DNA of 64,000 nucleotides, from assembly GCA_963969365.1 (NCBI GenBank), contig OZ017752.1, positions 1,550,001 through 1,614,000 on the forward strand, given 5' to 3'. Positions 1 to 64,000 of this stretch are shown piece after piece. The notes under the pieces are model-generated. The model searched no databases and was not told the DNA's origin. It saw only the letters and a list, made by a program, of their open reading frames with translations. The DNA is from Asterochloris sp. CNOR1 (Eukaryota > Chlorophyta > Trebouxiophyceae > Trebouxiales > Trebouxiaceae). The position numbers and the translations under genes are program-made. Numbering within the stretch: the first letter of the stretch is position 1; the number at the start of each line of letters is the position of its first letter.

Positions 1-166
1 TATGCCAAGGACTAGAGGCTCTTGTGCCATGCCAGAGTGCATTCCAGACAAGTTGACCAGAAAGTTGAGGATATGAATACCAGCAGGTTCCCTGCCATAC
101 TGTCCCCCCAGCAGAACGTCAATGTATCCAGGATCTCATATAGGCTCAGCAACTGCACAAGTGCAG

Positions 167-328
167 GTTAGCGTCGATGGCGAGGTCAAGCTGATGGAGG
201 CCTGTGTGCAGCAGGGCATCACTCTGCTGTCCATTGCGCACCGGCCAGCTCTGAAGCGCTTCCATCAGAAAATCATCCACTTCGATGGCAGCCAAACAGG
301 CAATGGATGGCACATGGAGCAGCTCTAG
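167..328 (+). CDS. ABCD-type (peroxisomal) ABC transporter, last exon only
   Basis: This is the 3'-terminal exon of a gene that begins left of the window. It opens after a gtgcag acceptor at 161-166 in phase 0 and ends at TAG (326-328). The encoded tail contains ITLLSIAHRPALKRFHQ and ends IIHFDG...WHMEQL. This is the H-loop (switch histidine) region and closing strand of the nucleotide-binding domain of the ABCD subfamily (ALDP/PXA/COMATOSE), where the pattern S-I/V-x-H-R-x-x-L-x-x-F-H is characteristic. Family members import acyl-CoAs into peroxisomes for beta-oxidation. Walker A, signature and Walker B motifs would lie in earlier exons outside the window. The family assignment rests on about 54 residues, so the subfamily is likely but the substrate is not established. 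Confidence 0.82.
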   Translation, partial: VSVDGEVKLMEACVQQGITLLSIAHRPALKRFHQKIIHFDGSQTGNGWHMEQL

Positions 329-2655
329 AGGCTCCCAGCGGAGCGCATGCCGGTCCGTCACTCTATCTTGCGTCTGTGTGTGGCACTAGAACTCATGCTG
401 TGGTTGTATGTGTGTGTGTGATGCACTGACAGTACTGCAATTTGTGTTGAAGCTGTGTTCAACACAGATCAAGGCTTTCAAGCTCAGGTCAATTCAGACA
501 CTTCTTACATGTCAAACGCCCTCTCCGCCAGACACCTGACGCCATGCCCAGGAGGAGGACAGCTCAGCACCTAACAAGGACAGAGCATTGAATGGATGTG
601 CAGTTTCTCCAGACCTGGCTCTGCTTGCAGACTGGGACTTTGCGTTGAACAGAGCTTCAACAGAACAGTGCAGTGAAAGTTCAGCAGAACTGAGAGTTGA
701 CAGACGACCAGACTGACTGAGAGACCTGTCTACGGCTGGGCCGGCATGTTGGGACCCACAGACTTTGTTGGTGTCCATAGCAGCTAGACAGGGTCTGTAG
801 AGCCTATTCAGAGCTGAGATTGCTGAAGCAAGTAAACCTTGCAGTCCAAATCTCAACATGCAATGTCCTGCAGGATTACCTGCACCTTGCTGACATCAGA
901 CTTGCTAGCTAGCAAGTGCAGGTCTTCATTTGGCAAAGGCTAGATCCTGATGCTGAAATCGGTGGGTCAAGTCCTTATTTCGAAGACGTGGAGGCTCCTA
1001 AGAGAGCTGCTGTGCTGTGTTCCCTTGCTGGAGGGGCTGCAGCGTCCAGCAGAGCTATCTTGCTGCCCTCACGCATTGCCCAGGGGCCTGAGCCCTGCAT
1101 CAGGGAATGCAAGGATGGGTCGAGGCGGATGCATGAAGCACTCAGGCAGAACCATCCTAGCAGAAGGCTAGTGCTTGAGAATGTGCAGCATCAGCAGCCT
1201 GTCCATCACCAGACGCAAAAGTACCAGACACGCCAGGAACAGCTGGTGGATCTTGCGACATCAGGCTTCATGCTTTGATATACAAATGCCCAGTCAACAG
1301 GGCAGAAGCTCCAGCTCAGCCTAACCCTCTGTTGTGACGCCACGGGAGATGCTGGCACCACAATGGTGCCCACCTGGCCTTGCAGCAGGGCAGCCTGCGA
1401 GCTGGCGCTGCTGCCAGGGTTCCCCCGACCAATGCAGCTGTCATCAAAACTGCCGGGCTTGTAAGCTGATGCCAGCGGGTTGCGCCGCCATTGCAGGTCT
1501 GCCACATCATGGGTCAGGCGGCGCCGAAGGTGGCCGCCTGGCGGAAGACCGTTGCCTGTTGTGGACCCCAGTTCCAGCCCCTGCTGGCCTTGCTGGTGAG
1601 GCTGGCCCTGTACAGCAACTGGTCTGGGGTGGCAGCCTGCTTGGCACCAGGCACTCGGCAGCAAGCCACCAACTGGCAACAACCTGAGCTCAAGCACCCT
1701 GCCGGTCTGGCTGGTGAGACTCCTGACACAATCAGCAGGGCATCAAAGCCTGCACAAGCTGCATGCCAAGAGTGCATGCCAAGAGTGCTGACATATCTTG
1801 CCACTGCAGGGACAAGGCAGCGCCTTCACGCAGCTCACCCTGGAGCCCATGAGATTGAGGCTGTGCATGAAGCGCCCAGCTCTGTCCCCAACATTGCCCA
1901 GCATCTGCCCAGCCGCCGTGCCCAGAGCACCCAGGCTGGGGTGTGGCCTCAGTCGCATGTGCGTGGCTGCCTGCTCTGGTGGCGGTGGCTGTAGCCTAAA
2001 CCTGGGATGGGTATGATCCGTCTCCTGCAGACGTTAGGTGAATTGCATCTATATCTACAGTCCAGATCTTATGCTGCGCTGCAATCCAGCGTCATGCATT
2101 GCTATCTACCAAATACTGTGCTGCTAATACGTACTCTGGGATGGCATGCTGAGTTGCAGGCCTGCCAATACCTGCGATCGACAGGGATTGCATATGCTTA
2201 ACAGGTTCTGGTCCCTTCTCAAGGGCTGCCCATTGCATCAGAGTCAGCTCAAGTGCTGTTCGTTCCACATCATGCCGTCAGCGTGGGACATGCTCACTGG
2301 GTGGAGCTTCTGGTGCTTGTGCAGCTTCTGGACCTGCTCCTGAGGATTGCTCAGGATGTGCTGGTAATTCATTGGCCCAATGCGGGCCTCCCTGAAGGCT
2401 CTCCGACTGCGGATCTGCATGCAGACTTCAGAGTCTCAGCAGCATTGAGGTGTGGTGATGGAACCCGGGAATTGTGGCTGCACCTTGCTGGTGCATCATC
2501 AGAAGTAAGGTGAGATCCCCAGTTCGCCAATGAGGCAGCTTATGAGCCAGGAATGGAGAGTTGGCAACCTTGAATGCTGCCCTGTCTTTGCACGGCAACA
2601 TGAGCCTGCTGGCCAATTTTCTAGCAAGCACACAACCCTGATGCATTGACGCAGA
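329..2655. other. Intergenic / 3' untranslated DNA, no gene recognised
   Basis: The interval lies between the stop of the ABC transporter exon and the stop of the oppositely oriented channel gene, so it should hold two convergent 3' UTRs. Open frames occur on both strands, but none has a recognisable domain, consistent splice context or family signature. A short (TG)n run lies near 408-420, and a 14-base direct repeat lies at 1761-1789. No credible TGTAA signal was seen close to either stop codon. I see nothing else to annotate here. Confidence 0.5.
1761..1789. repeat. 14-bp tandem duplication
   Basis: The unit gcatgccaagagt is repeated head to tail, followed by gctg. It is a simple local duplication in non-coding DNA between the ABC transporter and the channel. 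Confidence 0.8.
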
Positions 2656-3382
2656 TTAGCCAAACAAAGCCAGGGATCTCAAGACCTTGCCCCGAAAGGG
2701 CACGGACTGGACGTGCTTCAACTCATTACTCATGAAGGTGCAAAAGCTCACCCTGAGGGTGCGCATCCGTGCCCGCCACTTGCGCTGCACCTTCATCACG
2801 GTGACCGCCACACTGAAGTTGAGCTGCTCATCGTTGGGCAGGCCCGCAAAGAATTTGGCGATCATGCGGTCTATCTGCAGCTTCATCTCCCCCTGCAGCG
2901 CAGGGGGAACACTAGACAGGCTGGCAGTACAGGCAAGCAGAAACCCCAAATGCAAGCCCCTGGGCTTCTTGTTGTCCTGTGTGCTCTGCAGCCGGCCCTG
3001 CAAAGGTGCCCACTGTACACTGCAGCTTTGCAGAGCAGCCTGCCACCTTCCACAGCAAGGCCCTCACAACTGAACGTGGCGCCCACTGGTTTTGACCCAA
3101 AAAGCCAGCACATGAAGACAGCATCAGCCGCACTCCTTGACCCACCTCCGGGATGGCAGTCTCGCAGGACCGCCGCACCAGCTCGTACATGGTGCGGTGG
3201 AAGGGGACGCGCCCGCGCACCAGGGGGATGTCCAGGCTGTACACAAAGCGCAGCACATCCCTGCCCGTTGCGTAACGCCCCAGGCCCAGGGGAGGAGGCA
3301 GCCGGGTCAGCAGGCCCTCCAGCTCCTCTGGCAGGATGGTGCCAGAGCCGTCGTCATACTCCACCCAGAGCTCCTGGAATTT
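2656..3382 (-). other. Channel C-terminal tail: EF-hand-like and IQ-like segments
   Basis: Two exons, 3146-3382 and 2656-2892, joined across a GT-AG intron. The first encodes WVEYDDGSGTILPEEL, which matches the post-domain-IV EF-hand-like loop of Cav/Nav channels. The loop keeps D, S, G, I and E at positions 3, 5, 6, 8 and 12, but position 1 is Tyr, so Ca2+ binding is doubtful. The second contains VAVTVMKVQRKWRARMR, an IQ-like basic amphipathic segment expected to bind calmodulin. The protein ends LRSLALFG at the TAA in 2656-2658. In animal channels this pair mediates calmodulin-dependent inactivation; that role here is inferred from position. Confidence 0.85.
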
Positions 3383-6300
3383 CTGCAGGTGTCAGGTGTG
3401 GGACTTAGGCAGGCACGGGCCAGATCCTGTTCAGAGCTGCTGAACACTTTGTAAGGGAATGGTGCTATCCGCACAAAGACAGCGTCAGCGCGGATCAGGC
3501 TGGAGCATTGTGCGCTTCGATTCAGACAGCTGAATGCATGGCAGAAGTCGGATTGCTGTTCTGTTTTGAGCATGTTGAGCTGGACCTGGCGACTTCAGGG
3601 CCGACTTGCTGCTGCAGAGGCTGCACACGGGGGTCATGTCAAGCATGAACTGTAGCATCTGCACTGCGCTGCACAGAGGCTGGGAGAGGTGTTTGTGCCA
3701 AAGAGATTGTGATTGCTGAGCCTCCACTACCTCAAGCCTGTTGTGGTTGCCAGCCCGGCTGGAAACACACAAGCCCCACCTCCAGCAGCGCAGGACTGAG
3801 GCTCCACTCTTCCATCTCCTGCTGCTTCTCAAAGTTCTCGATGACCACAGCTGCAAACAGCTGGATCATGATCATGGGCACTGCCAGAGTGAAGGTCACA
3901 TAGAACAGGATGGACACCACCTTGTTGCCGCACTCGCCCTGCAGGCAGGCAGGCAGTGGAGGGCTCAGCTCTGCTGCAAAGCTGGGTCCCGTCTGGGCTA
4001 AATCTGATGCAGGCTGGGACAAGATGGCTGTTGCACTCCTCTGCACATACGCTGTCATCTCCAGGCAAACTGTGCCCCAGGCTGGCTGAGCTGCAACCAC
4101 TGCTGAGGACTCCAGAGGGCACACAGGGACTGCCACAGCCAGCAACATCCCACATAGCCCTTCGAAATATCACACAGTCTGGTCTGTACAATCCCAGGTT
4201 GGGGGTGCTCTCCATTGCAGCCGCAATGCAGGTCAGAACCCAGCGCACCGCAGCAGCATCGCAGTCTGGCGGCCGCACTGCGCAGTCACTGATGAGATAG
4301 GTCCAGTCATCCCCTGTAGAGATCCTGAAAAGGGTGATGGCTGCACTCCCTGCAGGTCAAAGGCAGCACATGAACCTCCTGGGATGTGTCCAGGCAGGAG
4401 CAAACTGTGTCGAGATTCACTAAGCGCAGCTGACTGAGCGGCAGGTGGCCACCATGAAGGTTCGCTGAGGACCACAAGACCCAGGTCCACCCGCAGGCCC
4501 CAGCAGTGACATGCAGCTGCAGAGCTGTGTTACTCTTGGCGCTGCCATCCAGCAGCTGCCCATCGACCTTCACATATAACCACAATCTCCAGGCTTACAG
4601 AAGTGCTCAAAATTGGCATGATGGTTGAGGGCTGTGCCGCGCTTTACGTTGCCAAAGAGCAGCACGCCCACATAGCTGTAGATGAACCAGAGAAGAGCAA
4701 TGAGGGCACCAACATTGTAGAAGGCTGGCAGGGAGATCATGAGGGTGGACATCAGGGACCTCAGGCCCTGCAGCGGGGCATGCACAGCTGCTTTGGATGA
4801 GCACCTCAGAGAGCACAACCCCTGCAGATGATAAGCGCAGCTGCAGCATGCGGGCATATACACAGCCTCTGTACAGTGGGCATGGATAGCGACAGACATC
4901 CATCAGTAGTATCAAGCAGCGCAAGGCATTTGGGCTCTGCAGCACCAGGGCAGGCAAATTGGCCAGAGTACTCTCCTGCCAGCAGGGGTGTCACAGAAGA
5001 CTGACCTTGAACTGGCGCATGAGCTTGAACATGCGTGTAACCCGCAGCAGACGCAGCAGCTTCTGGGCACGCAGGACTCGCAGCACCTGCACAGATGTGC
5101 TTTGCATCAGCTAGCACTGAAACCCTGTCACAGAGTGCCTGAGCACGATATTGATGCTGGGCAGGCCAGTCACGTACAGGCTGAAGGCAGAGCATGCATG
5201 CTTGGCTGTGGGAGTGCAGCCAGGTCACCTGCTGCAGCTGGCGGGCAAAGGCTGTGGAGATGAGGTCTATCACTGCTGTGATGACAAGAAAGAAGTCAAA
5301 TTTGTTCCAGCCCACTTTAAAGTAGCCCTTTGGTCCCAGCCCGATCATCTTGATGGTGGCTTCACCCACATACACCGCTGTGAAAGGGTAGTTGGCCAAG
5401 TCCTGCAGGTGCGGCTTTGGATTATGTCAGCAGCCAAATGATAGAAGACCAGTATGCACCCTGCCAACCTCAAGTACCAGCTGATAAGACCAGCTTCACC
5501 ATGTTTTGCTGGATTGGCAATACTTGACAGCTGATTGGACACTATGGGACGGGTGCACAGCTCAGAAGACCCAACCTGGGCTTTGGTCCACCAGGCAGGC
5601 TGATTGCGGATGGTGGCTGCCATGAGGCCAATGTTAACCACAATAACGCCTGTGATGAACCAGTCAAATTGCTGCAGGGCATCTGGAGTGTAAGTGCGTA
5701 GCGATATCAAGGCAACCACCATGGAAGCAGCGTGGCATGTGTCTGGGCTCCTCTCAACAGGGACTCATGAAGGGAGATTAATGTCAAGCTGACCATGCCT
5801 TGTCTGCAGCAAGCAGATCAAGAATGGCATGGGAGTGCCCAGGCAGCTCACCCTCATGTGTAAGAGGGTGAAGCAAAAGGTGCGCAGTTTGCCAGGTGGC
5901 CGGGCAGCCTTGTGCAGAGGTTTCAGCCTAAACACCATCTTGGCCAGCTCAGTCCACTCCTGCAAAGAGTCAGCTCAATCCAGAACACAGCTCAACGCAG
6001 GATGGATTGCTGAAGATGCCAAAGGGGAGTGGCAGACTGGAAAGCTGGCTGACAATAACCCAATACTGCAGAAGGACATGCAAATAGCTGAGCCTATGAC
6101 AGCCGCCTGCGGTGTGCTGCCCTCAAGCAGCTCTTGCAGACACCATCTGCTGCTTGTCAGTGGGACACACAATATCCACACAGGACCAGAAAGTGCAGCA
6201 TACACTGGGAAGAGTCCTGCATGCACCAGGCCCCACCTGCTGCTTGTCTGTCAGAAACGCCGAGCCTGTCTGACTCATGAGCCGGATCTTGCTGAACTGG

Positions 6301-9300
6301 TCAAAGATGACCCCAGTGTAGAGATTCATGAGGCAAAATGAACCAATGACTATGAAGAAGATGAAGTAGACAAAGCCCAGCCAATTTGAGTTGGGCTGCG
6401 GCTGATCGCCCTTGTTGTTGGGGGCTGCCATTGCAGCATACCAGAAAGCTGCAGGCAGAGACGAGGATAATGCAGGTGCAGGCCTGTAGATGCTGACTGG
6501 CACCGGCAGGCAGCACCTTGTCAGCAGCAATGCTCAGAGCATGAACACAGGTCATGCCAGCTTCAAGGTGCCTGCTGACATGCACTGAGCTGTTCTAGGT
6601 ACAAGAGCACATGCACGAGACAGCAGCAGCACTCACGAGACCAGCCATTCATGGTGACTGTGATGAATAGCGTGAGCAGAGCATTGCCAAGGTTGTCAAA
6701 ATTGTAGAAGGCATTGCTCCAGACCCTGGGCTTGTCTGGCCCCACAATAGGATCGGTGTACGTTCCCACACAAGCAGCCTGCAGCAATCATCTGTCAACG
6801 GAAGAGGGACAGGCACCAGCCATAGCCAACTGAGACTGCAGACAAATAGCTGCAGGCTACGCAACCTATACCCACTGCAGGTGCCCCAGCTGCTGAATGT
6901 GATGGCTGCAGAGCACACAGAGTCAGAGCTGAGACTGTTACCTTATTGGGGACAGTGGTGTCGTTGCAGCTGTAGAAGCGCCCACCAAAAAGGTTGACGC
7001 CCATGATGCCAAAGATGATGAAGTTCAGACAGAGCACGACTGTGACGTTGCCCATGGCAGCCAGTGACATAGTGAGTGCTCTGAAGACAAGCATCATGCC
7101 AGCGCTGCGTGTCAGGGTCCTGCACATTTGGAAACATGATGATCAGCATGTTGCAGGCGACTCAGCCCAAAGCAAGAGCACAAGTGGATGAGAGCTTGGA
7201 TGAGTGGCAGGTGAGCAACATTCTTGAGCGCTGCATGCCTCATAGCCACAAGAGACCTCATGCTGCAGTTGAGACGTGCTGACGTACATGGTGGCATGAC
7301 TAGGGCATTCATGCGACAGTGGCTAATGCCCAAAGCAAAGTCTGGTGCATGTCGGTAGATAAGCTTAGGGCACTTCTGCTGCTGCCTGCAGATCAGGGCC
7401 ACAACACAAGGCAGCTGCTGGCAAAGCCATCAAAGGGCTGCAAAGGGCGTCAATGTGCGATCGGGTCGGCTGGTACGTCAGGTGCTTGCCTGAGGGGCTT
7501 CAAGGCTCTGAGGACCCTAAGGCCCTTGATGAACTGAATCTTCTGGGCCAATGTGTCCAGTGCCAGCACCAGTGCTGACACGAGGACAATGAAAAAGTCG
7601 AGCTGCATTGCAGAAGCCAGGTTCGCTGCTCAAGTCAAGCTGGAGGCAGCAAAGGCACAGACCAGAGCACTGAGGTGCCACAGCCGGACGAAGAGAGGGT
7701 CAACATAGCGTCAAGCAGGAAGCCTGCACCTTGTTGCTGTTAGACTTGAAGTATATGGCAAAGCTGAAAGCCACAATCTTAGCAATGGCCTCCAGCCCAA
7801 AAATGCCGGTCAGCGTGGCATCAATTATATGCAACACCTGCAGCAAGGCCAGATCATTGTGGGCGATACTGTGCAGGATACCATATCTGTAGTGCTTGTG
7901 GCAGTCAGCCCTTGCTGCTGGTAGTGTGCAAGAGCATGCCAGATCTGTAGACAGCCACAGCATGAAAGATACCAGGCAGTAGACCTGCGCTGTCAATCTC
8001 AGGCTGTGTGTTGCCAGCTGGAGCCAGGCAAACAAGCAACACATGGTGCAGGGCAAGCACCAACGCAGCGTGCCAGCACCTTGTATTCCAAGCTGTAAAT
8101 CGACATCTTGGGTGTCTCACAGATCATCTGGCCACAGGAGATGGCAATGAAGACGCACATCATGTAGTCAAATCTCCTTTGAATGACAATGTCGTAGAGC
8201 TGCATTCTGAACAGGTTGTCGGGGGGGATGACCCACAAGCTCATCCCCTGAAGAGGTGGGATGCTCCGCTTGCCCAGACTGCTGGCCCTGCATGCCACAG
8301 GTCACACTCCACCGCAGAACGTCGGGACGCATCAGGGAGCACAGGTGCTTGGTGTGATCTGAGAGGGACAGCAGGATGTGCAGAGGTGTTGCAGAAGGAT
8401 GTGCAAGACCTCTGCTCTCGGCCCACACAAAGGGGCCTGCTCCACATTGCCGGCAGCAGACACCAGGGCGCTGCATGGCCCCACACCTGCTGTGGGGGGT
8501 CATGCAGCGAGGTGCGGGACACTCTGGCTGGGTGGTCACACTCTGATGACTCCACTCAATGGACGCACTTGCTGAGGTGGCTTGATGCACTCCCGGTGGA
8601 GCGCTGGTCGTCATCCACCTTGCGGCTGTTGGTCCGCCGCAGGCCTCCAGCGTGCAGCTTGTTCACGTTGTCCTCCACCAGCGCTGCAGGCTTGCCTGGA
8701 GGCTCTGCTGGCAAAGGCACCTTGCTGGGCACAATCGCCAGATCCGGGGGCAGAGGCCCCTGCAGCATGGGGCAGGCTGCAGCTTCCACGCTGGACCATG
8801 ACAAGCCCCAGGCACAGCAATGCCTGGCACAACTGACAGCTCCAGGGACAGAGGCGCCTGCTGCACAACATTGGCTGCCTTCCAAGAATAAGTCATTGAA
8901 TGCGGCTCCCACAGCCATCTTCTGTAGGCATCAAAGATGTCGGGCTGCCATGTCCTTCAGGGTTGCAGGAGGTTGCAAGGCTTCCAGGCAGCTGTCTGCT
9001 ACTCTGCAGACCCCGCAGGGCGGGGCGACGGGCCAGCCAGGCACCCACCTTGCCATCGAACAAATGCAGCAAGGCCATTGGGTGCAATCATGCAACAGCA
9101 GTGTGTCCTCACCATGCCATCAGATGAGCGCAGCATGGCCTTGCCATACTGGGCGTCCTCTTGCAGCTTGAAAGCCTCCTTGGCAGTGCGCAGGGCCTCC
9201 CGCACAGCTGAGCGCTGCATGTCCACTGCAACAACGCCGCCGGAATCCCCGTGGTCTGCTGTGGTGGGTACCAGGGGAACGCCCATAGGCCCCCTGTCCC

Positions 9301-12300
9301 CCGGCTGGATGGAGTCGGCAGAGCCCCTGGGTCCTGGTGCAAGCAGGCAGCCCTGTCTGACTCATACAGTAGCTGGCTGAGTCTGGGCGTGTGCACCAGC
9401 CAGATTGACAAGATTCGAGGTGCTGCCAGATGAAGCAAGCACTTAGGGTGCTGCCAGCAGACCAGCCCCCTCTCATCGTGCTTACTAAGGTGAGGAAGTG
9501 CATGCTGTCAGATGCAGGCCTCGTCTGTGCAGCTGATCAAACAAGGGAGGGAAGCAGGAGTTGGCAAGCTGCGGTGCAGTCAGCAGGCTAGATGGCACTG
9601 CAGCATGTCGGATGGAGGGCAAGCCAGGCAGCCCCTGGGTCAGGGCTGGCCTCACTTGACTCACCCCCTGCCTTACGGGCCTGTGTCTGCTCCATCTCTG
9701 CCATCTGCTCAGCATCCTCCGGGAAGTCCAGCAGCTGCTCATCCATGACCGACTGCTGGTGGGAGGCCTCATTGGGATCCTGCAGCCAGCCAGGTGGGTG
9801 GGGACAGGACTTGCCACTGTGCCAGTCTCATTCACAGGCCAGTGCAGCGGTGCCCAGACTCGCATTGCGTTCAAGTGCATGACTGATGCTGCAGGCGCAG
9901 GTGGCTCAACTCCCACAGCAGTGTGTAGGTGACCACCTTGCCGCCCAGAGTTAGAAGAGGTGAGCTGCAGGCTGCCAAGTTTGGACCTGGCCGACCCTTA
10001 AGCTGCCGGCTGCACAGCACGGCCATGCCCATGCCGGGCCTCGACCTGGAGTGTGCAGGGGTTGCATGAGGCTGACCTCCATGGCGTGCGCCTGAGCCTC
10101 AGCCATGGCTGGGATGTCCATGGCCAGGAAGCGCTCCATGGGGGACATGCCTGAGGGCACCTTCTGGGGGGGCTCCTTTCTTGACGGGGAGCCAGCACTG
10201 GGCGCCAGCTGCACCACAGCCAACACTGGTGGTCAGCAGCCCTGCATGCCTTCTTGGGGGCAAGGGTGCACCGCTGGCTGGTGGTGGGAAAGCCGCAGCA
10301 GGATTCCAGCTGGCTGCACAGGGTCAATAATGAAGGCAGGCATGCCTCTACAAGGCCTGTGGCGTGCCTCATGCAACAGCTGGCCGTGCGACAATGGTCA
10401 CAGACATTATCAGCTCTCTGAGGCAATGGCCAAGGAAGGAGGGTACAGGAGGCCCTTGCTGAGCGGGTAAGAGCAGGCAGGAGCGGCTGCTGTAGCCCAC
10501 CAGGCACCGCTCAGACAACGGGCACTCACCAAGCCAGAAGCTGTTGGTATCAGCGAGTCTGATTCGTCCACTGGCACCACAGCATTGGTGGCATACCTGC
10601 AGGCAATGTGCTGACTGGAAACATGCTGGCAGCGCCTACAGGGCGCATCAGCGCTGCTGTGACAGCCCCTGCTGCAGAAGCACCCCTCATGGTGCACACA
10701 TCGTTTTGTCAGGCAAGGACAGGCAGCAAGCCGCCTGCCCCATGCCATGCCATCTCGTCTGGGCAGGACACAGTCCTGCACAGCCCCTACTTGCGGGCAG
10801 CACTCCTCGGCGTGAGCATCTGCAGCAGGCTCTGCCTGGGCGAGCTTGGCGTCCCTGGTGCCGCCCCAGTCAACCCAGCTGTGGGCCCAGACACATCAGC
10901 AACTGCCCCAGGGCCCATCGCTGAAGGGGCAGGAGGCACAGGACCGCTGTCGGCCATGCCTTTTGGCTTGGGCTGAGCAGGCAGCGGCTGTGCAGCCGCG
11001 CGCACAGCCGACCCAAAAGTCCCCCCCTTGACAGGGACAATCTTGTTGCTGCCTGGCTTCCGTACGGGCCCTGCTGCGTCCTCCTTGCCCTCTGCTGCGG
11101 GGCCAGCAGGCAGCTGCAGCAGGTGGGCTGGGTGCTGCACCTGCGTGCCCGCCATTGCTGCGCCAGTCAGCTTCAATGGCAGCTTCCTTTTGCCTGAGTG
11201 CACCCGCTGGGGCGGCAGAGCAGGCCGCTGCTGGTGGACAGCCTCCTGCGCTACCTGGCCATGCACCAGTCCAGGGCCCAATGCTGCTAGTGCCCAGCTG
11301 TGCTGGGCTTCCACCAGCCGGGGCTGCTGCAGCAGCATGTGGGCGTGATCCCCAGGCAGAGTGAAAACACGCTGCCCTTGCTGCAGCATCTGGCGGCTGT
11401 CCCCTGCACCTGCTGCCGCCTGGGCACTGATGGGCCACAGAGCCACAGCAGCAGCCTCATCTGACTGAATCGCCTGCTGCAGCTGCAGGCTGGCCAGCAG
11501 CGATGCTGCAGAGCTGCTACTGCCCTCTGCAGCCTCCTCTGTCTCAGCTGCTGGGCCGGCTTGAGTGGGTGGCTGTGATGCCAGGGCACCTGTTGGGCGA
11601 CCCATCTCAGATGCTGAGGGCGCCAGGGGGGATGCACCTGCAAAGACAAAAAGGATCATGCTGTCGGTATGCCACTGGATCTCCTCTTGGGGATGAAATC
11701 CTCTATGTCACAAGGCACATCATTTGGCAGGCTATGAGGGTTGCAGGCTCATGCAAGCCGGGGACTGCCGCCGTGCACACCTATGGTTGGGCTCCCACCC
11801 CCAGGTGTCGACCTCTGCAGTGGTGCAAGCTGGAGCCTGGATGCTCCACCTGCACACAGCATCCAATGAGTGAGCGACACCCAGCAGCTCTGCTGCAAAG
11901 GTGAGACCAATGCCATGCACTGCAGGGTGGAGGCCCCAACAGTGCAGTTCTAGCTGGAAGTCAGGGTGGCAATGCAAGGCTGCCAGCTTTGTCAGCAGGT
12001 CCCACCTTTGAGTGCACCCTTGATCCCGGCATGCGCGGCAGCATTGTTGGCTGTGGTCAGTCCGCCATGCTTGCCGAAAGGGGGCTGCTGAGCAAGATCC
12101 GGCAACGGCTTCAGGCTGCTGCCCCCTCCCGCAGGCCTGAAGGCGGCAGCAAAGGCTATTTGCCAAGGCGTGAGGTGACACCATGTCCATCGTCAGAAGC
12201 TCCAGGAAGCAATGGGCTACGGCCGCCGGAGCGGCGCATGAGAAGGCGGAGCAATGTGTCTCATGATAGATGTAGAGCAAGCGGCCTGGAGGCCTGCTGC

Positions 12301-15300
12301 TTAAATTGTCTGTGCATGAGCCTGCAGCATCGGCCCGCACATGCAATTTACCTAGCATGCCTGTCGAGCGACAGCATGCACACGGGCTGCCAACAACAGG
12401 GCCCTGCAGTGCAGAACTGTACAGGGCCGCCATTAGGCAGGCCACTCCAGGCACAGGTTCCTGGCTGCTCTCCAAGAGGATGTCCAAGATGCCGCCCCGG
12501 CCTTGACTACAGCAGATCAGATTTTCAACGCTGCACCCAACCGCTGCTGCAGCCTGGAGGAGGTCACCACACCAGTCTGCTAACTTGCCCCACACAAGTC
12601 GCTCTTAGCTCACAGGAGCGGCACGCTCGCCCAGCTTCTCTGCCAGGAATGCGAGTATGCTGCCCCGGCAGGCAGCAGGCACAGGGGCCCAAGCTGCTGC
12701 AGGGCACACAGGATTGCAGCACATGAGCTTGCACAGGTGCCTCACTTGGCTGGGCCGCGGCCCAGGGACAGCTTGCCCGGCAGCTTCTTCATCAGGGACC
12801 CAAGCATACTGCCCTGGCGAGCATCAGGCGCAGGGTGGCCGACTGGGAGGCCCCACAAGTCGTCCACGTCGTCGCTGTGCTTGGAACCCCCTGTCTTGTC
12901 GCTGCCGGCCCTGCTTGCCGCACGGCTGGAGATGACGGAGAGCCCGCGCTTGACCAGGTCCTTTAGCTGCCCGTACCTGCTCTGATTGGCCTTGTCTGCA
13001 GGGGGCACACAGGCATGGCTCAGGTGACTCCCTCAAAGACTGTAATCGGCTTGTCTGCAGGCAGCAGCTTCTTGAACCTGTTATTCGCTCTAATTAGCCC
13101 AGTCTGCAGGGGCACAAGGGGCTGCTCACTTGTTGTGTGGTGGTCACATTTGCAGGGCTTCATTGGCATGGCTTACGAACAGCCGCCAGCCCTGGCCTTG
13201 TCTGCAGTGCACACTGGTACAGCATGTGAGTCTGCCAGAAGGTAGCATGCTGTGACATCTGCCTGCAGCGTCGCTTGCTGTGGATGGCGTTGTGTACAGG
13301 GTGCACACAGGGGATGGCTTGGGCAGCTGTGCTTGCAGAAAAAGGCTTCAGCAAACTCTCACATGGCTGCTAGCCTGATTCTGAGCAGGCACTGTACAGG
13401 CACCATGCACTTCATGGCAAGGCTTGCCCTGAGTGATGCACGCAGGACTGTGGCAGGTTTCGCAAGACTCACATGCTGTGAAGGCTTCCTCAGTGGCATC
13501 TGCATTGTATTTGCTCTCAAAGGCCTCCATGATGATGGCCATGAACAGCGTGAGGATGACAAAGTAGCCGACTATCAGCCAGGCCAGCATGAAGGCTGCC
13601 GCGCCCCAGTTGTTTGCGGCCACCAGGGGGTACATCACCGTGTCGTAGTTTTCAAGGGTCAGGCACTGCAAAAAGAGGCTTGGCAGCTTGAGTCAGCGCT
13701 GCAGGGTCTGAGCAAGTGCAAGCTGTCAGGGGTGAGGCACGGCAGGCACATGCACACAACACAGGGGCCTGCACACACAGGCGGCCAGCGGGAGATGGTG
13801 CATGACTGCGACAAGACTGGAGGCTGCGAATCTTTTTGCGGTATACAAATCCTGGTCAGATGTATGGACCTCGGTGTCAAGCTGGCGCCTTCAAGCCATC
13901 GCTGCCTTCACACTTCTGACAGCATGACCACATTCCGAACTGTTGCATGGTGTGGTTGCTGGTCACTTCCACCTCTGAGCGCTTTGAATATGGCTACGCT
14001 GCCCTTGCAATGTCACTGATGCAGAAGCTCGGGTGCCAAAATGCCCTGCCACCTCCTGCAGTGATGCCTCAGGCCGACCCAAGATGGAGCACTTGGAGGA
14101 GATCCATGGACAGTACGCCCAACCCAACTCACCTGAAACATTGTGGCGATGGACATGTAGAAGGAATCAAAGCCAGGGACGATCACTCCTGGCCCCCCAC
14201 CGTACACGTGGAGGCCAATGATGGCAAACACCACCAGGAAGAGGGCCAGCAGGGCACCGACAGAGGCAAAGGATGATGCCACTGAGATCAGGACTTGGGC
14301 AATGCGCCTCAGGCTCTGCAGCAGGAGCGCAGCACAAGTCAAGCTGCGGCGGTGTTGACAGCAGCACGGGCATGGCAGAGGTAAGGCTGCAGAGCGGCTG
14401 TGTCATGGGGCCTGACTCTTGTCATGCCAGCAGCAGCGGCACAGCACACATGCTAACTGCAGGCACAGTGCTTGGACTAGGGGCAATGCCATGACAGCAG
14501 CAAAGGCACAGCACAACCCTGGCAGCAGCCATGTGGGCAGGCAATAGGGACCCTGCTGCCATGTTGATCAGTATATCACCAGCTATGAGCCTGTGCAGAC
14601 ATCATGCTCAGGGTGCTGCAGCCACCTGACACGTACGGCGTCAAGCATGGGGGCTCACCTTGACGTAGCGGAAGAGCTTGAACAGGCGCAGGACTCTGAA
14701 GGCGCGAAGCACGCGCAGACCTGACAGTGAGCTGTTTCCAGACCCTGACATCTGCAGGGACGGGAGTTGCAAGGTCGAGTGGCCGGGGCTGGCAGAAATG
14801 CATCATCCATTTGGGATGAGGCGCCTGCATCATCTGGCAGCGGGCAGCCTCTGCACCTCGGCAGCAGGTCACTGTGTGGCAGTGCTGGCCTGGGCAGCAG
14901 CAGGGACAGCAGACAGGTATCAGAGGCTTCTGGCAAACAGGACAGCCCCAGCAACAAGTAGCGCCACATGCATCTGCCAGGAGATGCTGGGACTGCCAGG
15001 GACGGTGCCCGACATAAGTTGCACAAGTCACACCTGGCACGGCATGCTGGCACTGCCAGGCAGGCCTGCTACCCACCTCCAGAGCAATCTCGACAACCGA
15101 GATTATCACGACAACAGCATCAAAGATGTTGAAGGCGTCGCAGAGGTACTCGAAGAATTGCAGTGCAAAGAGCTTCATGGCCATCTCGATGCAGAAGAAG
15201 CCTGTGAAAATCATGTTGCCAATGTTCAGCACACTTGCATATGTGGGCGACTCGCCTGCAGGCAGGCACACGCCAGGGCTCAGCTTTGTTGAGGCACAGA

Positions 15301-18300
15301 GGGCAGCAAGTGCCCACAAGGCCCCCAGGTCCGTCTACAAAAAGCAACTGAATGTGTCATGCGCAGGCGCCGCCAAAGCTCACCGTCATAGGTCATGGCA
15401 AGCAGGATCGTGTTGATGATGGTCAGTGCCAGGAAGAGGGAGGGGAACCAGGGGTGCTCCACCACCTGGCGTGTCTTCCAGCGAGCGTCAAACAGGTAGA
15501 GCTGCCACAGGGGCAGGTTGGGATCATCTGGGGGCCCTGTGGCCCAGCCCTGCACAGATCAGATGCCCGGTTGGAGCAGCAGACACGCCCAGCAGCATGG
15601 CAGGGGTGTCAACGAGCAGGCTGGGTCATTTGGCAGCGCTGTGGGGCATCAAACACGCCACACCGACGGAGTGCCAGGTCCGACAGAAGCAGGGACAATG
15701 CCCAGGCTTCCTCAGGGACTGACGGGGCCCAGGAACCAGCTCCTTGAGCCGGCAGCACCTTCGGATCGGTGGCCCCTGGTGCCAGAGGGTGTGGACAGCA
15801 TGTCAGGCAGCAGCAGCTGCCCCGCAGGCAGATGCTGACTGAGTGGCTACCCCACCCCTTGACTGCTCAGCTCAGATGTGGCAGCCCTGCTGCTGAAGCC
15901 GCCCTCGCTGAACTGGGCAGTTGACCCCTTGCTCAAGGTCCGCGCGGTGGACATCTTGCTCCAGGCGGCCTGCATGACACAATGCAGTTGGCCACTTGAG
16001 GGGTGTGTCTCATGCCGTTGGCCAGCCGGCAGCAGTCCTTTGCACAGCCTCCCTGGCGGGGACTCAAGTGAGCTGCTCAGGGACAGCTGCAGCTTTGTTG
16101 CCTGGCTTAAGGGGTGCCACCCGTCAGGCTGCCTGCAGAACCGAAACGTGCTTGTGGGGGCTGAGACATGCCAGACAGCCAGAGCGCAGCACCATGTGGC
16201 CTCTGTCAAGGGTAGGAGCTCTGTTTGTGCGCATATGCACAGATTGGGCTGTGCTGCCAGCAGGTTTGCTGCCTGCACTTGCTCTCAGCAGCGCTGCTGT
16301 GCAGCCTGGCTTCCAGCAACATGCCGCACCCTGCCGGCAGCCCAGGCTGAGGACCCTTGAAGTGCACAGACAGACCTCACTGGTCTCCTTCTTCTTCTTG
16401 GCATAGTCTGACACCTTCTTCTTGCCCTTGTCCATCATACGCATCAGCACATTCTTCTTCCTGCGCTTGCTCATCTTGCTGAGCCTGTTTTTGAACAGTG
16501 TCTGCGCCTTGGCAAACTTGATTTTGAGCACAGCCAGGAATAGGTTCACCTGCAGCAAGCATTCGCAAAGGACTGCATAGCATCCAAGCTGCTGTCAGGA
16601 GTGAGAGCGCAACTTTGGGTGGCAGGCGACCCTTCAGCAAATTCAGCAAGTGAGCTTTGTTGCTGCTATCAACCTGACTGCAGACAGCCACTGCACAAGC
16701 AGACAGGTCCCTCAGACAGCTCCAGCTCTGTGACATTGGCACAAGCAGCAGGCACAGTTGCAGAAGCACTGCTGTCCTCACTGGACAATGATGCAGATTG
16801 CGCTATGCTGCCAGGGCAAGACACTGACCACGATGTAGCACCCCAGCACTTGAATGAGGATGAAGAAGGCCAAGCTGGCTTCATTGCCATTGTCCCAGGT
16901 GCTGCACAGCAGCATGCACGTGGTCAGGGTTTCATAGCTGGGTATCGTATGGTACCACGGCGGCAGACCTGCAGATCTGGTGCGCTGGAGCAGTTGATGT
17001 GAGATGCTGCGGCAGGCCTGCATGCAGGCGGCTGCAGGTCAACCAGACATGCGACACAGTGCTGGGATGTGAACCAAGGTGCTCTGTGTTGTCAGCCCAA
17101 GAAGCCTTCAAGAGGACACCTAGTCCACGCACTTGCTGTGCATTTACCAGACACACGCCATCGGGATCCAGGTCATACAGCAAAGCTGCAGCAGGCACAT
17201 GCGCACAGAGGCCTCACCGGTACATTATGTAGTTCCAGGCAGCCATGGTGACAATCTGGAAGATGGTGACCATCGCCTTGATGATGTTGTCCAGGCCTGC
17301 AGAGTCCTGCAGGACCCCCGTGACTGCCAAGGCGTCCTCTCTTGCCTCAAACTCCTGCAGAGCACAGGGTACTTATTGAGATGGTTGAGCAGCAGCAAGC
17401 GTCCATCACCCCATGACTGCTGTGGGGCTGGCTCCTGCCTCATCTTCCTTAGCAGCATAGGGTGCAGATATTCACAGCAGCAGGGTCATGGCAGAAAGGT
17501 AGCCTTCAGTATTTGCGTGACCACCAGGAAGCGCTGGGCTTCCGTGAGGTGCCAATACAACCCAGCAGCAACTAGGCACATGGTGCATGCTGCTGTGAGA
17601 CCCTGTTGGACCGCTCAAAGGCGCCGCTGGGCTGCAATCAGGCATGGTCCTGGGGCAGCTGGGCGTGCATCCGGCACTGCTGACCTGGCAGGTGTAGTTG
17701 GCTGGGCACCTGCGTGCCCCTCCACAGCCCCACTCATCAGGATTGTTTGAGGGTGTGGGCTCTGTTGAGCCGTCGATGAGGCTGATGCATTCATAGTGGC
17801 CTGCCCCCGAGAACAGCATAATGCCCGCGATGCCAAACAGGAACATGAAGAACAGCAGCAGGCTGACCACAGAGACCAGTAGTGGTACTGCCTGCATGCC
17901 ATTGTCACAGCCTCAGAGATTCCCAGCGCATCATGTGCTGCACATGCATGCAGAAGCAGATTTTCCACGTCTTAGCCAGGAAAGTGGCAGCTGTCTTGAT
18001 TTGAGGGATTGCAGCATGCAACCTAGAGGGCACAGCTGCAGTATGAGCACATACAGATGGCTAATGTGATCTGAGCTAAGGCAGGTGACCATGTCAACAT
18101 AACACTGCACGCTCAGACATGCAGCAGCTCGGTGCACCTCTACCGCGCTCTAGGGGCAGAGCAGATAACTTGACAGGGCGACTTGCCTCCAGAAAGCAGA
18201 CCACAATGGCACGCAGTGACTCAAAGCGGGTGATGGTCCGCAGCGGCCTCAATGCCCTCAAGGCACGCAGTGCCTTGATGCTCTGTGTGTTGTTGCCTGC

Positions 18301-21300
18301 ACAGAAATGCACAGAAATGGACTTGGGGCCTTGTGCTGCAGCCGACAATGGACTGCTTGGGGAGGACTCAGGTAGGGAGCCCAGCCTGGCTCTAGCACTG
18401 CTGCAGCTCAGTTGTGGCAGGCATGTCATAGCAGCACGCTGCCCTTGTCCTCATGCTTACTGCAGCGGGCTACTCCTGCCAGGTGCACTTCTCCGAGCAT
18501 AGCTGCGGCAGTCTGCACATGTTGCAGCACACCTGTCACAGAAGCGGGCAAGAACTCTGTGTAGCCGGCCAACACCATGAACAGGTCAAAGATGTTCCAG
18601 GCTTTCATCAGGTAAGCTCTGAGGCCACCGCTGGCCAGCATCCTCAAGATGAGCTCCACAGTGAAGCAGGCGTTGAAGGCCAGGTCTGCAGCAACCACAT
18701 ACTGCACTCAACGGTCGACCTCAGGACTCATGCGCACATGCAGCAGACAGCATGACTCAGGTTCAAATGTGAGCCCTGCCAACTTCCAGGGGCAGTGCAG
18801 GTAGCACAATGCAGCCGCAGAAGATGTGGCCCTGCCAGGAGACACTGAAAGAGTTGGTCCATCAGGGGAAGGGCAAAGCAGGAGGGAAGGACCTCAACCT
18901 GGTAAATCCATGCCTTGAGCGGCGCTGAGGATCAGAGAAGCACAGGCATCTGCTGCCGAGAGAGCAATCCATCCACTCATTGACTTTGACAGAAAGGTAC
19001 TGGCCGGCAGCAATGCTCATAGGCAGCACAGGCATCTTGTGACCTGTGAGACAGGCACTAGCACTCACTGATCCTGTCCAGCACCTCATTGCGCAGGCTG
19101 CTGTCAGGCTGCAGCGGGTCATAGGCTGCCAGCGTGACGATGTTGGCAAATATGAGCACAATGACCACAAACTCGAAGTTGGCGTTGCTGCTGATGAGAA
19201 AGCCCCACTTGCGCAGCCAGCACATGCCAGCAGTCTCATCGACAGCAGGCAGGGCTGCTGCTGCCCCACCAGGGCCGCCCGCAGCACCGCGCTGGCCGTC
19301 TGCAGGGGGCTTCCCACCCGCTGCAGCTCCTGCTGGGCCCTCTGCCGCAGCTGCACATCAGGCAAGAACAGCTGTGTAGACTGGCTGAGTTGAGGATGGG
19401 TGAGCCAGTGCGGTTGCCGTACTTGGCATGCTGGCCTCACTGACGCAGAGTGCGCAGGTGCAGGAGGTCCCAAAGGGGCTGTGGATCAGGATGTGGCAGT
19501 GGTAACGATGGGCAGACCAATTGCAGCAGTTGGGTGTGGCTATGCCCCTGCACCCTGCTGCTGAGCAGCAGCATGATAGGTGCCTGACTTGCAGGGCCAT
19601 GGAGGCAGCCATGTCAAGGGCTGCACCTGCTGCTGGCCGGCTGCTGCAGCTGCAAGTTGGACAAGGCTGTGTGGTTGTGTGATGTGGCAGGGCAATGCAT
19701 GTGGCAGGAATGAGGCCCTTTTTTGGCACTTCGGGCCAGGTGGCTGCATGTGGTGCGTGATCAGTAGCCCTGGGCCTGCCTTCTAAACGGCAATACTTGG
19801 CCTGCCTTCAAACGGCAATACTTGGCCTGCCCATCAAGCGGCGATGATCAACCTGCTGATCTGGGGCACTAGGACAAAACAGATATGCCTGGCTGCCAGA
19901 GCAGTGGCAGCAGTCACCTGTCGCCACCTGCGCTGCATCCGCAGCCTGCGCAGCAGCACTGGGTCTCAGGGCTGACTTCTTGGGCACAGCGTGTGGGATG
20001 GGGATCACCACTGCATCTGACGGCAGCTGCATGTCTGCCCGCTGCTGGGGGGGGAGCAGGGGCGCCTGGCTGCCAGCTGAGGAGGCCACGCTCTCTGCCT
20101 CGTGAGCGTCCCCCAGCAGCTGCGCCTTTAGCTGCGGCGGTATTCTTGATGCCTGCTCTGGCCCCTCCTTGCGAGGTGTCTCTGTACGCCTGGGGCTCAG
20201 CTGAGCCACATTCCCTGCAACAACAGTACTGTCAGAGCCCCTCATCCTGAACACCTTGAGCTGCCTGCAGTTCCTCTGGTTGGCTGCATCGACATGGAAG
20301 GACCACATCACTGCCCCAGCACCCACTCTCTCCCTCAGGACCCAGATTCAAGCCCTCACAATGGCAGTGCCTCCAGGAGACTGCTGGTGGGGTTTCATCT
20401 GTGTCCCAACGAGGGCGCTGGTGCACTATCAGCAGCAACCAGGTGGCAGCAAAAGCTTGGCACAGGCGGCAGCAGCATGGGCTGCTTCACAGCGCAGCAG
20501 CAGCAGCACCTGGCACAAGCAGCAGCATGGCAGCAACCAGCAGAATGGCTTGCCCCCACAGGTATGCCCCCACAGGCTTTTGTCAAGGGCTGCCCTGCAC
20601 CTTCCATCCGCCTCATGAGCCTGTCAGCTGTGTCTTGAGCCTTGCTCTGCCGTTGCATGCGCCGCAGTCGCAGCCCCATCTCAGCCGGGGTTTCCTGATC
20701 CTGGCTCAGCAGCTCCTCAAAACCCGCCTGCTCTGCCTCTGCAGGTGTGACAGACTGGGCGCAGTGATAATCCGTTGCCCAACAAGTAAATGAATGGTGA
20801 CCCTGCACCTCCTGGAGATCGCGGCTCCATCTCTATGATCGTGGCAAACATGTTTTGCCCTCTTGCTCAACACCTTCACTGAACAATGACTCAGCAGCTT
20901 ATCAATGTCTGCAGTCTTCAGCCCTGCAGAGGTCCTCCACAGCATGCTCTTCCATGCCCAAGCACAAAAAGCCAATTTGCAGCTTCACTGGGCTCTGACT
21001 GCTGAAAACCTGCATGCTGCTGCAGCATGCCACCAGCTGACCCGTCTGCAGTTCCCTTGAAGTTGGGCTTTGCACAGCTGGTGAAGGCGACATCTGTCGA
21101 TGCACCTGGCAGCTTCTACGTTGGTTGGTTGTGCAGCTGACACAGGCCTAGTCCCGCCTGGGGTGCCTGCTGCTGCGGCATTCAGCCATTGATACGTCCA
21201 ATCCCAACCTTGGAAGAAACGATTTTGCCAGGGCTGACAGGGTTGCACACCTGGCAGATTCTTCTTGAGGCGCTCATACAGTGCAGACGGCCCAGCCCGC

Positions 21301-22832
21301 GGCTGGGGTGCTGTGTGGCCCTCCCTGGGGCTGCCATGGGGACTGCCCCCAGGAAACGGTGAGGCGTCCTCCTGCTGCCTTAGCCTCTCGCGGGCTTGCT
21401 GCTCCAGCATTCGCCCAAAGTCCTGGGTCACTGACTGCCGCCGGCTGCTGATCTGGGCCAGCTCGTACACATCAGGCTGAGGCCTGGGTGATGCTGCAGC
21501 CGCGGCCACCTGCAACAGTGCGGAACAGGCTGGCCTCCTGTCTGCAACTGCATCAAAGGGCTACAGCAGGGGCCACATCATGCTAGTCCCGAAGCACAGC
21601 AGAAGGAGCTCGTCCTCAGGTTGGACCGTTGTGGTGCTGCCGCCGTGGCATGCAGAGTGGGCAAAGTCAGCTGCAGCCAGGCAGTGCATGCAAAGGACAG
21701 TACAGCTTTCCCAGACAACCTGATATGGTGGATACTGCTGCCCTGCCTGCAGCAGTATCAAGTCAATTGTAGCCGTGCCAGGTAGGCAGAGCACAGCAGA
21801 GCTTTCCTAGCTGACAGTAGGCTGGGGCAGAGGGATGGTGCTCTCCCTGCCGGCACAAGGGAATGCTGCCACCAAGGGATGCAGGGTCGAGCAAAGGTGC
21901 CATGCCATGTCGAGGCCCACAGAAAGGCAGGTTCATGCACTGCCAGGAGGGGCTGTCCCACCTCTGCAGAGCGGGCGGAGCCCCTGGCAGATAGCTGAGA
22001 GCTCTGTCGTGCTGCAGTCTCCTGTGCACGCGCAGCCAGTGCTGCAGCCTCAGCTGTTGCCAGCAGAGGGACCCTTGGGGGTGCCTGCGTGTGCGCTGGG
22101 TAGCCTGCCACCAGCCAAGCAGTAGCTGCCCCTACACTCGCCTCAGGAGCAGCTGCCCCTTCCCCTGCCTTTGGTGAAGCTGCCCTTGCAATCTGCCCCG
22201 CAGCAGCACCTCCATCCAGCCCTGCTGCTGGCACAGGCCCCGGCAGTGGGCCAAGCGAAATGCCCTGCCGCTGTACAGGTGCTGCTGCTGAGGCAGCCTG
22301 ACGACTCATTGCCTGCCGTGAGGCAGCAGCAGCCACAGCGGCAGCATTCTGCGCGAGAGCTGCCTTGGCAATGTCCCGCTCCTTCTTTTCCTTCTGCTTC
22401 ACCAAACCAAGGTCTCCATACAGGGTGGAGTCTGGCAGGCCTTTGGCAGCTTTGTCTGGCTGCTTCTTCTGGGCAGCAGCAGGACGGCTGCTCTGAGCAT
22501 CAGGGGCAGCACTGCTGGGTGCAGAAGCCTTCTGCCGTGCAGCTGAGGGGTCGCTTGCAGCAGCATCACTCGACACTGCAGGGGCCCCTGCAATTAGGAC
22601 ACTTCCTGCTGAGTTTATAGCTGGGTGTACCCTCATGCATGTGCAGTTGCACAAATGCGCAGTGGTAGCACAGCTGCGTGGCGGCACCAGGCCAGCAAGC
22701 ATCAGGGAATGCAGCGCGACCTGTGACATCATTCCCCTTCTGCTTGTTTGATGCTGCTGCCTCAGCTTGCAGACGGCTGTCCTTCTGCCCCTTGCCAGGG
22801 TCGGGTCCAGGCTTCTTCTTCATGCTGCCCAA
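2656..22832 (-). CDS. Four-domain voltage-gated cation channel (Cav/Nav superfamily alpha subunit)
   Basis: A plasma- or ciliary-membrane ion channel pore protein of the 24-transmembrane superfamily, read from right to left over about 20 kb and more than 30 exons. All four homologous repeats are visible, each with S1-S6, a charged S4 and a pore loop: domain I 16829-19357, II 13473-15549, III 6237-8248, IV 3780-5959. They are followed by a post-IV EF-hand-like segment and an IQ-like motif. S4 helices carry Arg/Lys every third residue in all four repeats. The pore-loop filter residues read A, E, N, D. The long cytoplasmic N-terminus, I-II and II-III linkers are Ala/Gln/Ser/Pro-rich. The start is placed at an ATG at 22832 (or 22823) and is uncertain. 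The 19.9-22.8 kb exons might belong to a separate gene, although no stop or 3' end intervenes in the exons I followed. Algal relatives include the Chlamydomonas CAV-type channels that support flagellar Ca2+ entry. Ion selectivity here cannot be read off with confidence. Confidence 0.92.
3780..5959 (-). other. Channel domain IV exons
   Basis: In coding order: 5852-5959 (III-IV linker entry), about 5576-5722 (S1, QQFDWFITGVIVVNIGLMAA), 5229-5402 (S2-S3, ending IDLISTAFARQLQQ), 5006-5086 (S4, RVLRAQKLLRLLRVTRMFK), 4599-4767 (S5, ALIALLWFIYSYVGVLLFG), 4249-4349 (pore, TLFRISTGDDWT) and 3780-3938 (S6, PMIMIQLFAAVVIENFE). Phases join cleanly: the S5 exon ends NFEHF plus one base and continues into WSAAITLFR. 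The filter residue aligned with the Glu of animal TGEAW is Asp. Two Cys residues follow the filter (DCAVRPPDC), as in many Cav pores. No IFM-type inactivation motif was found in the III-IV linker. Confidence 0.9.
6120..6262 (-). repeat. Echo of a channel exon 3' edge inside the following intron
   Basis: On the minus strand the domain III S6 exon ends with codons for TDKQQ followed by gtgggg (donor at 6231-6236). About 100 bases further into the intron (6122-6160) the same end recurs as codons for PTDKQQ followed by atggtg, so the donor GT is gone. It is one instance of the exon-edge copies seen throughout this window. Confidence 0.6.
6237..8248 (-). other. Channel domain III exons
   Basis: Coding order: 8080-8248 (pre-S1 and S1, FDYMMCVFIAISCGQMIC), 7730-7837 (S2, IDATLTGIFGLEAIAKIVAF), 7490-7602 (S3-S4, with KGLRVLRALKPLR), 6942-7104 (S5, VVLCLNFIIFGIMGVNLFGG), 6637-6778 (turret and pore, LLTLFITVTMNGWS), 6237-6424 (S6, GFVYFIFFIVIGSFCLMNLY). 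The residue at the usual filter Glu (animal STFEGW) is Asn in TMNGW. The S3-S4 exon ends CTCAG followed by gcaagc, so the intron has a GC donor. The S5 and pore exons join in phase, and the pore exon joins S6 through C|CC. Confidence 0.9.
8568..12995 (-). other. Channel II-III cytoplasmic linker exons
   Basis: Several exons encode a long disordered linker. They are 12746-12995 (basic, LKDLVKRGLSVISSRAASRA), 10791-11637 (about 280 residues rich in Ala, Gln, Pro and Ser, ending TPRSAARK), 10530-10596 (VVPVDESDSLIP), about 10078-10220 (MSPMERFLAMDIPAMAEAQA), about 9690-9790 (acidic, DFPEDAEQMAEMEQTQ), 9113 to about 9290 (SAVREALRTAKEAFKLQEDA) and about 8568-8759 (KLHAGGLRRTNSRKVDDD). Only the splice sites given to the base were checked. 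The assignment rests on consistent donor and acceptor contexts and on position between domain II S6 and domain III S1. Further small exons, for example near 8890-8950, are possible. Confidence 0.6.
13473..15549 (-). other. Channel domain II exons
   Basis: Coding order: 15384-15549 (S1, WFPSLFLALTIINTILLAMT), 15077-15255 (S2-S3, FTGFFCIEMAMKLFALQFF then FNIFDAVVVIISVVEIALE), 14659-14751 (S4, GLRVLRAFRVLRLFKLFR), 14133-14315 (S5 and first half of the pore, ending SFYMSIATMFQ) and 13473-13665 (second half of the pore, CLTLENYDTVMY, then S6). The intron splits the pore loop exactly between helix and filter. The filter residue is Glu (TLEN), the only one of the four that matches the Cav consensus residue exactly. 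The turret is unusually short: S5 is followed by HVYGGGPGVIVPGFDSF. Confidence 0.9.
15861..16549 (-). other. Channel I-II linker exons
   Basis: The exon at 16376-16549 begins VNLFLAVLKIKFAKAQ, which is the end of domain I S6. It continues as a strongly basic stretch (KNRLSKMSKRRKKNVLMRMM and DKGKKKVSDYAKKKKETSE). The exon at about 15861-15963 encodes a Ser/Thr-rich piece, TARTLSKGSTAQFSEGGFSS. The linker leads to the domain II S1 exon, which opens GWATGPPDDPNLPLWQLY. No beta-subunit AID consensus (QQxExxLxGYxxWIxxxE) is visible. Confidence 0.7.
16829..19357 (-). other. Channel domain I exons
   Basis: Coding order: about 19069-19357 (Ala/Gly-rich lead-in, then S1 with FEFVVIVLIFANIVTLAAYD), 18533-18685 (S2-S3, FNACFTVELILRMLASGG and AWNIFDLFMVLAGYTEFL), 18187-18296 (S4, KALRALRALRPLRTITR), 17685-17890 (S5 plus Cys-containing turret), about 17218-17352 (pore, AMVTIFQIVTMAAWNYIMY) and 16829-16976 (S6, AFFILIQVLGCYIV). 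The filter position that is Glu in animal TMEGW is Ala (ACC ATG GCT GCC TGG). The intron after S4 has a GC donor (CTGGAG followed by gcaagt, 18181-18186), and the reading frame FLE-AVPLLV requires it. Confidence 0.9.
19774..19850. repeat. Three tandem copies of a 24-27 bp unit
   Basis: The unit cctgccttcaaacggcaata followed by cttgg occurs at about 19774-19800, 19801-19825 and, more diverged, 19826-19850. It lies in an intron of the channel gene between N-terminal and domain I exons. Nothing suggests a coding role. Confidence 0.8.
19916..22832 (-). other. Channel cytoplasmic N-terminus (or separate upstream gene)
   Basis: Candidate exons on the minus strand are 22720-22832 (MKKKPGPDPGKGQKDSRLQ), about 21960-22590 (long Ala/Gln-rich segment with repeated SRQA patterns), 21252 to about 21510 (SVTQDFGRMLEQQARERLRQ), about 20606-20742 (ETPAEMGLRLRRMQRQSKAQ) and about 19916-20215 (LSPRRTETPRKEGPEQASRI). 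The segments look cytoplasmic, with short heptad-like stretches. They run straight towards domain I with no terminator or polyadenylation signal between, so I assign them to the channel. No domain is recognised in them. A transcript map would decide whether they form part of the same protein. Confidence 0.55.
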
Positions 22833-23115
22833 TTGCCAGCCTCAATCAGCCTCAGTCAGTAACTGCATGCCCAGTCATGCCGTGCCAGCAAGTGCATACT
22901 CAGCACTCGCAGCACTGGCATGTGTTTTGTAGAGTTCTGAACGGCTCTGATCCATCACAGGGCCCGCTGAGCTGCCGAAACCGGTCAACTTGGAGTTCAC
23001 GTCGTCAACTTCAGTAATGTAGCCCTGCAGTACTTGCTTTGACACTGCCTGCGGATAGCCGCATACATGAATTATTCTAATGGCTGAGCAGGTCACAGAT
23101 CACTTCCTGGACAGC
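22833..23115. promoter_or_regulatory. Shared head-to-head promoter region, channel and XPF
   Basis: About 280 bases separate the proposed start codons of the minus-strand channel (22832) and plus-strand XPF (23116). Both promoters and 5' UTRs must lie here or overlap the neighbouring gene. No TATA box or other named element is evident by eye. Confidence 0.5.
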
Positions 23116-26100
23116 ATGTTGGGTCCATTGCTGCCCTTCCATCGCAAGGTCTGACTCCAGCAGCTGAACTCAAGGCATGACTGAAGTGCAACAACACCCG
23201 CTTGGACCTTCCCATGCCGTACTGCATTTGGCTTCACAATTTCGTGGCAGCAGCCTCATCAGCATGGCTGCAGATGGTGGAGGAATTGCTGGAGCAGGAT
23301 GGCCTTTGCATCATGGCAGCAGGCCTGGGCTGGCAGAAGGTGGCAGCGGTCCTCATGCGCATCCAGATCCACAGGCGCAGGTCTGCAGACCTGCTTTCCA
23401 GCCATCCAGTGCCGCCCCGTAGAATTTGTACCATTGCTGTTGTCCCTGGAGTCTATGGCCTTTGCTGAAGTGCTAAGCTGGCTTCTGTTGATCAGCTGTG
23501 TCTGTGTAAGCTGCTGCTGCCTCACTTACACAAGTCAGCCGGGTGCCCCATGCAGGCATCCTGCTGAGCGCGGAGCAGTGCTGGTGCTTGGCTGCAGCGA
23601 GTGGCAGAGGGATGTGCTACGGCAAGAGCTGCAGCGCATGGACTCCTGGGGAAACCTGGACCAGGCTGCCGCGCAGCAGCTGGCCGCAGCCTCACAGCCT
23701 GCACAGCAGCCCCCAGGAGATGTGCCTCAGGTCTGCAGGCTCTTGGCTACACGCCTCGAGCTTGCTTGCTGTATGTCCTGCAGAACCTGGACGGCACCCA
23801 TCACGGGACACGCTCCATGTCTGTGCAGCTACTGCCGGCAGGCCATCTCTGTCATCATGCTTCCAGATTGCCTGATGCGCGTTCTTTGGTCATGCTTGGA
23901 CCTGGGCACAGCACAGCAGCTGGCAGCTGCATCTGAGCCTGAATGGCAGCCACCTAAGATTGAGGCCCAGGGCTGCTCAGTTGCTGCCAGCTGACAGAGC
24001 TCTAACCAACTGGCGGCAGCATGCCAAACTTGTGCATTTCTGTCATGCCAAGGGCGTTTTGAGTCAGATATGCGGGAGGGATGGAGGTGGTTCATCTATT
24101 CTTCTAGCTGTTCCTGTACATTCTCAATGCTGTGGCTAAAGCCACCCTTGCAGCGACCCTCATTGCCTCCTTTGCAGACGAGCATCTTAGTGGGGCGTGG
24201 GGAAACGAATGTGTGTGTTGGGGGCCAAGGGGGGATACAGGGCTGTGCAATTGGCCCAAAAGTCACTCCAGCGGATGCAGCTGCTGCTGTCCATTTACGT
24301 CCTACACTAAAGCCGCAGCCACCCCTGACAGGCCCAGCAGCAGACAAGTAATGCATTCATGACTTGTTCTGCAGGCCACACATATGGACAATGCTGAGGC
24401 TGGAGCTGCCCCTTCAGTGGTACTGGGTGGCCCCAGCAAGGGCGAGCATCTCAAGTGTGGCATGCTGCATTGCAGGATGTATTGGAGGACACTGCTGATG
24501 CCTTGGACACAGCATGATTTGCCTCCGTTGCAGACCGGCATCTCAAGTGTGGGATGCTCCTGTGCAGGACACGCCCATGGACAGTGCTGATGGCCCAGCT
24601 CCAGCAATCCTGACTGGCCCGCTCACAGACGACGAGCTGCCTGCGGACATCACAAATGAGGTGCCAGCCCTGACGCGGATTGAGCTGTACGGCAGCCGCC
24701 CCTGCCTGTTTGTGACCACTCGCATTCTGGTGGTCGACATGCTCAGCCAGCGGGTGCAGGGGCGCCACATCTCAGGCATCATTGTCATGAACGCGCACAG
24801 GTAGGCCTGTGCTGTGCTCACTGCTGTGCTGGCGGTAAAGGGGTATCGCAGTGGCAGTGGGCTGTGCTGTGCATGGTGATGAGATGCTGGCAGGCAGAGC
24901 CAGACCTGCATGGTGCTGGCACAGGCGGACATGGCCATACAGCGTAGTGATGTCGCTTGAATGGACATGCTCAGCAGTGCGTGTGGGGGCGCCACATCTC
25001 GCGCATCAGCCTCATGAACACCCACAGGTGGGCCTGGTCTTGCTGGCTGCGCTGTGCTGAGTGCAGGGCTGGTGAATGACATGTGCTGCATCAGCATATC
25101 AGCCATTCTGTTTACATCTTGCTGAGCCACAGTCTATGTGCTCTGGCCAGGGCCCACAGCACAGGTGGGCGTGCTGGCCATGCTGTGCAAAGCATGCTGC
25201 TGGGCTGCTCTCTGCATTGTCATTAAGTGCCAGGAGCATATGGGCTGCCTGTTCTGGCGGTGGCAAGCTGCCATGTGTGTACCAGGCTGAATGTGGCCTT
25301 GGCTACTTGAGCTGAGGCAAAGGCCCCCCAGCAAAGCTGATGCTGCACTCGCTTGTGGCAGCCCGGCAGGCTCTAAGAGAGTTGTTGAGTGCATGCTGTC
25401 CCTGTGTGCAGAGTAACGGAGACATCAGGCGAGGGCTTTGCCATCCGCCTTTACAGGATTGCAAACCGCACCGGCTTCCTGCGGGCAGTCTCAGACCAGC
25501 CAACCGTCTTCTCTGCTGGCTTCAGTCGGGTCAGCCTCTGCTTAGAGACAGCCTCTTCCCAGGCAGACCTCTGGTGGCTTGGTCCATGCACTTTGGAGTA
25601 TGTGTGTGTCCATTGATTTGCCGTGTATGGTGGGCCCTGCCTGGGACCATGTGAAGCCTGGAAGCCAGCATGATTCATGACTCGTATGACTTGAGCAACA
25701 GCCAGACAGATGCACAGGCAACTGCATGACCATACCCACCTCTGTATGCAGTTGGAACGTGTCATGAAGTCGCTGTTCCTGCGACGTCTCTTCATCTGGC
25801 CGCGCTACGAGGCTGGAGTGAAGTCCACGCTGGAGGGGCATGAGTGCGAGGTCAGGCACCGTTCAGTCAGACACCTGCATGACCATACCTGCCATTGCCT
25901 GCCCTCTGGGCTGCTCAGAGGCTTGGCAGTGCACTGCTACGCTCCAGAGGCACAAACTACAGCCAGGCACTTCTCACTCTGGCACCCCACTTGATGGTAC
26001 ATTGCGCAAGATGCGTACCTGAGCATCTGACATTTTGGGGAGGCATGAGTATAATGTATCTGGTCTTTGTCTGTCAGGCTGCCATCTTGCTGACTAGATG

Positions 26101-29100
26101 TCTGTGCAAGGCTCATCTGGCCTGAGTTGGCACTTGCTCTGACTGCCATCACCTGCCCTTTGGCTTTGCTGGCCAACAACATTTGCAGTCAAGCCTCCAC
26201 AGAGCGATGCACACAGGTTTGTGAGCAGCACTCCACCTCATGTTTGCTGTGACAGCTCAAGAGCAGCTCCCAATGAGCCTGAGACTAAAGTCCTCTGCAA
26301 GTACCGTTGGCAGAGCCAGTGCAGGCCCTCTTGACTTGACATGATCTTGCACCCACAGGGTTTTCTTGCTGACTGCAGCTGGTGCGCTGCTCCTGAGGCT
26401 AGCACCCTTCCAGAGCGCCATCACAGGTGGCTTAAGAGTGATGCACTTGGCTGCAGCTAATTGAGATGAGCCTCAGGCTGACGCCCTCCATGAGCGCCAT
26501 CTATGAAGCCATCACAGATCTGTTGACCCTGTGCCTGGCGGAGCTTAAGAAGTCGCGCAATATCGACACTTCTGACATGAACATAGAGCAAGGACTATTT
26601 AAGAGCTTTGATGACATGGTGCGACGCCAAATGGACGCTGTCTGGCACACAGCCCCGTCCAAGGTCAAGCAGGTGAGCGCTGTGGGGCATTGGCTTTGCA
26701 ATGCAGCCCTGTGGCTGGCTGGCCGAGCTAGAGGGACCCTTTGTGGCATGTGGCCATGCTAAAGGTCCAGCAGAGGGACCCTGTGGCTTGGCAATAGTAT
26801 CTTGGTATGGTAACTGACACACAGTCCTGCCCAAGGTCAAGCAGAGCAGCCTTTTGACTTGAATGCAGCGCTTGGGTTTGCCAGATGCGTCAGCCTTTGT
26901 TCATTGCAAGCCTTGGCACATGCCTGCTGCTGCTTGCAAGCTGCTGCTGCTTTCCGCAGATGACAGCAGACTCGCACCCATTGAATCTTGCAGGGGCGTT
27001 ACAGGCTCGGGGGGCATGCCTGCTGCTGATCTGCAAGCTTGGCTGCCTGCCTGGCAGACGACCTGCGCACCTGAGCACCCATGGGGTGCATTGCTGGCTT
27101 TGGTGACGCTGCTGCAGCTGGCAGATACCTTGCCCTGTTCAGCACCAGGAAGGAAAGGCATGCTCATGCTGGTTGTTCTTGTCACCACGGTGACTGCTGT
27201 TACTGCTGCTGCAGTTGGCAGACGACCTGCGCACCTTGAGAACCCTGGGGGAGTACCTTCTCCGCCTGGATGGCGTCACGTTTCTGAGTTACCTGGAGGA
27301 CCTGAGGGCCTCGGAGGGCCCGGGCTCCATCTGGCTCTTCCTGGACCCTGCGCACACAGTCTTCGAGCAGGCAGGCAGCTGTGCACAGGCTCTGTGCAGG
27401 GCAGGATGCCTTGAGATGGCCAGGCCTGTCCTCCTATCCTGCATCCTGTGCACACAGTATCCCAGCAGGAAGGGCCGACAGATCCATCTTTCACAACCCA
27501 CAGCTGCATTCCACTTTTCTTCTGCCTGCGAGGTCGTAATGCATGCTGCATGCAAGCCGCTGACTTCTGTGTGATTGTGATAAATCACTCCTGTCCACTG
27601 GCCAGACACGAGCCTGCAGCCTGCCACAAACGCTGTGCAGGCGAAGCGGCGCGTGTATGCCCTGAAATCTGGCCGGAAGCGCAGCAAACCGAACAATGGC
27701 AAGGCAGGTACTGGCAACCTGGATGCAACTTTGGAGCCGTTGCCCAAGTGGGGAGTCCTACTGGAGCTGCTGCAGGTCAGCCTGCTGTAAGTCTTTGCAA
27801 GTGTGGCTGGCGCATTGTGCCTTCATGCACCAGTCAAGTCTGCTTGCTGCCTGTGAGCGTTGCCAGTTTCCAAGAAGCAGACAAAGCCACCCTAGCTGAC
27901 AAAAGAGGACATTGCAGGAGGCTAGGGCAGAATCTGAAGGCAGTAGGGAGGCAGAGACAGTGGTCCTGGATCAGAGTGATGAAGAGGGTCAGGAGGCTGC
28001 CCCTCCCAAGCCATCCATTCTTGTGATTGCAGAAGAGGTGGGCAAGCTGTGCATCGCAGCCGCCGTGCTGACACTTGCAGCGCTTCTGCATCTCTGCAGG
28101 CCTGCCGCGCAGCTTGCAGACGACAGCAATGCCACTTGCCGGCTCAGCACGACCCTGCGCTCTTATTTCAGCTTTAACTGATGCGAGCGGCGTCCTGCAG
28201 CGCATGAATGGCTTGTCAGCCTCCTGCTGAGCTTGGCCTGCTTGCAGCTGCATACCGGCCCCAGCAGGCCAAGCACGAGTGCAAGCACAGGCGGCCTGAA
28301 GTCTGCACCCTGGTGACCCTGTGCATCCTCTTCCTGGCAGGCGCCTGACCTGAGGCCAGCGCCAGGTCTGCCCTAGGCACCTCATGCAATGAATGCTGAC
28401 CCCGCCCCCGCCCGTTCTTCTGCTGCAGCGCCTGACCTGCATCCAGCTGCAAGCCTGCCTCCGCGCGGGCACCCCCGAGGCCCTGATGCAGCAGCTGTTT
28501 GATGACTACCTGCTGCGGCGTCTGGACAGAAAGGGGAACATGGTCAAGCTGGGTGCCCGCCCTGGCAGCAGCGCGGCTGGCAGCGGCTCTGGCAGGGGCA
28601 CAGGCCGAGGAGGGGGCAGAGGTGGCGGCCGGCAGCACTTTTCCGAAAGGTGTGGTGATGAGTGGTGGCCCAATAAGCAGGCAACATGAGCCAAGCAGCA
28701 CCCTTTTACCTGGGCTCAGACTGCAGGCTGGGCGCCACTTCTCATGGTAGACTGGCTGTAGGCCAGCAATGCAACCACAAATGTTTCGTTATAGTTCCAG
28801 GCTGCAGTAATCTTGACTGCTGCCAAAGCTGCCCTTGGCAGCATATGGGGCAACTCAGGCTGCAGTCTGGGCACCAGCCCTGTGCTGCAGTCTGGCCACT
28901 GACCTTTGGCTGCAGGATCAAGCAGGCTCCGGCCCCCTTGTACCCTGTATGCTCAACCACAGGCTGCATCGACCTTGCGTTGCAGGATGGATGCAGCCAA
29001 GGCCGCCCAGTTCAGCATGCGAGGCGCCACCCCTCAGGAGGAGCAGGCCCTGCTCAAGCACGCCCAGGCGCTGGTGGAGGAGCCAGAAGAGGAGCAAGTG

Positions 29101-32100
29101 TCAGCTGCCCATGCTGGCCGCAAACATGCGCAACAGGGGGCTATCTCCAAGGGGGCCGGCAAGGCTGCTGGAAAAGGGAAGGGCACCAAGCAGCGGGAGG
29201 GTGGCCAGCGACGGACTGCAAAAAAGCAGGCTCCGCCTGCCTTTGCCAATGGTGCGGCCCTGCCAGACATGCAAAGTAGTTCTGTCTGGACTTGGTGCAG
29301 GCAGGTGGCAGCAGCCAATGGCCAACAAAGTGGCAATGGCGGCCTCTTCCTCTGATGCAGGCCTGCTGGACCTGCAGATCTGCATTGTCCTGGCCTGCCA
29401 CGGATGAAAAGATCAACCCTGGGAAAAATACTGCCAGGGCACAGCAGCAGATCCCTTGCAGTACATGACCGCCTTCTTCAAGCTGAATTGCATGGCCATT
29501 GAGTCACAATGCAGTCTGCCCTTCTGCTGCAGGCGTCATCCTGCTGGAAGGGGTAGCAACCCCTCGTTGCTTCGTAGCCCCTGCAGGCACATCAATGTGA
29601 CCGAGCAACCTGGCACTTTGACTGGACATGTGGGCCTGCTCCCTGCTGCAGGCAGCATCCTGCCAGAGGGCAGGAAGCGGAAGCCCCTGCTTCTTTTGGG
29701 TGCCCCTGCTTCTTTTGGGTGCCTTTCACAGCTTAACTAGCCTGGCCATGCAATACTTCAAAGCCTGGCCCCGGCTGCAGGCACCATTCTGCCGGAGGCT
29801 GGAGAGCAGAACCCGCTTCTGCGCATGACTGCCTTCTATGCGCTGGAAAGCAACCACCAGACCGTGCTGTGGGATGTGCGCCCAGACGTGGTCATCATGT
29901 ATGACCCTGATATGGCCTGCATCCGCCAGCTGGAGGTGGGTGGAAGGGTGGTTGGCAGCTGGCTGCATTCAGGGGAGATGCTATTGGGCAGCTGATTCGG
30001 TGCATCTGTAAGGGAGCTGGCTGGAGGTAGGTGGGATGTTGCTTTTCAGTCCAATAGCTGCGTCATTCATGTTCTTGCCTGAATCCAACATGGCCTGCAC
30101 TAGTCAAATTGGAGGTGGATGGGTGACAGTTGGCTGTTTGCTGGGGAGGTGCATGCCCAGCTGCATCCCTGCAGGGGTGGGTGCCTGACAGCTGGCTGCC
30201 TGGGCAGATGCAGTGGTGCAGGCTCTGCCTGCTCTGGGAGCTGTCTCCGCACAAGTTTCATGCCGTTGTTCTCAGGGCTGGCCAGCTGGTGGCGAGCTGG
30301 CCGGTAGCTGGCAAGCTGGCATGTGAAAGCTGCCTCCCTGCAGGGGCTGGGGAGCTTGCATGCGTGAAGGTGCATTTCTCCCAGTAGCTGCCGAACTTGC
30401 CTGTTGGGAGCTGCGTCCTATAGGATCTGTGGAGCGGACCCGTGGCTGGCCAATGCAGCTGAGGACATGGCCTCCCCAAGGGCTGGAGGTCTGACTGAGG
30501 TGTTGCTTGGGTGCTGGTGTGCGTTGGCCTGCACTCCTGTCAGGCCCACGGGGGACTGGGAGCGGCCCTGGCAGGTGCCTAAGGTGGTGTCTGGGGCCAT
30601 GCAGGTGTACCAGGCTGAGAGGCTTGATAAGAAGATCAAGGTGTTCCATCTGGTTTATGAGGACAGCTTTGAGGCAGACAAGTTCATGGCAGGCGTCGAT
30701 CGCGAGGCAAGCGCTGCTCTGCATTCCAGTGGCTGCACAGCATGATGATGCAGCCCACATGCTCAGCTGCAGATGCACATCAACAGCTGGGAATGGCATG
30801 CCTCGGCTGCCCATTGTGATGTGACACGCAGGAGACTGCTGTTCAGCCTCATGCAGCACCACTGCCTGCCTGCAAAGGCAGGTGCTGCCGTCTCAGCTGT
30901 CCATCAAGATGGGTCAAGGCTAACTTAGCTGTAGCTTTACTCACTGGCTGCCACTGCCTGCACAAGGAGGCGCTGCCTTGCATGCCATGCTCGGCTTGCT
31001 CCTGTGAAGCCCCACGCATCTGCCATTGCAAATCCACTCAGCATGTTGGCCTTCCTGCAGAGGAATGTGTTTGCAGACATCATCAAGAGGAAGGAAGTCA
31101 TGGCGCTGCCCAACCTGGCTGAGGACCTGGCGTATGTGAGCCCACTGTGTGTGGTGGGGGAGGGTATCTGTGTTGCCGGAAGCTTGCTGCGTGTGTTCAT
31201 TGACTTTGTGAGGAGAGGCTTGTGTGTATGGGTACTTCCTGGGTCATGTAGGCTTGCATTGTGGGGAGGCAGTCCCTTACTCATGTGCAGCTGCCGTCAG
31301 AAGGGGCATCACGTTCTTTACAAGGTTGCTTTCAGCTTGCTGGAATGGTTGGTGTTGCATGCAGCTGGGAGGTGTGCAGCCTGCAGCGCCAGGCAGGGAA
31401 GGCTGCAATCTGCACCACATATGTGCTTGCAGCTGACCTGCCCATGGCTGCAGATCACGCCAGGGCCAAAGGCCCTAATGCACCCAGATGTGGAGGCGTC
31501 CTTGCCAGGGAACACCTACAACGCCCTCACCCGCAAAGCCGGTGAGTAATTGTCCTCAGGCACATACACAGTACCAGGTGTTGTCATGCCACACCATTCA
31601 GCTCAGCTTGCTCTGCTCAGGGCAGGCATGTGTATCCCACCTGCACCAGTCGATGGGCATACAGCACCTGCTGCAGTCTGTTTGCATACCTCGTCAGGCA
31701 CAGGGCATCCTTGGCCAAAGCAGCCCTGGGCCCTCCGCCGGCTATGGCTGAGTGCAGCCTTTGATCTGCAGGCTTGCATGAACAAGATGCCAGATGTGAT
31801 GTGGAGTTGGCATGGGAAGTGCGCTTTCTGGAAGTGCAGGCGGCCGTGCCAACAGGAGGGCTGAGCCCAAGCGGCTGATTGTGGACATGCGCGAGTTCAT
31901 GAGCCACCTGCCCGCCGTGCTTCATCAGCAGGGGCTGGAGATCGTGCCGGTCACCCTTGAGGTCAGGCACTGCATAGGGGACTCTGTACTCCTTCGTATG
32001 CCTGTTGCACGGGGCGCAGGTGTGTCACGCAGTGCTGCACCAGCAGGGGCTGGCTTGTCACCCTGGGCACCCGCAGAGGCTGGACATCGTGCCTGTCACC

Positions 32101-33660
32101 CTGGAGGTCAGTCCCACACTGCAGGCAGCAGCAAAGTTCATGGCCTGAAAATAGGTCGTGAAGGAAGTAGGCTGTAACGCACAGAGCGTGCGCTCCTGCC
32201 TGTCTCATGGCGGGAACATGCCTACGCAATGTCTGCCATGGGGAGCAGCCAAACAAGCCGCCCCCGTGCTTTGGTGCGAAAGCAGTAGGCTGGGCTAACC
32301 ACCCCATGTCCTGTGCCCCTGCAGGTGGCCGACTACATCCTGTCCCCAGGCATGTGTGTTGAGCGCAAGGCTGTCCCTGACCTGCGCCAGTCCCTTAATT
32401 CGGGCCGCCTCTTTTCCCAGGCAGAGGCAATGGTCCGACATTACGAACTGCCTGTACTACTCATTGAATTTGAGGAGGACAAGGCTTTCAGGCTGTTCTC
32501 TGAGAACGAGGTCACCGATCGCATCTCGGTGAGCTGGGCCACTGCTTTGAGCACCAGCTGAGGAAGACAGCATTTCGAATAGGCATACAAGATTTTCGAG
32601 AGCAGATTACAAGACGCATGCAAAGCAGCTGCTTTGAGCACCTTACTGCTCTGAGCCCCACCTGAAGTCAGTTTGATCTCAGATCAATGAGCCGGTCCGC
32701 TGCATGGGGCCTTGTTGGAAACCGGCGTGAGGGCACCAATGGCAGGCAGGCAAGCATCCCTGGCCAGAGGAGGCGCTAACATTCATTTGTCACGCATTTG
32801 TCTGCTTTGGAGCGCCATGCCTGGGCCTCCCGCATCGGACAGCAGCCGCTGTGCAAGGTGTAGCATGCCCTTTGTATTGCTATTGAAACATGCAGGTGTG
32901 GCGCACCCTGCGGGCATAAGAGCTAGCTGGCTGCTGCCTTTGTGGCCCACGCTGACTCAGCTCAGCCCCTGTGCTGCAGCAATACAGCTTCATGAGCAAG
33001 GTCTGCCTGCTGGTGCTGCACTTCCCCAAGCTGCGCATTCTGTGGTCCAAGTCCCTGCATGCGACGGCCGAGATGTTCCGGGACTTCAAGTCCAACCAGG
33101 ATGAGCCAGAGGCTGAGGTGGCTGCCTCCATTGGTGAGGCTGCACTCTGCAGCCAGCAGCCTGCTTTGAGCACATGATCTGTCTGCCCAATGCCTTGCCC
33201 AGATGCAGTCCTTAGCATCCATCACTCAGCTCTGGGTGGCCTGCCTGCCTCTGCCTGACTCCACAGGAGAAGTTTGTCATTCCTGTGCATAGAATAGGGT
33301 GGCCCTGCGTTCCTGACATTTATGTGAGCTTTGTTGCTCTGTTAACTCTGAACAATTTTAGCAAGAGAAGCAGTTTCTACCTGCACACCACAGCTGCTGG
33401 ACCCTGCAGGTATCCCCCTTGGTGCTGGGGAAGTCAATGAGGCTGGCACAGAAACCATTGTTAACCAGACGGCGCTGGACGTGCTACGCAGACTCCCTGG
33501 TGTGAGTGAGGCCATGGTGCGGCCGCTGGAGGCCCTGGCTCCCTCCATCTGTGATTTGGCTCAGTGTCCAAAGGAGCAGCTGCGGAAGGCCATGGGCAGC
33601 GAAAGTGCTGCAACACAACTCTTTGAGTTCCTGCATGCCGTTTGCCCTGTTGTAGGCTAG
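23116..33660 (+). CDS. XPF: DNA repair endonuclease XPF/ERCC4 (Rad1) catalytic subunit
   Basis: Structure-specific 3'-flap endonuclease of nucleotide excision repair, interstrand crosslink repair and recombination. It acts in the nucleus as a heterodimer with ERCC1. Exons traced with consistent phase: 23116-23148, 23274-23380, 23556-23730, 24568-24800, 25412-25529, 25752-25850, 26457-26672, 27215-27370, 27641-27775, about 27917-28037, about 28429-28650, about 28987-29273, 29781-29935, 30605-30706, 31061-31135, 31454-31540, about 31840-31961, 32325-32528, about 32980-33134 and 33410-33660. Landmarks in order: N-terminal ELLEQDGLCIMAAGLGWQ; inactive helicase motif TTRILVVDMLSQ with GIIVMNAHR; nuclease core RLIVDMREF, then VERKAVPD, the catalytic ERKxxxD motif with all acidic residues kept; and the C-terminal helix-hairpin-helix with LRRLPGVSE. 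Two introns appear to use GC donors (after 27370 and 30706). An RGG-like, Lys-rich insert (28.5-29.3 kb) separates the helicase-like and nuclease halves. The start ATG is the first in the phase-consistent exon. Confidence 0.96.
23895..23970 (+). repeat. Intronic echo of XPF exon 3 3' end
   Basis: This stretch aligns without gaps to 23655-23730, the last part of XPF exon 3. The coding original reads AAAQQLAAASQPAQQPP, and the copy reads GTAQQLAAASEPEWQPP. The copy ends in cag like the original, but the following gt has become gg, so it cannot act as a normal donor. Divergence is moderate and the frame is retained by chance or recency. Confidence 0.75.
24168..24515 (+). repeat. Multiple intronic echoes of XPF exon 4 acceptor region
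   Basis: The real acceptor zone and exon start lie at 24520-24626. Partial copies lie at 24168-24200 (gcctcctttgcagacgagca), 24374-24410 (atggacaatgctgaggct against atggacagtgctgatggc) and 24441-24515 (gagcatctcaagtgtggca, then tgcagga). The series looks like nested tandem duplications of one exon edge, since decayed. Confidence 0.7.
24963..25035 (+). repeat. Decayed duplicate of XPF exon 4 3' end with intact donor
   Basis: The original at 24737-24810 encodes VDMLSQRV...VMNAHR and ends cacag|gtaggcctg. The copy shares gacatgctcagc, ggggcgccacatctc and catgaac...cacag|gtgggcctgg, so the splice donor survives. Small deletions have broken the reading frame, so inclusion would damage the helicase-like domain. 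Confidence 0.85.
27019..27130 (+). repeat. Echoes of XPF exon 8 5' end
   Basis: The twenty bases ggcagacgacctgcgcacct occur at 27052-27071 in the intron and again at 27217-27236 at the true start of exon 8 (LADDLRTLRTL). A third, weaker copy (tgctgcagctggcagatacc) lies at 27110-27130. The copies include the acceptor context. Confidence 0.85.
28553..28640 (+). other. RGG-type Gly/Arg-rich stretch in XPF
   Basis: The XPF exon starting near 28429 ends in SGRGTGRGGGRGGGRQHF, a Gly/Arg-rich, RGG-like run. It lies in the linker between the helicase-like half and the nuclease. The next exon (28987-29273) adds a Lys-rich basic tract, KGAGKAAGKGKGTKQREGG. Such tracts commonly bind nucleic acid or direct nuclear localisation; that role is inferred here. 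Confidence 0.6.
29455..29760 (+). repeat. Serial echoes of the XPF 29781 exon 5' end
   Basis: The real exon starts gcaccattctgccggagg and includes atgactgccttctatg. Decayed versions of its start appear at 29531-29560 (gcgtcatcctgctggaag) and 29651-29680 (gcagcatcctgccagagg). A version of its interior appears at 29464-29505 (catgaccgccttcttcaag). A separate 19-bp unit, cccctgcttcttttgggtg, is directly doubled at 29684-29721. Confidence 0.75.
30010..30125 (+). repeat. Echoes of the XPF 29781-29935 exon 3' end and donor
   Basis: The original end is atatggcctgcatccgcc followed by agctggag|gtgggtgg. Inside the next intron, 30088-30122 reads acatggcctgcactagtc followed by aaattggag|gtggatgg, and 30018-30035 reads agctggctggag|gtaggtgg. 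Donor-like sequence is kept in both copies. Confidence 0.75.
32032..32110 (+). repeat. Echo of the XPF nuclease-core exon end, donor retained
   Basis: The active exon ends with codons for LHQQGLEIVPVTLE followed by gtcagg at 31962. The copy keeps gctgcaccagcaggggctgg at about 32034-32053. After about 20 inserted bases it has codons for RLDIVPVTLE followed by gtcagt. It could serve as an alternative donor or exon next to the ERK motif exon at 32325. Confidence 0.85.
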
Positions 33661-33895
33661 CAACTGCAGTCTTCTGCCCGGCTTAGTCTTGCTGTAGACC
33701 AACAGAACATCATTTGATCCTATTTCATCATTCTTTAAATCTTGCAGTACATGCAGCAGGGTTATCAACGGTCAATGAAATGTTGAAACTGGCACTCTGC
33801 AAAGAATGGGCCAGCACGCAATGGCGCGCTCTGCTCCGCAGAGACAAAAATAAATCATCATGTGGTTCAACAAAAGTTCTGCAGCAGACACAGGC

Positions 33896-36721
33896 TCAGA
33901 CAATTGCTGGCACCGTGCCCTTCCTGCCCATTGTTGCTGACTTGCTCGGTGCTAAGCCCCTGAAACGATCTGTGGCCTCGAGCAGCTCATGCTGAATATT
34001 TGGATCATATTGGCTGTGCCCTGCTCCTGGGACCACTCTTAATTCAAGCTCAGGCCACGCTCTGTGAAGTTCGTAAGCTGTTTTCACTGCAGCACAGCAA
34101 ACAAGTGTGAGGTGCCCACTGCACTGAGCATGTTTATGTCAAGGACCCTGACACATTGCAGGCTTACCCGGGCAAACAAAATCTAGCGCCCCATGAATAG
34201 CAATTGCTGGAATGTGCTGGATTTTGTCCATGCCCTGCAGCTAGAGGCAGCAGACAGCTACTGTGAATGTCAGTTTAGCTGTAAGTCAGCAAAGTTTTGA
34301 TAGAGGTGTACAGCCTCGCGCCTCACCTGTAACAAAGGTTCTGCTTCCAAGAACGCGTTGTTCAGGCTATAAAAGCAGGTCAGAAGTGGTTGGGCAATCC
34401 TGCTCATGTTTGGGGGTGGCTCTGCAGCTGCGGCCTTGGCCGACCGCTTGCGCAGCTGCCCAGCCACCTCTGCTGCAATGCTGCGACTTGCAAAATCATT
34501 GTGGCTGATTGGGTCGAACTGAACGGGATCAGGCAACGGCTGCTGCCTCGTCTGGGGGGGCAGTCTGTCGGTGTTGGACTTGGCAGGGTGGCCCTGAGAA
34601 AACCATTGCTTCCCATCCCAGCACTGCACAGGTGTGTATTCAATGTGCGACATCATAGGTGGATCGAGCTGCCACTAGGCAGGACTTCGCATGCAGAGGG
34701 TGCACCAGGAGACTGTGGCATCTGGCATTGACACTCAAGAAAGTCCATGCCACCAAAGCCAGGCAGCAGCGGCAGGCTAAGCTCACACACAGCAAGAGTG
34801 ACTCACCAACAGATTCTGGCTTCGTGCGCCGACGCTCATCTCATAGCGAAACCAGGCAGCAGCAGCTGCCTCCCTGACTTTAGCTTCTTCTGACTGCAGC
34901 AGCTTGAAGTAGCCTGCCACTGGGTCTGTCCTGTCCCCCTCTGGCAGATGAGAGAGGTAACCATCAAACCAGCCTGCATGGAAACTGAGAACTTTTGCTG
35001 ACCAACTCATGCATGCAAAAGTGACCAGCCCACCATGCTGGCTGACAGCCCATCCCTAGCTGCCTTGTTGGAGGGCAGTGATGCAGCAATGTCACTGAGC
35101 AGCAATCACGGCAGCAACTGAGCATTGCGTGACAATTGAGCCTTGCTGCCTGGATACAGACAGGAAAGTGTCAGGGCCCCGCCTGAGAACCCCATTGGCA
35201 GTGCTTCACCTGCTGGCTTCACCTGCAGGCTGCAGAGGATGCACACCACCCCTAGCCAGCCAGTCGATCTCACCAGGACCACCAAGCACCATAGCAGAAT
35301 GCACCACTTGCCTGATGGCTGCAGGTGGGCCACACCCCCCCGGTACATCCAGCTGATCTCAGAGGGCCGCATGAGGCAGATACCCCGCAACACCATGGCC
35401 AGTACCCTGCAGGCGGTGAGCAAGGTGAGGCTGGGCAGGCCAGTAGCTGAGCCATGGTTCAGCAGCTCTGGAAAACTGTATAAACAGGAGTACCTGACAA
35501 TAGTCAGCTGGATAGGCACCGCAGGATGAGACACAAGTCCGTGACTTGGGTGCCCTCTGCTGGCCACCGCAGTCACATGTGCAGATTGACCTGTCAGGCA
35601 GCTTGTGTCAAGACCAGGGCCACCACCCAGCTGCCATGACACTGATTGTTGAACAAGCATAGTACCTTTACCTATCAGGGTGCTTCTGGGCATACGCCAG
35701 AGTCAGGGCCACACCCCAGCTGCCACCGAGCATCAGCCAGCTGCTCATCTTGAGATGCTTCCGCAGCTTCTCCAGGTCACCCACCAGGGCCTGCATGCAT
35801 GGCGGCATGGGGTGCTCCAGCTCTGGGAGTTGCAGGCAACACACTGCCCATCTCCTGCATGAGCAGCCCTGGCAAGCACCTGGCAGGCCCAAGCAACAGC
35901 GGTCCAGCATTGCAGTGCTTGGGGAACCCAGAACAGAGATGCAGGCATTGCTGCACATGTTAGCAGTTACCTGGGTAGTGTTGTCCTGCAGGCAGCCCAC
36001 AGGTGTGGAGCGCCCGCAGCCTCTCTGGTCAACCAGAACGACAGTATAATACTGCAGGTCAAAGAACTGTGCATGCTTGGCGTAGCAGCCTGCAGGGCAC
36101 CAGAGTGCAGCCGTGAGGGGCACGGCGCTGGCATCGGCATGCTGCTGCCACTGAGGCCATGACAGTGCTTGGGTGGCGCAGCCTCTCAGGGACTGGATGG
36201 GCTCTGCAAGGCAGTCCAGACACTGCAGGCATGAGGGCACAGGCCAACAACCCCAGACAGCCAGCAGCGGCAGAGCCACAGCTGGTCTGTCTGCAGGTGG
36301 CAGGTGGCAGGCATGCATGCTGGGCACTGCTGCCCTGCAGAGAGTCCAGCGCGCCAGCCTCACCTGCTCCTGGGCCGCCATGCACCACGACTGCGGGCAT
36401 GCCCTTGGGGTTGCCGTGCACCTCGTAGTAGAGCGTGTGAAGCTTGGACACTGCAAGCTGGCCTGTCAGATGGGGGCGGCTGCTTGGGTAGAGAGGCCGC
36501 AGCTGCTGAGCGCCCTGCTGGCTGCTGGTCCAGTGGGCCACTGGCCAGCTGGGAAAAGCAGCGCGTGGCTTGACACCCATCCGGCATTGACTGAAGGTGA
36601 GACTGTGCAGATGTCTGGCATGCGGCCTTAGGAAGTGGCAATGATGATGCTGTCTTCTTGGTGGGCTGAAGCCAGCAGCATCTGCGAGGCATTTGGCCTG
36701 TGCATCCAGCTGCAGCTGCAT
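33896..36721 (-). CDS. Proline iminopeptidase (alpha/beta-hydrolase, S33 family)
   Basis: Cleaves N-terminal proline from peptides; organellar or cytosolic. The minus-strand exons run from about 36721 to the TGA at 33896. An N-terminal exon carries a Gln/His/Arg-rich extension that may be a transit peptide, then LHTLYYEVHGNP and the oxyanion segment VVHGGPGAG. Next comes about 35990-36090, with FFDLQYYTVVLVDQRGCGRS. Then 35680-35795 has the nucleophile elbow LMLGGSWGVALTLAYAQKHP. About 35330-35410 has LRGICLMRPSEISWMYRGG, and about 34800-34990 has the cap region FHAGWFDGYLSHLPEGDRTD. About 34325-34560 follows. The last exon, 33896 to about 34085, has YELHRAWPELELRVVPGAGH, which supplies the catalytic His. 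Motif order and spacing match bacterial-type PIP. The start is an ATG upstream of the conserved domain and is not certain. Confidence 0.88.
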
Positions 36722-36858
36722 GAGAGAGGCAGTATTGCAGGGGCGAGCCTATCCTATCTGACCGTAACATGAAAAGCAATGCTTGGCAGTTCTCTTGATC
36801 AGGTGTACGCCTAAAGAGCTCCTCCCCCCAAAGAAATGCGGTGAGGGTTGGTCAAGGC
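36722..36858. promoter_or_regulatory. Head-to-head promoter, iminopeptidase and DPB4
   Basis: Only about 137 bases separate the proposed start codons of the divergent iminopeptidase and DPB4 genes, so transcription probably initiates from shared DNA. No core promoter element could be named. Confidence 0.45.
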
Positions 36859-39396
36859 ATGGCAGACACAGATGCAGATCTGCCAAAGGCAGCAGTGAAA
36901 AAGGTGGTCAAGCAGGGGCTGCCTCCTGGGCAACCAGATGCCCAGGGCAGGCCACGCGAAACACATGTGAACAAGGACGCGCTGCTGGCCTTCACTGAAG
37001 GAGCCCAGGTATGAGCAAGGGAGGGTTTGGCACGTAGGCTCAAGCTGGGGCATGTGGAATGAGCACAGGCCATCCTTAGCATGCCATGAATGACTTCCCA
37101 CATACAGGGCGCTTATTTGACCAACACTGCACCCTCATGGCTACCATGCGCTCATGTGCAGGACTTCCAGCCAGTGCCCCACACCCTAGCATCCAGGTCA
37201 TAGGGTCTCAAAATGGGCTGCCTGGGCTGGTCGCCAGTCACTCATTGCTATATGGCTCCTTGCAGGTACCCGCCAGCCACAGAATGGCCACAGCCAGCAG
37301 CATTGTACTGTACAGCTGCCTGGGCCTACATTTGAGTAAGCACCCCCCTGCAGGTGTTCATCAGCTACATCACGGCCACTGCCAGCGACATCTGCAAGGA
37401 CGCCAAGCGCCAGACGATCAGTGCCGACGATGTGTTCAGCGCATTGTCAGACCTGGGATTCGAGAGCTACATAGCTCCCACCAAGCACTGCCTGGAGGGT
37501 GAGGCAGGGCTCAGAAGCCAGCCAGGGAGACAGCTGGCTGTGCACTGCCGCTGAGGCTCATTCCAGCTGCATGACTGCCGGCAGGCTGGCAGCTCACGCT
37601 CTAACTGCTGATGGCATGTGTGCTACATTGCTCTCACCAGGACTGTTTGTGGATGAGCTTGGTCAGCCTCCACTGGAAGTCAGTGCGGTAGGCAGCTTGA
37701 TCTGAAGCCTTCATTACATGAGGCCCTTCGGATGATTGCCAGCTATGAAACCGACAGCTCGTGCTCACCTTGCTGCTGCAGTCCGCCCTGCATGCCCGTG
37801 CTGCTGAAGTGACGCACAGCAACCCCTTGCATGCCTCTCACTGCACATACTGCCACACACACACTTCTGCAGGGCAGGTGGTCATGCAGCCTTCAAGGAG
37901 GAGACCAAGGGCAACAGCAAGCACTCTCTCACTGCAATGCTGCTGTCACCACACTCATATGCACCTGAGAGCATCCTACATCTGCTGCAGCCTTCAAGAA
38001 GGAGACCAAGGATCGGAGCAAGCAGAAGGCGGAGACCAACAAAAGAAAGAAGGAGAAGGCAGCAGCAGATGCAGCCGCCACGGCCCCTGGATCACAGGTG
38101 CCGGTGGGGAGCGCCCCTAAAGGTGAGCGAAGGTGGCAGCAGATGGCAGCTGCTGGCCTCTTGTGCCAAGGCCAGCAGCAGGCACCTTCAAAGGTGCAAG
38201 CACTGCTCATCTATGTGCCCCTGCAGGGGCTGGTGAGTGGCATGTGGTCGCCTGCATGCTGGCTACATCAGACCACCTCCTGCTGGCGTCTTGGCTGTCC
38301 ACTTGCAAGACTGCACAAGATTGCTGCATCCCTGTCAGCAACGCAGAGTCTGCCTGTTGCAAGCTGCAGACCTTGACCGAACAACTGCTGCAGACTGAAG
38401 TGTGCATGCCTCTGATCACGCAGGTGCTTCTGCAGCACTGCCTGCCCTGGCTGGGATGGTGCAGGCACACGCTGCTGCCACCGGCCTGCCGCAGCTGGCC
38501 CACCTGCCCCAGTCCAGCCAGATGATGGGGCACATGTCCCCGCAGATGGCACAGTGGGCCCACCAGCAGGGGCAGCTGCCAGCCAACATGCAGCCCCGGC
38601 AGGTCTCAGGGCAGCAGGTGCCGTCAAGCATGCAGTACCAGCAGGTTTTGCAGCAACAGGTGCCGCTGCAGCTGGTGCCTCACCATGAGGTGCCGCAGCA
38701 GCAGCCTCAGCCGGCGGCGCACTCCGGGGTGAGAGGCCATGCACCTGATTTGCTCATGGCATAAGGTGCAAGCAGAGCAGCTGCTAGCAGTGGCAGACCA
38801 AGGGCCTTGCTTTGACATAAGGTGTATTGTTATAGCAGGGTGTGTGGGCCGCTGCTGAAAGCGGGCGCCTTGCTGGGGTGAGAGTGCCAGCCTAAGGGGG
38901 CAGGGCAGACCTCACAGCTCCTCTCATCTGCATTTGAGTTCAACGCTCCTCAAGTCTCTTGCCATGTGGTGCATCTTGGAAGAGTGTTTCTGATCTCAAT
39001 ATGAGCCCAGGAACAGGGCCTGTGCTCACCAGCTGATGAGAAGCTCTGCTCCTTGCAGGCTGTGGGGCTCCAGCAGCAGCAGGCTGGTCAGAGGGAGGAT
39101 GGGCAGCCCCCTGAGAAGAGGATGAGGCTGGATGCTCTGCATGGCGTCCCTGCAGGTCTCACAATGCAGCAGATGCAGCAGCAGGTGAGCAGACATCCCA
39201 CTAGCATGCCGCCACTACTGCTCTGCCCATCAGCAAACAACTCTCTACCCTCTTGTCCTTTGACTGAGATCTGATCTTGTTGCTGCAGATGCTGTTGTTG
39301 CAGCAGCAGCAGGGTCAGCATGTTATGGTGCCTGGGAGCATAGCCATGCCACTTTCTGGACAAGCCAGGCAGGCACAGCAGCCGCCACCCCAGTGA
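36859..39396 (+). CDS. DPB4: Histone-fold subunit, DNA polymerase epsilon POLE3/DPB4 (CHRAC17-like)
   Basis: Histone-fold protein that pairs with a POLE4/DPB3-type partner in the DNA polymerase epsilon holoenzyme and in CHRAC-type remodellers. Exons: 36859-37008, 37354-37498, about 37991-38121, 38424-38728, about 39059-39184 and about 39289-39396; the first four join in phase. The fold starts ADLPKAAVKKVVKQGLPPG, continues VFISYITATASDICKDAK and closes TISADDVFSALSDLGFESYI, the LPxAxVxxIxKxALP and TLxxxDVLxALxxxxF pattern of POLE3. It is followed by the typical basic segment FKKETKDRSKQKAETNKRKK. After that the protein departs from the family. Instead of an acidic tail it carries about 180 residues rich in Gln, Met and Pro (QLAHLPQSSQMMGHMSPQ and similar), with one short basic motif EKRMRLD. 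NF-YB is an alternative, but the N-terminus fits POLE3 better. Confidence 0.87.
37885..37922 (+). repeat. Pseudo-exon: duplicate of DPB4 exon 3 5' end
   Basis: The true exon start at 37991 reads ctgcag|ccttcaagaaggagaccaag. About 100 bases earlier the intron contains catgcag|ccttcaaggaggagaccaag, followed by ggcaacagcaagca against gatcggagcaagca. Sixteen of the first seventeen codon-region bases match and the acceptor AG is kept, so it could be spliced as an alternative 5' edge. Confidence 0.85.
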
Positions 39397-39424
39397 CGGC
39401 CTTCTTGCCCCCTTGATATGGCCT

Positions 39425-39429
39425 TGTAA
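39425..39429 (+). terminator. Polyadenylation signal TGTAA for DPB4
   Basis: TGTAA lies 29 bases after the DPB4 stop codon (39394-39396). This pentamer is the usual poly(A) signal of chlorophyte algae. Confidence 0.65.
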
Positions 39430-39592
39430 CTTGCTTATTTTATCATGAACTATGTCACAGATCAGTGTGTCAAATGCTCTGAAAACACAAAAGGTGTAGC
39501 ACTGTGGTTCATGTAGGCGACGGCATGCATGTTGGTCATTGGTCCTAGTGCTGTCAGATCCACCGTCAGGTGCAGCCCGTTCTGATATGCAA

Positions 39593-42500
39593 TCAGCTGT
39601 CAACATCTACCAGATCATTCTCCTGTGACTGCTGCGCCTGGTCCAGCAGCTCCTTGAACTCAGCCACCAAGCGCTGGTTGGCGCGATTTCTGCTGACTGC
39701 TGGCAGCACCTCGTCTCCCAGCAGGGCCCGCTTGTCCAGGCCCAGCACCATGGGCTGCCACCCCTGGGGGCTGGCGGCTGCCTCAGCCTCGCCAACTGGG
39801 CGGGCAGGGCCCAGAAGATCTTCACAGACCTCGCGCAGGCGGCCCTCATCAGCCTCCCCTGCAGAGAAGGTTGGGGGAGTACATCAGCATCAGTGGGCAA
39901 CGACTTCCACATGCAGACGCAGTTTATGCAAGCCATGGCAAAGTGAGTCCCACAGTGCTCTGCAGCACTGGCTTGGCTGCACCTGACTCTGCAACACTAG
40001 CCAGTATGAGGCTTGGAAAGGCTCTGCCAAGAGGCACGACACCAGAGGGGTCAGTGGCATGGAAGCACTGCACTGTGTAGCATGTAAAGCGAGCAGAGCC
40101 TACAGACTCCCATCACTTATTCATGATCCCTTCTCCACTCACCTGCTGGGAGATGCACGTGGCTGAGCTGCCCAGCTCTGCCACTCTCAGGAGGACTACA
40201 GGCCCAGCACTGACCTGCGCAGCGATGCGGGGCGGCTCCCTGTATGGCCACTTAACCCCTCACCTGCCAGGTGGTGCACGTAGCTGAGCAGCCAGCGCCG
40301 CCACTCTGAGGGGGACTGCAGGGCCAGAGCAGAGGCCATGTTGGCCTCCAGGTGGCCCCGGCTCTCTACCACTGCCCTGCGGGGCCCAGCTTGCAGCGTC
40401 GCCCTTACGCTGGGCATGCCACTGTGAACTCCAGCTGCCTCTGCCTGTAGCCGCCCCAGCTCGCCTGTGCAGCAGCACCATTCCCGTCAGGCAGAGGCCA
40501 TCAACCTTGCTGTCATGCAGTGTGGGCTGCGTTGGGCACTTAAAAGCCTTTGCCTGCCACCCCACCGGCTTGCGCAGGCAGCATCATAAATTGTGAGCTC
40601 TGCTATGCAGCAGTCCCCTGCAGGGCTGGGTTGAGCTTTCGCAGTGAGGCACGGCGTCTCTGCCTGCACCTGGCTGCAGAGTGCCGCAAGAAAGCCGAGG
40701 TAAGCTTCCAACTTAGGCTGCTGATGTGCATAGAGCCTCTATACATTGGCAAGCAGCCGCCAAGAGGCAACCACTGAGCTTGCGCAGGCTGCTGGCTTTT
40801 GCCTGGGTGCAAAAGCCAGAGCAGGCCGCATTGAAGATGCAGCACATCGTCAGCTACATGGTCCAGGCACATGCTCACCTGTACTGGACCCCTGAGAGGG
40901 CAGCATGCTGGAGTAGGCTGAGGTGGGGAATGAGTTGTCAGCCAGGCAGGCCCAGCAGCGCAGCCCAGAATGGAAGGTGTATGCTGCCTGGGTGGACATG
41001 ACCACCACCGGGGCTCCACAATTGGACAGGCGCACCTGGGTCACTGCAGCAGCAGACACCGCGCTTGTCAGGACAAGGTCAAGGCAGAGTGGCTCAGCTG
41101 CCTGTCAGGTAAGATCAGCAGCTCCTGCTGTCCTCGTCAAAGCCTAGTTTGAAGGCAGCACCTCAGACTCTTCAAGTTGTCCTGACTGCTTGCCTGTATC
41201 AAGGCACCGCTCGGAGCTCTGAGGATTGGCCTTGCATGGCACCGACACCAGCGAAAGCTTACTGGTATCCAGCTTAGCATGCTTGCCATGTGGTCACACA
41301 AATGTTGAGAGGGAGCAGGCAGGCCATGTAGACCTCCATGTAGCAAGCCCAATTGTTGCCTGTGATTGAACTCTGAGCAGGCAGGTCCCTGACTCTGGTC
41401 TGCCAGACACTGGTGCATCCCCAACTTGGCCGTAGCTAACCCCTGTCTGCAACAGATCCTTGGGCATGCGCCTCGCCTTTGGGTGCCAGCAGCACGCTGG
41501 TCAGTAGTGACCCCAGCCAGGCCTGCAAAGTGCTGCCCAGAGCCTGAAGGTCCCTCGACCTGCATGCTGGACACTAAACCACAGGTGCGCGCCCAGCAGA
41601 CCCCAGGATGCAACATCGTCATTGCCGCTGGCCCCTCACCCTGGGTGGCGGCCGGTGCGCCTGACAGCAGCGGAGCCAGCGAGGTGTCCAGAGTGCTGCT
41701 CAGCGCTTGCAGGTCCAGGACGCGCACATCCCCAGCCACTGTGACTGCCAGCAGGCGCCAGGCTGAGTCGGCAGCCAGGAAGCGGGTGGCACTGCCCAGC
41801 TTCAGGGCAGGCAGCATGCGCCGTCCACCAGCAGTGTAGACCTGCAGGGAGCCAGATCATTCTCAGAGTTAGCATTCAGCTTCATAACCATGAAGGGGGC
41901 TCTCCTGAGAGCATGGGGGCCTGCTGAGCAGGTGTTGAGGGAACCTGCAGGGGCCAGAAGGTGCCAGGTCAGATCTGACTGGGCTTGCATGGGAGAGGGC
42001 TGCTACCTTCTGGCGTGCTGCTCAGACTGCTCATTTCTGAGGCGCTGCTCATACGGTCTGCCGGCTGTGCAGACCTGCAGGGCCAGGGAATGGCTGGTCA
42101 GGTGAGATGTGCTGGAAGCAGATGGTGAGAGACAGGCAGCCAGGTGCAGAGGCCACATCCAAGCTGGGGGTAGAATGCATGCTGAGCGCAGGGAAAGCGG
42201 TGCGGTTGGCCAGCAGTCATGCCTCAAGGGCTGCAGCAGAAGCCCAGCCTGGACAGAAAAAAGACACAATGCGCAGGTGAAAGAGCTGACCTGGACTGTG
42301 CCATCTGCCAGAGCGCAGGCCGCAAAATTGAGGCTGCCTGCCAGCAGCGAGACGTGGCCTGCAACATGGTCTGTCCAGAGGACCCTGATGCCTGAGCTGC
42401 AGGACAGCACTGCCCTGGGCGGCATGCCAGGCTGCAGATTGTTGGTCGCCTGCAGGCATCAGCAGGGCATCATGCCTGGACAACATGTTCTCTGTGATCT

Positions 42501-45500
42501 CCCAGGCTCCAGGGGCAACATCAGGAGGAATGACAGGGCAGTGCAGGTGCCATCTCTGGGGGTGGGCAGCACTGGTATGATTGTCAGATGGCAAGGCGTT
42601 CTCCTGACCCATGCTGCCACGCAGGAGGAGTGCTGGCACAGAGGCCGCCACCTCTGCAAGCCCTGCGTTCCTCATCAAAACATATATAGTTGCGTAGCCC
42701 CTCTTTGGGGAAGTCCACAGGGCGGTGCATATTCCCACCTGCAGCGTCTTGATGTCGCGTCCCAGCTGCACCGCTACCTGCAGCAGCGCCAGCAATTGCT
42801 CACACTGATGGGGCATACTGCCCAGTGCACCTGCTGTAGCCATAACAGCAACTAGTGCACCTCCAGCTGAACCTGCCTCATGTTTTTGGGACTTGTCAAT
42901 GCAGCAAGGACAGGGAGAGGCACACAGATAAGCACAGGCAGCAACCAGGGCAGACACAGGCCGGCAGCTGCACACAGGAAGGCGTGCAGGTGCAGAAGCC
43001 AACTCGCCTGTAGCTGTAGCACCACCAATAGTGCAGGCCATAGGGCACTGGAAGGGCACAGAGGTGCAGCCTGTTTTGAGTGCTGCACCCACGCAGCGCA
43101 GGCAGCATTGTAGAGGCAGGAACGCAGGTGCCGAAGTGGGCTCACCCATTGCAGAAGTGGGCTCACAAGTTGCACGACAGGCAGAGAAGCATGTAGTTGC
43201 AGCAGGGGCCCACCTGCTGCACCACAGGCAGCGCAGGCATCAGCGGCTGTTGCTGCAGGGCATCCTGCGCTGCGCCAGGGGCCGCCTGCACAGGGGTACC
43301 CGGCCGCGCCCGAGGGGTCCCCCCCAGCGACGCAGGTGCGGTGGCATCCGGCACAGTGGACACCCTCTCAGGAGCCAACCGCTTTTTGGGGCCTGGCACA
43401 CCACCAGCCCCACCTGCCTGGGACCCTGCCTTGCGTTTTGCGCCACCGGCTGCGGCCATGTTGCCTGCCGGGCCTGGGGCCACCTCAGGGACCCCATTGG
43501 CCACCTGCAGCGGCTGTGCAGGTGGGCCTGCAGCAGCGCTGGCCGGGAGCCAAGAAGTGGGCGTAGCAAAGGTAAAGCTGTTGCCCCCCATGGGGCCTGA
43601 GCGCGGGCCAGAGGGGGGCGGCAGATCCCCCAGGCGGGCGCCCCCGGCCAAGGTCACTGGCTGGGGGTTGATGCGGCGGGGGCCATTGGCCTGCATGGCA
43701 GCAGGGGCCTGGTCTTGTCGAGGAGGATGTGGAGTGTGCCCACTGCTTGAAGTCCCTACAGGTTGTCTGGGGGTGGAGAAGGCAAATGTGTTTCTGCCTC
43801 AGATCTTCGACAGTTCAGGTAGGTCACATGCCAGTCTCTGGCTTTGGCATAGCTGCTGCTTACCCTCCTATGCAATCAAGCAAGCTCTGGAAGGCGGGGT
43901 GCAAAATCAATGCAGATGTGGTTGCCAGCAGGGGTACAGCTCAGCAGGATGGGGCAGGCAAGCCTGAGGGGCGCTGATAGGACCTTTCAACCAAAGGACC
44001 CTGCGACCATGCATGCCCACCGTGCCATGGCTGGCGCCCAGGCGTGATGCCTGCCCATGCTGTGGCTGTATCCTTGCATCCAGTGCCGCATCTGCCACAG
44101 CAGCTGAGGGGACCTCCGCCTTCTGCAGGTCTGAGGCCGCAGCAGCAGCCGCCTCCAGCTGCAGCTGGTCGGCGGTCTCGGCGAACAGGGTGTTACGCAC
44201 CCTGGTGTCACCATAGGCCTCATTCATCAAGTCTGCCTGCTGCTCCAGGGTGAAGGCCTGCAGGGCATGTGGGAGCAGGTCAGAGTTGTGTCAACGGAGA
44301 ACAGACTACGACTGTGATCGTTTGTGGCCTGGTGGTGAGCGGCCGAAAAGGACAGGAGCAGGAAGCTGTGCTGATACTAGAGGAACATAAGGTCTTGCTC
44401 TGTTGCTCCTGGGTGGCAGCCTGCAGGGCGTGCAGGTCCAGTGCACTCCAGCATGTGCAATGTTGCTTGCCCTGCTGCTCTGGAGGGGCTTAAAGGCCTG
44501 CAGACATTTACAGGCAGGTCAGGCCCGGCACACAGCAAGTCTGCTTGCCCGAAAGTGAAGCTCTGCAAATCAGCAAAGGCACATGTCTGCACAACGCAAT
44601 GAAACAGGCAGCTGTGTTGCTGCCTGAGCAGCAGCGAAAAGCCTTGCTGCTCCTTACACATGGCGGCTTGCAGGGTGGGATGGGTCCATGTGGGAGCGCT
44701 GCAGTGGATGGCAGCTGGCCTTCAAGGTGGCAAGGGCGCGGGCAGGGCGCTTGCAGGTCACTCAACTGCGCTGGAGGAGACCTGAGCGGCTGTAAAATTT
44801 CTTGCAGCCCCCGAGCTGTCAATGAGCAGATAGGTGCCTGGTGTAAAGCTGTGGAATTGGCAGCTGCGCTACTACAAGCTGCTAGCGCAAGCACCACCAA
44901 GAGGGACCTGGCAGCTGAAGGGATGGCCAGCACAGCAGGCAGAGAGCAGACCTGTCCCTAAAGGGCAGCTCAGATGTTGGGGGCCCCCACCTGCCCCAGT
45001 TCGTGCTCCTCAAAACGGAACAGCCCCACCCGCCCGTCCGTGGAGCAGGCCAGCAGTGTGTACCCGTCGGGCGTCCAGGCCAGGTCAATGGCGGTCTGCG
45101 TGAAGAAGCGGGTGCTGACGCACACTGCACGGCTCTCGTCTGTGCGCCAGACCGAGACGCGGTTGTCCTGGCTGCCCAGGGCAATCACATCCACCGCCTG
45201 CAGAGAGGTGCCGGTGGAAGCAGGGCTCTGAGCTGCTCGGGCAGTAAGCCACCTGTGTGGCATTGCTTGTGCTGTCCATGGCAATTACCACCACCGCCTG
45301 CAAGGAGGGAATGTTAAAAGCAGGTTTTGGGGCTGTCAGGTGAAAGGACACTTTTGTGTGTGTCCAGATCGCCCAAGGCAGTCCAAATCGATGCTGTCAT
45401 GGAGGTACTCCCTGTGAGCAGAACAGCAACAGGGCAATTCCAAAGCAGGCGGCCAATGCAATGCATCTTTTGTGCACAGCCGGCAGGAGAGGACTCCCTG

Positions 45501-48500
45501 TGGGCAGCCCAAAGCACCAGTGCAGCATTGGACAGCAAGCAGCCCTGAGTAGACTGTACAGCGTCTGCAAAACAGGCAAGACTGTGAGCAGCTTTCTGGT
45601 GCCAGCTGGGCAGTGATGCGCTGCTTGAGCTTGCTGGTGTGCCCATGAATTTCATGTCCAGCATCTGCATGTAGCTGAGACACTCCCTTGTCAGCTTCCT
45701 GAACAGCTACACTACTGGCGCCCAGCAGGGCACAGTCTGCTTGTCAATTTTCGGTTGTCATCATTGCACAAAGCCAGTGCATTGCCTGCTAGCAGCACTG
45801 TGCATGCAGGCATGGTGCCAACCGACTGCAGAATCCTGGACACATTACAACTCCCCAGCTCCCCAGCAGCGGCACCCCTCAGACACAGACTGATGGCTCA
45901 CCCCTGCCAAGGCCAGCTCTGCAGCGGCATAAGAAACGCCAACAGATCACAAGCACCCACCTTCTCATCGTCAAACTCCCCCGCAGCCCCGCCCTTCTTG
46001 GGAGGCCTAAAAACCCTAGGGTTGTACTTGACCACCACCACTGTAGAGGTGTGGCCCACCAGGTTGTTGGCACGGGCATGCCACTGATCACGAGCCAGCT
46101 GCCCGCTGACGTGGAGGGGGGATTTGAAGCTGTTGCATACGCCCAGACTGCTGCCCACTGCAGGGTGACAGCGCTATGCTCAGCGCGGAGCTGGGCTGTT
46201 CCAACGAGATGCTTCCCTCATCCTTCCTCTGTCCAAGAACTGCCTTGCTTGGCACCAGGCACCCACTTGGCTCTGGTCTGCAAGGGCTTTGAGCAGAGCC
46301 ACAGCAGCTCATGCTGTTCATACTGGCACTTGACCCAGTGGTACGCAGTGGCATTTAGAGCCAAAAGGAGATGCCAGCCGACTCAGCTGACCACTGATGC
46401 ATGGCCCAAGGTCAGATGTACATGGGCGTTTCCACACTCTCAACTGCAGGAGTGCACCTACACTTCTGGCAAGGCAAGTGAAGATGCCCGATATAGCACT
46501 TGTGTCCAGCCCCTTCCAGGGAGGCCAGGCAGTCTCAGTGTTCTGGGACAGGCCACATGCAGCCAGCTACCAAGGCCAGCCCCAGATGCATGATCGTGCG
46601 GCGTCAGACTATGCTGAGGCCAAATCTCAGCTCGGCAATGACCGCACGATTCTGTCAGTGCACCAATGGTTCTGTCAGTGCACTTGCGCCCAACAGCCCA
46701 TGTGTTGCCTGCAGGGCACTCACATGGGGCCCAGTCCAGGCGCAGAAAGAAGGTTGATGTGCTGAACCCATGGCGAAACGGCGTGGTGATTGTGGCCACC
46801 GGCTGCCACCCATCTGTCCGCCAGATGATGACGCACTTGTCATCAGCTGCACTGGCCAGGTAGGTGCCCACAGGGTCCCAAGCCAGACCCTTGACAAAGG
46901 ACTTGTGGCCCTGCAGGAGACAAAGTGCATTCAGGACTGGCATGCCAGATGAGAAGCTTGATACAGAGCAAGTAGCTTCCCAGGGTGTCCCAGGCCAACA
47001 CCTTCAGGGAGGTGTAGTGCAGCAAATGCAGATGGACAATGTCAGACCTGCACTTCCTGAATTTCTGCCAGTCGCCTCTTGTAGGGGCAGCACAGGTGGG
47101 CAAGCTGACACACTGCCTGCAGTGGCATGCAAGCCTGGACCATGCACACCTGCAAGGGCAGTGTTTGCCATGCATCCATCACAGCAGCACGCCTATGGAA
47201 TGGTCCTGCCAAGCATGACCCACCTGCAGAGTGCGCACACGCTGCCCACTGGCAGGGTCCCAAATGATGATGGAGTTGTCGATGCTGCAGGAGGCCAGCA
47301 GAGCGTCGTCAGGGGCCCAGGCCAGGTCATTCACCTGCAGCCAGCAGACATGTTGGGGTCTGCACTCACATGCTGCAGGGCGCGGTCAGGGGCAGAGGCC
47401 AGGGGATGTGCTTGCAGACGAAAGCATCAACCTGGCACATGTACCAATGTGGGTACATAAGCTGGCCTAGGGACCCTGCCACCTGGACAGTTCTTTAGGA
47501 GCCAACATAATGACTGGCCTCTCAGGCTAGATGCACATTGATGTTGCAACTCACAATGCTGGCAGCGCACACTGTCGATAAGGGGCTGGGCTCGACAAGG
47601 ACAGCATGGTGGCGCATCATTTCTGGCGAGCTGATAGCCAGAGATCATGCTAAAGTGGGGGCGAGCACCTGCTGTCGGGCAGCTCAGAGGCTCAATTGGT
47701 AGCGCTGCAGTGGCCTGCACAGAGCAAGCATGTGCCCTTGGCCCCACCTGGTTGTCATGCCCTCGCATATGTTTGCTGACCCGCCAATTTTCCAGGTTGG
47801 GTCCATCAGACGAGCCAAAGGCTGCCACTGCCTTGCCGCCCTTCAGCTCATACAGGAGCACCACCTTGTCGTCTGAGCCTGCAGCAGAAGTCCATTGCAA
47901 CTGAGGGCGACTGCAGAAGTGGAGCCGCAGGCTGCCACAGCTGCGCATGAGCTTGCCCAGGCTTGTCATCTGAGCCTGCAGGCGGAGAAATCTCAGATGA
48001 CGGCTTTTGGCCACCTCAAAAGTTTGAGATCAAGCTGCCACTGCCTTGCCTCAGGAAGTCACCTTGGCGCCAAAGCCTGCAGGGCGAAAGGCCGACACCA
48101 GCATCTGTTCTGCCCGGCACTTCCACCTGAGAGTAATGCTGCAAAGGCAGCCACATGGTCTGGGAGCTCCCCCTGCGGGTTGCATTCAGCTACACTGCAC
48201 ATTTCAGGTCAACACTGGACAGCACCACACATGATACTGTCCTGGACACTTACGCAGTTCTCAGTAACATGAAAAGTCAGCCTTGGCACTGCCTGGATAC
48301 CAGGTGCATCTGGTCGCTGAGCTGAGCCAATGCTTGACCTGCCTGCCCGGCCACTTCCCAGAGGTCACCTTTGAGCTCCTCAGCATGTGCTGGTCTGCTG
48401 CAGCTGCCCACAACAATGCCTGTCATCTGCCGCGATGCAGCAAAGGTGAGACCATGCTGCAGCCCATTCCCTTGGGGGCCAAGGTGCCTCACCTGAAGCC

Positions 48501-48702
48501 AGCCACCTGCCACAGTGGGAGAAGCGCACAACATTGACGGGGCTGATGCTGTCTGTCAGAGTGGCCAGCTGCCTGGGCGCAGACTCCAAGTCACGCTCCC
48601 TGGCGCTCAGGAGGGGCTTGAGGCTCCAGATCTTGATTTTGTTGTCTGAGCCACATGTGGCAAAGCGCTGGCCGCTGGGGTGGCAGGCTATGGAATAGAT
48701 AG
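39593..48702 (-). CDS. HIRA: Histone chaperone HIRA (H3.3-H4 deposition, WD40 protein)
   Basis: Replication-independent H3.3-H4 chaperone subunit acting on nuclear chromatin. In coding order, WD40 exons lie at about 48494-48702 (IYSIACHPSGQRFATCGSDN, KIKIWSLKPL), 47749-47881 (KVVLLYELKGGKAVAAFGSS), 47225-47335 (DLAWAPDDALLASCSIDNSI), 46728-46913 (FVKGLAWDPVGTYLASAADD), about 45965-46090 and 44993-45199 (AIDLAWTPDGYTLLACSTDG). They are followed by about 44085-44260 (NEAYGDTRVRNTLFAETADQ) and about 43212-43696, a Pro/Ala-rich region with a B-domain-like motif RRINPQPVTL. The C-terminal HIRA domain is in 42289-42440, about 41580-41842, 40879-41035 (VVMSTQAAYTFHSGLRCWAC), 40265 to about 40470 (LEANMASALALQSPSEWRRW) and 39593-39858 (DEGRLREVCEDLLGPARP). 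It ends DLVDVDS. The first coding exon, upstream of 48702, was not resolved. Its 3' end converges on DPB4, with stops 197 bases apart. Confidence 0.95.
45250..45312 (-). repeat. Echo of a HIRA WD40 exon 5' end
   Basis: On the minus strand the true exon opens ctgcag|gcggtggatgtgatt (AVDVIALGSQDN). Upstream in the intron the copy reads ttgcag|gcggtggtggtaatt (AVVVIAMDSTSN). Acceptor and about ten codons are recognisable before the copy diverges. Confidence 0.75.
46648..46686. repeat. Direct repeat ttctgtcagtgcac
   Basis: The unit ttctgtcagtgcac occurs twice, at about 46650 and 46670, separated by caatgg, within a HIRA intron. Confidence 0.75.
47958..48056 (-). repeat. Fragments echoing a HIRA WD40 exon
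   Basis: The minus strand at 47962-47986 reads ctgcaggctcagatgacaag, against ctgcaggctcagacgacaag at the true exon start (47862-47887). A further piece near 48034-48054 matches the GKAVAA-coding part of the same exon (gctgccactgccttgcc on the plus strand). Confidence 0.75.
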
Positions 48703-50228
48703 GCCCTACAAAGTGCAGGTGGGGTCGTTTCAGCTGCTGCGGGTGCCTCATGAGAGACAGCACACAGTGCAGCAGGCAGCTCCATGCTTGCAGGTGCAGC
48801 TGCTTGCCATTCCAGCCATGCCCTGCTGTGGTAACGCAGAGAATGTTGTGCAATCAGGTGAGCAGTCAGCAATCATGGGGATCCAGGGCATGGCGCACCC
48901 TTGCTGTGCTCTACATACTCAGGCACGTCCACCAGCATGTTCGCAGCCAAATGCTAAGCTAAGTCTCAGACATAGTCAGAGCCCAGACTGTAAATTCATT
49001 GCTGCTGTGATGCTGTCTGCCAACAGGTGGCACAATCTCTGCTGCTGTATCCTTTGCCACCCATGCTGTGATGGCGAGCCATCAATGCGAAGCCTGGAGC
49101 GCAGCTGGACAGCATCAGACATCCAGATACTCTGCCTGCCCGTGACGAACAGTTGTCGCTAGCGTCAGTCAAAGCTGTGTGAGCTTGCTTTCTAGTCGTC
49201 AGGGAAGACTCTTCGCACGAAGTGCCCTTCTTCAGGGCGCAGGACCTGTCTCAAGAAGAAGCCGGTGGAGCGGCAATCCGGGTGGGTTAAGGGCAAGTGA
49301 AACAAACAATGAGGACGAGCACTTCACCAAAGTAGTCCACCTTGCTTCAAGTCTCTGAAGGCAGCTATTGGCCAGGCGCAACAATTGACAGCCTTGACTT
49401 TCGAGGGTGCACCCCTAATCTTCGACTCCCTCATGCAGGGCTGGTGATAGGCTGCAGTCCCAGGCTACTGCAGCAACCTGGGCTCATGCAGACTGCGCAA
49501 TGCTCAGCTGGCAGGTGCAGCATCAGCCCCATTGTGAAGGGCAGCAAGCGGGGACCATTCTTGTCTGGCAGGAGGGTGTTTGTAGAGGTGTGCTGGGGGG
49601 CTGCTGTGTGAGGATGCAGGCTGGCCTGGGCTGTGCATTTTCTCAGACCTGCCGCACCTGCCCTCAATCTCCATGTAAACCATCTGGTTGAACCACAGCT
49701 TGCAAGCCAGCCCCGCATGTGCTGCTACCGTGTGTTTGCGTGCTGGCCATGACAATCGAGGCTTCACCTTTACAAGCAATGACAGATGCACATCACAGAC
49801 ACAGCTTTCCTGCTGCTGCAGCGTCCTTCTCAGCATGCCCGGCGCCAGCGCCGCCACTGTCCTGCCCAGGCCGTGTTCGATTACTGCGCCACCCAAGGCA
49901 ACATGGTAGGCCGCTCTCCCGTCTCTGCTGCCTCTCTCCCGTCTCTGCTGCATCTCAAGGCTCCAGCTTGAATAGCTGCTCTGCTGGCCCCTGCCCTTGT
50001 GGGCCTCCCAAGAGGTATGCTGCTTGTATGCCACTAGCGATGTGCCTGCCTATGGCAGCAACACTGTCTGCGTACAAGTGGAAATGCTTCCTGCCTCAAT
50101 TTGTACTGAGCGCACTGGTAAGCTCCTCTGCAGACAAATCTGCCAAGGTGCTGGGGTGGAATGCATGCATGGCACTGCTGCAGGTGGAGTCGACAGCACG
50201 CAGCTGGCGGGCAGCTGGCCTGCTGCTG
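48703..50228. other. Interval without an assigned gene; possible minus-strand exons
   Basis: This must contain the HIRA 5' end and the MFS transporter promoter. Two minus-strand stretches look exon-like. One, at about 49670-49720, encodes LWFNQMVYMEIEG and ends GGGCAG|gtgcgg. The other, at about 49845-49912, encodes HVALGGAVIEHGLGRTVAAL. A third minus-strand stretch at 49193-49235 opens after a pyrimidine-rich cttcttcttgagacag acceptor. It encodes VLRPEEGHFVRRVFPDD and ends at a TAG. I could not join them in a consistent phase, and I recognise no family. A small minus-strand gene divergent from the transporter is possible. Confidence 0.3.
49914..49951. repeat. Direct repeat of an 18-bp unit
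   Basis: The unit ctctcccgtctctgctgc occurs at 49914-49931 and again at 49934-49951, separated by ct. It lies in the unassigned interval between HIRA and the MFS transporter. Confidence 0.85.
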
Positions 50229-53200
50229 ATGCGGCAAACTGTGGATCAGGAAAACCGGAAGGCCATTGTGCGGGGGACCATCTGCCTCATCTACTTGGTG
50301 CGACCTGAAGCCTGGCATCTCTCGGATTTTGCTGCAGAGCCCTGTCACTAATCTCAGCGCCACCACCTACGTGATGCAAAGCTGGGACCTGCCCTCTTTC
50401 AAGCTCGCTGCGGCACTCAGGAGACTGTGTGATGCCTCTAATCGCCTTCCATGCTGGTACACAGACTGTCGCATCCTATGGTAGCTGCGGCACCAGGGCA
50501 CCATCTCACAGTGTCGCCATCCTTGACAGGGCACTGTTTTGGCGCATGCACCACTGCCAAGTTGTCAAGAGCATGCTCTGCTCACTTGCAACAGGCTTGG
50601 GTCAAACAAGGGAGCTGCCGTGCCTCTAAGGCAGCCCCTGTTCAAGCTTGCTGAGGCATCACAGCCGCTTCTAGGACCCTCTGGTGCCTGCAGTTGTCAG
50701 GTTGGCCCGTGCCCTGCCCTGTGGTATAAAATCTCCCCTTGGGAGACCAGGGCTATGGCCATGGTGCTCTGCGGTGTGTCTACTGGGTGCAGGCCTCTGC
50801 CCTGATACCCCAGTCTCTCGCGTCCAAATTGCAGATCTGCCTGTGAGGTTGACGTTGACTGACTGGCACAAGCAGCTGCCCTGACGCCTTCACCTTGCCT
50901 CTGCCCTGCAGGTTGAGATCTGCCTGTGGGTGGTCATCATGGTAGCCATGCCTGCCATGGTCAATGACCCCAATATCGCCATCACCTCTGCGCAGACGGG
51001 GACGCTGCTGGCTGTGGGTACGGCAGGGTCCACGGTGTGTGCTTCACTTGCAAGTTGGGTTCGCGTCAAAAGCTCATCTGCACTCACTGTCAGCGCTCAC
51101 CGCACCTGTCTGTGTTTGCTGCGTGTGGCCATGGAACCTGAGCCACTTCACTTGAGCCGGCGCCCTGCACAATTTCACAGCTGCGTAACGTCACAGCCGG
51201 GCACAGCGTAGCGCAACTGGCACGATGTGGTCAACAGGCAAAATCCTCCCTCATGCCAGCTCCTGCCAAACGCTACGCGTGACCTGCAGCTGCGTCATGC
51301 CGCAGCAGGGCACAGCATGGTCGAACTGGTACTGCCCTGCAAGGCGCCAACAGGCCTCACAGCAGGCATGCAGGAGCATCCAAGAGCTCCCTGCTGTACA
51401 GCTAGCTGACACCTTCTCAAATCATGCAGATTGGCAAAGGCGTGGCAGCAGCCATCATGGATGCCATCGATCCCCGCATCGGCATGATTGGGGTGCTGCT
51501 CACAGTTGCAGCCTTCAACAGCGCCTTTGCGCTGAGCAATGGCCTGCTCATGTTCTGCTTCTTCTGGGGAGTGGGGAGAATCTTCCATGTGAGCTCAGCT
51601 TCTGCAGCACCAAGCAGTGTGCAGCAGAGGCTCTGCATGTGGTCCGGGGGTTGCTGTGTTCAACATGCTGCTGCTGCAATCAGCTGCTGCTGTGCTGACG
51701 CTGCAATGACAGGCAGACCCTGTGGACCTCTTACCAAGAGCCACTTCAGCTAAACGCCCAGGACAGGTAGCAGAAAGCAAGCTGGGTCAGTCTGCTGCTT
51801 GCAGTCCTCTATGGGATGCCATAGATAGTGCATGCCTTCGTCCAGCTCACACGACCTGTCTGCAGTCTCCTGAGTGTATGGCAGCCTTTGTCATTCCAGC
51901 GAGTGCACTAGAAGGTGCAAGCAAGACCTCAGTGCCAACCCCTGTCTGCAGTCCTCTGGGTGGGTGGCAGCCACGCGCCTCATCTGCACCTGGACGCCAG
52001 AGGAGGAGCGTGGCGCTGCGCTGGGGCAGTTGTCCTTTGCATCCAGGGTAAGCATTCACCAGACCTCCATCTATCCTTAGCCTGCACCTGAGCTACGTGC
52101 TTGGCGGTGCCTTGGTGGCGCTGGCTTGACACTGTCCTGCACCGCTTGAACCCTCCCTGCGCTGACCAGCAGCTGGGTTTTGTGCAGCATCTGGCTCTGA
52201 GACTCCCACTCACTGCCTGCAGCTGGGCTCCATGTTGCTCAGTCTGAGGCCGCAATGCACATGTGCTCCACCAGACACAGGCAGACTCATAACCACTGAC
52301 CTCTGCAGCTGGCATTCACGCTGGGCCACCATGGCATCCTGCAATGCAACAGGGTCCCGTGTCGGTGAAGGGGACTACTCCGCCCAACCTCATACCTCAC
52401 CAGCTTGTGCCAAACTTCCATCCACTGCGCCTCCAGCCAGGAATAATGTTCAGGCCTGAGGCCACACTTCACATGCACTGCGCCAGCCTTGACAGACTTG
52501 CAATGAACTGCCTCTGCAGCTGGGCTTCATGTTGGGCGGTGCCGGCCTGGGCGGCTTCCTCCTGATGGGCTACAGCTGGCGCTTTGTCTTCCAGTTTGTC
52601 AGCGTGGCAGCCGTGCTGTGCGCAGCCGTGCTCACCTTCCTGGTCCCTGCAGCAGCGCCCCACTCCCTGACTTCTGAGGATGGCGCCAGCCACGCAGACT
52701 ACTGTATCACTGTGCCCCGTGACAACCGTCCCAAAGTGAGCCGGATGCAGAGAGCTATGGGATAGCCTGCTGCCACCTGTTGCGCGAAAGGTATCACTCT
52801 TAGATGGCCAGACTGCTACATCACAGTGCCCTGGTGTATGCGGCCTGCGGTGGGGCTATCATGCCTGGAGGGTGCAGGCGTTCTCTCAGATGCCGCCTGC
52901 TGCGCTACGGCATGAGCAGCATTGCTGGGCCCCATGGCCAAGACCTCCAGCAGAGGAAAAGAGGCTTGTTGGGTTTGTGCTGCTGGCCATTGGCGTGAGA
53001 GTGCTGGGCTGCAGTGCCAATCAGATAAAGTTTCAGCGCTGATGGCTCTGTGCTGCTGCCTGCACACAGCACTGCAGCACATCTGGGGCGGCTCAGGTGC
53101 ATGTTTGGCATAAACCATCTACACATGCTGCTGTTAGTACTGGCTGCAGTCGTCCACAAATTCGATCGAGAGAATCGTGCTCCAGATTGCTGGGGACCCA

Positions 53201-54974
53201 GCCCTGGATGGCTGCCACCAGCTGCACAGGTCAATCAAATTGGCTGCAGGTCTCAGCGGCTTCAGGGGAGGGGAGGGTCCTGCAGGCAGACACTGCCTGG
53301 GGGCGGTCCAAAGGCGTCAGTTCCCAGCAGCAAGCTCAGGACTCAGGCGTCCTGGGTGGAGCAGCCCCCGATGCTAGCACAGCCACCAGCCAGAAGGCTG
53401 CCGTCAAGGAGTTTGCCTCTGACGCCCAGGTGGATGGCTTGCGGGTCCATCCCTTGGCAAGGCCCTGCACACACGCCACAAGAGGGACGGCCTTGCAGAT
53501 GTCTTGAGCACATGCTTCCAGGAAGCTGTGGCTGGCTGTGGTGCCCCCCCCGCCCCCCCCACCGCCCTCCGCAGTCCAGAGTTCAGGGTACTATGCTGCC
53601 ATGCCTTGCTTTGCCGTTGGCATCCAGGTAGATGGCAGACTGGGCCTGAGGTCTGGCACAGCTCTGCAGATGTCCTATGTGCTGCGATTTGCCAAGGTGC
53701 CGTATGGAATGCCTGTAACGCTGGATGAGGCTGCTTCAAGCATCACACTGATGAGATCAGCCCTGCTGGTGAAAAGCCAGCCTGTGGCAGTGCCTGCGCA
53801 CCCTATTTGCAGCTGTGTCCAGCTGGCTCCCCATCCTCTGCAGGTCTGGTGTGCCATCATTGGCAGATGCCTCTTGCACCTTGTATTTGAGTTCCAGGCC
53901 TTCCTGAATCTGTACGTCCAGCAAGTTTTGAGCATCTCAGCTGGAGCAGCGGCGCAGGTGAGCACAACACCCAATTGTTCAAGCTTCCAAATTTTATACA
54001 GGCCTACGCAATGCCAGCCACGGCTGCTGAATTTGCCTGCTGCCTGTTGACTGCACGCCTCTTGCTATGCTTTCCCCTGCAGCCAGCTGCATGAGATTAC
54101 TGTGTGTTAGGCAAGCTGGCTTCCTGCCCTGCAGGTTGCGGCTGGCTATTCTTTCGGGTCTGCCATTGCTGTGTTTGGCGGCGGTCTCATCTACGTCAAG
54201 CTCTCAGGCAGTGGGAGGCGCAACCTGGTCGTCACCCTCTGCGCAGTTCAGGCTGTTGGGCTGTGGCTGCTGCTGCAGACCACCAGCAGAATCCCCGTCG
54301 TCACTCTCATCACCCTGCTAGGCACTGCTATGAGGTGAGCATGTCTCTGTCTCACTACCAATCAGCCACATGGGGTTGTGACACCAGGCTCCTTGAAACT
54401 GCCCTGCAGTCTTCCCTACTATGTGCCAGGCCCAGCGTACAACCTGAGGCGCGGGGGAAACTTCTCTGCAGTCCTGGAAGGTGCGTCGACTGATCCCACC
54501 AGGCATTCAGCGCCTGTTACATCACAGCTGCTGGCTGACTGACCCAGCGCCGAGGTTGTGAAACAGATGTGCACCTTTGATGGGTCAGTCAGATCTGCCA
54601 ACTGAGGCACTTCAGTGTGAAGTGCCTCACAAGCTTGCTGCAGTGCATGCAGCGCACAGGTGCTGCAGCTGTGATCAGGGGCCCCTGTCACTTGACATCA
54701 CACCATGCAGCACCAAGCGCTTGCCTTTCTGTGCTGCCTACACCTCCTCAACACCTTGTCACACGCTGCAGGCGTGACTGAGATGGCCGCTTTTGGCTGT
54801 GCTATTGTGTTTGACCTGGCTGTTGGCAAAGTTCTGCCCACAGCAGGCTGGAACGGGGTCATAAAGATGCTGTTGGTCTGCGCCGTGGCTGGCACAGCTG
54901 TGATGGCTGTATTCATGCAGCAGGAGAAGCGGGTGGTTGACCAGCAGAACCAGATGAAGGCTGCAGTTGCATGA
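50229..54974 (+). CDS. Major facilitator superfamily transporter (OPA/GlpT-like layout)
   Basis: Integral-membrane secondary transporter; substrate unknown. Exons: 50229-50297 (start ATG, then IVRGTICLIYL), 50912-51034 (EICLWVVIMVAMPAMV and TSAQTGTLLAVGTAGST), 51430-51588 (LLTVAAFNSAFALSNGLLMF, ending FFWGVGRIFH), 51952-52047 (SSGWVAATRLICTWTPEEER, GAALGQLSF), 52520-52735 (LGFMLGGAGLGGFLLMGYSW, then a TM with VSVAAVLCAAVLTF), a central-loop exon near 53628-53790, 53844-53957, 54135-54334 (AVFGGGLIYVKLSG, AVQAVGLWLLLQTTSR), about 54408-54480 (PYYVPGPAYNLRRGGNF) and 54771-54974. The first four exons join in phase 0. The run GVGRIFHSSGW, about 10 residues, then TPEEERGAALGQL matches the cytoplasmic TM4-TM5 signature of the organophosphate:phosphate antiporter group. 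The loop between the two six-helix halves (52.7-53.8 kb) is poorly resolved. Confidence 0.82.
51788..51895 (+). repeat. Acceptor-plus-exon echoes upstream of MFS exon 4
   Basis: The true acceptor and exon start at 51944 reads ctgtctgcag|tcctctgggtgggtggcagcc. Two preceding copies are ctgcttgcag|tcctctatgggatgcc (51797-51822) and ctgtctgcag|tctcctgagtgtatggcagcc (51857-51890). All three keep AG and the following motif. Confidence 0.75.
52195..52340 (+). repeat. Acceptor-plus-exon echoes upstream of MFS exon 5
   Basis: The true start at 52520 reads ctctgcag|ctgggcttcatgttgggc. Preceding copies read cctgcag|ctgggctccatgttgctc (52216-52241) and ctctgcag|ctggcattcacgctgggc (52302-52327). Confidence 0.75.
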
Positions 54975-55083
54975 CCCTGTGGAAGTCAGCCAAATCCTTT
55001 CTGGGTCGACATCTAGTCAGGAACAGTATCCACTTCGCGTTTGGCACATGACCAGGCGCCTGGACACCCGACCATTTTTGGAC

Positions 55084-55088
55084 TGTAA
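55084..55088 (+). terminator. Polyadenylation signal TGTAA for the MFS transporter
   Basis: TGTAA lies about 110 bases after the transporter stop codon (54972-54974), a normal distance for a chlorophyte 3' UTR. Confidence 0.55.
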
Positions 55089-55382
55089 CCTTGTGCATGT
55101 ATTCTTTTCATTCACTGCTGCTTGCCTTTGAAGTCATCTCAGAAGGCAGAATAAGCACTGCTCATCAAGGCCCGAGGATTGCTGAAAATCTGGCATGCAT
55201 GCGCAGCCTCAGGGACACAGCTCCATGTGGCTGGTGGGCACCTGGTGTCTAGGGGTTGGGAGGGGAAAGGGCTGGCGGTGTTGCACTGGGCACACACTTT
55301 CAGAAAGACTCCACATTGCTGAGCATTCCTGGTAAGTCAGAAAAATTGTGATGCACCCTCCTGAGCCAACTTGTGAGCCATG

Positions 55383-57611
55383 TCAAGCATACTGGCTCTG
55401 TTTGCTAAGGTTGAACATGTAGGCAACATTCTCCTCAGGGGTGCCCTGGAGAACTCCGTGCCCCAAATTCAAAATGTGTCCCTGGCTGCCGGCTTTAGCG
55501 ATGCACCCTTGCACCGCCTCTTTGATGGCATCCTGCGTTGCAAAGAGAATCATGGGGTCGATGTTCCCCTGCACAGCTGTGCTGCTGCCATTTGCCAGGC
55601 GCTGCCGGGCATCCCCCATGTCCACAGTCCAGTCCAGACCGACAACGTCTGCGCCTGTCTGCCCCAGGCGCTCTATAAGGCCCCCGCTCCCATTTGCATA
55701 CAGAGTGACTGGGGTGTCTGGGTGCTTGCTCTTGATGATCTGAATGATCTTCTCATTGTAGGGGCGTGACCACTTGTCCCACATCTGCAGCATGACATAT
55801 GAGGCTGTCCAGAAATGAGAGCTTGTGTGAGTATGCAATCATTGTGCTGACATTTGCAGCACAGCAAACCACTTGAGCTGGAGTCTAGCTCTGTGGTGGC
55901 AGCCCCGCTTTGGTGATGGACAGCATTGTCTCAACCAAGTTGGCAGTCATCATGGCCAGCGGCAGGAGCTCAGCAAAAGTGAGCCCAGCGGTCACACAAG
56001 TAGCTGTGCTGCTGGCTTCAGCCTGTCATCATAGATGCTTCCTCTGATGTTGCTGCCAGTGGTTTGCCTGACCAGGCCGCAGCACCTGTGAGGGACCTCG
56101 GTGTCTCAGGCAGCTGGGCCATCTCCTTGGCTGCTCTCATCCCAGTGAACACCGCACAGCATCTCAGCTCACCTGCGGCGGCAGCTGCCCCCCCCAAGAG
56201 TCAAAGAGCTGTATGCACTGGGCCCCCGAATCAATCTGGAAGTTGCTGTAGACGCCAATGGCCTCGGCCAGGTGGGACAGCAGGGCATCCAGGAGCTGGG
56301 GGTTGGTGTGAATCATGGTTTTGATCTCCTTGTACAGGCCAGAGCTGGCTCCCTCGACAACATAGGTGGCCAGCGTCCAGGGGCTGCCCACAAAGCCAAG
56401 TACGGCTGCCTGCAGCACACAGGGAGTGGGCTCAGTGCATTGCAGAAGACCAGAGGCTTGCGCAACGTCCAGAGGCTGACAAGGACAGCTGCCTGCAGCA
56501 TACATGGGGTGGGTCCAGGGGGCGTTCATATTGCAGCAAGGAAGAGGTCACTGCAACGTCTGCAGGCTGCGTGTTCCCCACATCTAGGGCAGCCAGGAGT
56601 CAGCAGGGCCCTGGACTTGAACTGTGCATTGCATACGACTATGAGCACTCGCAGTGTCTGACCTTGTCAAGGTGGGCTGAAGGTGCTGCACCCACCAAAT
56701 CACTCTGCAGCAACTCTGCTCGTTGATGCAGCTGCGGCCACAAGCAGCAAGGTCAACCCCACAGCCTTGTAGCAAGCAAGCTGTTGCCAATGTGTCAAGA
56801 GGGCAGCCAGGTGTTAGCTGACCTGACCCCTGACTTCTTTCCTCAGGGCGGTAAGGGCCTCCCCGACAAAGCTGAGCTGGCCGAGGTCAATCTCATGAAG
56901 CTGCTTTATCTGCAGGGTGCAGTAATTGAATGGCGCAGGGAGGAGCAAATGCTGAACTGAGCCAATGCAGCTGGCATACTTGGAGTAGTGCAGCACCAGG
57001 CTCGGCTGTTGCTCAGCAGCCATGCACTGCAGCCTGCCCCATTCAGGCATGCTGATGTCTGCTCAATGTTGTAGCTGCCAACTTCACAAGCCATGCCAGC
57101 CAAGGTGTGCTTGCCTGCTCCATGGACCTCACAGGCCTGTCAATGATGGGTCCCTTGGCATCATCGATCTCAAAAGGGACGCCAAGAGCTGGCAGGGGTG
57201 TCAAGATGTCACTGCGGCAGACATAGGTATCTCTCAGCTGACACTCTGCATGGTCTGCCGGGCAGCTGCTGAAGCACATGTGGCGGCTGGGCAGCACTGA
57301 CCTGAACAGAATGACGCCATCTGGTTTGAAAGACTTCCAAGGCTGCAAGCTGATCTCTACAATGAGGTCCGTCGTTTCAGACCTCTCCCTAAAAGAAGGG
57401 TGCCTCTTGGCAAGGTCCCTGTACGCTTTCTGATAGCGGCCTGCCTGCCTCATCATCCTGCATCAGAAAGGAAGCAACCCTTAGCTGCACTTATGACACC
57501 TGCCTCTGCAAATACTTTGGAAGCCCCTCAGGCTACATGCCCAAAGTTCTGCTTACCAGCAAGGAGGCCTTTCCACCTTCTCCCCACGAGCAGCTCTGAC
57601 CATCAAAGGCT
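55383..57611 (-). CDS. UROD: Uroporphyrinogen III decarboxylase (UROD/HemE)
   Basis: Decarboxylates the four acetate side chains of uroporphyrinogen III to give coproporphyrinogen III in haem and chlorophyll synthesis; plastid-located in algae. Exons in coding order: 57557-57611 ([14 protein letters not shown]), 57303-57457 (the invariant MMRQAGRY, then [19 protein letters not shown]), 57115-57211 ([20 protein letters not shown]), about 56823-56909 ([20 protein letters not shown]), 56173-56409 ([20 protein letters not shown]) and 55383-55784 ([50 protein letters not shown]). The substrate-binding Arg of MRQAGRY, the DILTP Asp and the C-terminal LGHG motif are all present, so the enzyme looks functional. 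The intron after the SMEQ codons has a GC donor (57109-57114). A transit-peptide exon should lie between 57640 and 58000, but two overlapping frames there are equally plausible. Confidence 0.96.
56484..56515 (-). repeat. Echo of a UROD exon 5' end
   Basis: On the minus strand the true exon opens after tgtgtgctgcag with codons [13 protein letters not shown]. Upstream the intron carries tgtatgctgcag followed by codons [10 protein letters not shown], a shortened copy with the acceptor intact. Confidence 0.75.
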
Positions 57612-58020
57612 CTAAGTGGGAAGGGAGGCCATCAGTTCCCGTGCAATGGGTGAGCATGAGGCTGAGGAAAAGCAGCAGATCGCACCAGGTTCGGCATCAG
57701 CACTCCCACATCTGCAGGTGTGCCTCCTCCCTCTGTGATGCAAGCTGCATGCACGCCATCGAGGCGGCCCTGCATTCTGATGAGAGCAGGGACGCTGTAG
57801 CAGGCATCCCAGGCTTTGCATGCGTGCCTGCCCCAGCCGTGAATGCGTTCCAGAAAGGATCAGGTTGTCGAGGGCTTTTGCTCCTGAAACCAGTAGCACA
57901 TTCACACTGCCGTTGTAGAAGCGCAATGAGCCCATCCAATGCTGCAGACAGTCCAAGCCATTTGGTAGTCCGTGATCTGTGCTGCCAAGTTTCGTAGGCG
58001 CCGGAACCAGAACCCGTTCC
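57612..58020. promoter_or_regulatory. Head-to-head interval, UROD 5' end and CFAP410 promoter
   Basis: The roughly 410 bases between the first recognised UROD exon and the CFAP410 ATG must contain the UROD transit-peptide exon and both promoters. Minus-strand open frames here (for example FRSKSPRQPDPFWNAF and MQSLGCLLQRPCSHQNAG) could encode the transit peptide. The evidence does not separate them. Confidence 0.45.
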
Positions 58021-60134
58021 ATGACAACATTATTACCTGGCACACCCGGTGTGATCCTGACGGAAAAGATGGTTCTGGCCAAGGCCCGGGCTGAAAGGTA
58101 CGGTCAGACCATGCATGTACCATGTCTCCCGTGCCTGTCTCAGGCACTCAATGGCTGCTGCATGCCACTGCAGGCTCTGTGATGTCAAGGCTCTCAACTG
58201 TTGGGGTCAGGACCTGGCAGATGTCACTGTGTTGACGCAGATGCCGAATGTGCAGGTGCTCTCTCTGTCAGTCAACAAAATCGGATCCCTGAGGTTAGGG
58301 CTGTGTCTTTACCCTGGTTGCTACCTGCTGAGGTGCATCTGCCAAGGCTGCAATGCGTTGCTGACATCCCCACCATGTGCAGGGACTTTGCTTGCTGTTC
58401 AGCACTGCAGGAGCTGTACCTGAGAAAGAATGAGGTTAGCCTGCTGGTGCCTCAGAGTCCGATCCTTTTCGCAATAGTACTGGCTTGGCCTTGTGATGCG
58501 CTTGGTACTTCACTAGTCATGCCGCAGCAGTTTCGACAGGTTGACCATACCTCCACCTAATGCTGCAAGCATTCAGGACAAGTACTCAGTCTAACGACAG
58601 GGCTCTGCAATGCTTGCAGATCGCTGATCTGGTGGAGCTGCAGTGGCTGGTGCACCTCCAGGATTTGCACACTCTCTGGCTGTCCGACAACCCCTGCGCA
58701 GAGCTGCCACACTACAGGGCTCAGGTCTGCTGCACGCTGTGTGAGGAGCCTTTGTCTGGAAGGGTGCTGCTGTGCAGGCTTGCTCGGCAGCAGGCTGTGC
58801 ATGCTTGCCCTCCCCAATTGCTGCTTGTGAGATGCCCTTGGTGCATTGCTGCCACACCTACGAGTTGCAATAATGCGCGCAAGCCCTGCACCTGGTCAGC
58901 TTAGTGCCACCTCTGACAGATCTGGCCTCCTGACCAGCTGGCAAATCCTGCCTGCACTCTGCAAGAGAAAACGCTCTTGCTGGGAGGGCTGGGAGCTGAG
59001 GCGTGACATGACAACTGGCTTCTGCTTTACTACAGGTTGTATCCTTGCTGCCCGGGCTGAAGAAATTGGACAACGTGGACGTCACCACCCAGGAGCGCAA
59101 CAGTAGAGGGCTGCAGCTGAACAGATCACCAGCAGCGCCCTCGGGAGCCGCTGCCTCCATTCAGGCACCAGCCGCACCACCACCGTCGCCAGCAGCAAGG
59201 GCTTGTGGCCCCCAGCAGGCACCAGCTGGCACTGGGCAGACAGCTGCAGGGAGCTCACCTGCTGCACCTGAGCCGCGGTCAGCCTTGGAAGTCAGGGGTG
59301 CAGGCGCTGTGCCCCCAGAGGTAGCAGATGGTGTGCAGCCGGCTGATGCCCAAGGTGCCTCTGACGCAGCAGCGCATGTCGTGCAGCAGGCTGCCGCGCA
59401 GGCTGCCATGGCGCCGGCACAGCAGCCAGCCGAGGCACAGCAGCGGGAGGGACCAGCTGCTGCAGCATTGAGGCCTCCCCTGTCCAGGACGCCGTCAGTA
59501 AGCGCTCGTGCCTGCTTCTGGTTGCTTGGTAGCACTTTCAATTGTGCAGGACCTTACTGGAGAGACTGCTGCTAGGCTTGCATGGGCAGTGTCAGCTGCT
59601 GCAGCATCAAGGCCTTCCCCTGCAAAGGCGCCTTGAGCAGGCATTCTCTCAGGCTTGAAGGAGCGTCTTCCAACATTGCCTTGGAGTGCAAAGGTGTCAT
59701 GTTGCAGGGCAGTGAGGCCAGGGAGAATGGTGCTCAGCAGCCTGTACAGCTGCAGGGGCCAGGGCAGGTGTGTTACAGTGCATGCTTGCTGCATGCAGTA
59801 TACAGTGTCTGCACTGCACAGTCACAGCAGTGTCTGCATGGAGTAAGACATGCGTTCTGATGTTTGCAAAAAGTAAAAGCAATAGTCAGACCAAGACAGC
59901 ATATGAGGGTCCCTGCAGGACATGAGGCGGCAGGCTTCCAGGCGGACCAGCGCACGGAGCAAGGGCAGCAGCAATGTTCTGTATGCTGTCATGGCACTTC
60001 TGTCAGAGCTGGATGATTATAGCTTGAGGCTAGTTGGTGCTGAGGTCCGCACACTGCACACTGTGTCCCTTTATTTTGAGCTGCCAAGCTATCTGAACTC
60101 GCTTCCTTCTATACTGGGTGCTGAGAACTTCTGA
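58021..60134 (+). CDS. CFAP410: CFAP410 (C21orf2/LRRC76-like) ciliary leucine-rich-repeat protein
   Basis: Basal-body and cilium-associated LRR protein, linked in animals to ciliogenesis and to the NEK1 kinase in the DNA-damage response. Exons: 58021-58097, 58174-58293, 58383-58433, 58620-58724, about 59036-59497 and about 59919-60134, with matching phases. The N-terminus LTEKMVLAKARAE and VKALNCWGQDLADVT match the family start (LTRKMVLxxAKA, VRKLNCWGxxLxDIS). LRR units follow: VQVLSLSVNKIGSL, LQELYLRKNE, LHTLWLSDNPC; then the cap LPGLKKLDNVDVT. A long Ala/Gln/Pro-rich linker leads to a basic stretch and the conserved C-terminal helical region NVLYAVMALLSELDDYSL, known in the family as an oligomerisation domain. 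The linker is larger than in animals. The start ATG is the first in frame and gives the family-like N-terminus. Confidence 0.92.
59592..59640 (+). repeat. Echo of a CFAP410 exon 3' end
   Basis: The exon end at 59449-59497 reads cagctgctgcagcattgagg then cctcccctgtcc. About 145 bases into the intron, 59594-59636 reads cagctgctgcagcatcaagg then ccttcccctgca. The copy lacks the donor. Confidence 0.8.
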
Positions 60135-60229
60135 CTTTGAATGGTGGTGCAGGTCCAACAGCAGCTGGAGCAAAGGAAACAGGCTGAATGAAGGGCCAGC
60201 CAGGCAGTCTTTCACTCAAGACTTGAGTA

Positions 60230-61392
60230 TCACGGTGCAGCAGGGCAAACAAAAATTTTGTGACCGGCATGCCTTGCTCGAATAGATGCAAAGAAGTTGA
60301 TGTCAACAGTTGCAGCTCCAAAGTCAGATTCAAGGACAGTGCGCACGTCTTGTAAGCCGTCCATGATGAGCTCTTCGTGCAAAATGCCTTGCCCAACATC
60401 AAGAGCGCAGAGCTCACCCTGTGACAGCAAAGTGCATGGCTGAGCCTTTGCTTGACTACGAAAGGTGCAGGCGCTGACCTGGCAGAGCTGGCCAATGGCG
60501 TGCACCTGACTGATAACAGGGGTATCCCAGATGCAGCAGTGCACACGCTGTAGCTCTGTCTCACCTCAAACCAGATAAGGTTGCGGAAGTCCATGGCATG
60601 GGCATTGAACTCAAGATTGCTTCCACGCTGACAAAATCCCAGATTGATCTTGAAGTCTGGGCCCATTGCAGGATACTCATGAGCATGAAAGAGCATTCCC
60701 AACTGGTTGGATGTCCGCTCACAAAACAGATGCGCATGAAACAAATCAAAGCGGCTGAGAGCCACCTGCACAGAGGGACAAGGGCGTTCAAGGAGTGCGT
60801 TTCCAACTTTGTGAGTCCGCACAAAAAGCAGCAGGGTCACCTTTGGAAGGCTGACCGCCTGCATGCTGGCGGGAACACTGAGGAAAAGCTCAGCAAGCCA
60901 CTCATTGAGATGGCGATTTCTAAAGCGCCTAGCATTCTGGGAGCTCGTGAGAAGACACGAGACTTGCTGTGCACCCTCCACATTGGGCACAGGGACCAGG
61001 CGCCTGTCCAGAGCTGAATGCAGGGCTGCTGGACCCCAGGCAGACACATGGTCTGCCAGCTGCTGCCACTGCGGACAGGGGCCAGGGGCGGCTGGGAGCC
61101 TCCGAAGCTGCTGGCGTATCTTTCTGTCCTGCAGCAAAGATGACAAGCCTGGCTATAGTCTGGTGACCTCATTGAGGCGCTGCTGACTGACCCTTTCATC
61201 ATCTTGCAGCTTCCTGCCCTGCATGATCTGCAGAACATCTGCTGCTATGCCCTTTCTTGTCTGAACAGAGGGCCCTGCACTGCTGCCCAAGACCTGCCAT
61301 TCAGGCAATCTGCCCACATGTGCTCGATGTTTCGAAAAGCTGATGCCTGACACTGCAGAAATTCTGGGTCTCCCTGTGTTGGCTGTCAGCAT
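60230..61392 (-). CDS. Unrecognised three-exon gene, possible organelle-targeted protein
   Basis: Minus-strand exons: about 61192-61392 (start ATG, then SGISFSKHRAHVGRLPEWQV, ending KLQDDER|gtcagt), 60568-61134 and 60230-60420 (ending GHKIFVCPAAP, TGA at 60230-60232). About 320 residues. The N-terminal exon is Ser/Arg-rich with few acidic residues, as in a transit peptide. The middle exon is continuous for about 190 codons and includes FDLFHAHLFCERTSNQLGML, FHAHEYPAMGPDFKINLGFC and FNAHAMDFRNLIWFE. The His/Phe/Cys-rich pattern looks conserved rather than random, but I cannot name the family. No membrane helix or nucleotide-binding motif is visible. Both flanking introns have clean gt and cag ends. 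Coding status is likely because the frame, splice sites and composition agree. Confidence 0.6.
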
Positions 61393-62028
61393 GCTGCTCG
61401 AGAGTCGACATGCATCTCTTGCGTTGACTTTTTAGCAGCACTCCTTGCTCAGTCCCATGCCCGTTCATTGTGGCCCCCGGACTTTAAATCCATTTCTCTC
61501 TCTTGCATTAATGGATCATAGACTTGAGGTGAGTTCAACACGTCTCTCAGTAAAGGTCAGCCTACAGTCCTTCAGCAGTCGCTTGCACACATCTGCAGGA
61601 CTTGCTGGCAGCAACTCCTCTGCTGAAGCAAAGGCTTGAGGAGCGTGGGCTTTTGGCGTGGAAATCACAGCGGCAACTGCTTGGTGCTGTTTGCATGACT
61701 CTTTGCTGCCAGCAGCACTCTGCTGCTGAGATGTCTTTGCGGTGTGATCCATGCAGCTCAGAGGGTGGCAACATGCGGCCCAGATGCACTGCTGGAGTTC
61801 CTTGGGCGCCATGAATTCACAGTGAGCAATCACGTCTGCATCCAGATCTGTAGAATGCACGTCTACTGGGCCCAACACACATCTGAGATATCCTACAGGA
61901 GCACAAATACTATTGCCAGGCTCTTGAGAGGGGACGTCAGCAGCTGGCTCGGCAGCAGGAAGGTACCGCTCGCTCCGTAGCCCACACCCAGCCTCTATTT
62001 CTGCGGGCGAGCCCTGACTGTGCCCCTG
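61393..62028. other. Promoter interval and unresolved 5' part of the next gene
   Basis: The interval lies between the start of the unrecognised minus-strand gene and the first confident exon of the plus-strand gene at its right. A short plus-strand frame at 61445-61639 (LMDHRLEVSSTRLSVKVSLQ) could be the first exon of that gene, but no convincing donor was identified. Nothing else was recognised. Confidence 0.35.
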
Positions 62029-64000
62029 CAGAGCAGAGCGGCAGGCTTGCAGTCGTGCGGCGCCGAGCCTGGGAGCGCGGCATTGCTGCACCTGGGCACA
62101 AGATCCACACAAGCAATGAGGGCAGTGCCAGCCGTGCCACATCTGCGCACTCCTTTGGTGTGCAGACGCTGGGCCGCAGCGGGCACTCCAGCACTTCTGG
62201 CAGTACAAGCAGCGGCAGCATCAGTGCAGGCGGTTCCACTTCTCGCGCCAGCAGTGGCAGGACTGGTAGCAGCACCAGCGCGAGCACCAGCAGGCCGCAG
62301 ACATCTGAGCCTGGCTTGCCAACTCCGCCAAGCGCAAGCGGGGGTGCAGCACCGGCAGGTGGTGCCAGTGATGCGCCAGACGCTGCCAACAAGTGGAGAG
62401 ACCTGCTGCAGGGCCTCAACCTGCAGGCGGACCACGACCATCTGAGGCTGCTGCAGACACAAGAGGCGGGCAGCAGAAGCCTGGTGGTTCTGCAGGTGCG
62501 ACACCTAACTCTCAGTGTTGTTGCACACATGACCTGCTGCTGGAGAAGAGGCTGCTAGGTCTCAAACTGCAGGCAGAGCTTCTTCAGCTGCAACGCTCAA
62601 GGTGGGAGCCCTTTCTGGCAGACCTGGCAGTCTCTTTGCATGCAGGAGGGCTATGGTGTGAACCAAGCTGCAGAGCGAGGGGCCTCTGAGTGCCCAAGCC
62701 AGCCGTGGAGTCAGCAGGTGGCCGCAGTGGCCCAAGAGATGGGCGCTGGCATGCTTGAAAGTGTGATGGAGACACTGCTGCGCCAGGTGGGCCGTGCCCT
62801 GCCTTTGTATAAACCCCTGCCCAAGACACCCAGCTTGATGGGCCTGCCTGAAGCCGAACCATGCCTGAGTCATGAGCTCTGCCAGCAGCAGGATCCAGAA
62901 TTTTTGCCTTTGGCTTCTGCGTGGGGCCTGGCCGTTGCTGTTCACACAGAAGGCTTAAGCCAGCAGGCAGGGCAACGAATGCAAGCTGGCGTGTCCACTT
63001 GAGGTTGTAGTGCAAGGCTGCCAGCCTGCGGCGCATCGCTCCTTATGTCTGCAGGCTGCTCAAGATGTCCTGCGGCTGCCAGGAGCTGCCTCTGCATTTG
63101 CAGACACTATGCTGGCCCTGAGCATCATGGGCTGCACCGGCAGCCACAATGCTGCGCAGCGGCTCTGGCAGGAGCAGTCTCACTCTTATTCAGGCCAGAC
63201 GGCGGCAACTGCTGCTGACAAGCAGCACGCGATAGGAGCACCAGGGGCGGCCCTTCCACCTGGGCAGCACCCCGGGGCTGAGGCTCAGCAAGCAGGTGCA
63301 GGGCGGTCAATGTCAGTGCTGACGCTGCAGCAGCAGGCAGTGGCGCTGGTGGGTGCGGCAGTGGATGTGCCCGAAGCAGCTGTCAGGCAGCTCTCAGGGG
63401 TCAGCCAGGTGCAGGGCCTGCAGGCGGCCGCTGTACTGCAGAGCACACCCCAAGCCTCTGCCACCACCCCAGCCGTGCCTGTAACGGCAGAGCAGGCAGC
63501 CCAGGGCAGCAGCCAAAGGGCAGGCACGGCAAAGACCCCCCCTGCTGATGGCCAGGCAGCCCTTGCCCAGGACCTTGCCATCCGTCAGCAGGCCCTGCTT
63601 GGGCTGGCAGCACACCTGGCGCAGTGCCATGCAGCTGCAGCAAGGCACGCAAGCGACACAGGGCAAGTGGCGGCATCGAGGCCCATGGGCAAGCCTGGGC
63701 GATCGGGCGGCCTGGTCCCCAGTCAAGCAGTCCCCTACAGTCTGGCGCCAGAGGCACGCCTGCCACTTGGCACTGCCCTCAAGCAGCCCCTAAGCGCAGA
63801 GCAGGCAGCCAGTCTCCATCGCCAGCTGCTGCCTCTGGAGGTGCATGCAGGCGTCTGCATGCCTGCCTCGCTGCCCCAGCCTGCACAGCCGACAGGCAGG
63901 GCACAAGGCGGTCCCCAGTGGCAGCGCCGTGGCCTGTCAGCCGAGTACACCTTCTGGCAGGGAGCCGCTTTGCAACAGCAGCCCGTGGCGGCCGCACGGG
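62029..64000 (+). CDS. Low-complexity Ser/Ala/Gln-rich protein, partial at right edge
   Basis: Three exons are visible. About 62029-62495 opens after a cctgcag acceptor and encodes RLAVVRRRAWERG, then a Ser/Gly/Thr tract (SSTSGSTSSGSISAGGSTSR) and KWRDLLQGLNLQADHDHLRL. About 62531-62600 encodes DLLLEKRLLGLKLQAELLQL, a likely coiled coil. From about 63054 a frame stays open to the end of the window: ADTMLALSIMGCTGSHNA, then Ala/Gln-rich sequence with AIRQQALLGLAAHLAQCH. Additional exons between 62.6 and 63.0 kb are possible. The stretches with regular Leu spacing suggest a scaffold-type protein; no domain is recognised. The 5' end is unresolved and the 3' end lies outside the window. Confidence 0.5.

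What the first reader, a model, noticed from the sequence alone, without database searches (positions are those of the whole stretch)
6120..59640. Exon-edge 'echoes': introns carry serial decayed copies of the neighbouring exon boundary
In XPF, DPB4, HIRA, the MFS transporter, UROD, CFAP410 and the channel, introns contain one to three degenerate copies of the adjacent exon's first or last 20-70 bases, together with the splice-site context. Matches include 20 identical bases (27052-27071 and 27217-27236) and an ungapped alignment of about 70 bases (23895-23970 and 23655-23730). Most copies have lost frame or the GT/AG. Seven unrelated genes in one window suggest a genome-wide process. Candidates are repeated short tandem duplication across exon-intron junctions as a mode of intron growth or birth, or decoy/recursive splice sites. 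Introner elements would instead be similar to one another and not to their own flanking exon, so this looks like a different process.
Basis: partly seen in the sequence, partly recalled or inferred. Interest (0 to 1): 0.86.

Follow-up and report, generated by a model that had tools for sequence, protein, structure and literature searches.

The report
Worn exon-edge copies inside introns
In this alga-like genome many introns carry worn copies of the edge of the exon next door, which look like the remains of old short tandem duplications across exon-intron borders and so offer a way to date and measure how introns grew.

Summary
With a gene finder trained on 264 kb (window plus two 100-kb stretches of the same genome), exon edges match their own intron far above chance: 98 of 1048 edges (9.4%), against 9 of 3138 with swapped introns (0.3%) and 6 of 1048 inverted. 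In 125 high-confidence introns, 37 (30%) carry an echo. The signal peaks at the junction: about the last 40 exon bases plus 10 intron bases at donors, roughly mirrored at acceptors. Copies lie 55-519 bp away (medians 145 and 101) and are mostly single. The few young long-unit pairs are tandem duplications.

Best explanation: short tandem duplications fell across genes. Those crossing one splice junction could be harmless, because the outer splice site stayed in use. They remain visible because the exon copy is constrained while the intron copy decays. A simulation without junction targeting gives a similar profile. Young long-unit copies are scarce, so activity seems mostly past. Decoy or recursive splicing is not supported; introner families are not seen. 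The closest known phenomenon is "exon stuttering" of bird dot chromosomes (PMC12954441); this looks like an old, low-copy, widespread version of it.

The parts
24736..24809 (+). source: XPF exon end plus donor site
   Evidence: GHMM; human XPF aligned without a gap at the junction
24964..25036 (+). echo of 24736-24809 in intron 24801-25411, 82% identical; the following intron sequence also matches (continuation score 28, control mean 14.9)
23657..23736 (+). source: XPF exon end
23897..23976 (+). echo of 23657-23736 in intron 23731-24177, 72% with gaps, 69% ungapped
26642..26672 (+). source: XPF exon end
   Evidence: XPF homology
26814..26844 (+). echo of 26642-26672 in intron 26673-27214, 87%
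27205..27250 (+). source: acceptor plus XPF exon start
   Evidence: XPF homology
27042..27086 (+). echo of 27205-27250, 85%, includes the 21 identical bases
28329..28372 (+). acceptor echo of 28416-28459 (XPF), 76%
29516..29551 (+). acceptor-side echo of 29636-29670 (XPF), 78%
32028..32053 (+). donor-side echo of 31913-31938 (XPF), 88%
37258..37303 (+). acceptor echo of 37346-37391 (DPB4-like histone-fold gene), 72%
37622..37657 (+). donor echo of 37466-37503 (DPB4-like), 76%
37885..37923 (+). acceptor echo of 37986-38024 (DPB4-like), 85%; preceding intron sequence also matches (continuation score 33, control mean 15.5)
41468..41553 (-). donor echo of 41631-41716 (HIRA), 69%
43081..43107 (-). 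donor-side echo of 43215-43242 (HIRA), 89%
44386..44432 (-). acceptor echo of 44225-44269 (HIRA), 79%
46969..47019 (-). acceptor-side echo of 46857-46907 (HIRA), 67%, at threshold
47375..47417 (-). acceptor echo of 47298-47340 (HIRA), 74%
51855..51886 (+). acceptor echo of 51941-51972 (MFS), 84%
52295..52326 (+). acceptor echo of 52507-52537 (MFS), 84%; preceding intron sequence also matches (continuation score 40, control mean 15.2)
59580..59642 (+). donor echo of 59440-59503 (CFAP410-like LRR gene), 74%
35615..35636 (-). donor-side echo of 35704-35725 (gene 34084-36721), 91%
1682..1721 (-). acceptor-side echo of 1565-1603 (channel), 78%
4481..4562 (-). donor echo of 4589-4670 (channel), 63%, weak
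6137..6168 (-). donor echo of 6227-6258 (channel), 78%
8821..8865 (-). acceptor echo of 8723-8767 (second channel model), 78%
13087..13116 (-). acceptor echo of 12979-13009 (second channel model), 84%; further copies at 13193-13214 and 13276-13311
15599..15644 (-). acceptor-side echo of 15495-15542 (second channel model), 73%
17376..17462 (-). acceptor echo of 17278-17369 (second channel model), 66%, weak
19523..19573 (-). donor echo of 19907-19958 (second channel model), 72%
19620..19654 (-). acceptor echo of 19320-19355 (second channel model), 83%
21103..21166 (-). donor echo of 21248-21311 (second channel model), 69%
21607..21649 (-). acceptor-side echo of 21460-21506 (second channel model), 72%, at threshold
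56371..56569 (-). UROD pair 56371-56478 / 56463-56569, lag about 83; seen only in the pair list, exon call here doubtful

Best explanation
The echoes are the remains of short direct tandem duplications (units of roughly 15-300 bp) that fell across gene bodies. Shown: the copies are local, in direct orientation, specific to the own intron and peaked at splice junctions, and the few young long-unit examples are head-to-tail tandems. Inferred: a duplication inside an exon changes the protein and is mostly lost. One that crosses a donor is harmless if the upstream donor stays in use; one that crosses an acceptor is harmless if the downstream acceptor stays in use. The spare copy then becomes intron and the intron grows by one unit. 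The exon copy is held by selection while the spare copy decays, so exon-edge pairs stay recognisable long after intron-intron pairs have faded. That gives the junction peak without any targeting. It works like the 'exon stuttering' of avian dot chromosomes, in low copy number and on all three contigs sampled.
For: Local excess: ungapped pairs (S>=16) 4.2-6.6 per lag per Mb at lags 60-200, about 1 at 250-300, 0.1-0.2 beyond 500. Own intron against swapped introns: 98/1048 against 9/3138. Direct against inverted: 98 against 6 of 1048, and 61 against 0 at SW>=40. High-confidence introns: 43/250 edges and 37/125 introns, against 10/1220 control edges and 4/250 inverted. Junction profile 0.09-0.12 per base against 0.02-0.05 away from it and 0.001-0.005 at far lags. 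Junction-spanning pairs exceed random placement (33 against 18.0, 29 against 18.8, 18 against 6.6). Young long-unit pairs: C3 stretch 74539-74608, lag 73, 70 bases at 94%, across a donor; C1 stretch 68732-68944, lag 75, three units across exon and intron; C1 82358, lag 56, 47 bases at 100%, in an intron. Echo rate rises with intron length from 2 of 102 edges (<100 bp) to 15 of 50 (500-599 bp). Mismatches almost even over codon positions. Simulation gives a similar profile and identity spectrum. Human XPF aligns without a gap at the junctions of two echo-bearing introns.
Against: Continuation of homology into the intron, which a tandem origin predicts, is significant (p<=0.05) in only 8 of 33 donor and 5 of 32 acceptor cases (about 3 of 65 expected by chance). 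This fits double-rate decay but does not prove tandem structure for the old cases, and several short high-identity echoes show none. Of 54 near-identical pairs at lags of 30 or more, only 7 match over at least 60% of the lag; the other 47 are shorter fragments that do not tell tandem from dispersed. Pairs of exon with intron that do not span a junction are not above random placement (34 against 30.5, 27 against 31.0). Microhomology at young breakpoints is inconclusive: mean 0.82 against 0.35 by chance, n 11. AG is kept in acceptor echoes more than in the exon part, 28 of 34 against 96 of 160, which pure decay does not explain unless alignment bias does. The observed exon-side fall-off is steeper than simulated. 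No relative was available to show an unduplicated state. Gene models are my own and overcall introns.
Confidence: 0.8

Rival explanations
1. Local copy-paste repair (SDSA or template switching) inserts dispersed copies of nearby exon edges, as in vertebrate repair-mediated duplications, rather than tandem duplication.
For: Most old echoes lack detectable tandem continuation (52 of 65); 47 of 54 near-identical pairs at lags of 30 or more are short relative to the lag; human proximal duplicates of up to 619 bp include splice sites (PMC2671141; abstract, part 1 of 3 of Results and passages seen).
Against: Direct orientation, 98 against 6 inverted; the long young pairs are head-to-tail tandems; the local excess falls off by 250-300 bp.
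Confidence: 0.13
2. A junction-targeted process (coupled to splicing or transcription) duplicates exon borders preferentially.
For: Sharp junction peak; exon-interior 40-mers have almost none; intergenic/UTR blocks have few local pairs, 3 against about 17 expected at the intron rate.
Against: Untargeted simulation gives a similar peak. The observed donor peak-to-intron contrast (about 105 to 37 per 1000) does not exceed that of the simulated old burst (about 73 to 16), so no excess remains to explain. My intergenic calls cover only 5-9% of sequence against ~26% published for Asterochloris, so one search is weak.
Confidence: 0.08
3. The echoes are kept by selection as decoy, recursive or alternative splice sites or pseudo-exons.
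For: Acceptor echoes keep AG in 28 of 34.
Against: Donor echoes keep GT only in 16 of 36, as ordinary exon GT does (48 of 103); codon-position mismatches nearly even; lags of ungapped alignments show no multiple-of-three preference (9/10/10).
Confidence: 0.05
4. Introner-like mobile introns, or an assembly or composition artefact.
For: None found beyond common words such as GCTG and TGCAG, which may raise control scores.
Against: Two inter-gene intron matches only; swapped-intron, inverted and far-lag controls are low; an assembly error would be expected to give near-identical copies, and none of 98 is at 95% or above.
Confidence: 0.02

Closest known systems
Exon stuttering / sequence stuttering, avian dot microchromosomes (PMC12954441, Genome Biol Evol 2026; section 7 part 1 of 2 and keyword passages seen)
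   Same: Introns hold partial copies of the adjacent exon's edge with its splice site; exon part median 36 bp; in more than 90% of cases the source lies at most 1 base from the border; both exon-derived and purely intronic repeats; GC-rich genes.
   Different: Birds: 190 of 5,572 dot-chromosome introns (3.4%), 1-44 copies (median 4), recent and length-polymorphic, mostly dot chromosomes. Here: 90 of 524 introns >=80 bp (17%), 37 of 125 high-confidence ones (30%), 1-3 copies, old-looking (81 of 98 are 65-85% identical), on all three contigs sampled. The two screens differ in method, so the percentages are not strictly comparable.
Repair-mediated duplications in vertebrates (PMC2671141; abstract, part 1 of 3 of Results and keyword passages seen)
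   Same: Close local duplicates of comparable size, sometimes including splice sites; declining rate.
   Different: Pairs within 50 bp were removed there to exclude tandems; an inverted exon copy is described; a junction peak is not described in what I saw.
Tandem genomic duplication model of intron gain (Rogers 1989, as described in PMC4974935, passages seen; Drosophila cases PMC2891723, abstract seen; Gao and Lynch 2009 not held, known only as cited and recalled)
   Same: Tandem duplication crossing exon or junction sequence, with one copy made intronic; the potato case crosses an intron-exon boundary.
   Different: Those make a new intron. Here the existing intron is lengthened; the new-intron signature is 1 donor and 1 acceptor of 98.
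Short paired duplications ('doublets', Thomas et al. 2004, seen only as cited in PMC2671141)
   Same: Abundant short local duplications.
   Different: Nearly identical pairs in those studies; here an old set with exon junctions as the lasting witness.
Introners (recalled; PMC9860276 seen in a search listing only)
   Same: A route to more intron DNA.
   Different: Introner copies resemble each other across genes; these do not.

Membership tests
Exon stuttering (avian type) | Partial copies of adjacent exon in own intron, above control | tested here: met
   98/1048 own against 9/3138 swapped
Exon stuttering (avian type) | Copied region lies at the exon border and includes the splice site | tested here: met
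   Junction-peaked profile; alignments run at least 3 bases past the junction in 36 of 51 donor and 34 of 47 acceptor echoes
Exon stuttering (avian type) | Multi-copy imperfect tandem clusters | tested here: not met
   1 copy in 81, 2 in 13, 3 in 4 echo-bearing edges; TRF lists 17 rows in the window, 16 of them with 3.1 copies or fewer
Exon stuttering (avian type) | Recent, length-polymorphic within species | not testable with these tools
   One genome only; identity spectrum argues for age
Tandem-duplication intron gain (Rogers) | Lag equals intron length | tested here: not met
   1 donor + 1 acceptor case of 98 within 3 bp
Tandem duplication as mechanism | Direct orientation, adjacent copies | tested here: inconclusive
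   Direct orientation: met. Adjacent in the long young pairs; for echoes as a whole, continuation significant in 13 of 65
Introner | Introns in different genes similar to one another | tested here: not met
   2 inter-gene pairs at E<=1e-5 among introns of 50 bp or more in 264 kb
Decoy or recursive splice site | Splice dinucleotides conserved above surrounding echo | tested here: inconclusive
   GT 16/36 against 48/103: no; AG 28/34 against 96/160: higher, cause unknown
Repair-mediated duplication (SDSA) | Breakpoint microhomology, filler, deletion | tested here: inconclusive
   Microhomology only: mean 0.82 against 0.35 by chance, n 11; filler and deletion not tested

The most novel reading that the evidence does not exclude
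Exon stuttering is not a bird oddity but a general eukaryotic mode of intron growth, to some degree tied to gene bodies or junctions. In this algal lineage it ran as a burst that, by rough scaling of single simulation runs, added perhaps a quarter of the intron DNA, and left in a large share of introns an exon-anchored fossil that dates each step.
Probability: 0.2. Interest if true: 0.82.

Novelty: new variant of a known kind. Interest (0 to 1): 0.57.

Why it matters
How introns lengthen is usually hard to see because both copies of a duplicated intron segment decay. When the duplication takes in an exon edge, one copy is held by selection, so the event can be recognised, polarised and roughly dated. 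The screen used here (own intron against swapped and inverted controls) needs only one genome and could be run on any intron-rich eukaryote, which makes the question of how much intron DNA comes from tandem duplication directly testable. It also extends a very recent bird finding to what is most likely a green alga.

Tried and rejected
Tried: whether donor GT is purged in echoes. Against average echo identity it looked depleted (10 of 25 kept, 13.6 expected), but against GT inside the exon part of the same echoes it is ordinary (16/36 against 48/103), so I dropped the claim. New-intron signature: rejected. Insertion from a diverged homologue (copies born diverged): rejected, because mismatches are nearly even over codon positions. 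Steady-rate duplication: simulations with uniform ages give 19% and 29% of pairs at >=90% identity, against 3 of 145 seen. Each of the four age scenarios was simulated once, with unit sizes, indel rate and splice-site rates that I assumed; exon-internal duplications and those spanning a whole intron were left out. Introner families: not seen. Rfam: no match in the window at gathering thresholds. Tandem Repeats Finder lists 17 rows in the window, mostly short periods, and so misses nearly all echoes. Breakpoint microhomology: of the pairs found, those of low 3-mer diversity and the exon-only ones were left out of the mean. Papers searched (open-licence PMC papers, top rows listed only): no report of this in algae or plants seen in the listings; the Coccomyxa and Asterochloris genome papers (keyword passages) do not mention it in what I saw.
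Full report
What was asked.

Setting. The window is C7:1550001-1614000 of a 56.4-Mb, 21-contig genome, GC about 0.58. Size, GC and intron density fit Asterochloris glomerata (56 Mb, GC 56-62% in 98% of the genome, 9 introns per gene; PMC6652019, passages seen). The name is my inference; no call states it. Coordinates 'C1' and 'C3' below count from the start of these stretches.

Gene models. A self-trained HMM converged on 59 genes and 635 introns (median 189 bp) with clean splice signals, donor CAG|GTGAG and acceptor CTGCAG|G. It overcalls: about 2,400 introns per Mb against about 1,560 expected from the published 173 genes per Mb and 9 introns per gene, intergenic share 5-9% against ~26%, and some exons of 2-12 bp. 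Pfam supports seven of eight window segments tried (ERCC4, histone fold, HIR1 propeller, URO-D, LRR, MFS_1, Ion_trans; the N-terminal XPF segment had no Pfam hit). That XPF segment matches human XPF in the PDB at 5e-60 and has no gap at the junctions of introns 24801-25411 and 26673-27214, both of which hold echoes; it does show a one-residue insertion at a doubtful 3-bp exon elsewhere.

Is it more than chance? Local direct similarity is far above the far-lag level: ungapped S>=16 pairs occur 6.6 per lag per Mb at lags 60-100, 5.5 at 100-150, 4.2 at 150-200, 2.2 at 200-250, 1.0 at 250-300, and 0.1-0.2 beyond 500. Of 276 local pairs, those spanning a junction exceed random placement (33 against 18.0, 29 against 18.8, 18 against 6.6), while exon-intron pairs that do not span one do not (34 against 30.5, 27 against 31.0), intron-intron pairs are fewer (64 against 85.7), exon-exon pairs more (55 against 37.8) and intergenic pairs fewer (1 against 9.0). 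Exon edges of 40 nt with splice bases removed hit their own intron in 33 of 422 and 31 of 428 cases, against 25 of 8264 and 31 of 8396 for introns of other genes; exon-interior 40-mers do not clearly (1 of 168, 2 of 172). With longer junction queries, 98 of 1048 edges in 90 of 524 introns (>=80 bp) score >=34, against 9 of 3138 swapped and 6 of 1048 inverted; at >=40 it is 61 against 0. In 125 high-confidence introns the figures are 43 of 250 edges and 37 introns, against 10 of 1220 swapped and 4 of 250 inverted edges; window 18 of 39, C1 7 of 46, C3 12 of 40 introns; 17 of 36 genes.

Anatomy. At donors, the last 40 or so exon bases and first 10 intron bases carry a downstream partner at 0.09-0.106 per base, falling to 0.02-0.05 further into exon and intron. 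At acceptors, the last 10 intron and first 30 exon bases carry an upstream partner at 0.09-0.124, falling to 0.03-0.04. Far-lag level 0.001-0.005. Lags: donors median 145 (55-384), acceptors median 101 (63-519). Alignments are 63-93% identical in the rows printed, none of 98 at 95% or above, and 69 of 98 have gaps. Copies per echo-bearing edge: 81 one, 13 two, 4 three. The longest of the 32 printed is 101 bp at 79% (C3 intron 44430-45082); in the window the best-scoring is 24964-25036.

Mechanism. Inverted matches stay near the control level. The long young pairs are tandem: lag 73 matched over 70 bp at 94% across a donor (C3 74539-74608); lag 75 in three units across exon and intron (C1 68732-68944, 93-95%); lag 56 matched over 47 bp at 100% in an intron (C1 82358); lag 71 over 48 bp at 98% (C1 69059). 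But of 54 near-identical pairs at lags of 30 or more, only 7 match over at least 60% of the lag. Tandem continuation into the intron is detected in 8 of 33 donors and 5 of 32 acceptors, about 3 of 65 being expected by chance. Codon-position mismatch rates of 0.231, 0.211 and 0.266 (about 1,350 sites each) say that the intron copy decays without coding constraint and the exon's third positions add a little. Echo rate grows with intron length, 2 of 102 edges below 100 bp to 15 of 50 at 500-599 bp, as expected if duplications lengthen introns.

Why at exon edges? I simulated tandem duplications placed uniformly over exon-intron-exon pieces, accepting those that cross one junction or lie in the intron, with the exon and splice sites constrained and the spare copy neutral. 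The junction peak appears without targeting. With an old burst (0.3 substitutions per site) the donor profile is 75 (-30), 61 (-10), 42 (0), 21 (+20), 16 (+40) per 1000, and the identity histogram is close to the observed one; the observed fall-off into the exon is steeper (35 of 105 left at -80, against 34 of 75). Uniform ages give a flatter profile and 19% or 29% of pairs at >=90% identity; observed, 3 of 145 for lags 60-249. So the simplest account is old, declining tandem duplication, with exon edges as the lasting witness. Scaling the simulated event number to the observed peak suggests very roughly one junction-crossing duplication per three introns; this is a model figure from single runs with assumed rates.

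Results against or outside this account. Acceptor echoes keep AG in 28 of 34, against 96 of 160 for AG in the exon part; alignment ends may favour this, or spare acceptors may be tolerated or used. Intergenic/UTR blocks have few local pairs, 3 against about 17 expected at the intron rate, which could hint at a gene-body bias, but my intergenic calls are poor. Microhomology at young breakpoints is inconclusive. Without a relative, no empty site could be shown.

Comparison with the known. Exon stuttering on avian dot chromosomes (PMC12954441) shares the defining look: adjacent exon edge with its splice site copied into the intron, exon part median 36 bp, sources at the border. It differs in being recent, polymorphic and multi-copy. 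[quoted passage not shown] its discussion mentions a gerbil gene group (data not shown). The potato case (PMC4974935) and Drosophila cases (PMC2891723, abstract) show tandem duplication as a source of new introns; here that signature is almost absent. Repair-mediated duplications (PMC2671141) are similar in size and also duplicate splice sites. I saw no report for algae or plants in the listings of searches, which cover open-licence PMC papers only.

Verdict.

Noticed in passing
window, C1 and C3 stretches: Acceptor-side echoes keep the AG (28 of 34) more than ordinary exon AG in the same copies (96 of 160); donor-side GT does not (16 of 36 against 48 of 103).
   Followed up: partly
window, C1 and C3 stretches: Local duplicate pairs seem rarer in intergenic/UTR blocks than in introns (3 segments in 2.32M position pairs against 119 in 16.34M), though my intergenic calls are unreliable.
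   Followed up: partly
window 998-22823: Two adjacent minus-strand models (998-7289 and 7365-22823) look like pieces of one large multi-domain ion channel that my gene finder split; Pfam Ion_trans was tested, and found, on the first piece only.
   Followed up: no
L008 (C1:560001-570000) 8732-8944: A unit of about 75 bp repeated three times, 93-95% identical, covering an exon end and a short intron: a possible intermediate stage of intron lengthening.
   Followed up: partly
window 24125-24592: Serial copies of one acceptor region in XPF (lags 92, 193, 264, 356); my gene finder calls some of them as exons, so this part of the XPF model is doubtful.
   Followed up: partly
L019 (C3:1070001-1080000) 2307-2399: A young 44-bp tandem duplication (96%) inside sequence called as exon; 44 is not a multiple of three, so the exon call or the gene's intactness is uncertain.
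   Followed up: no
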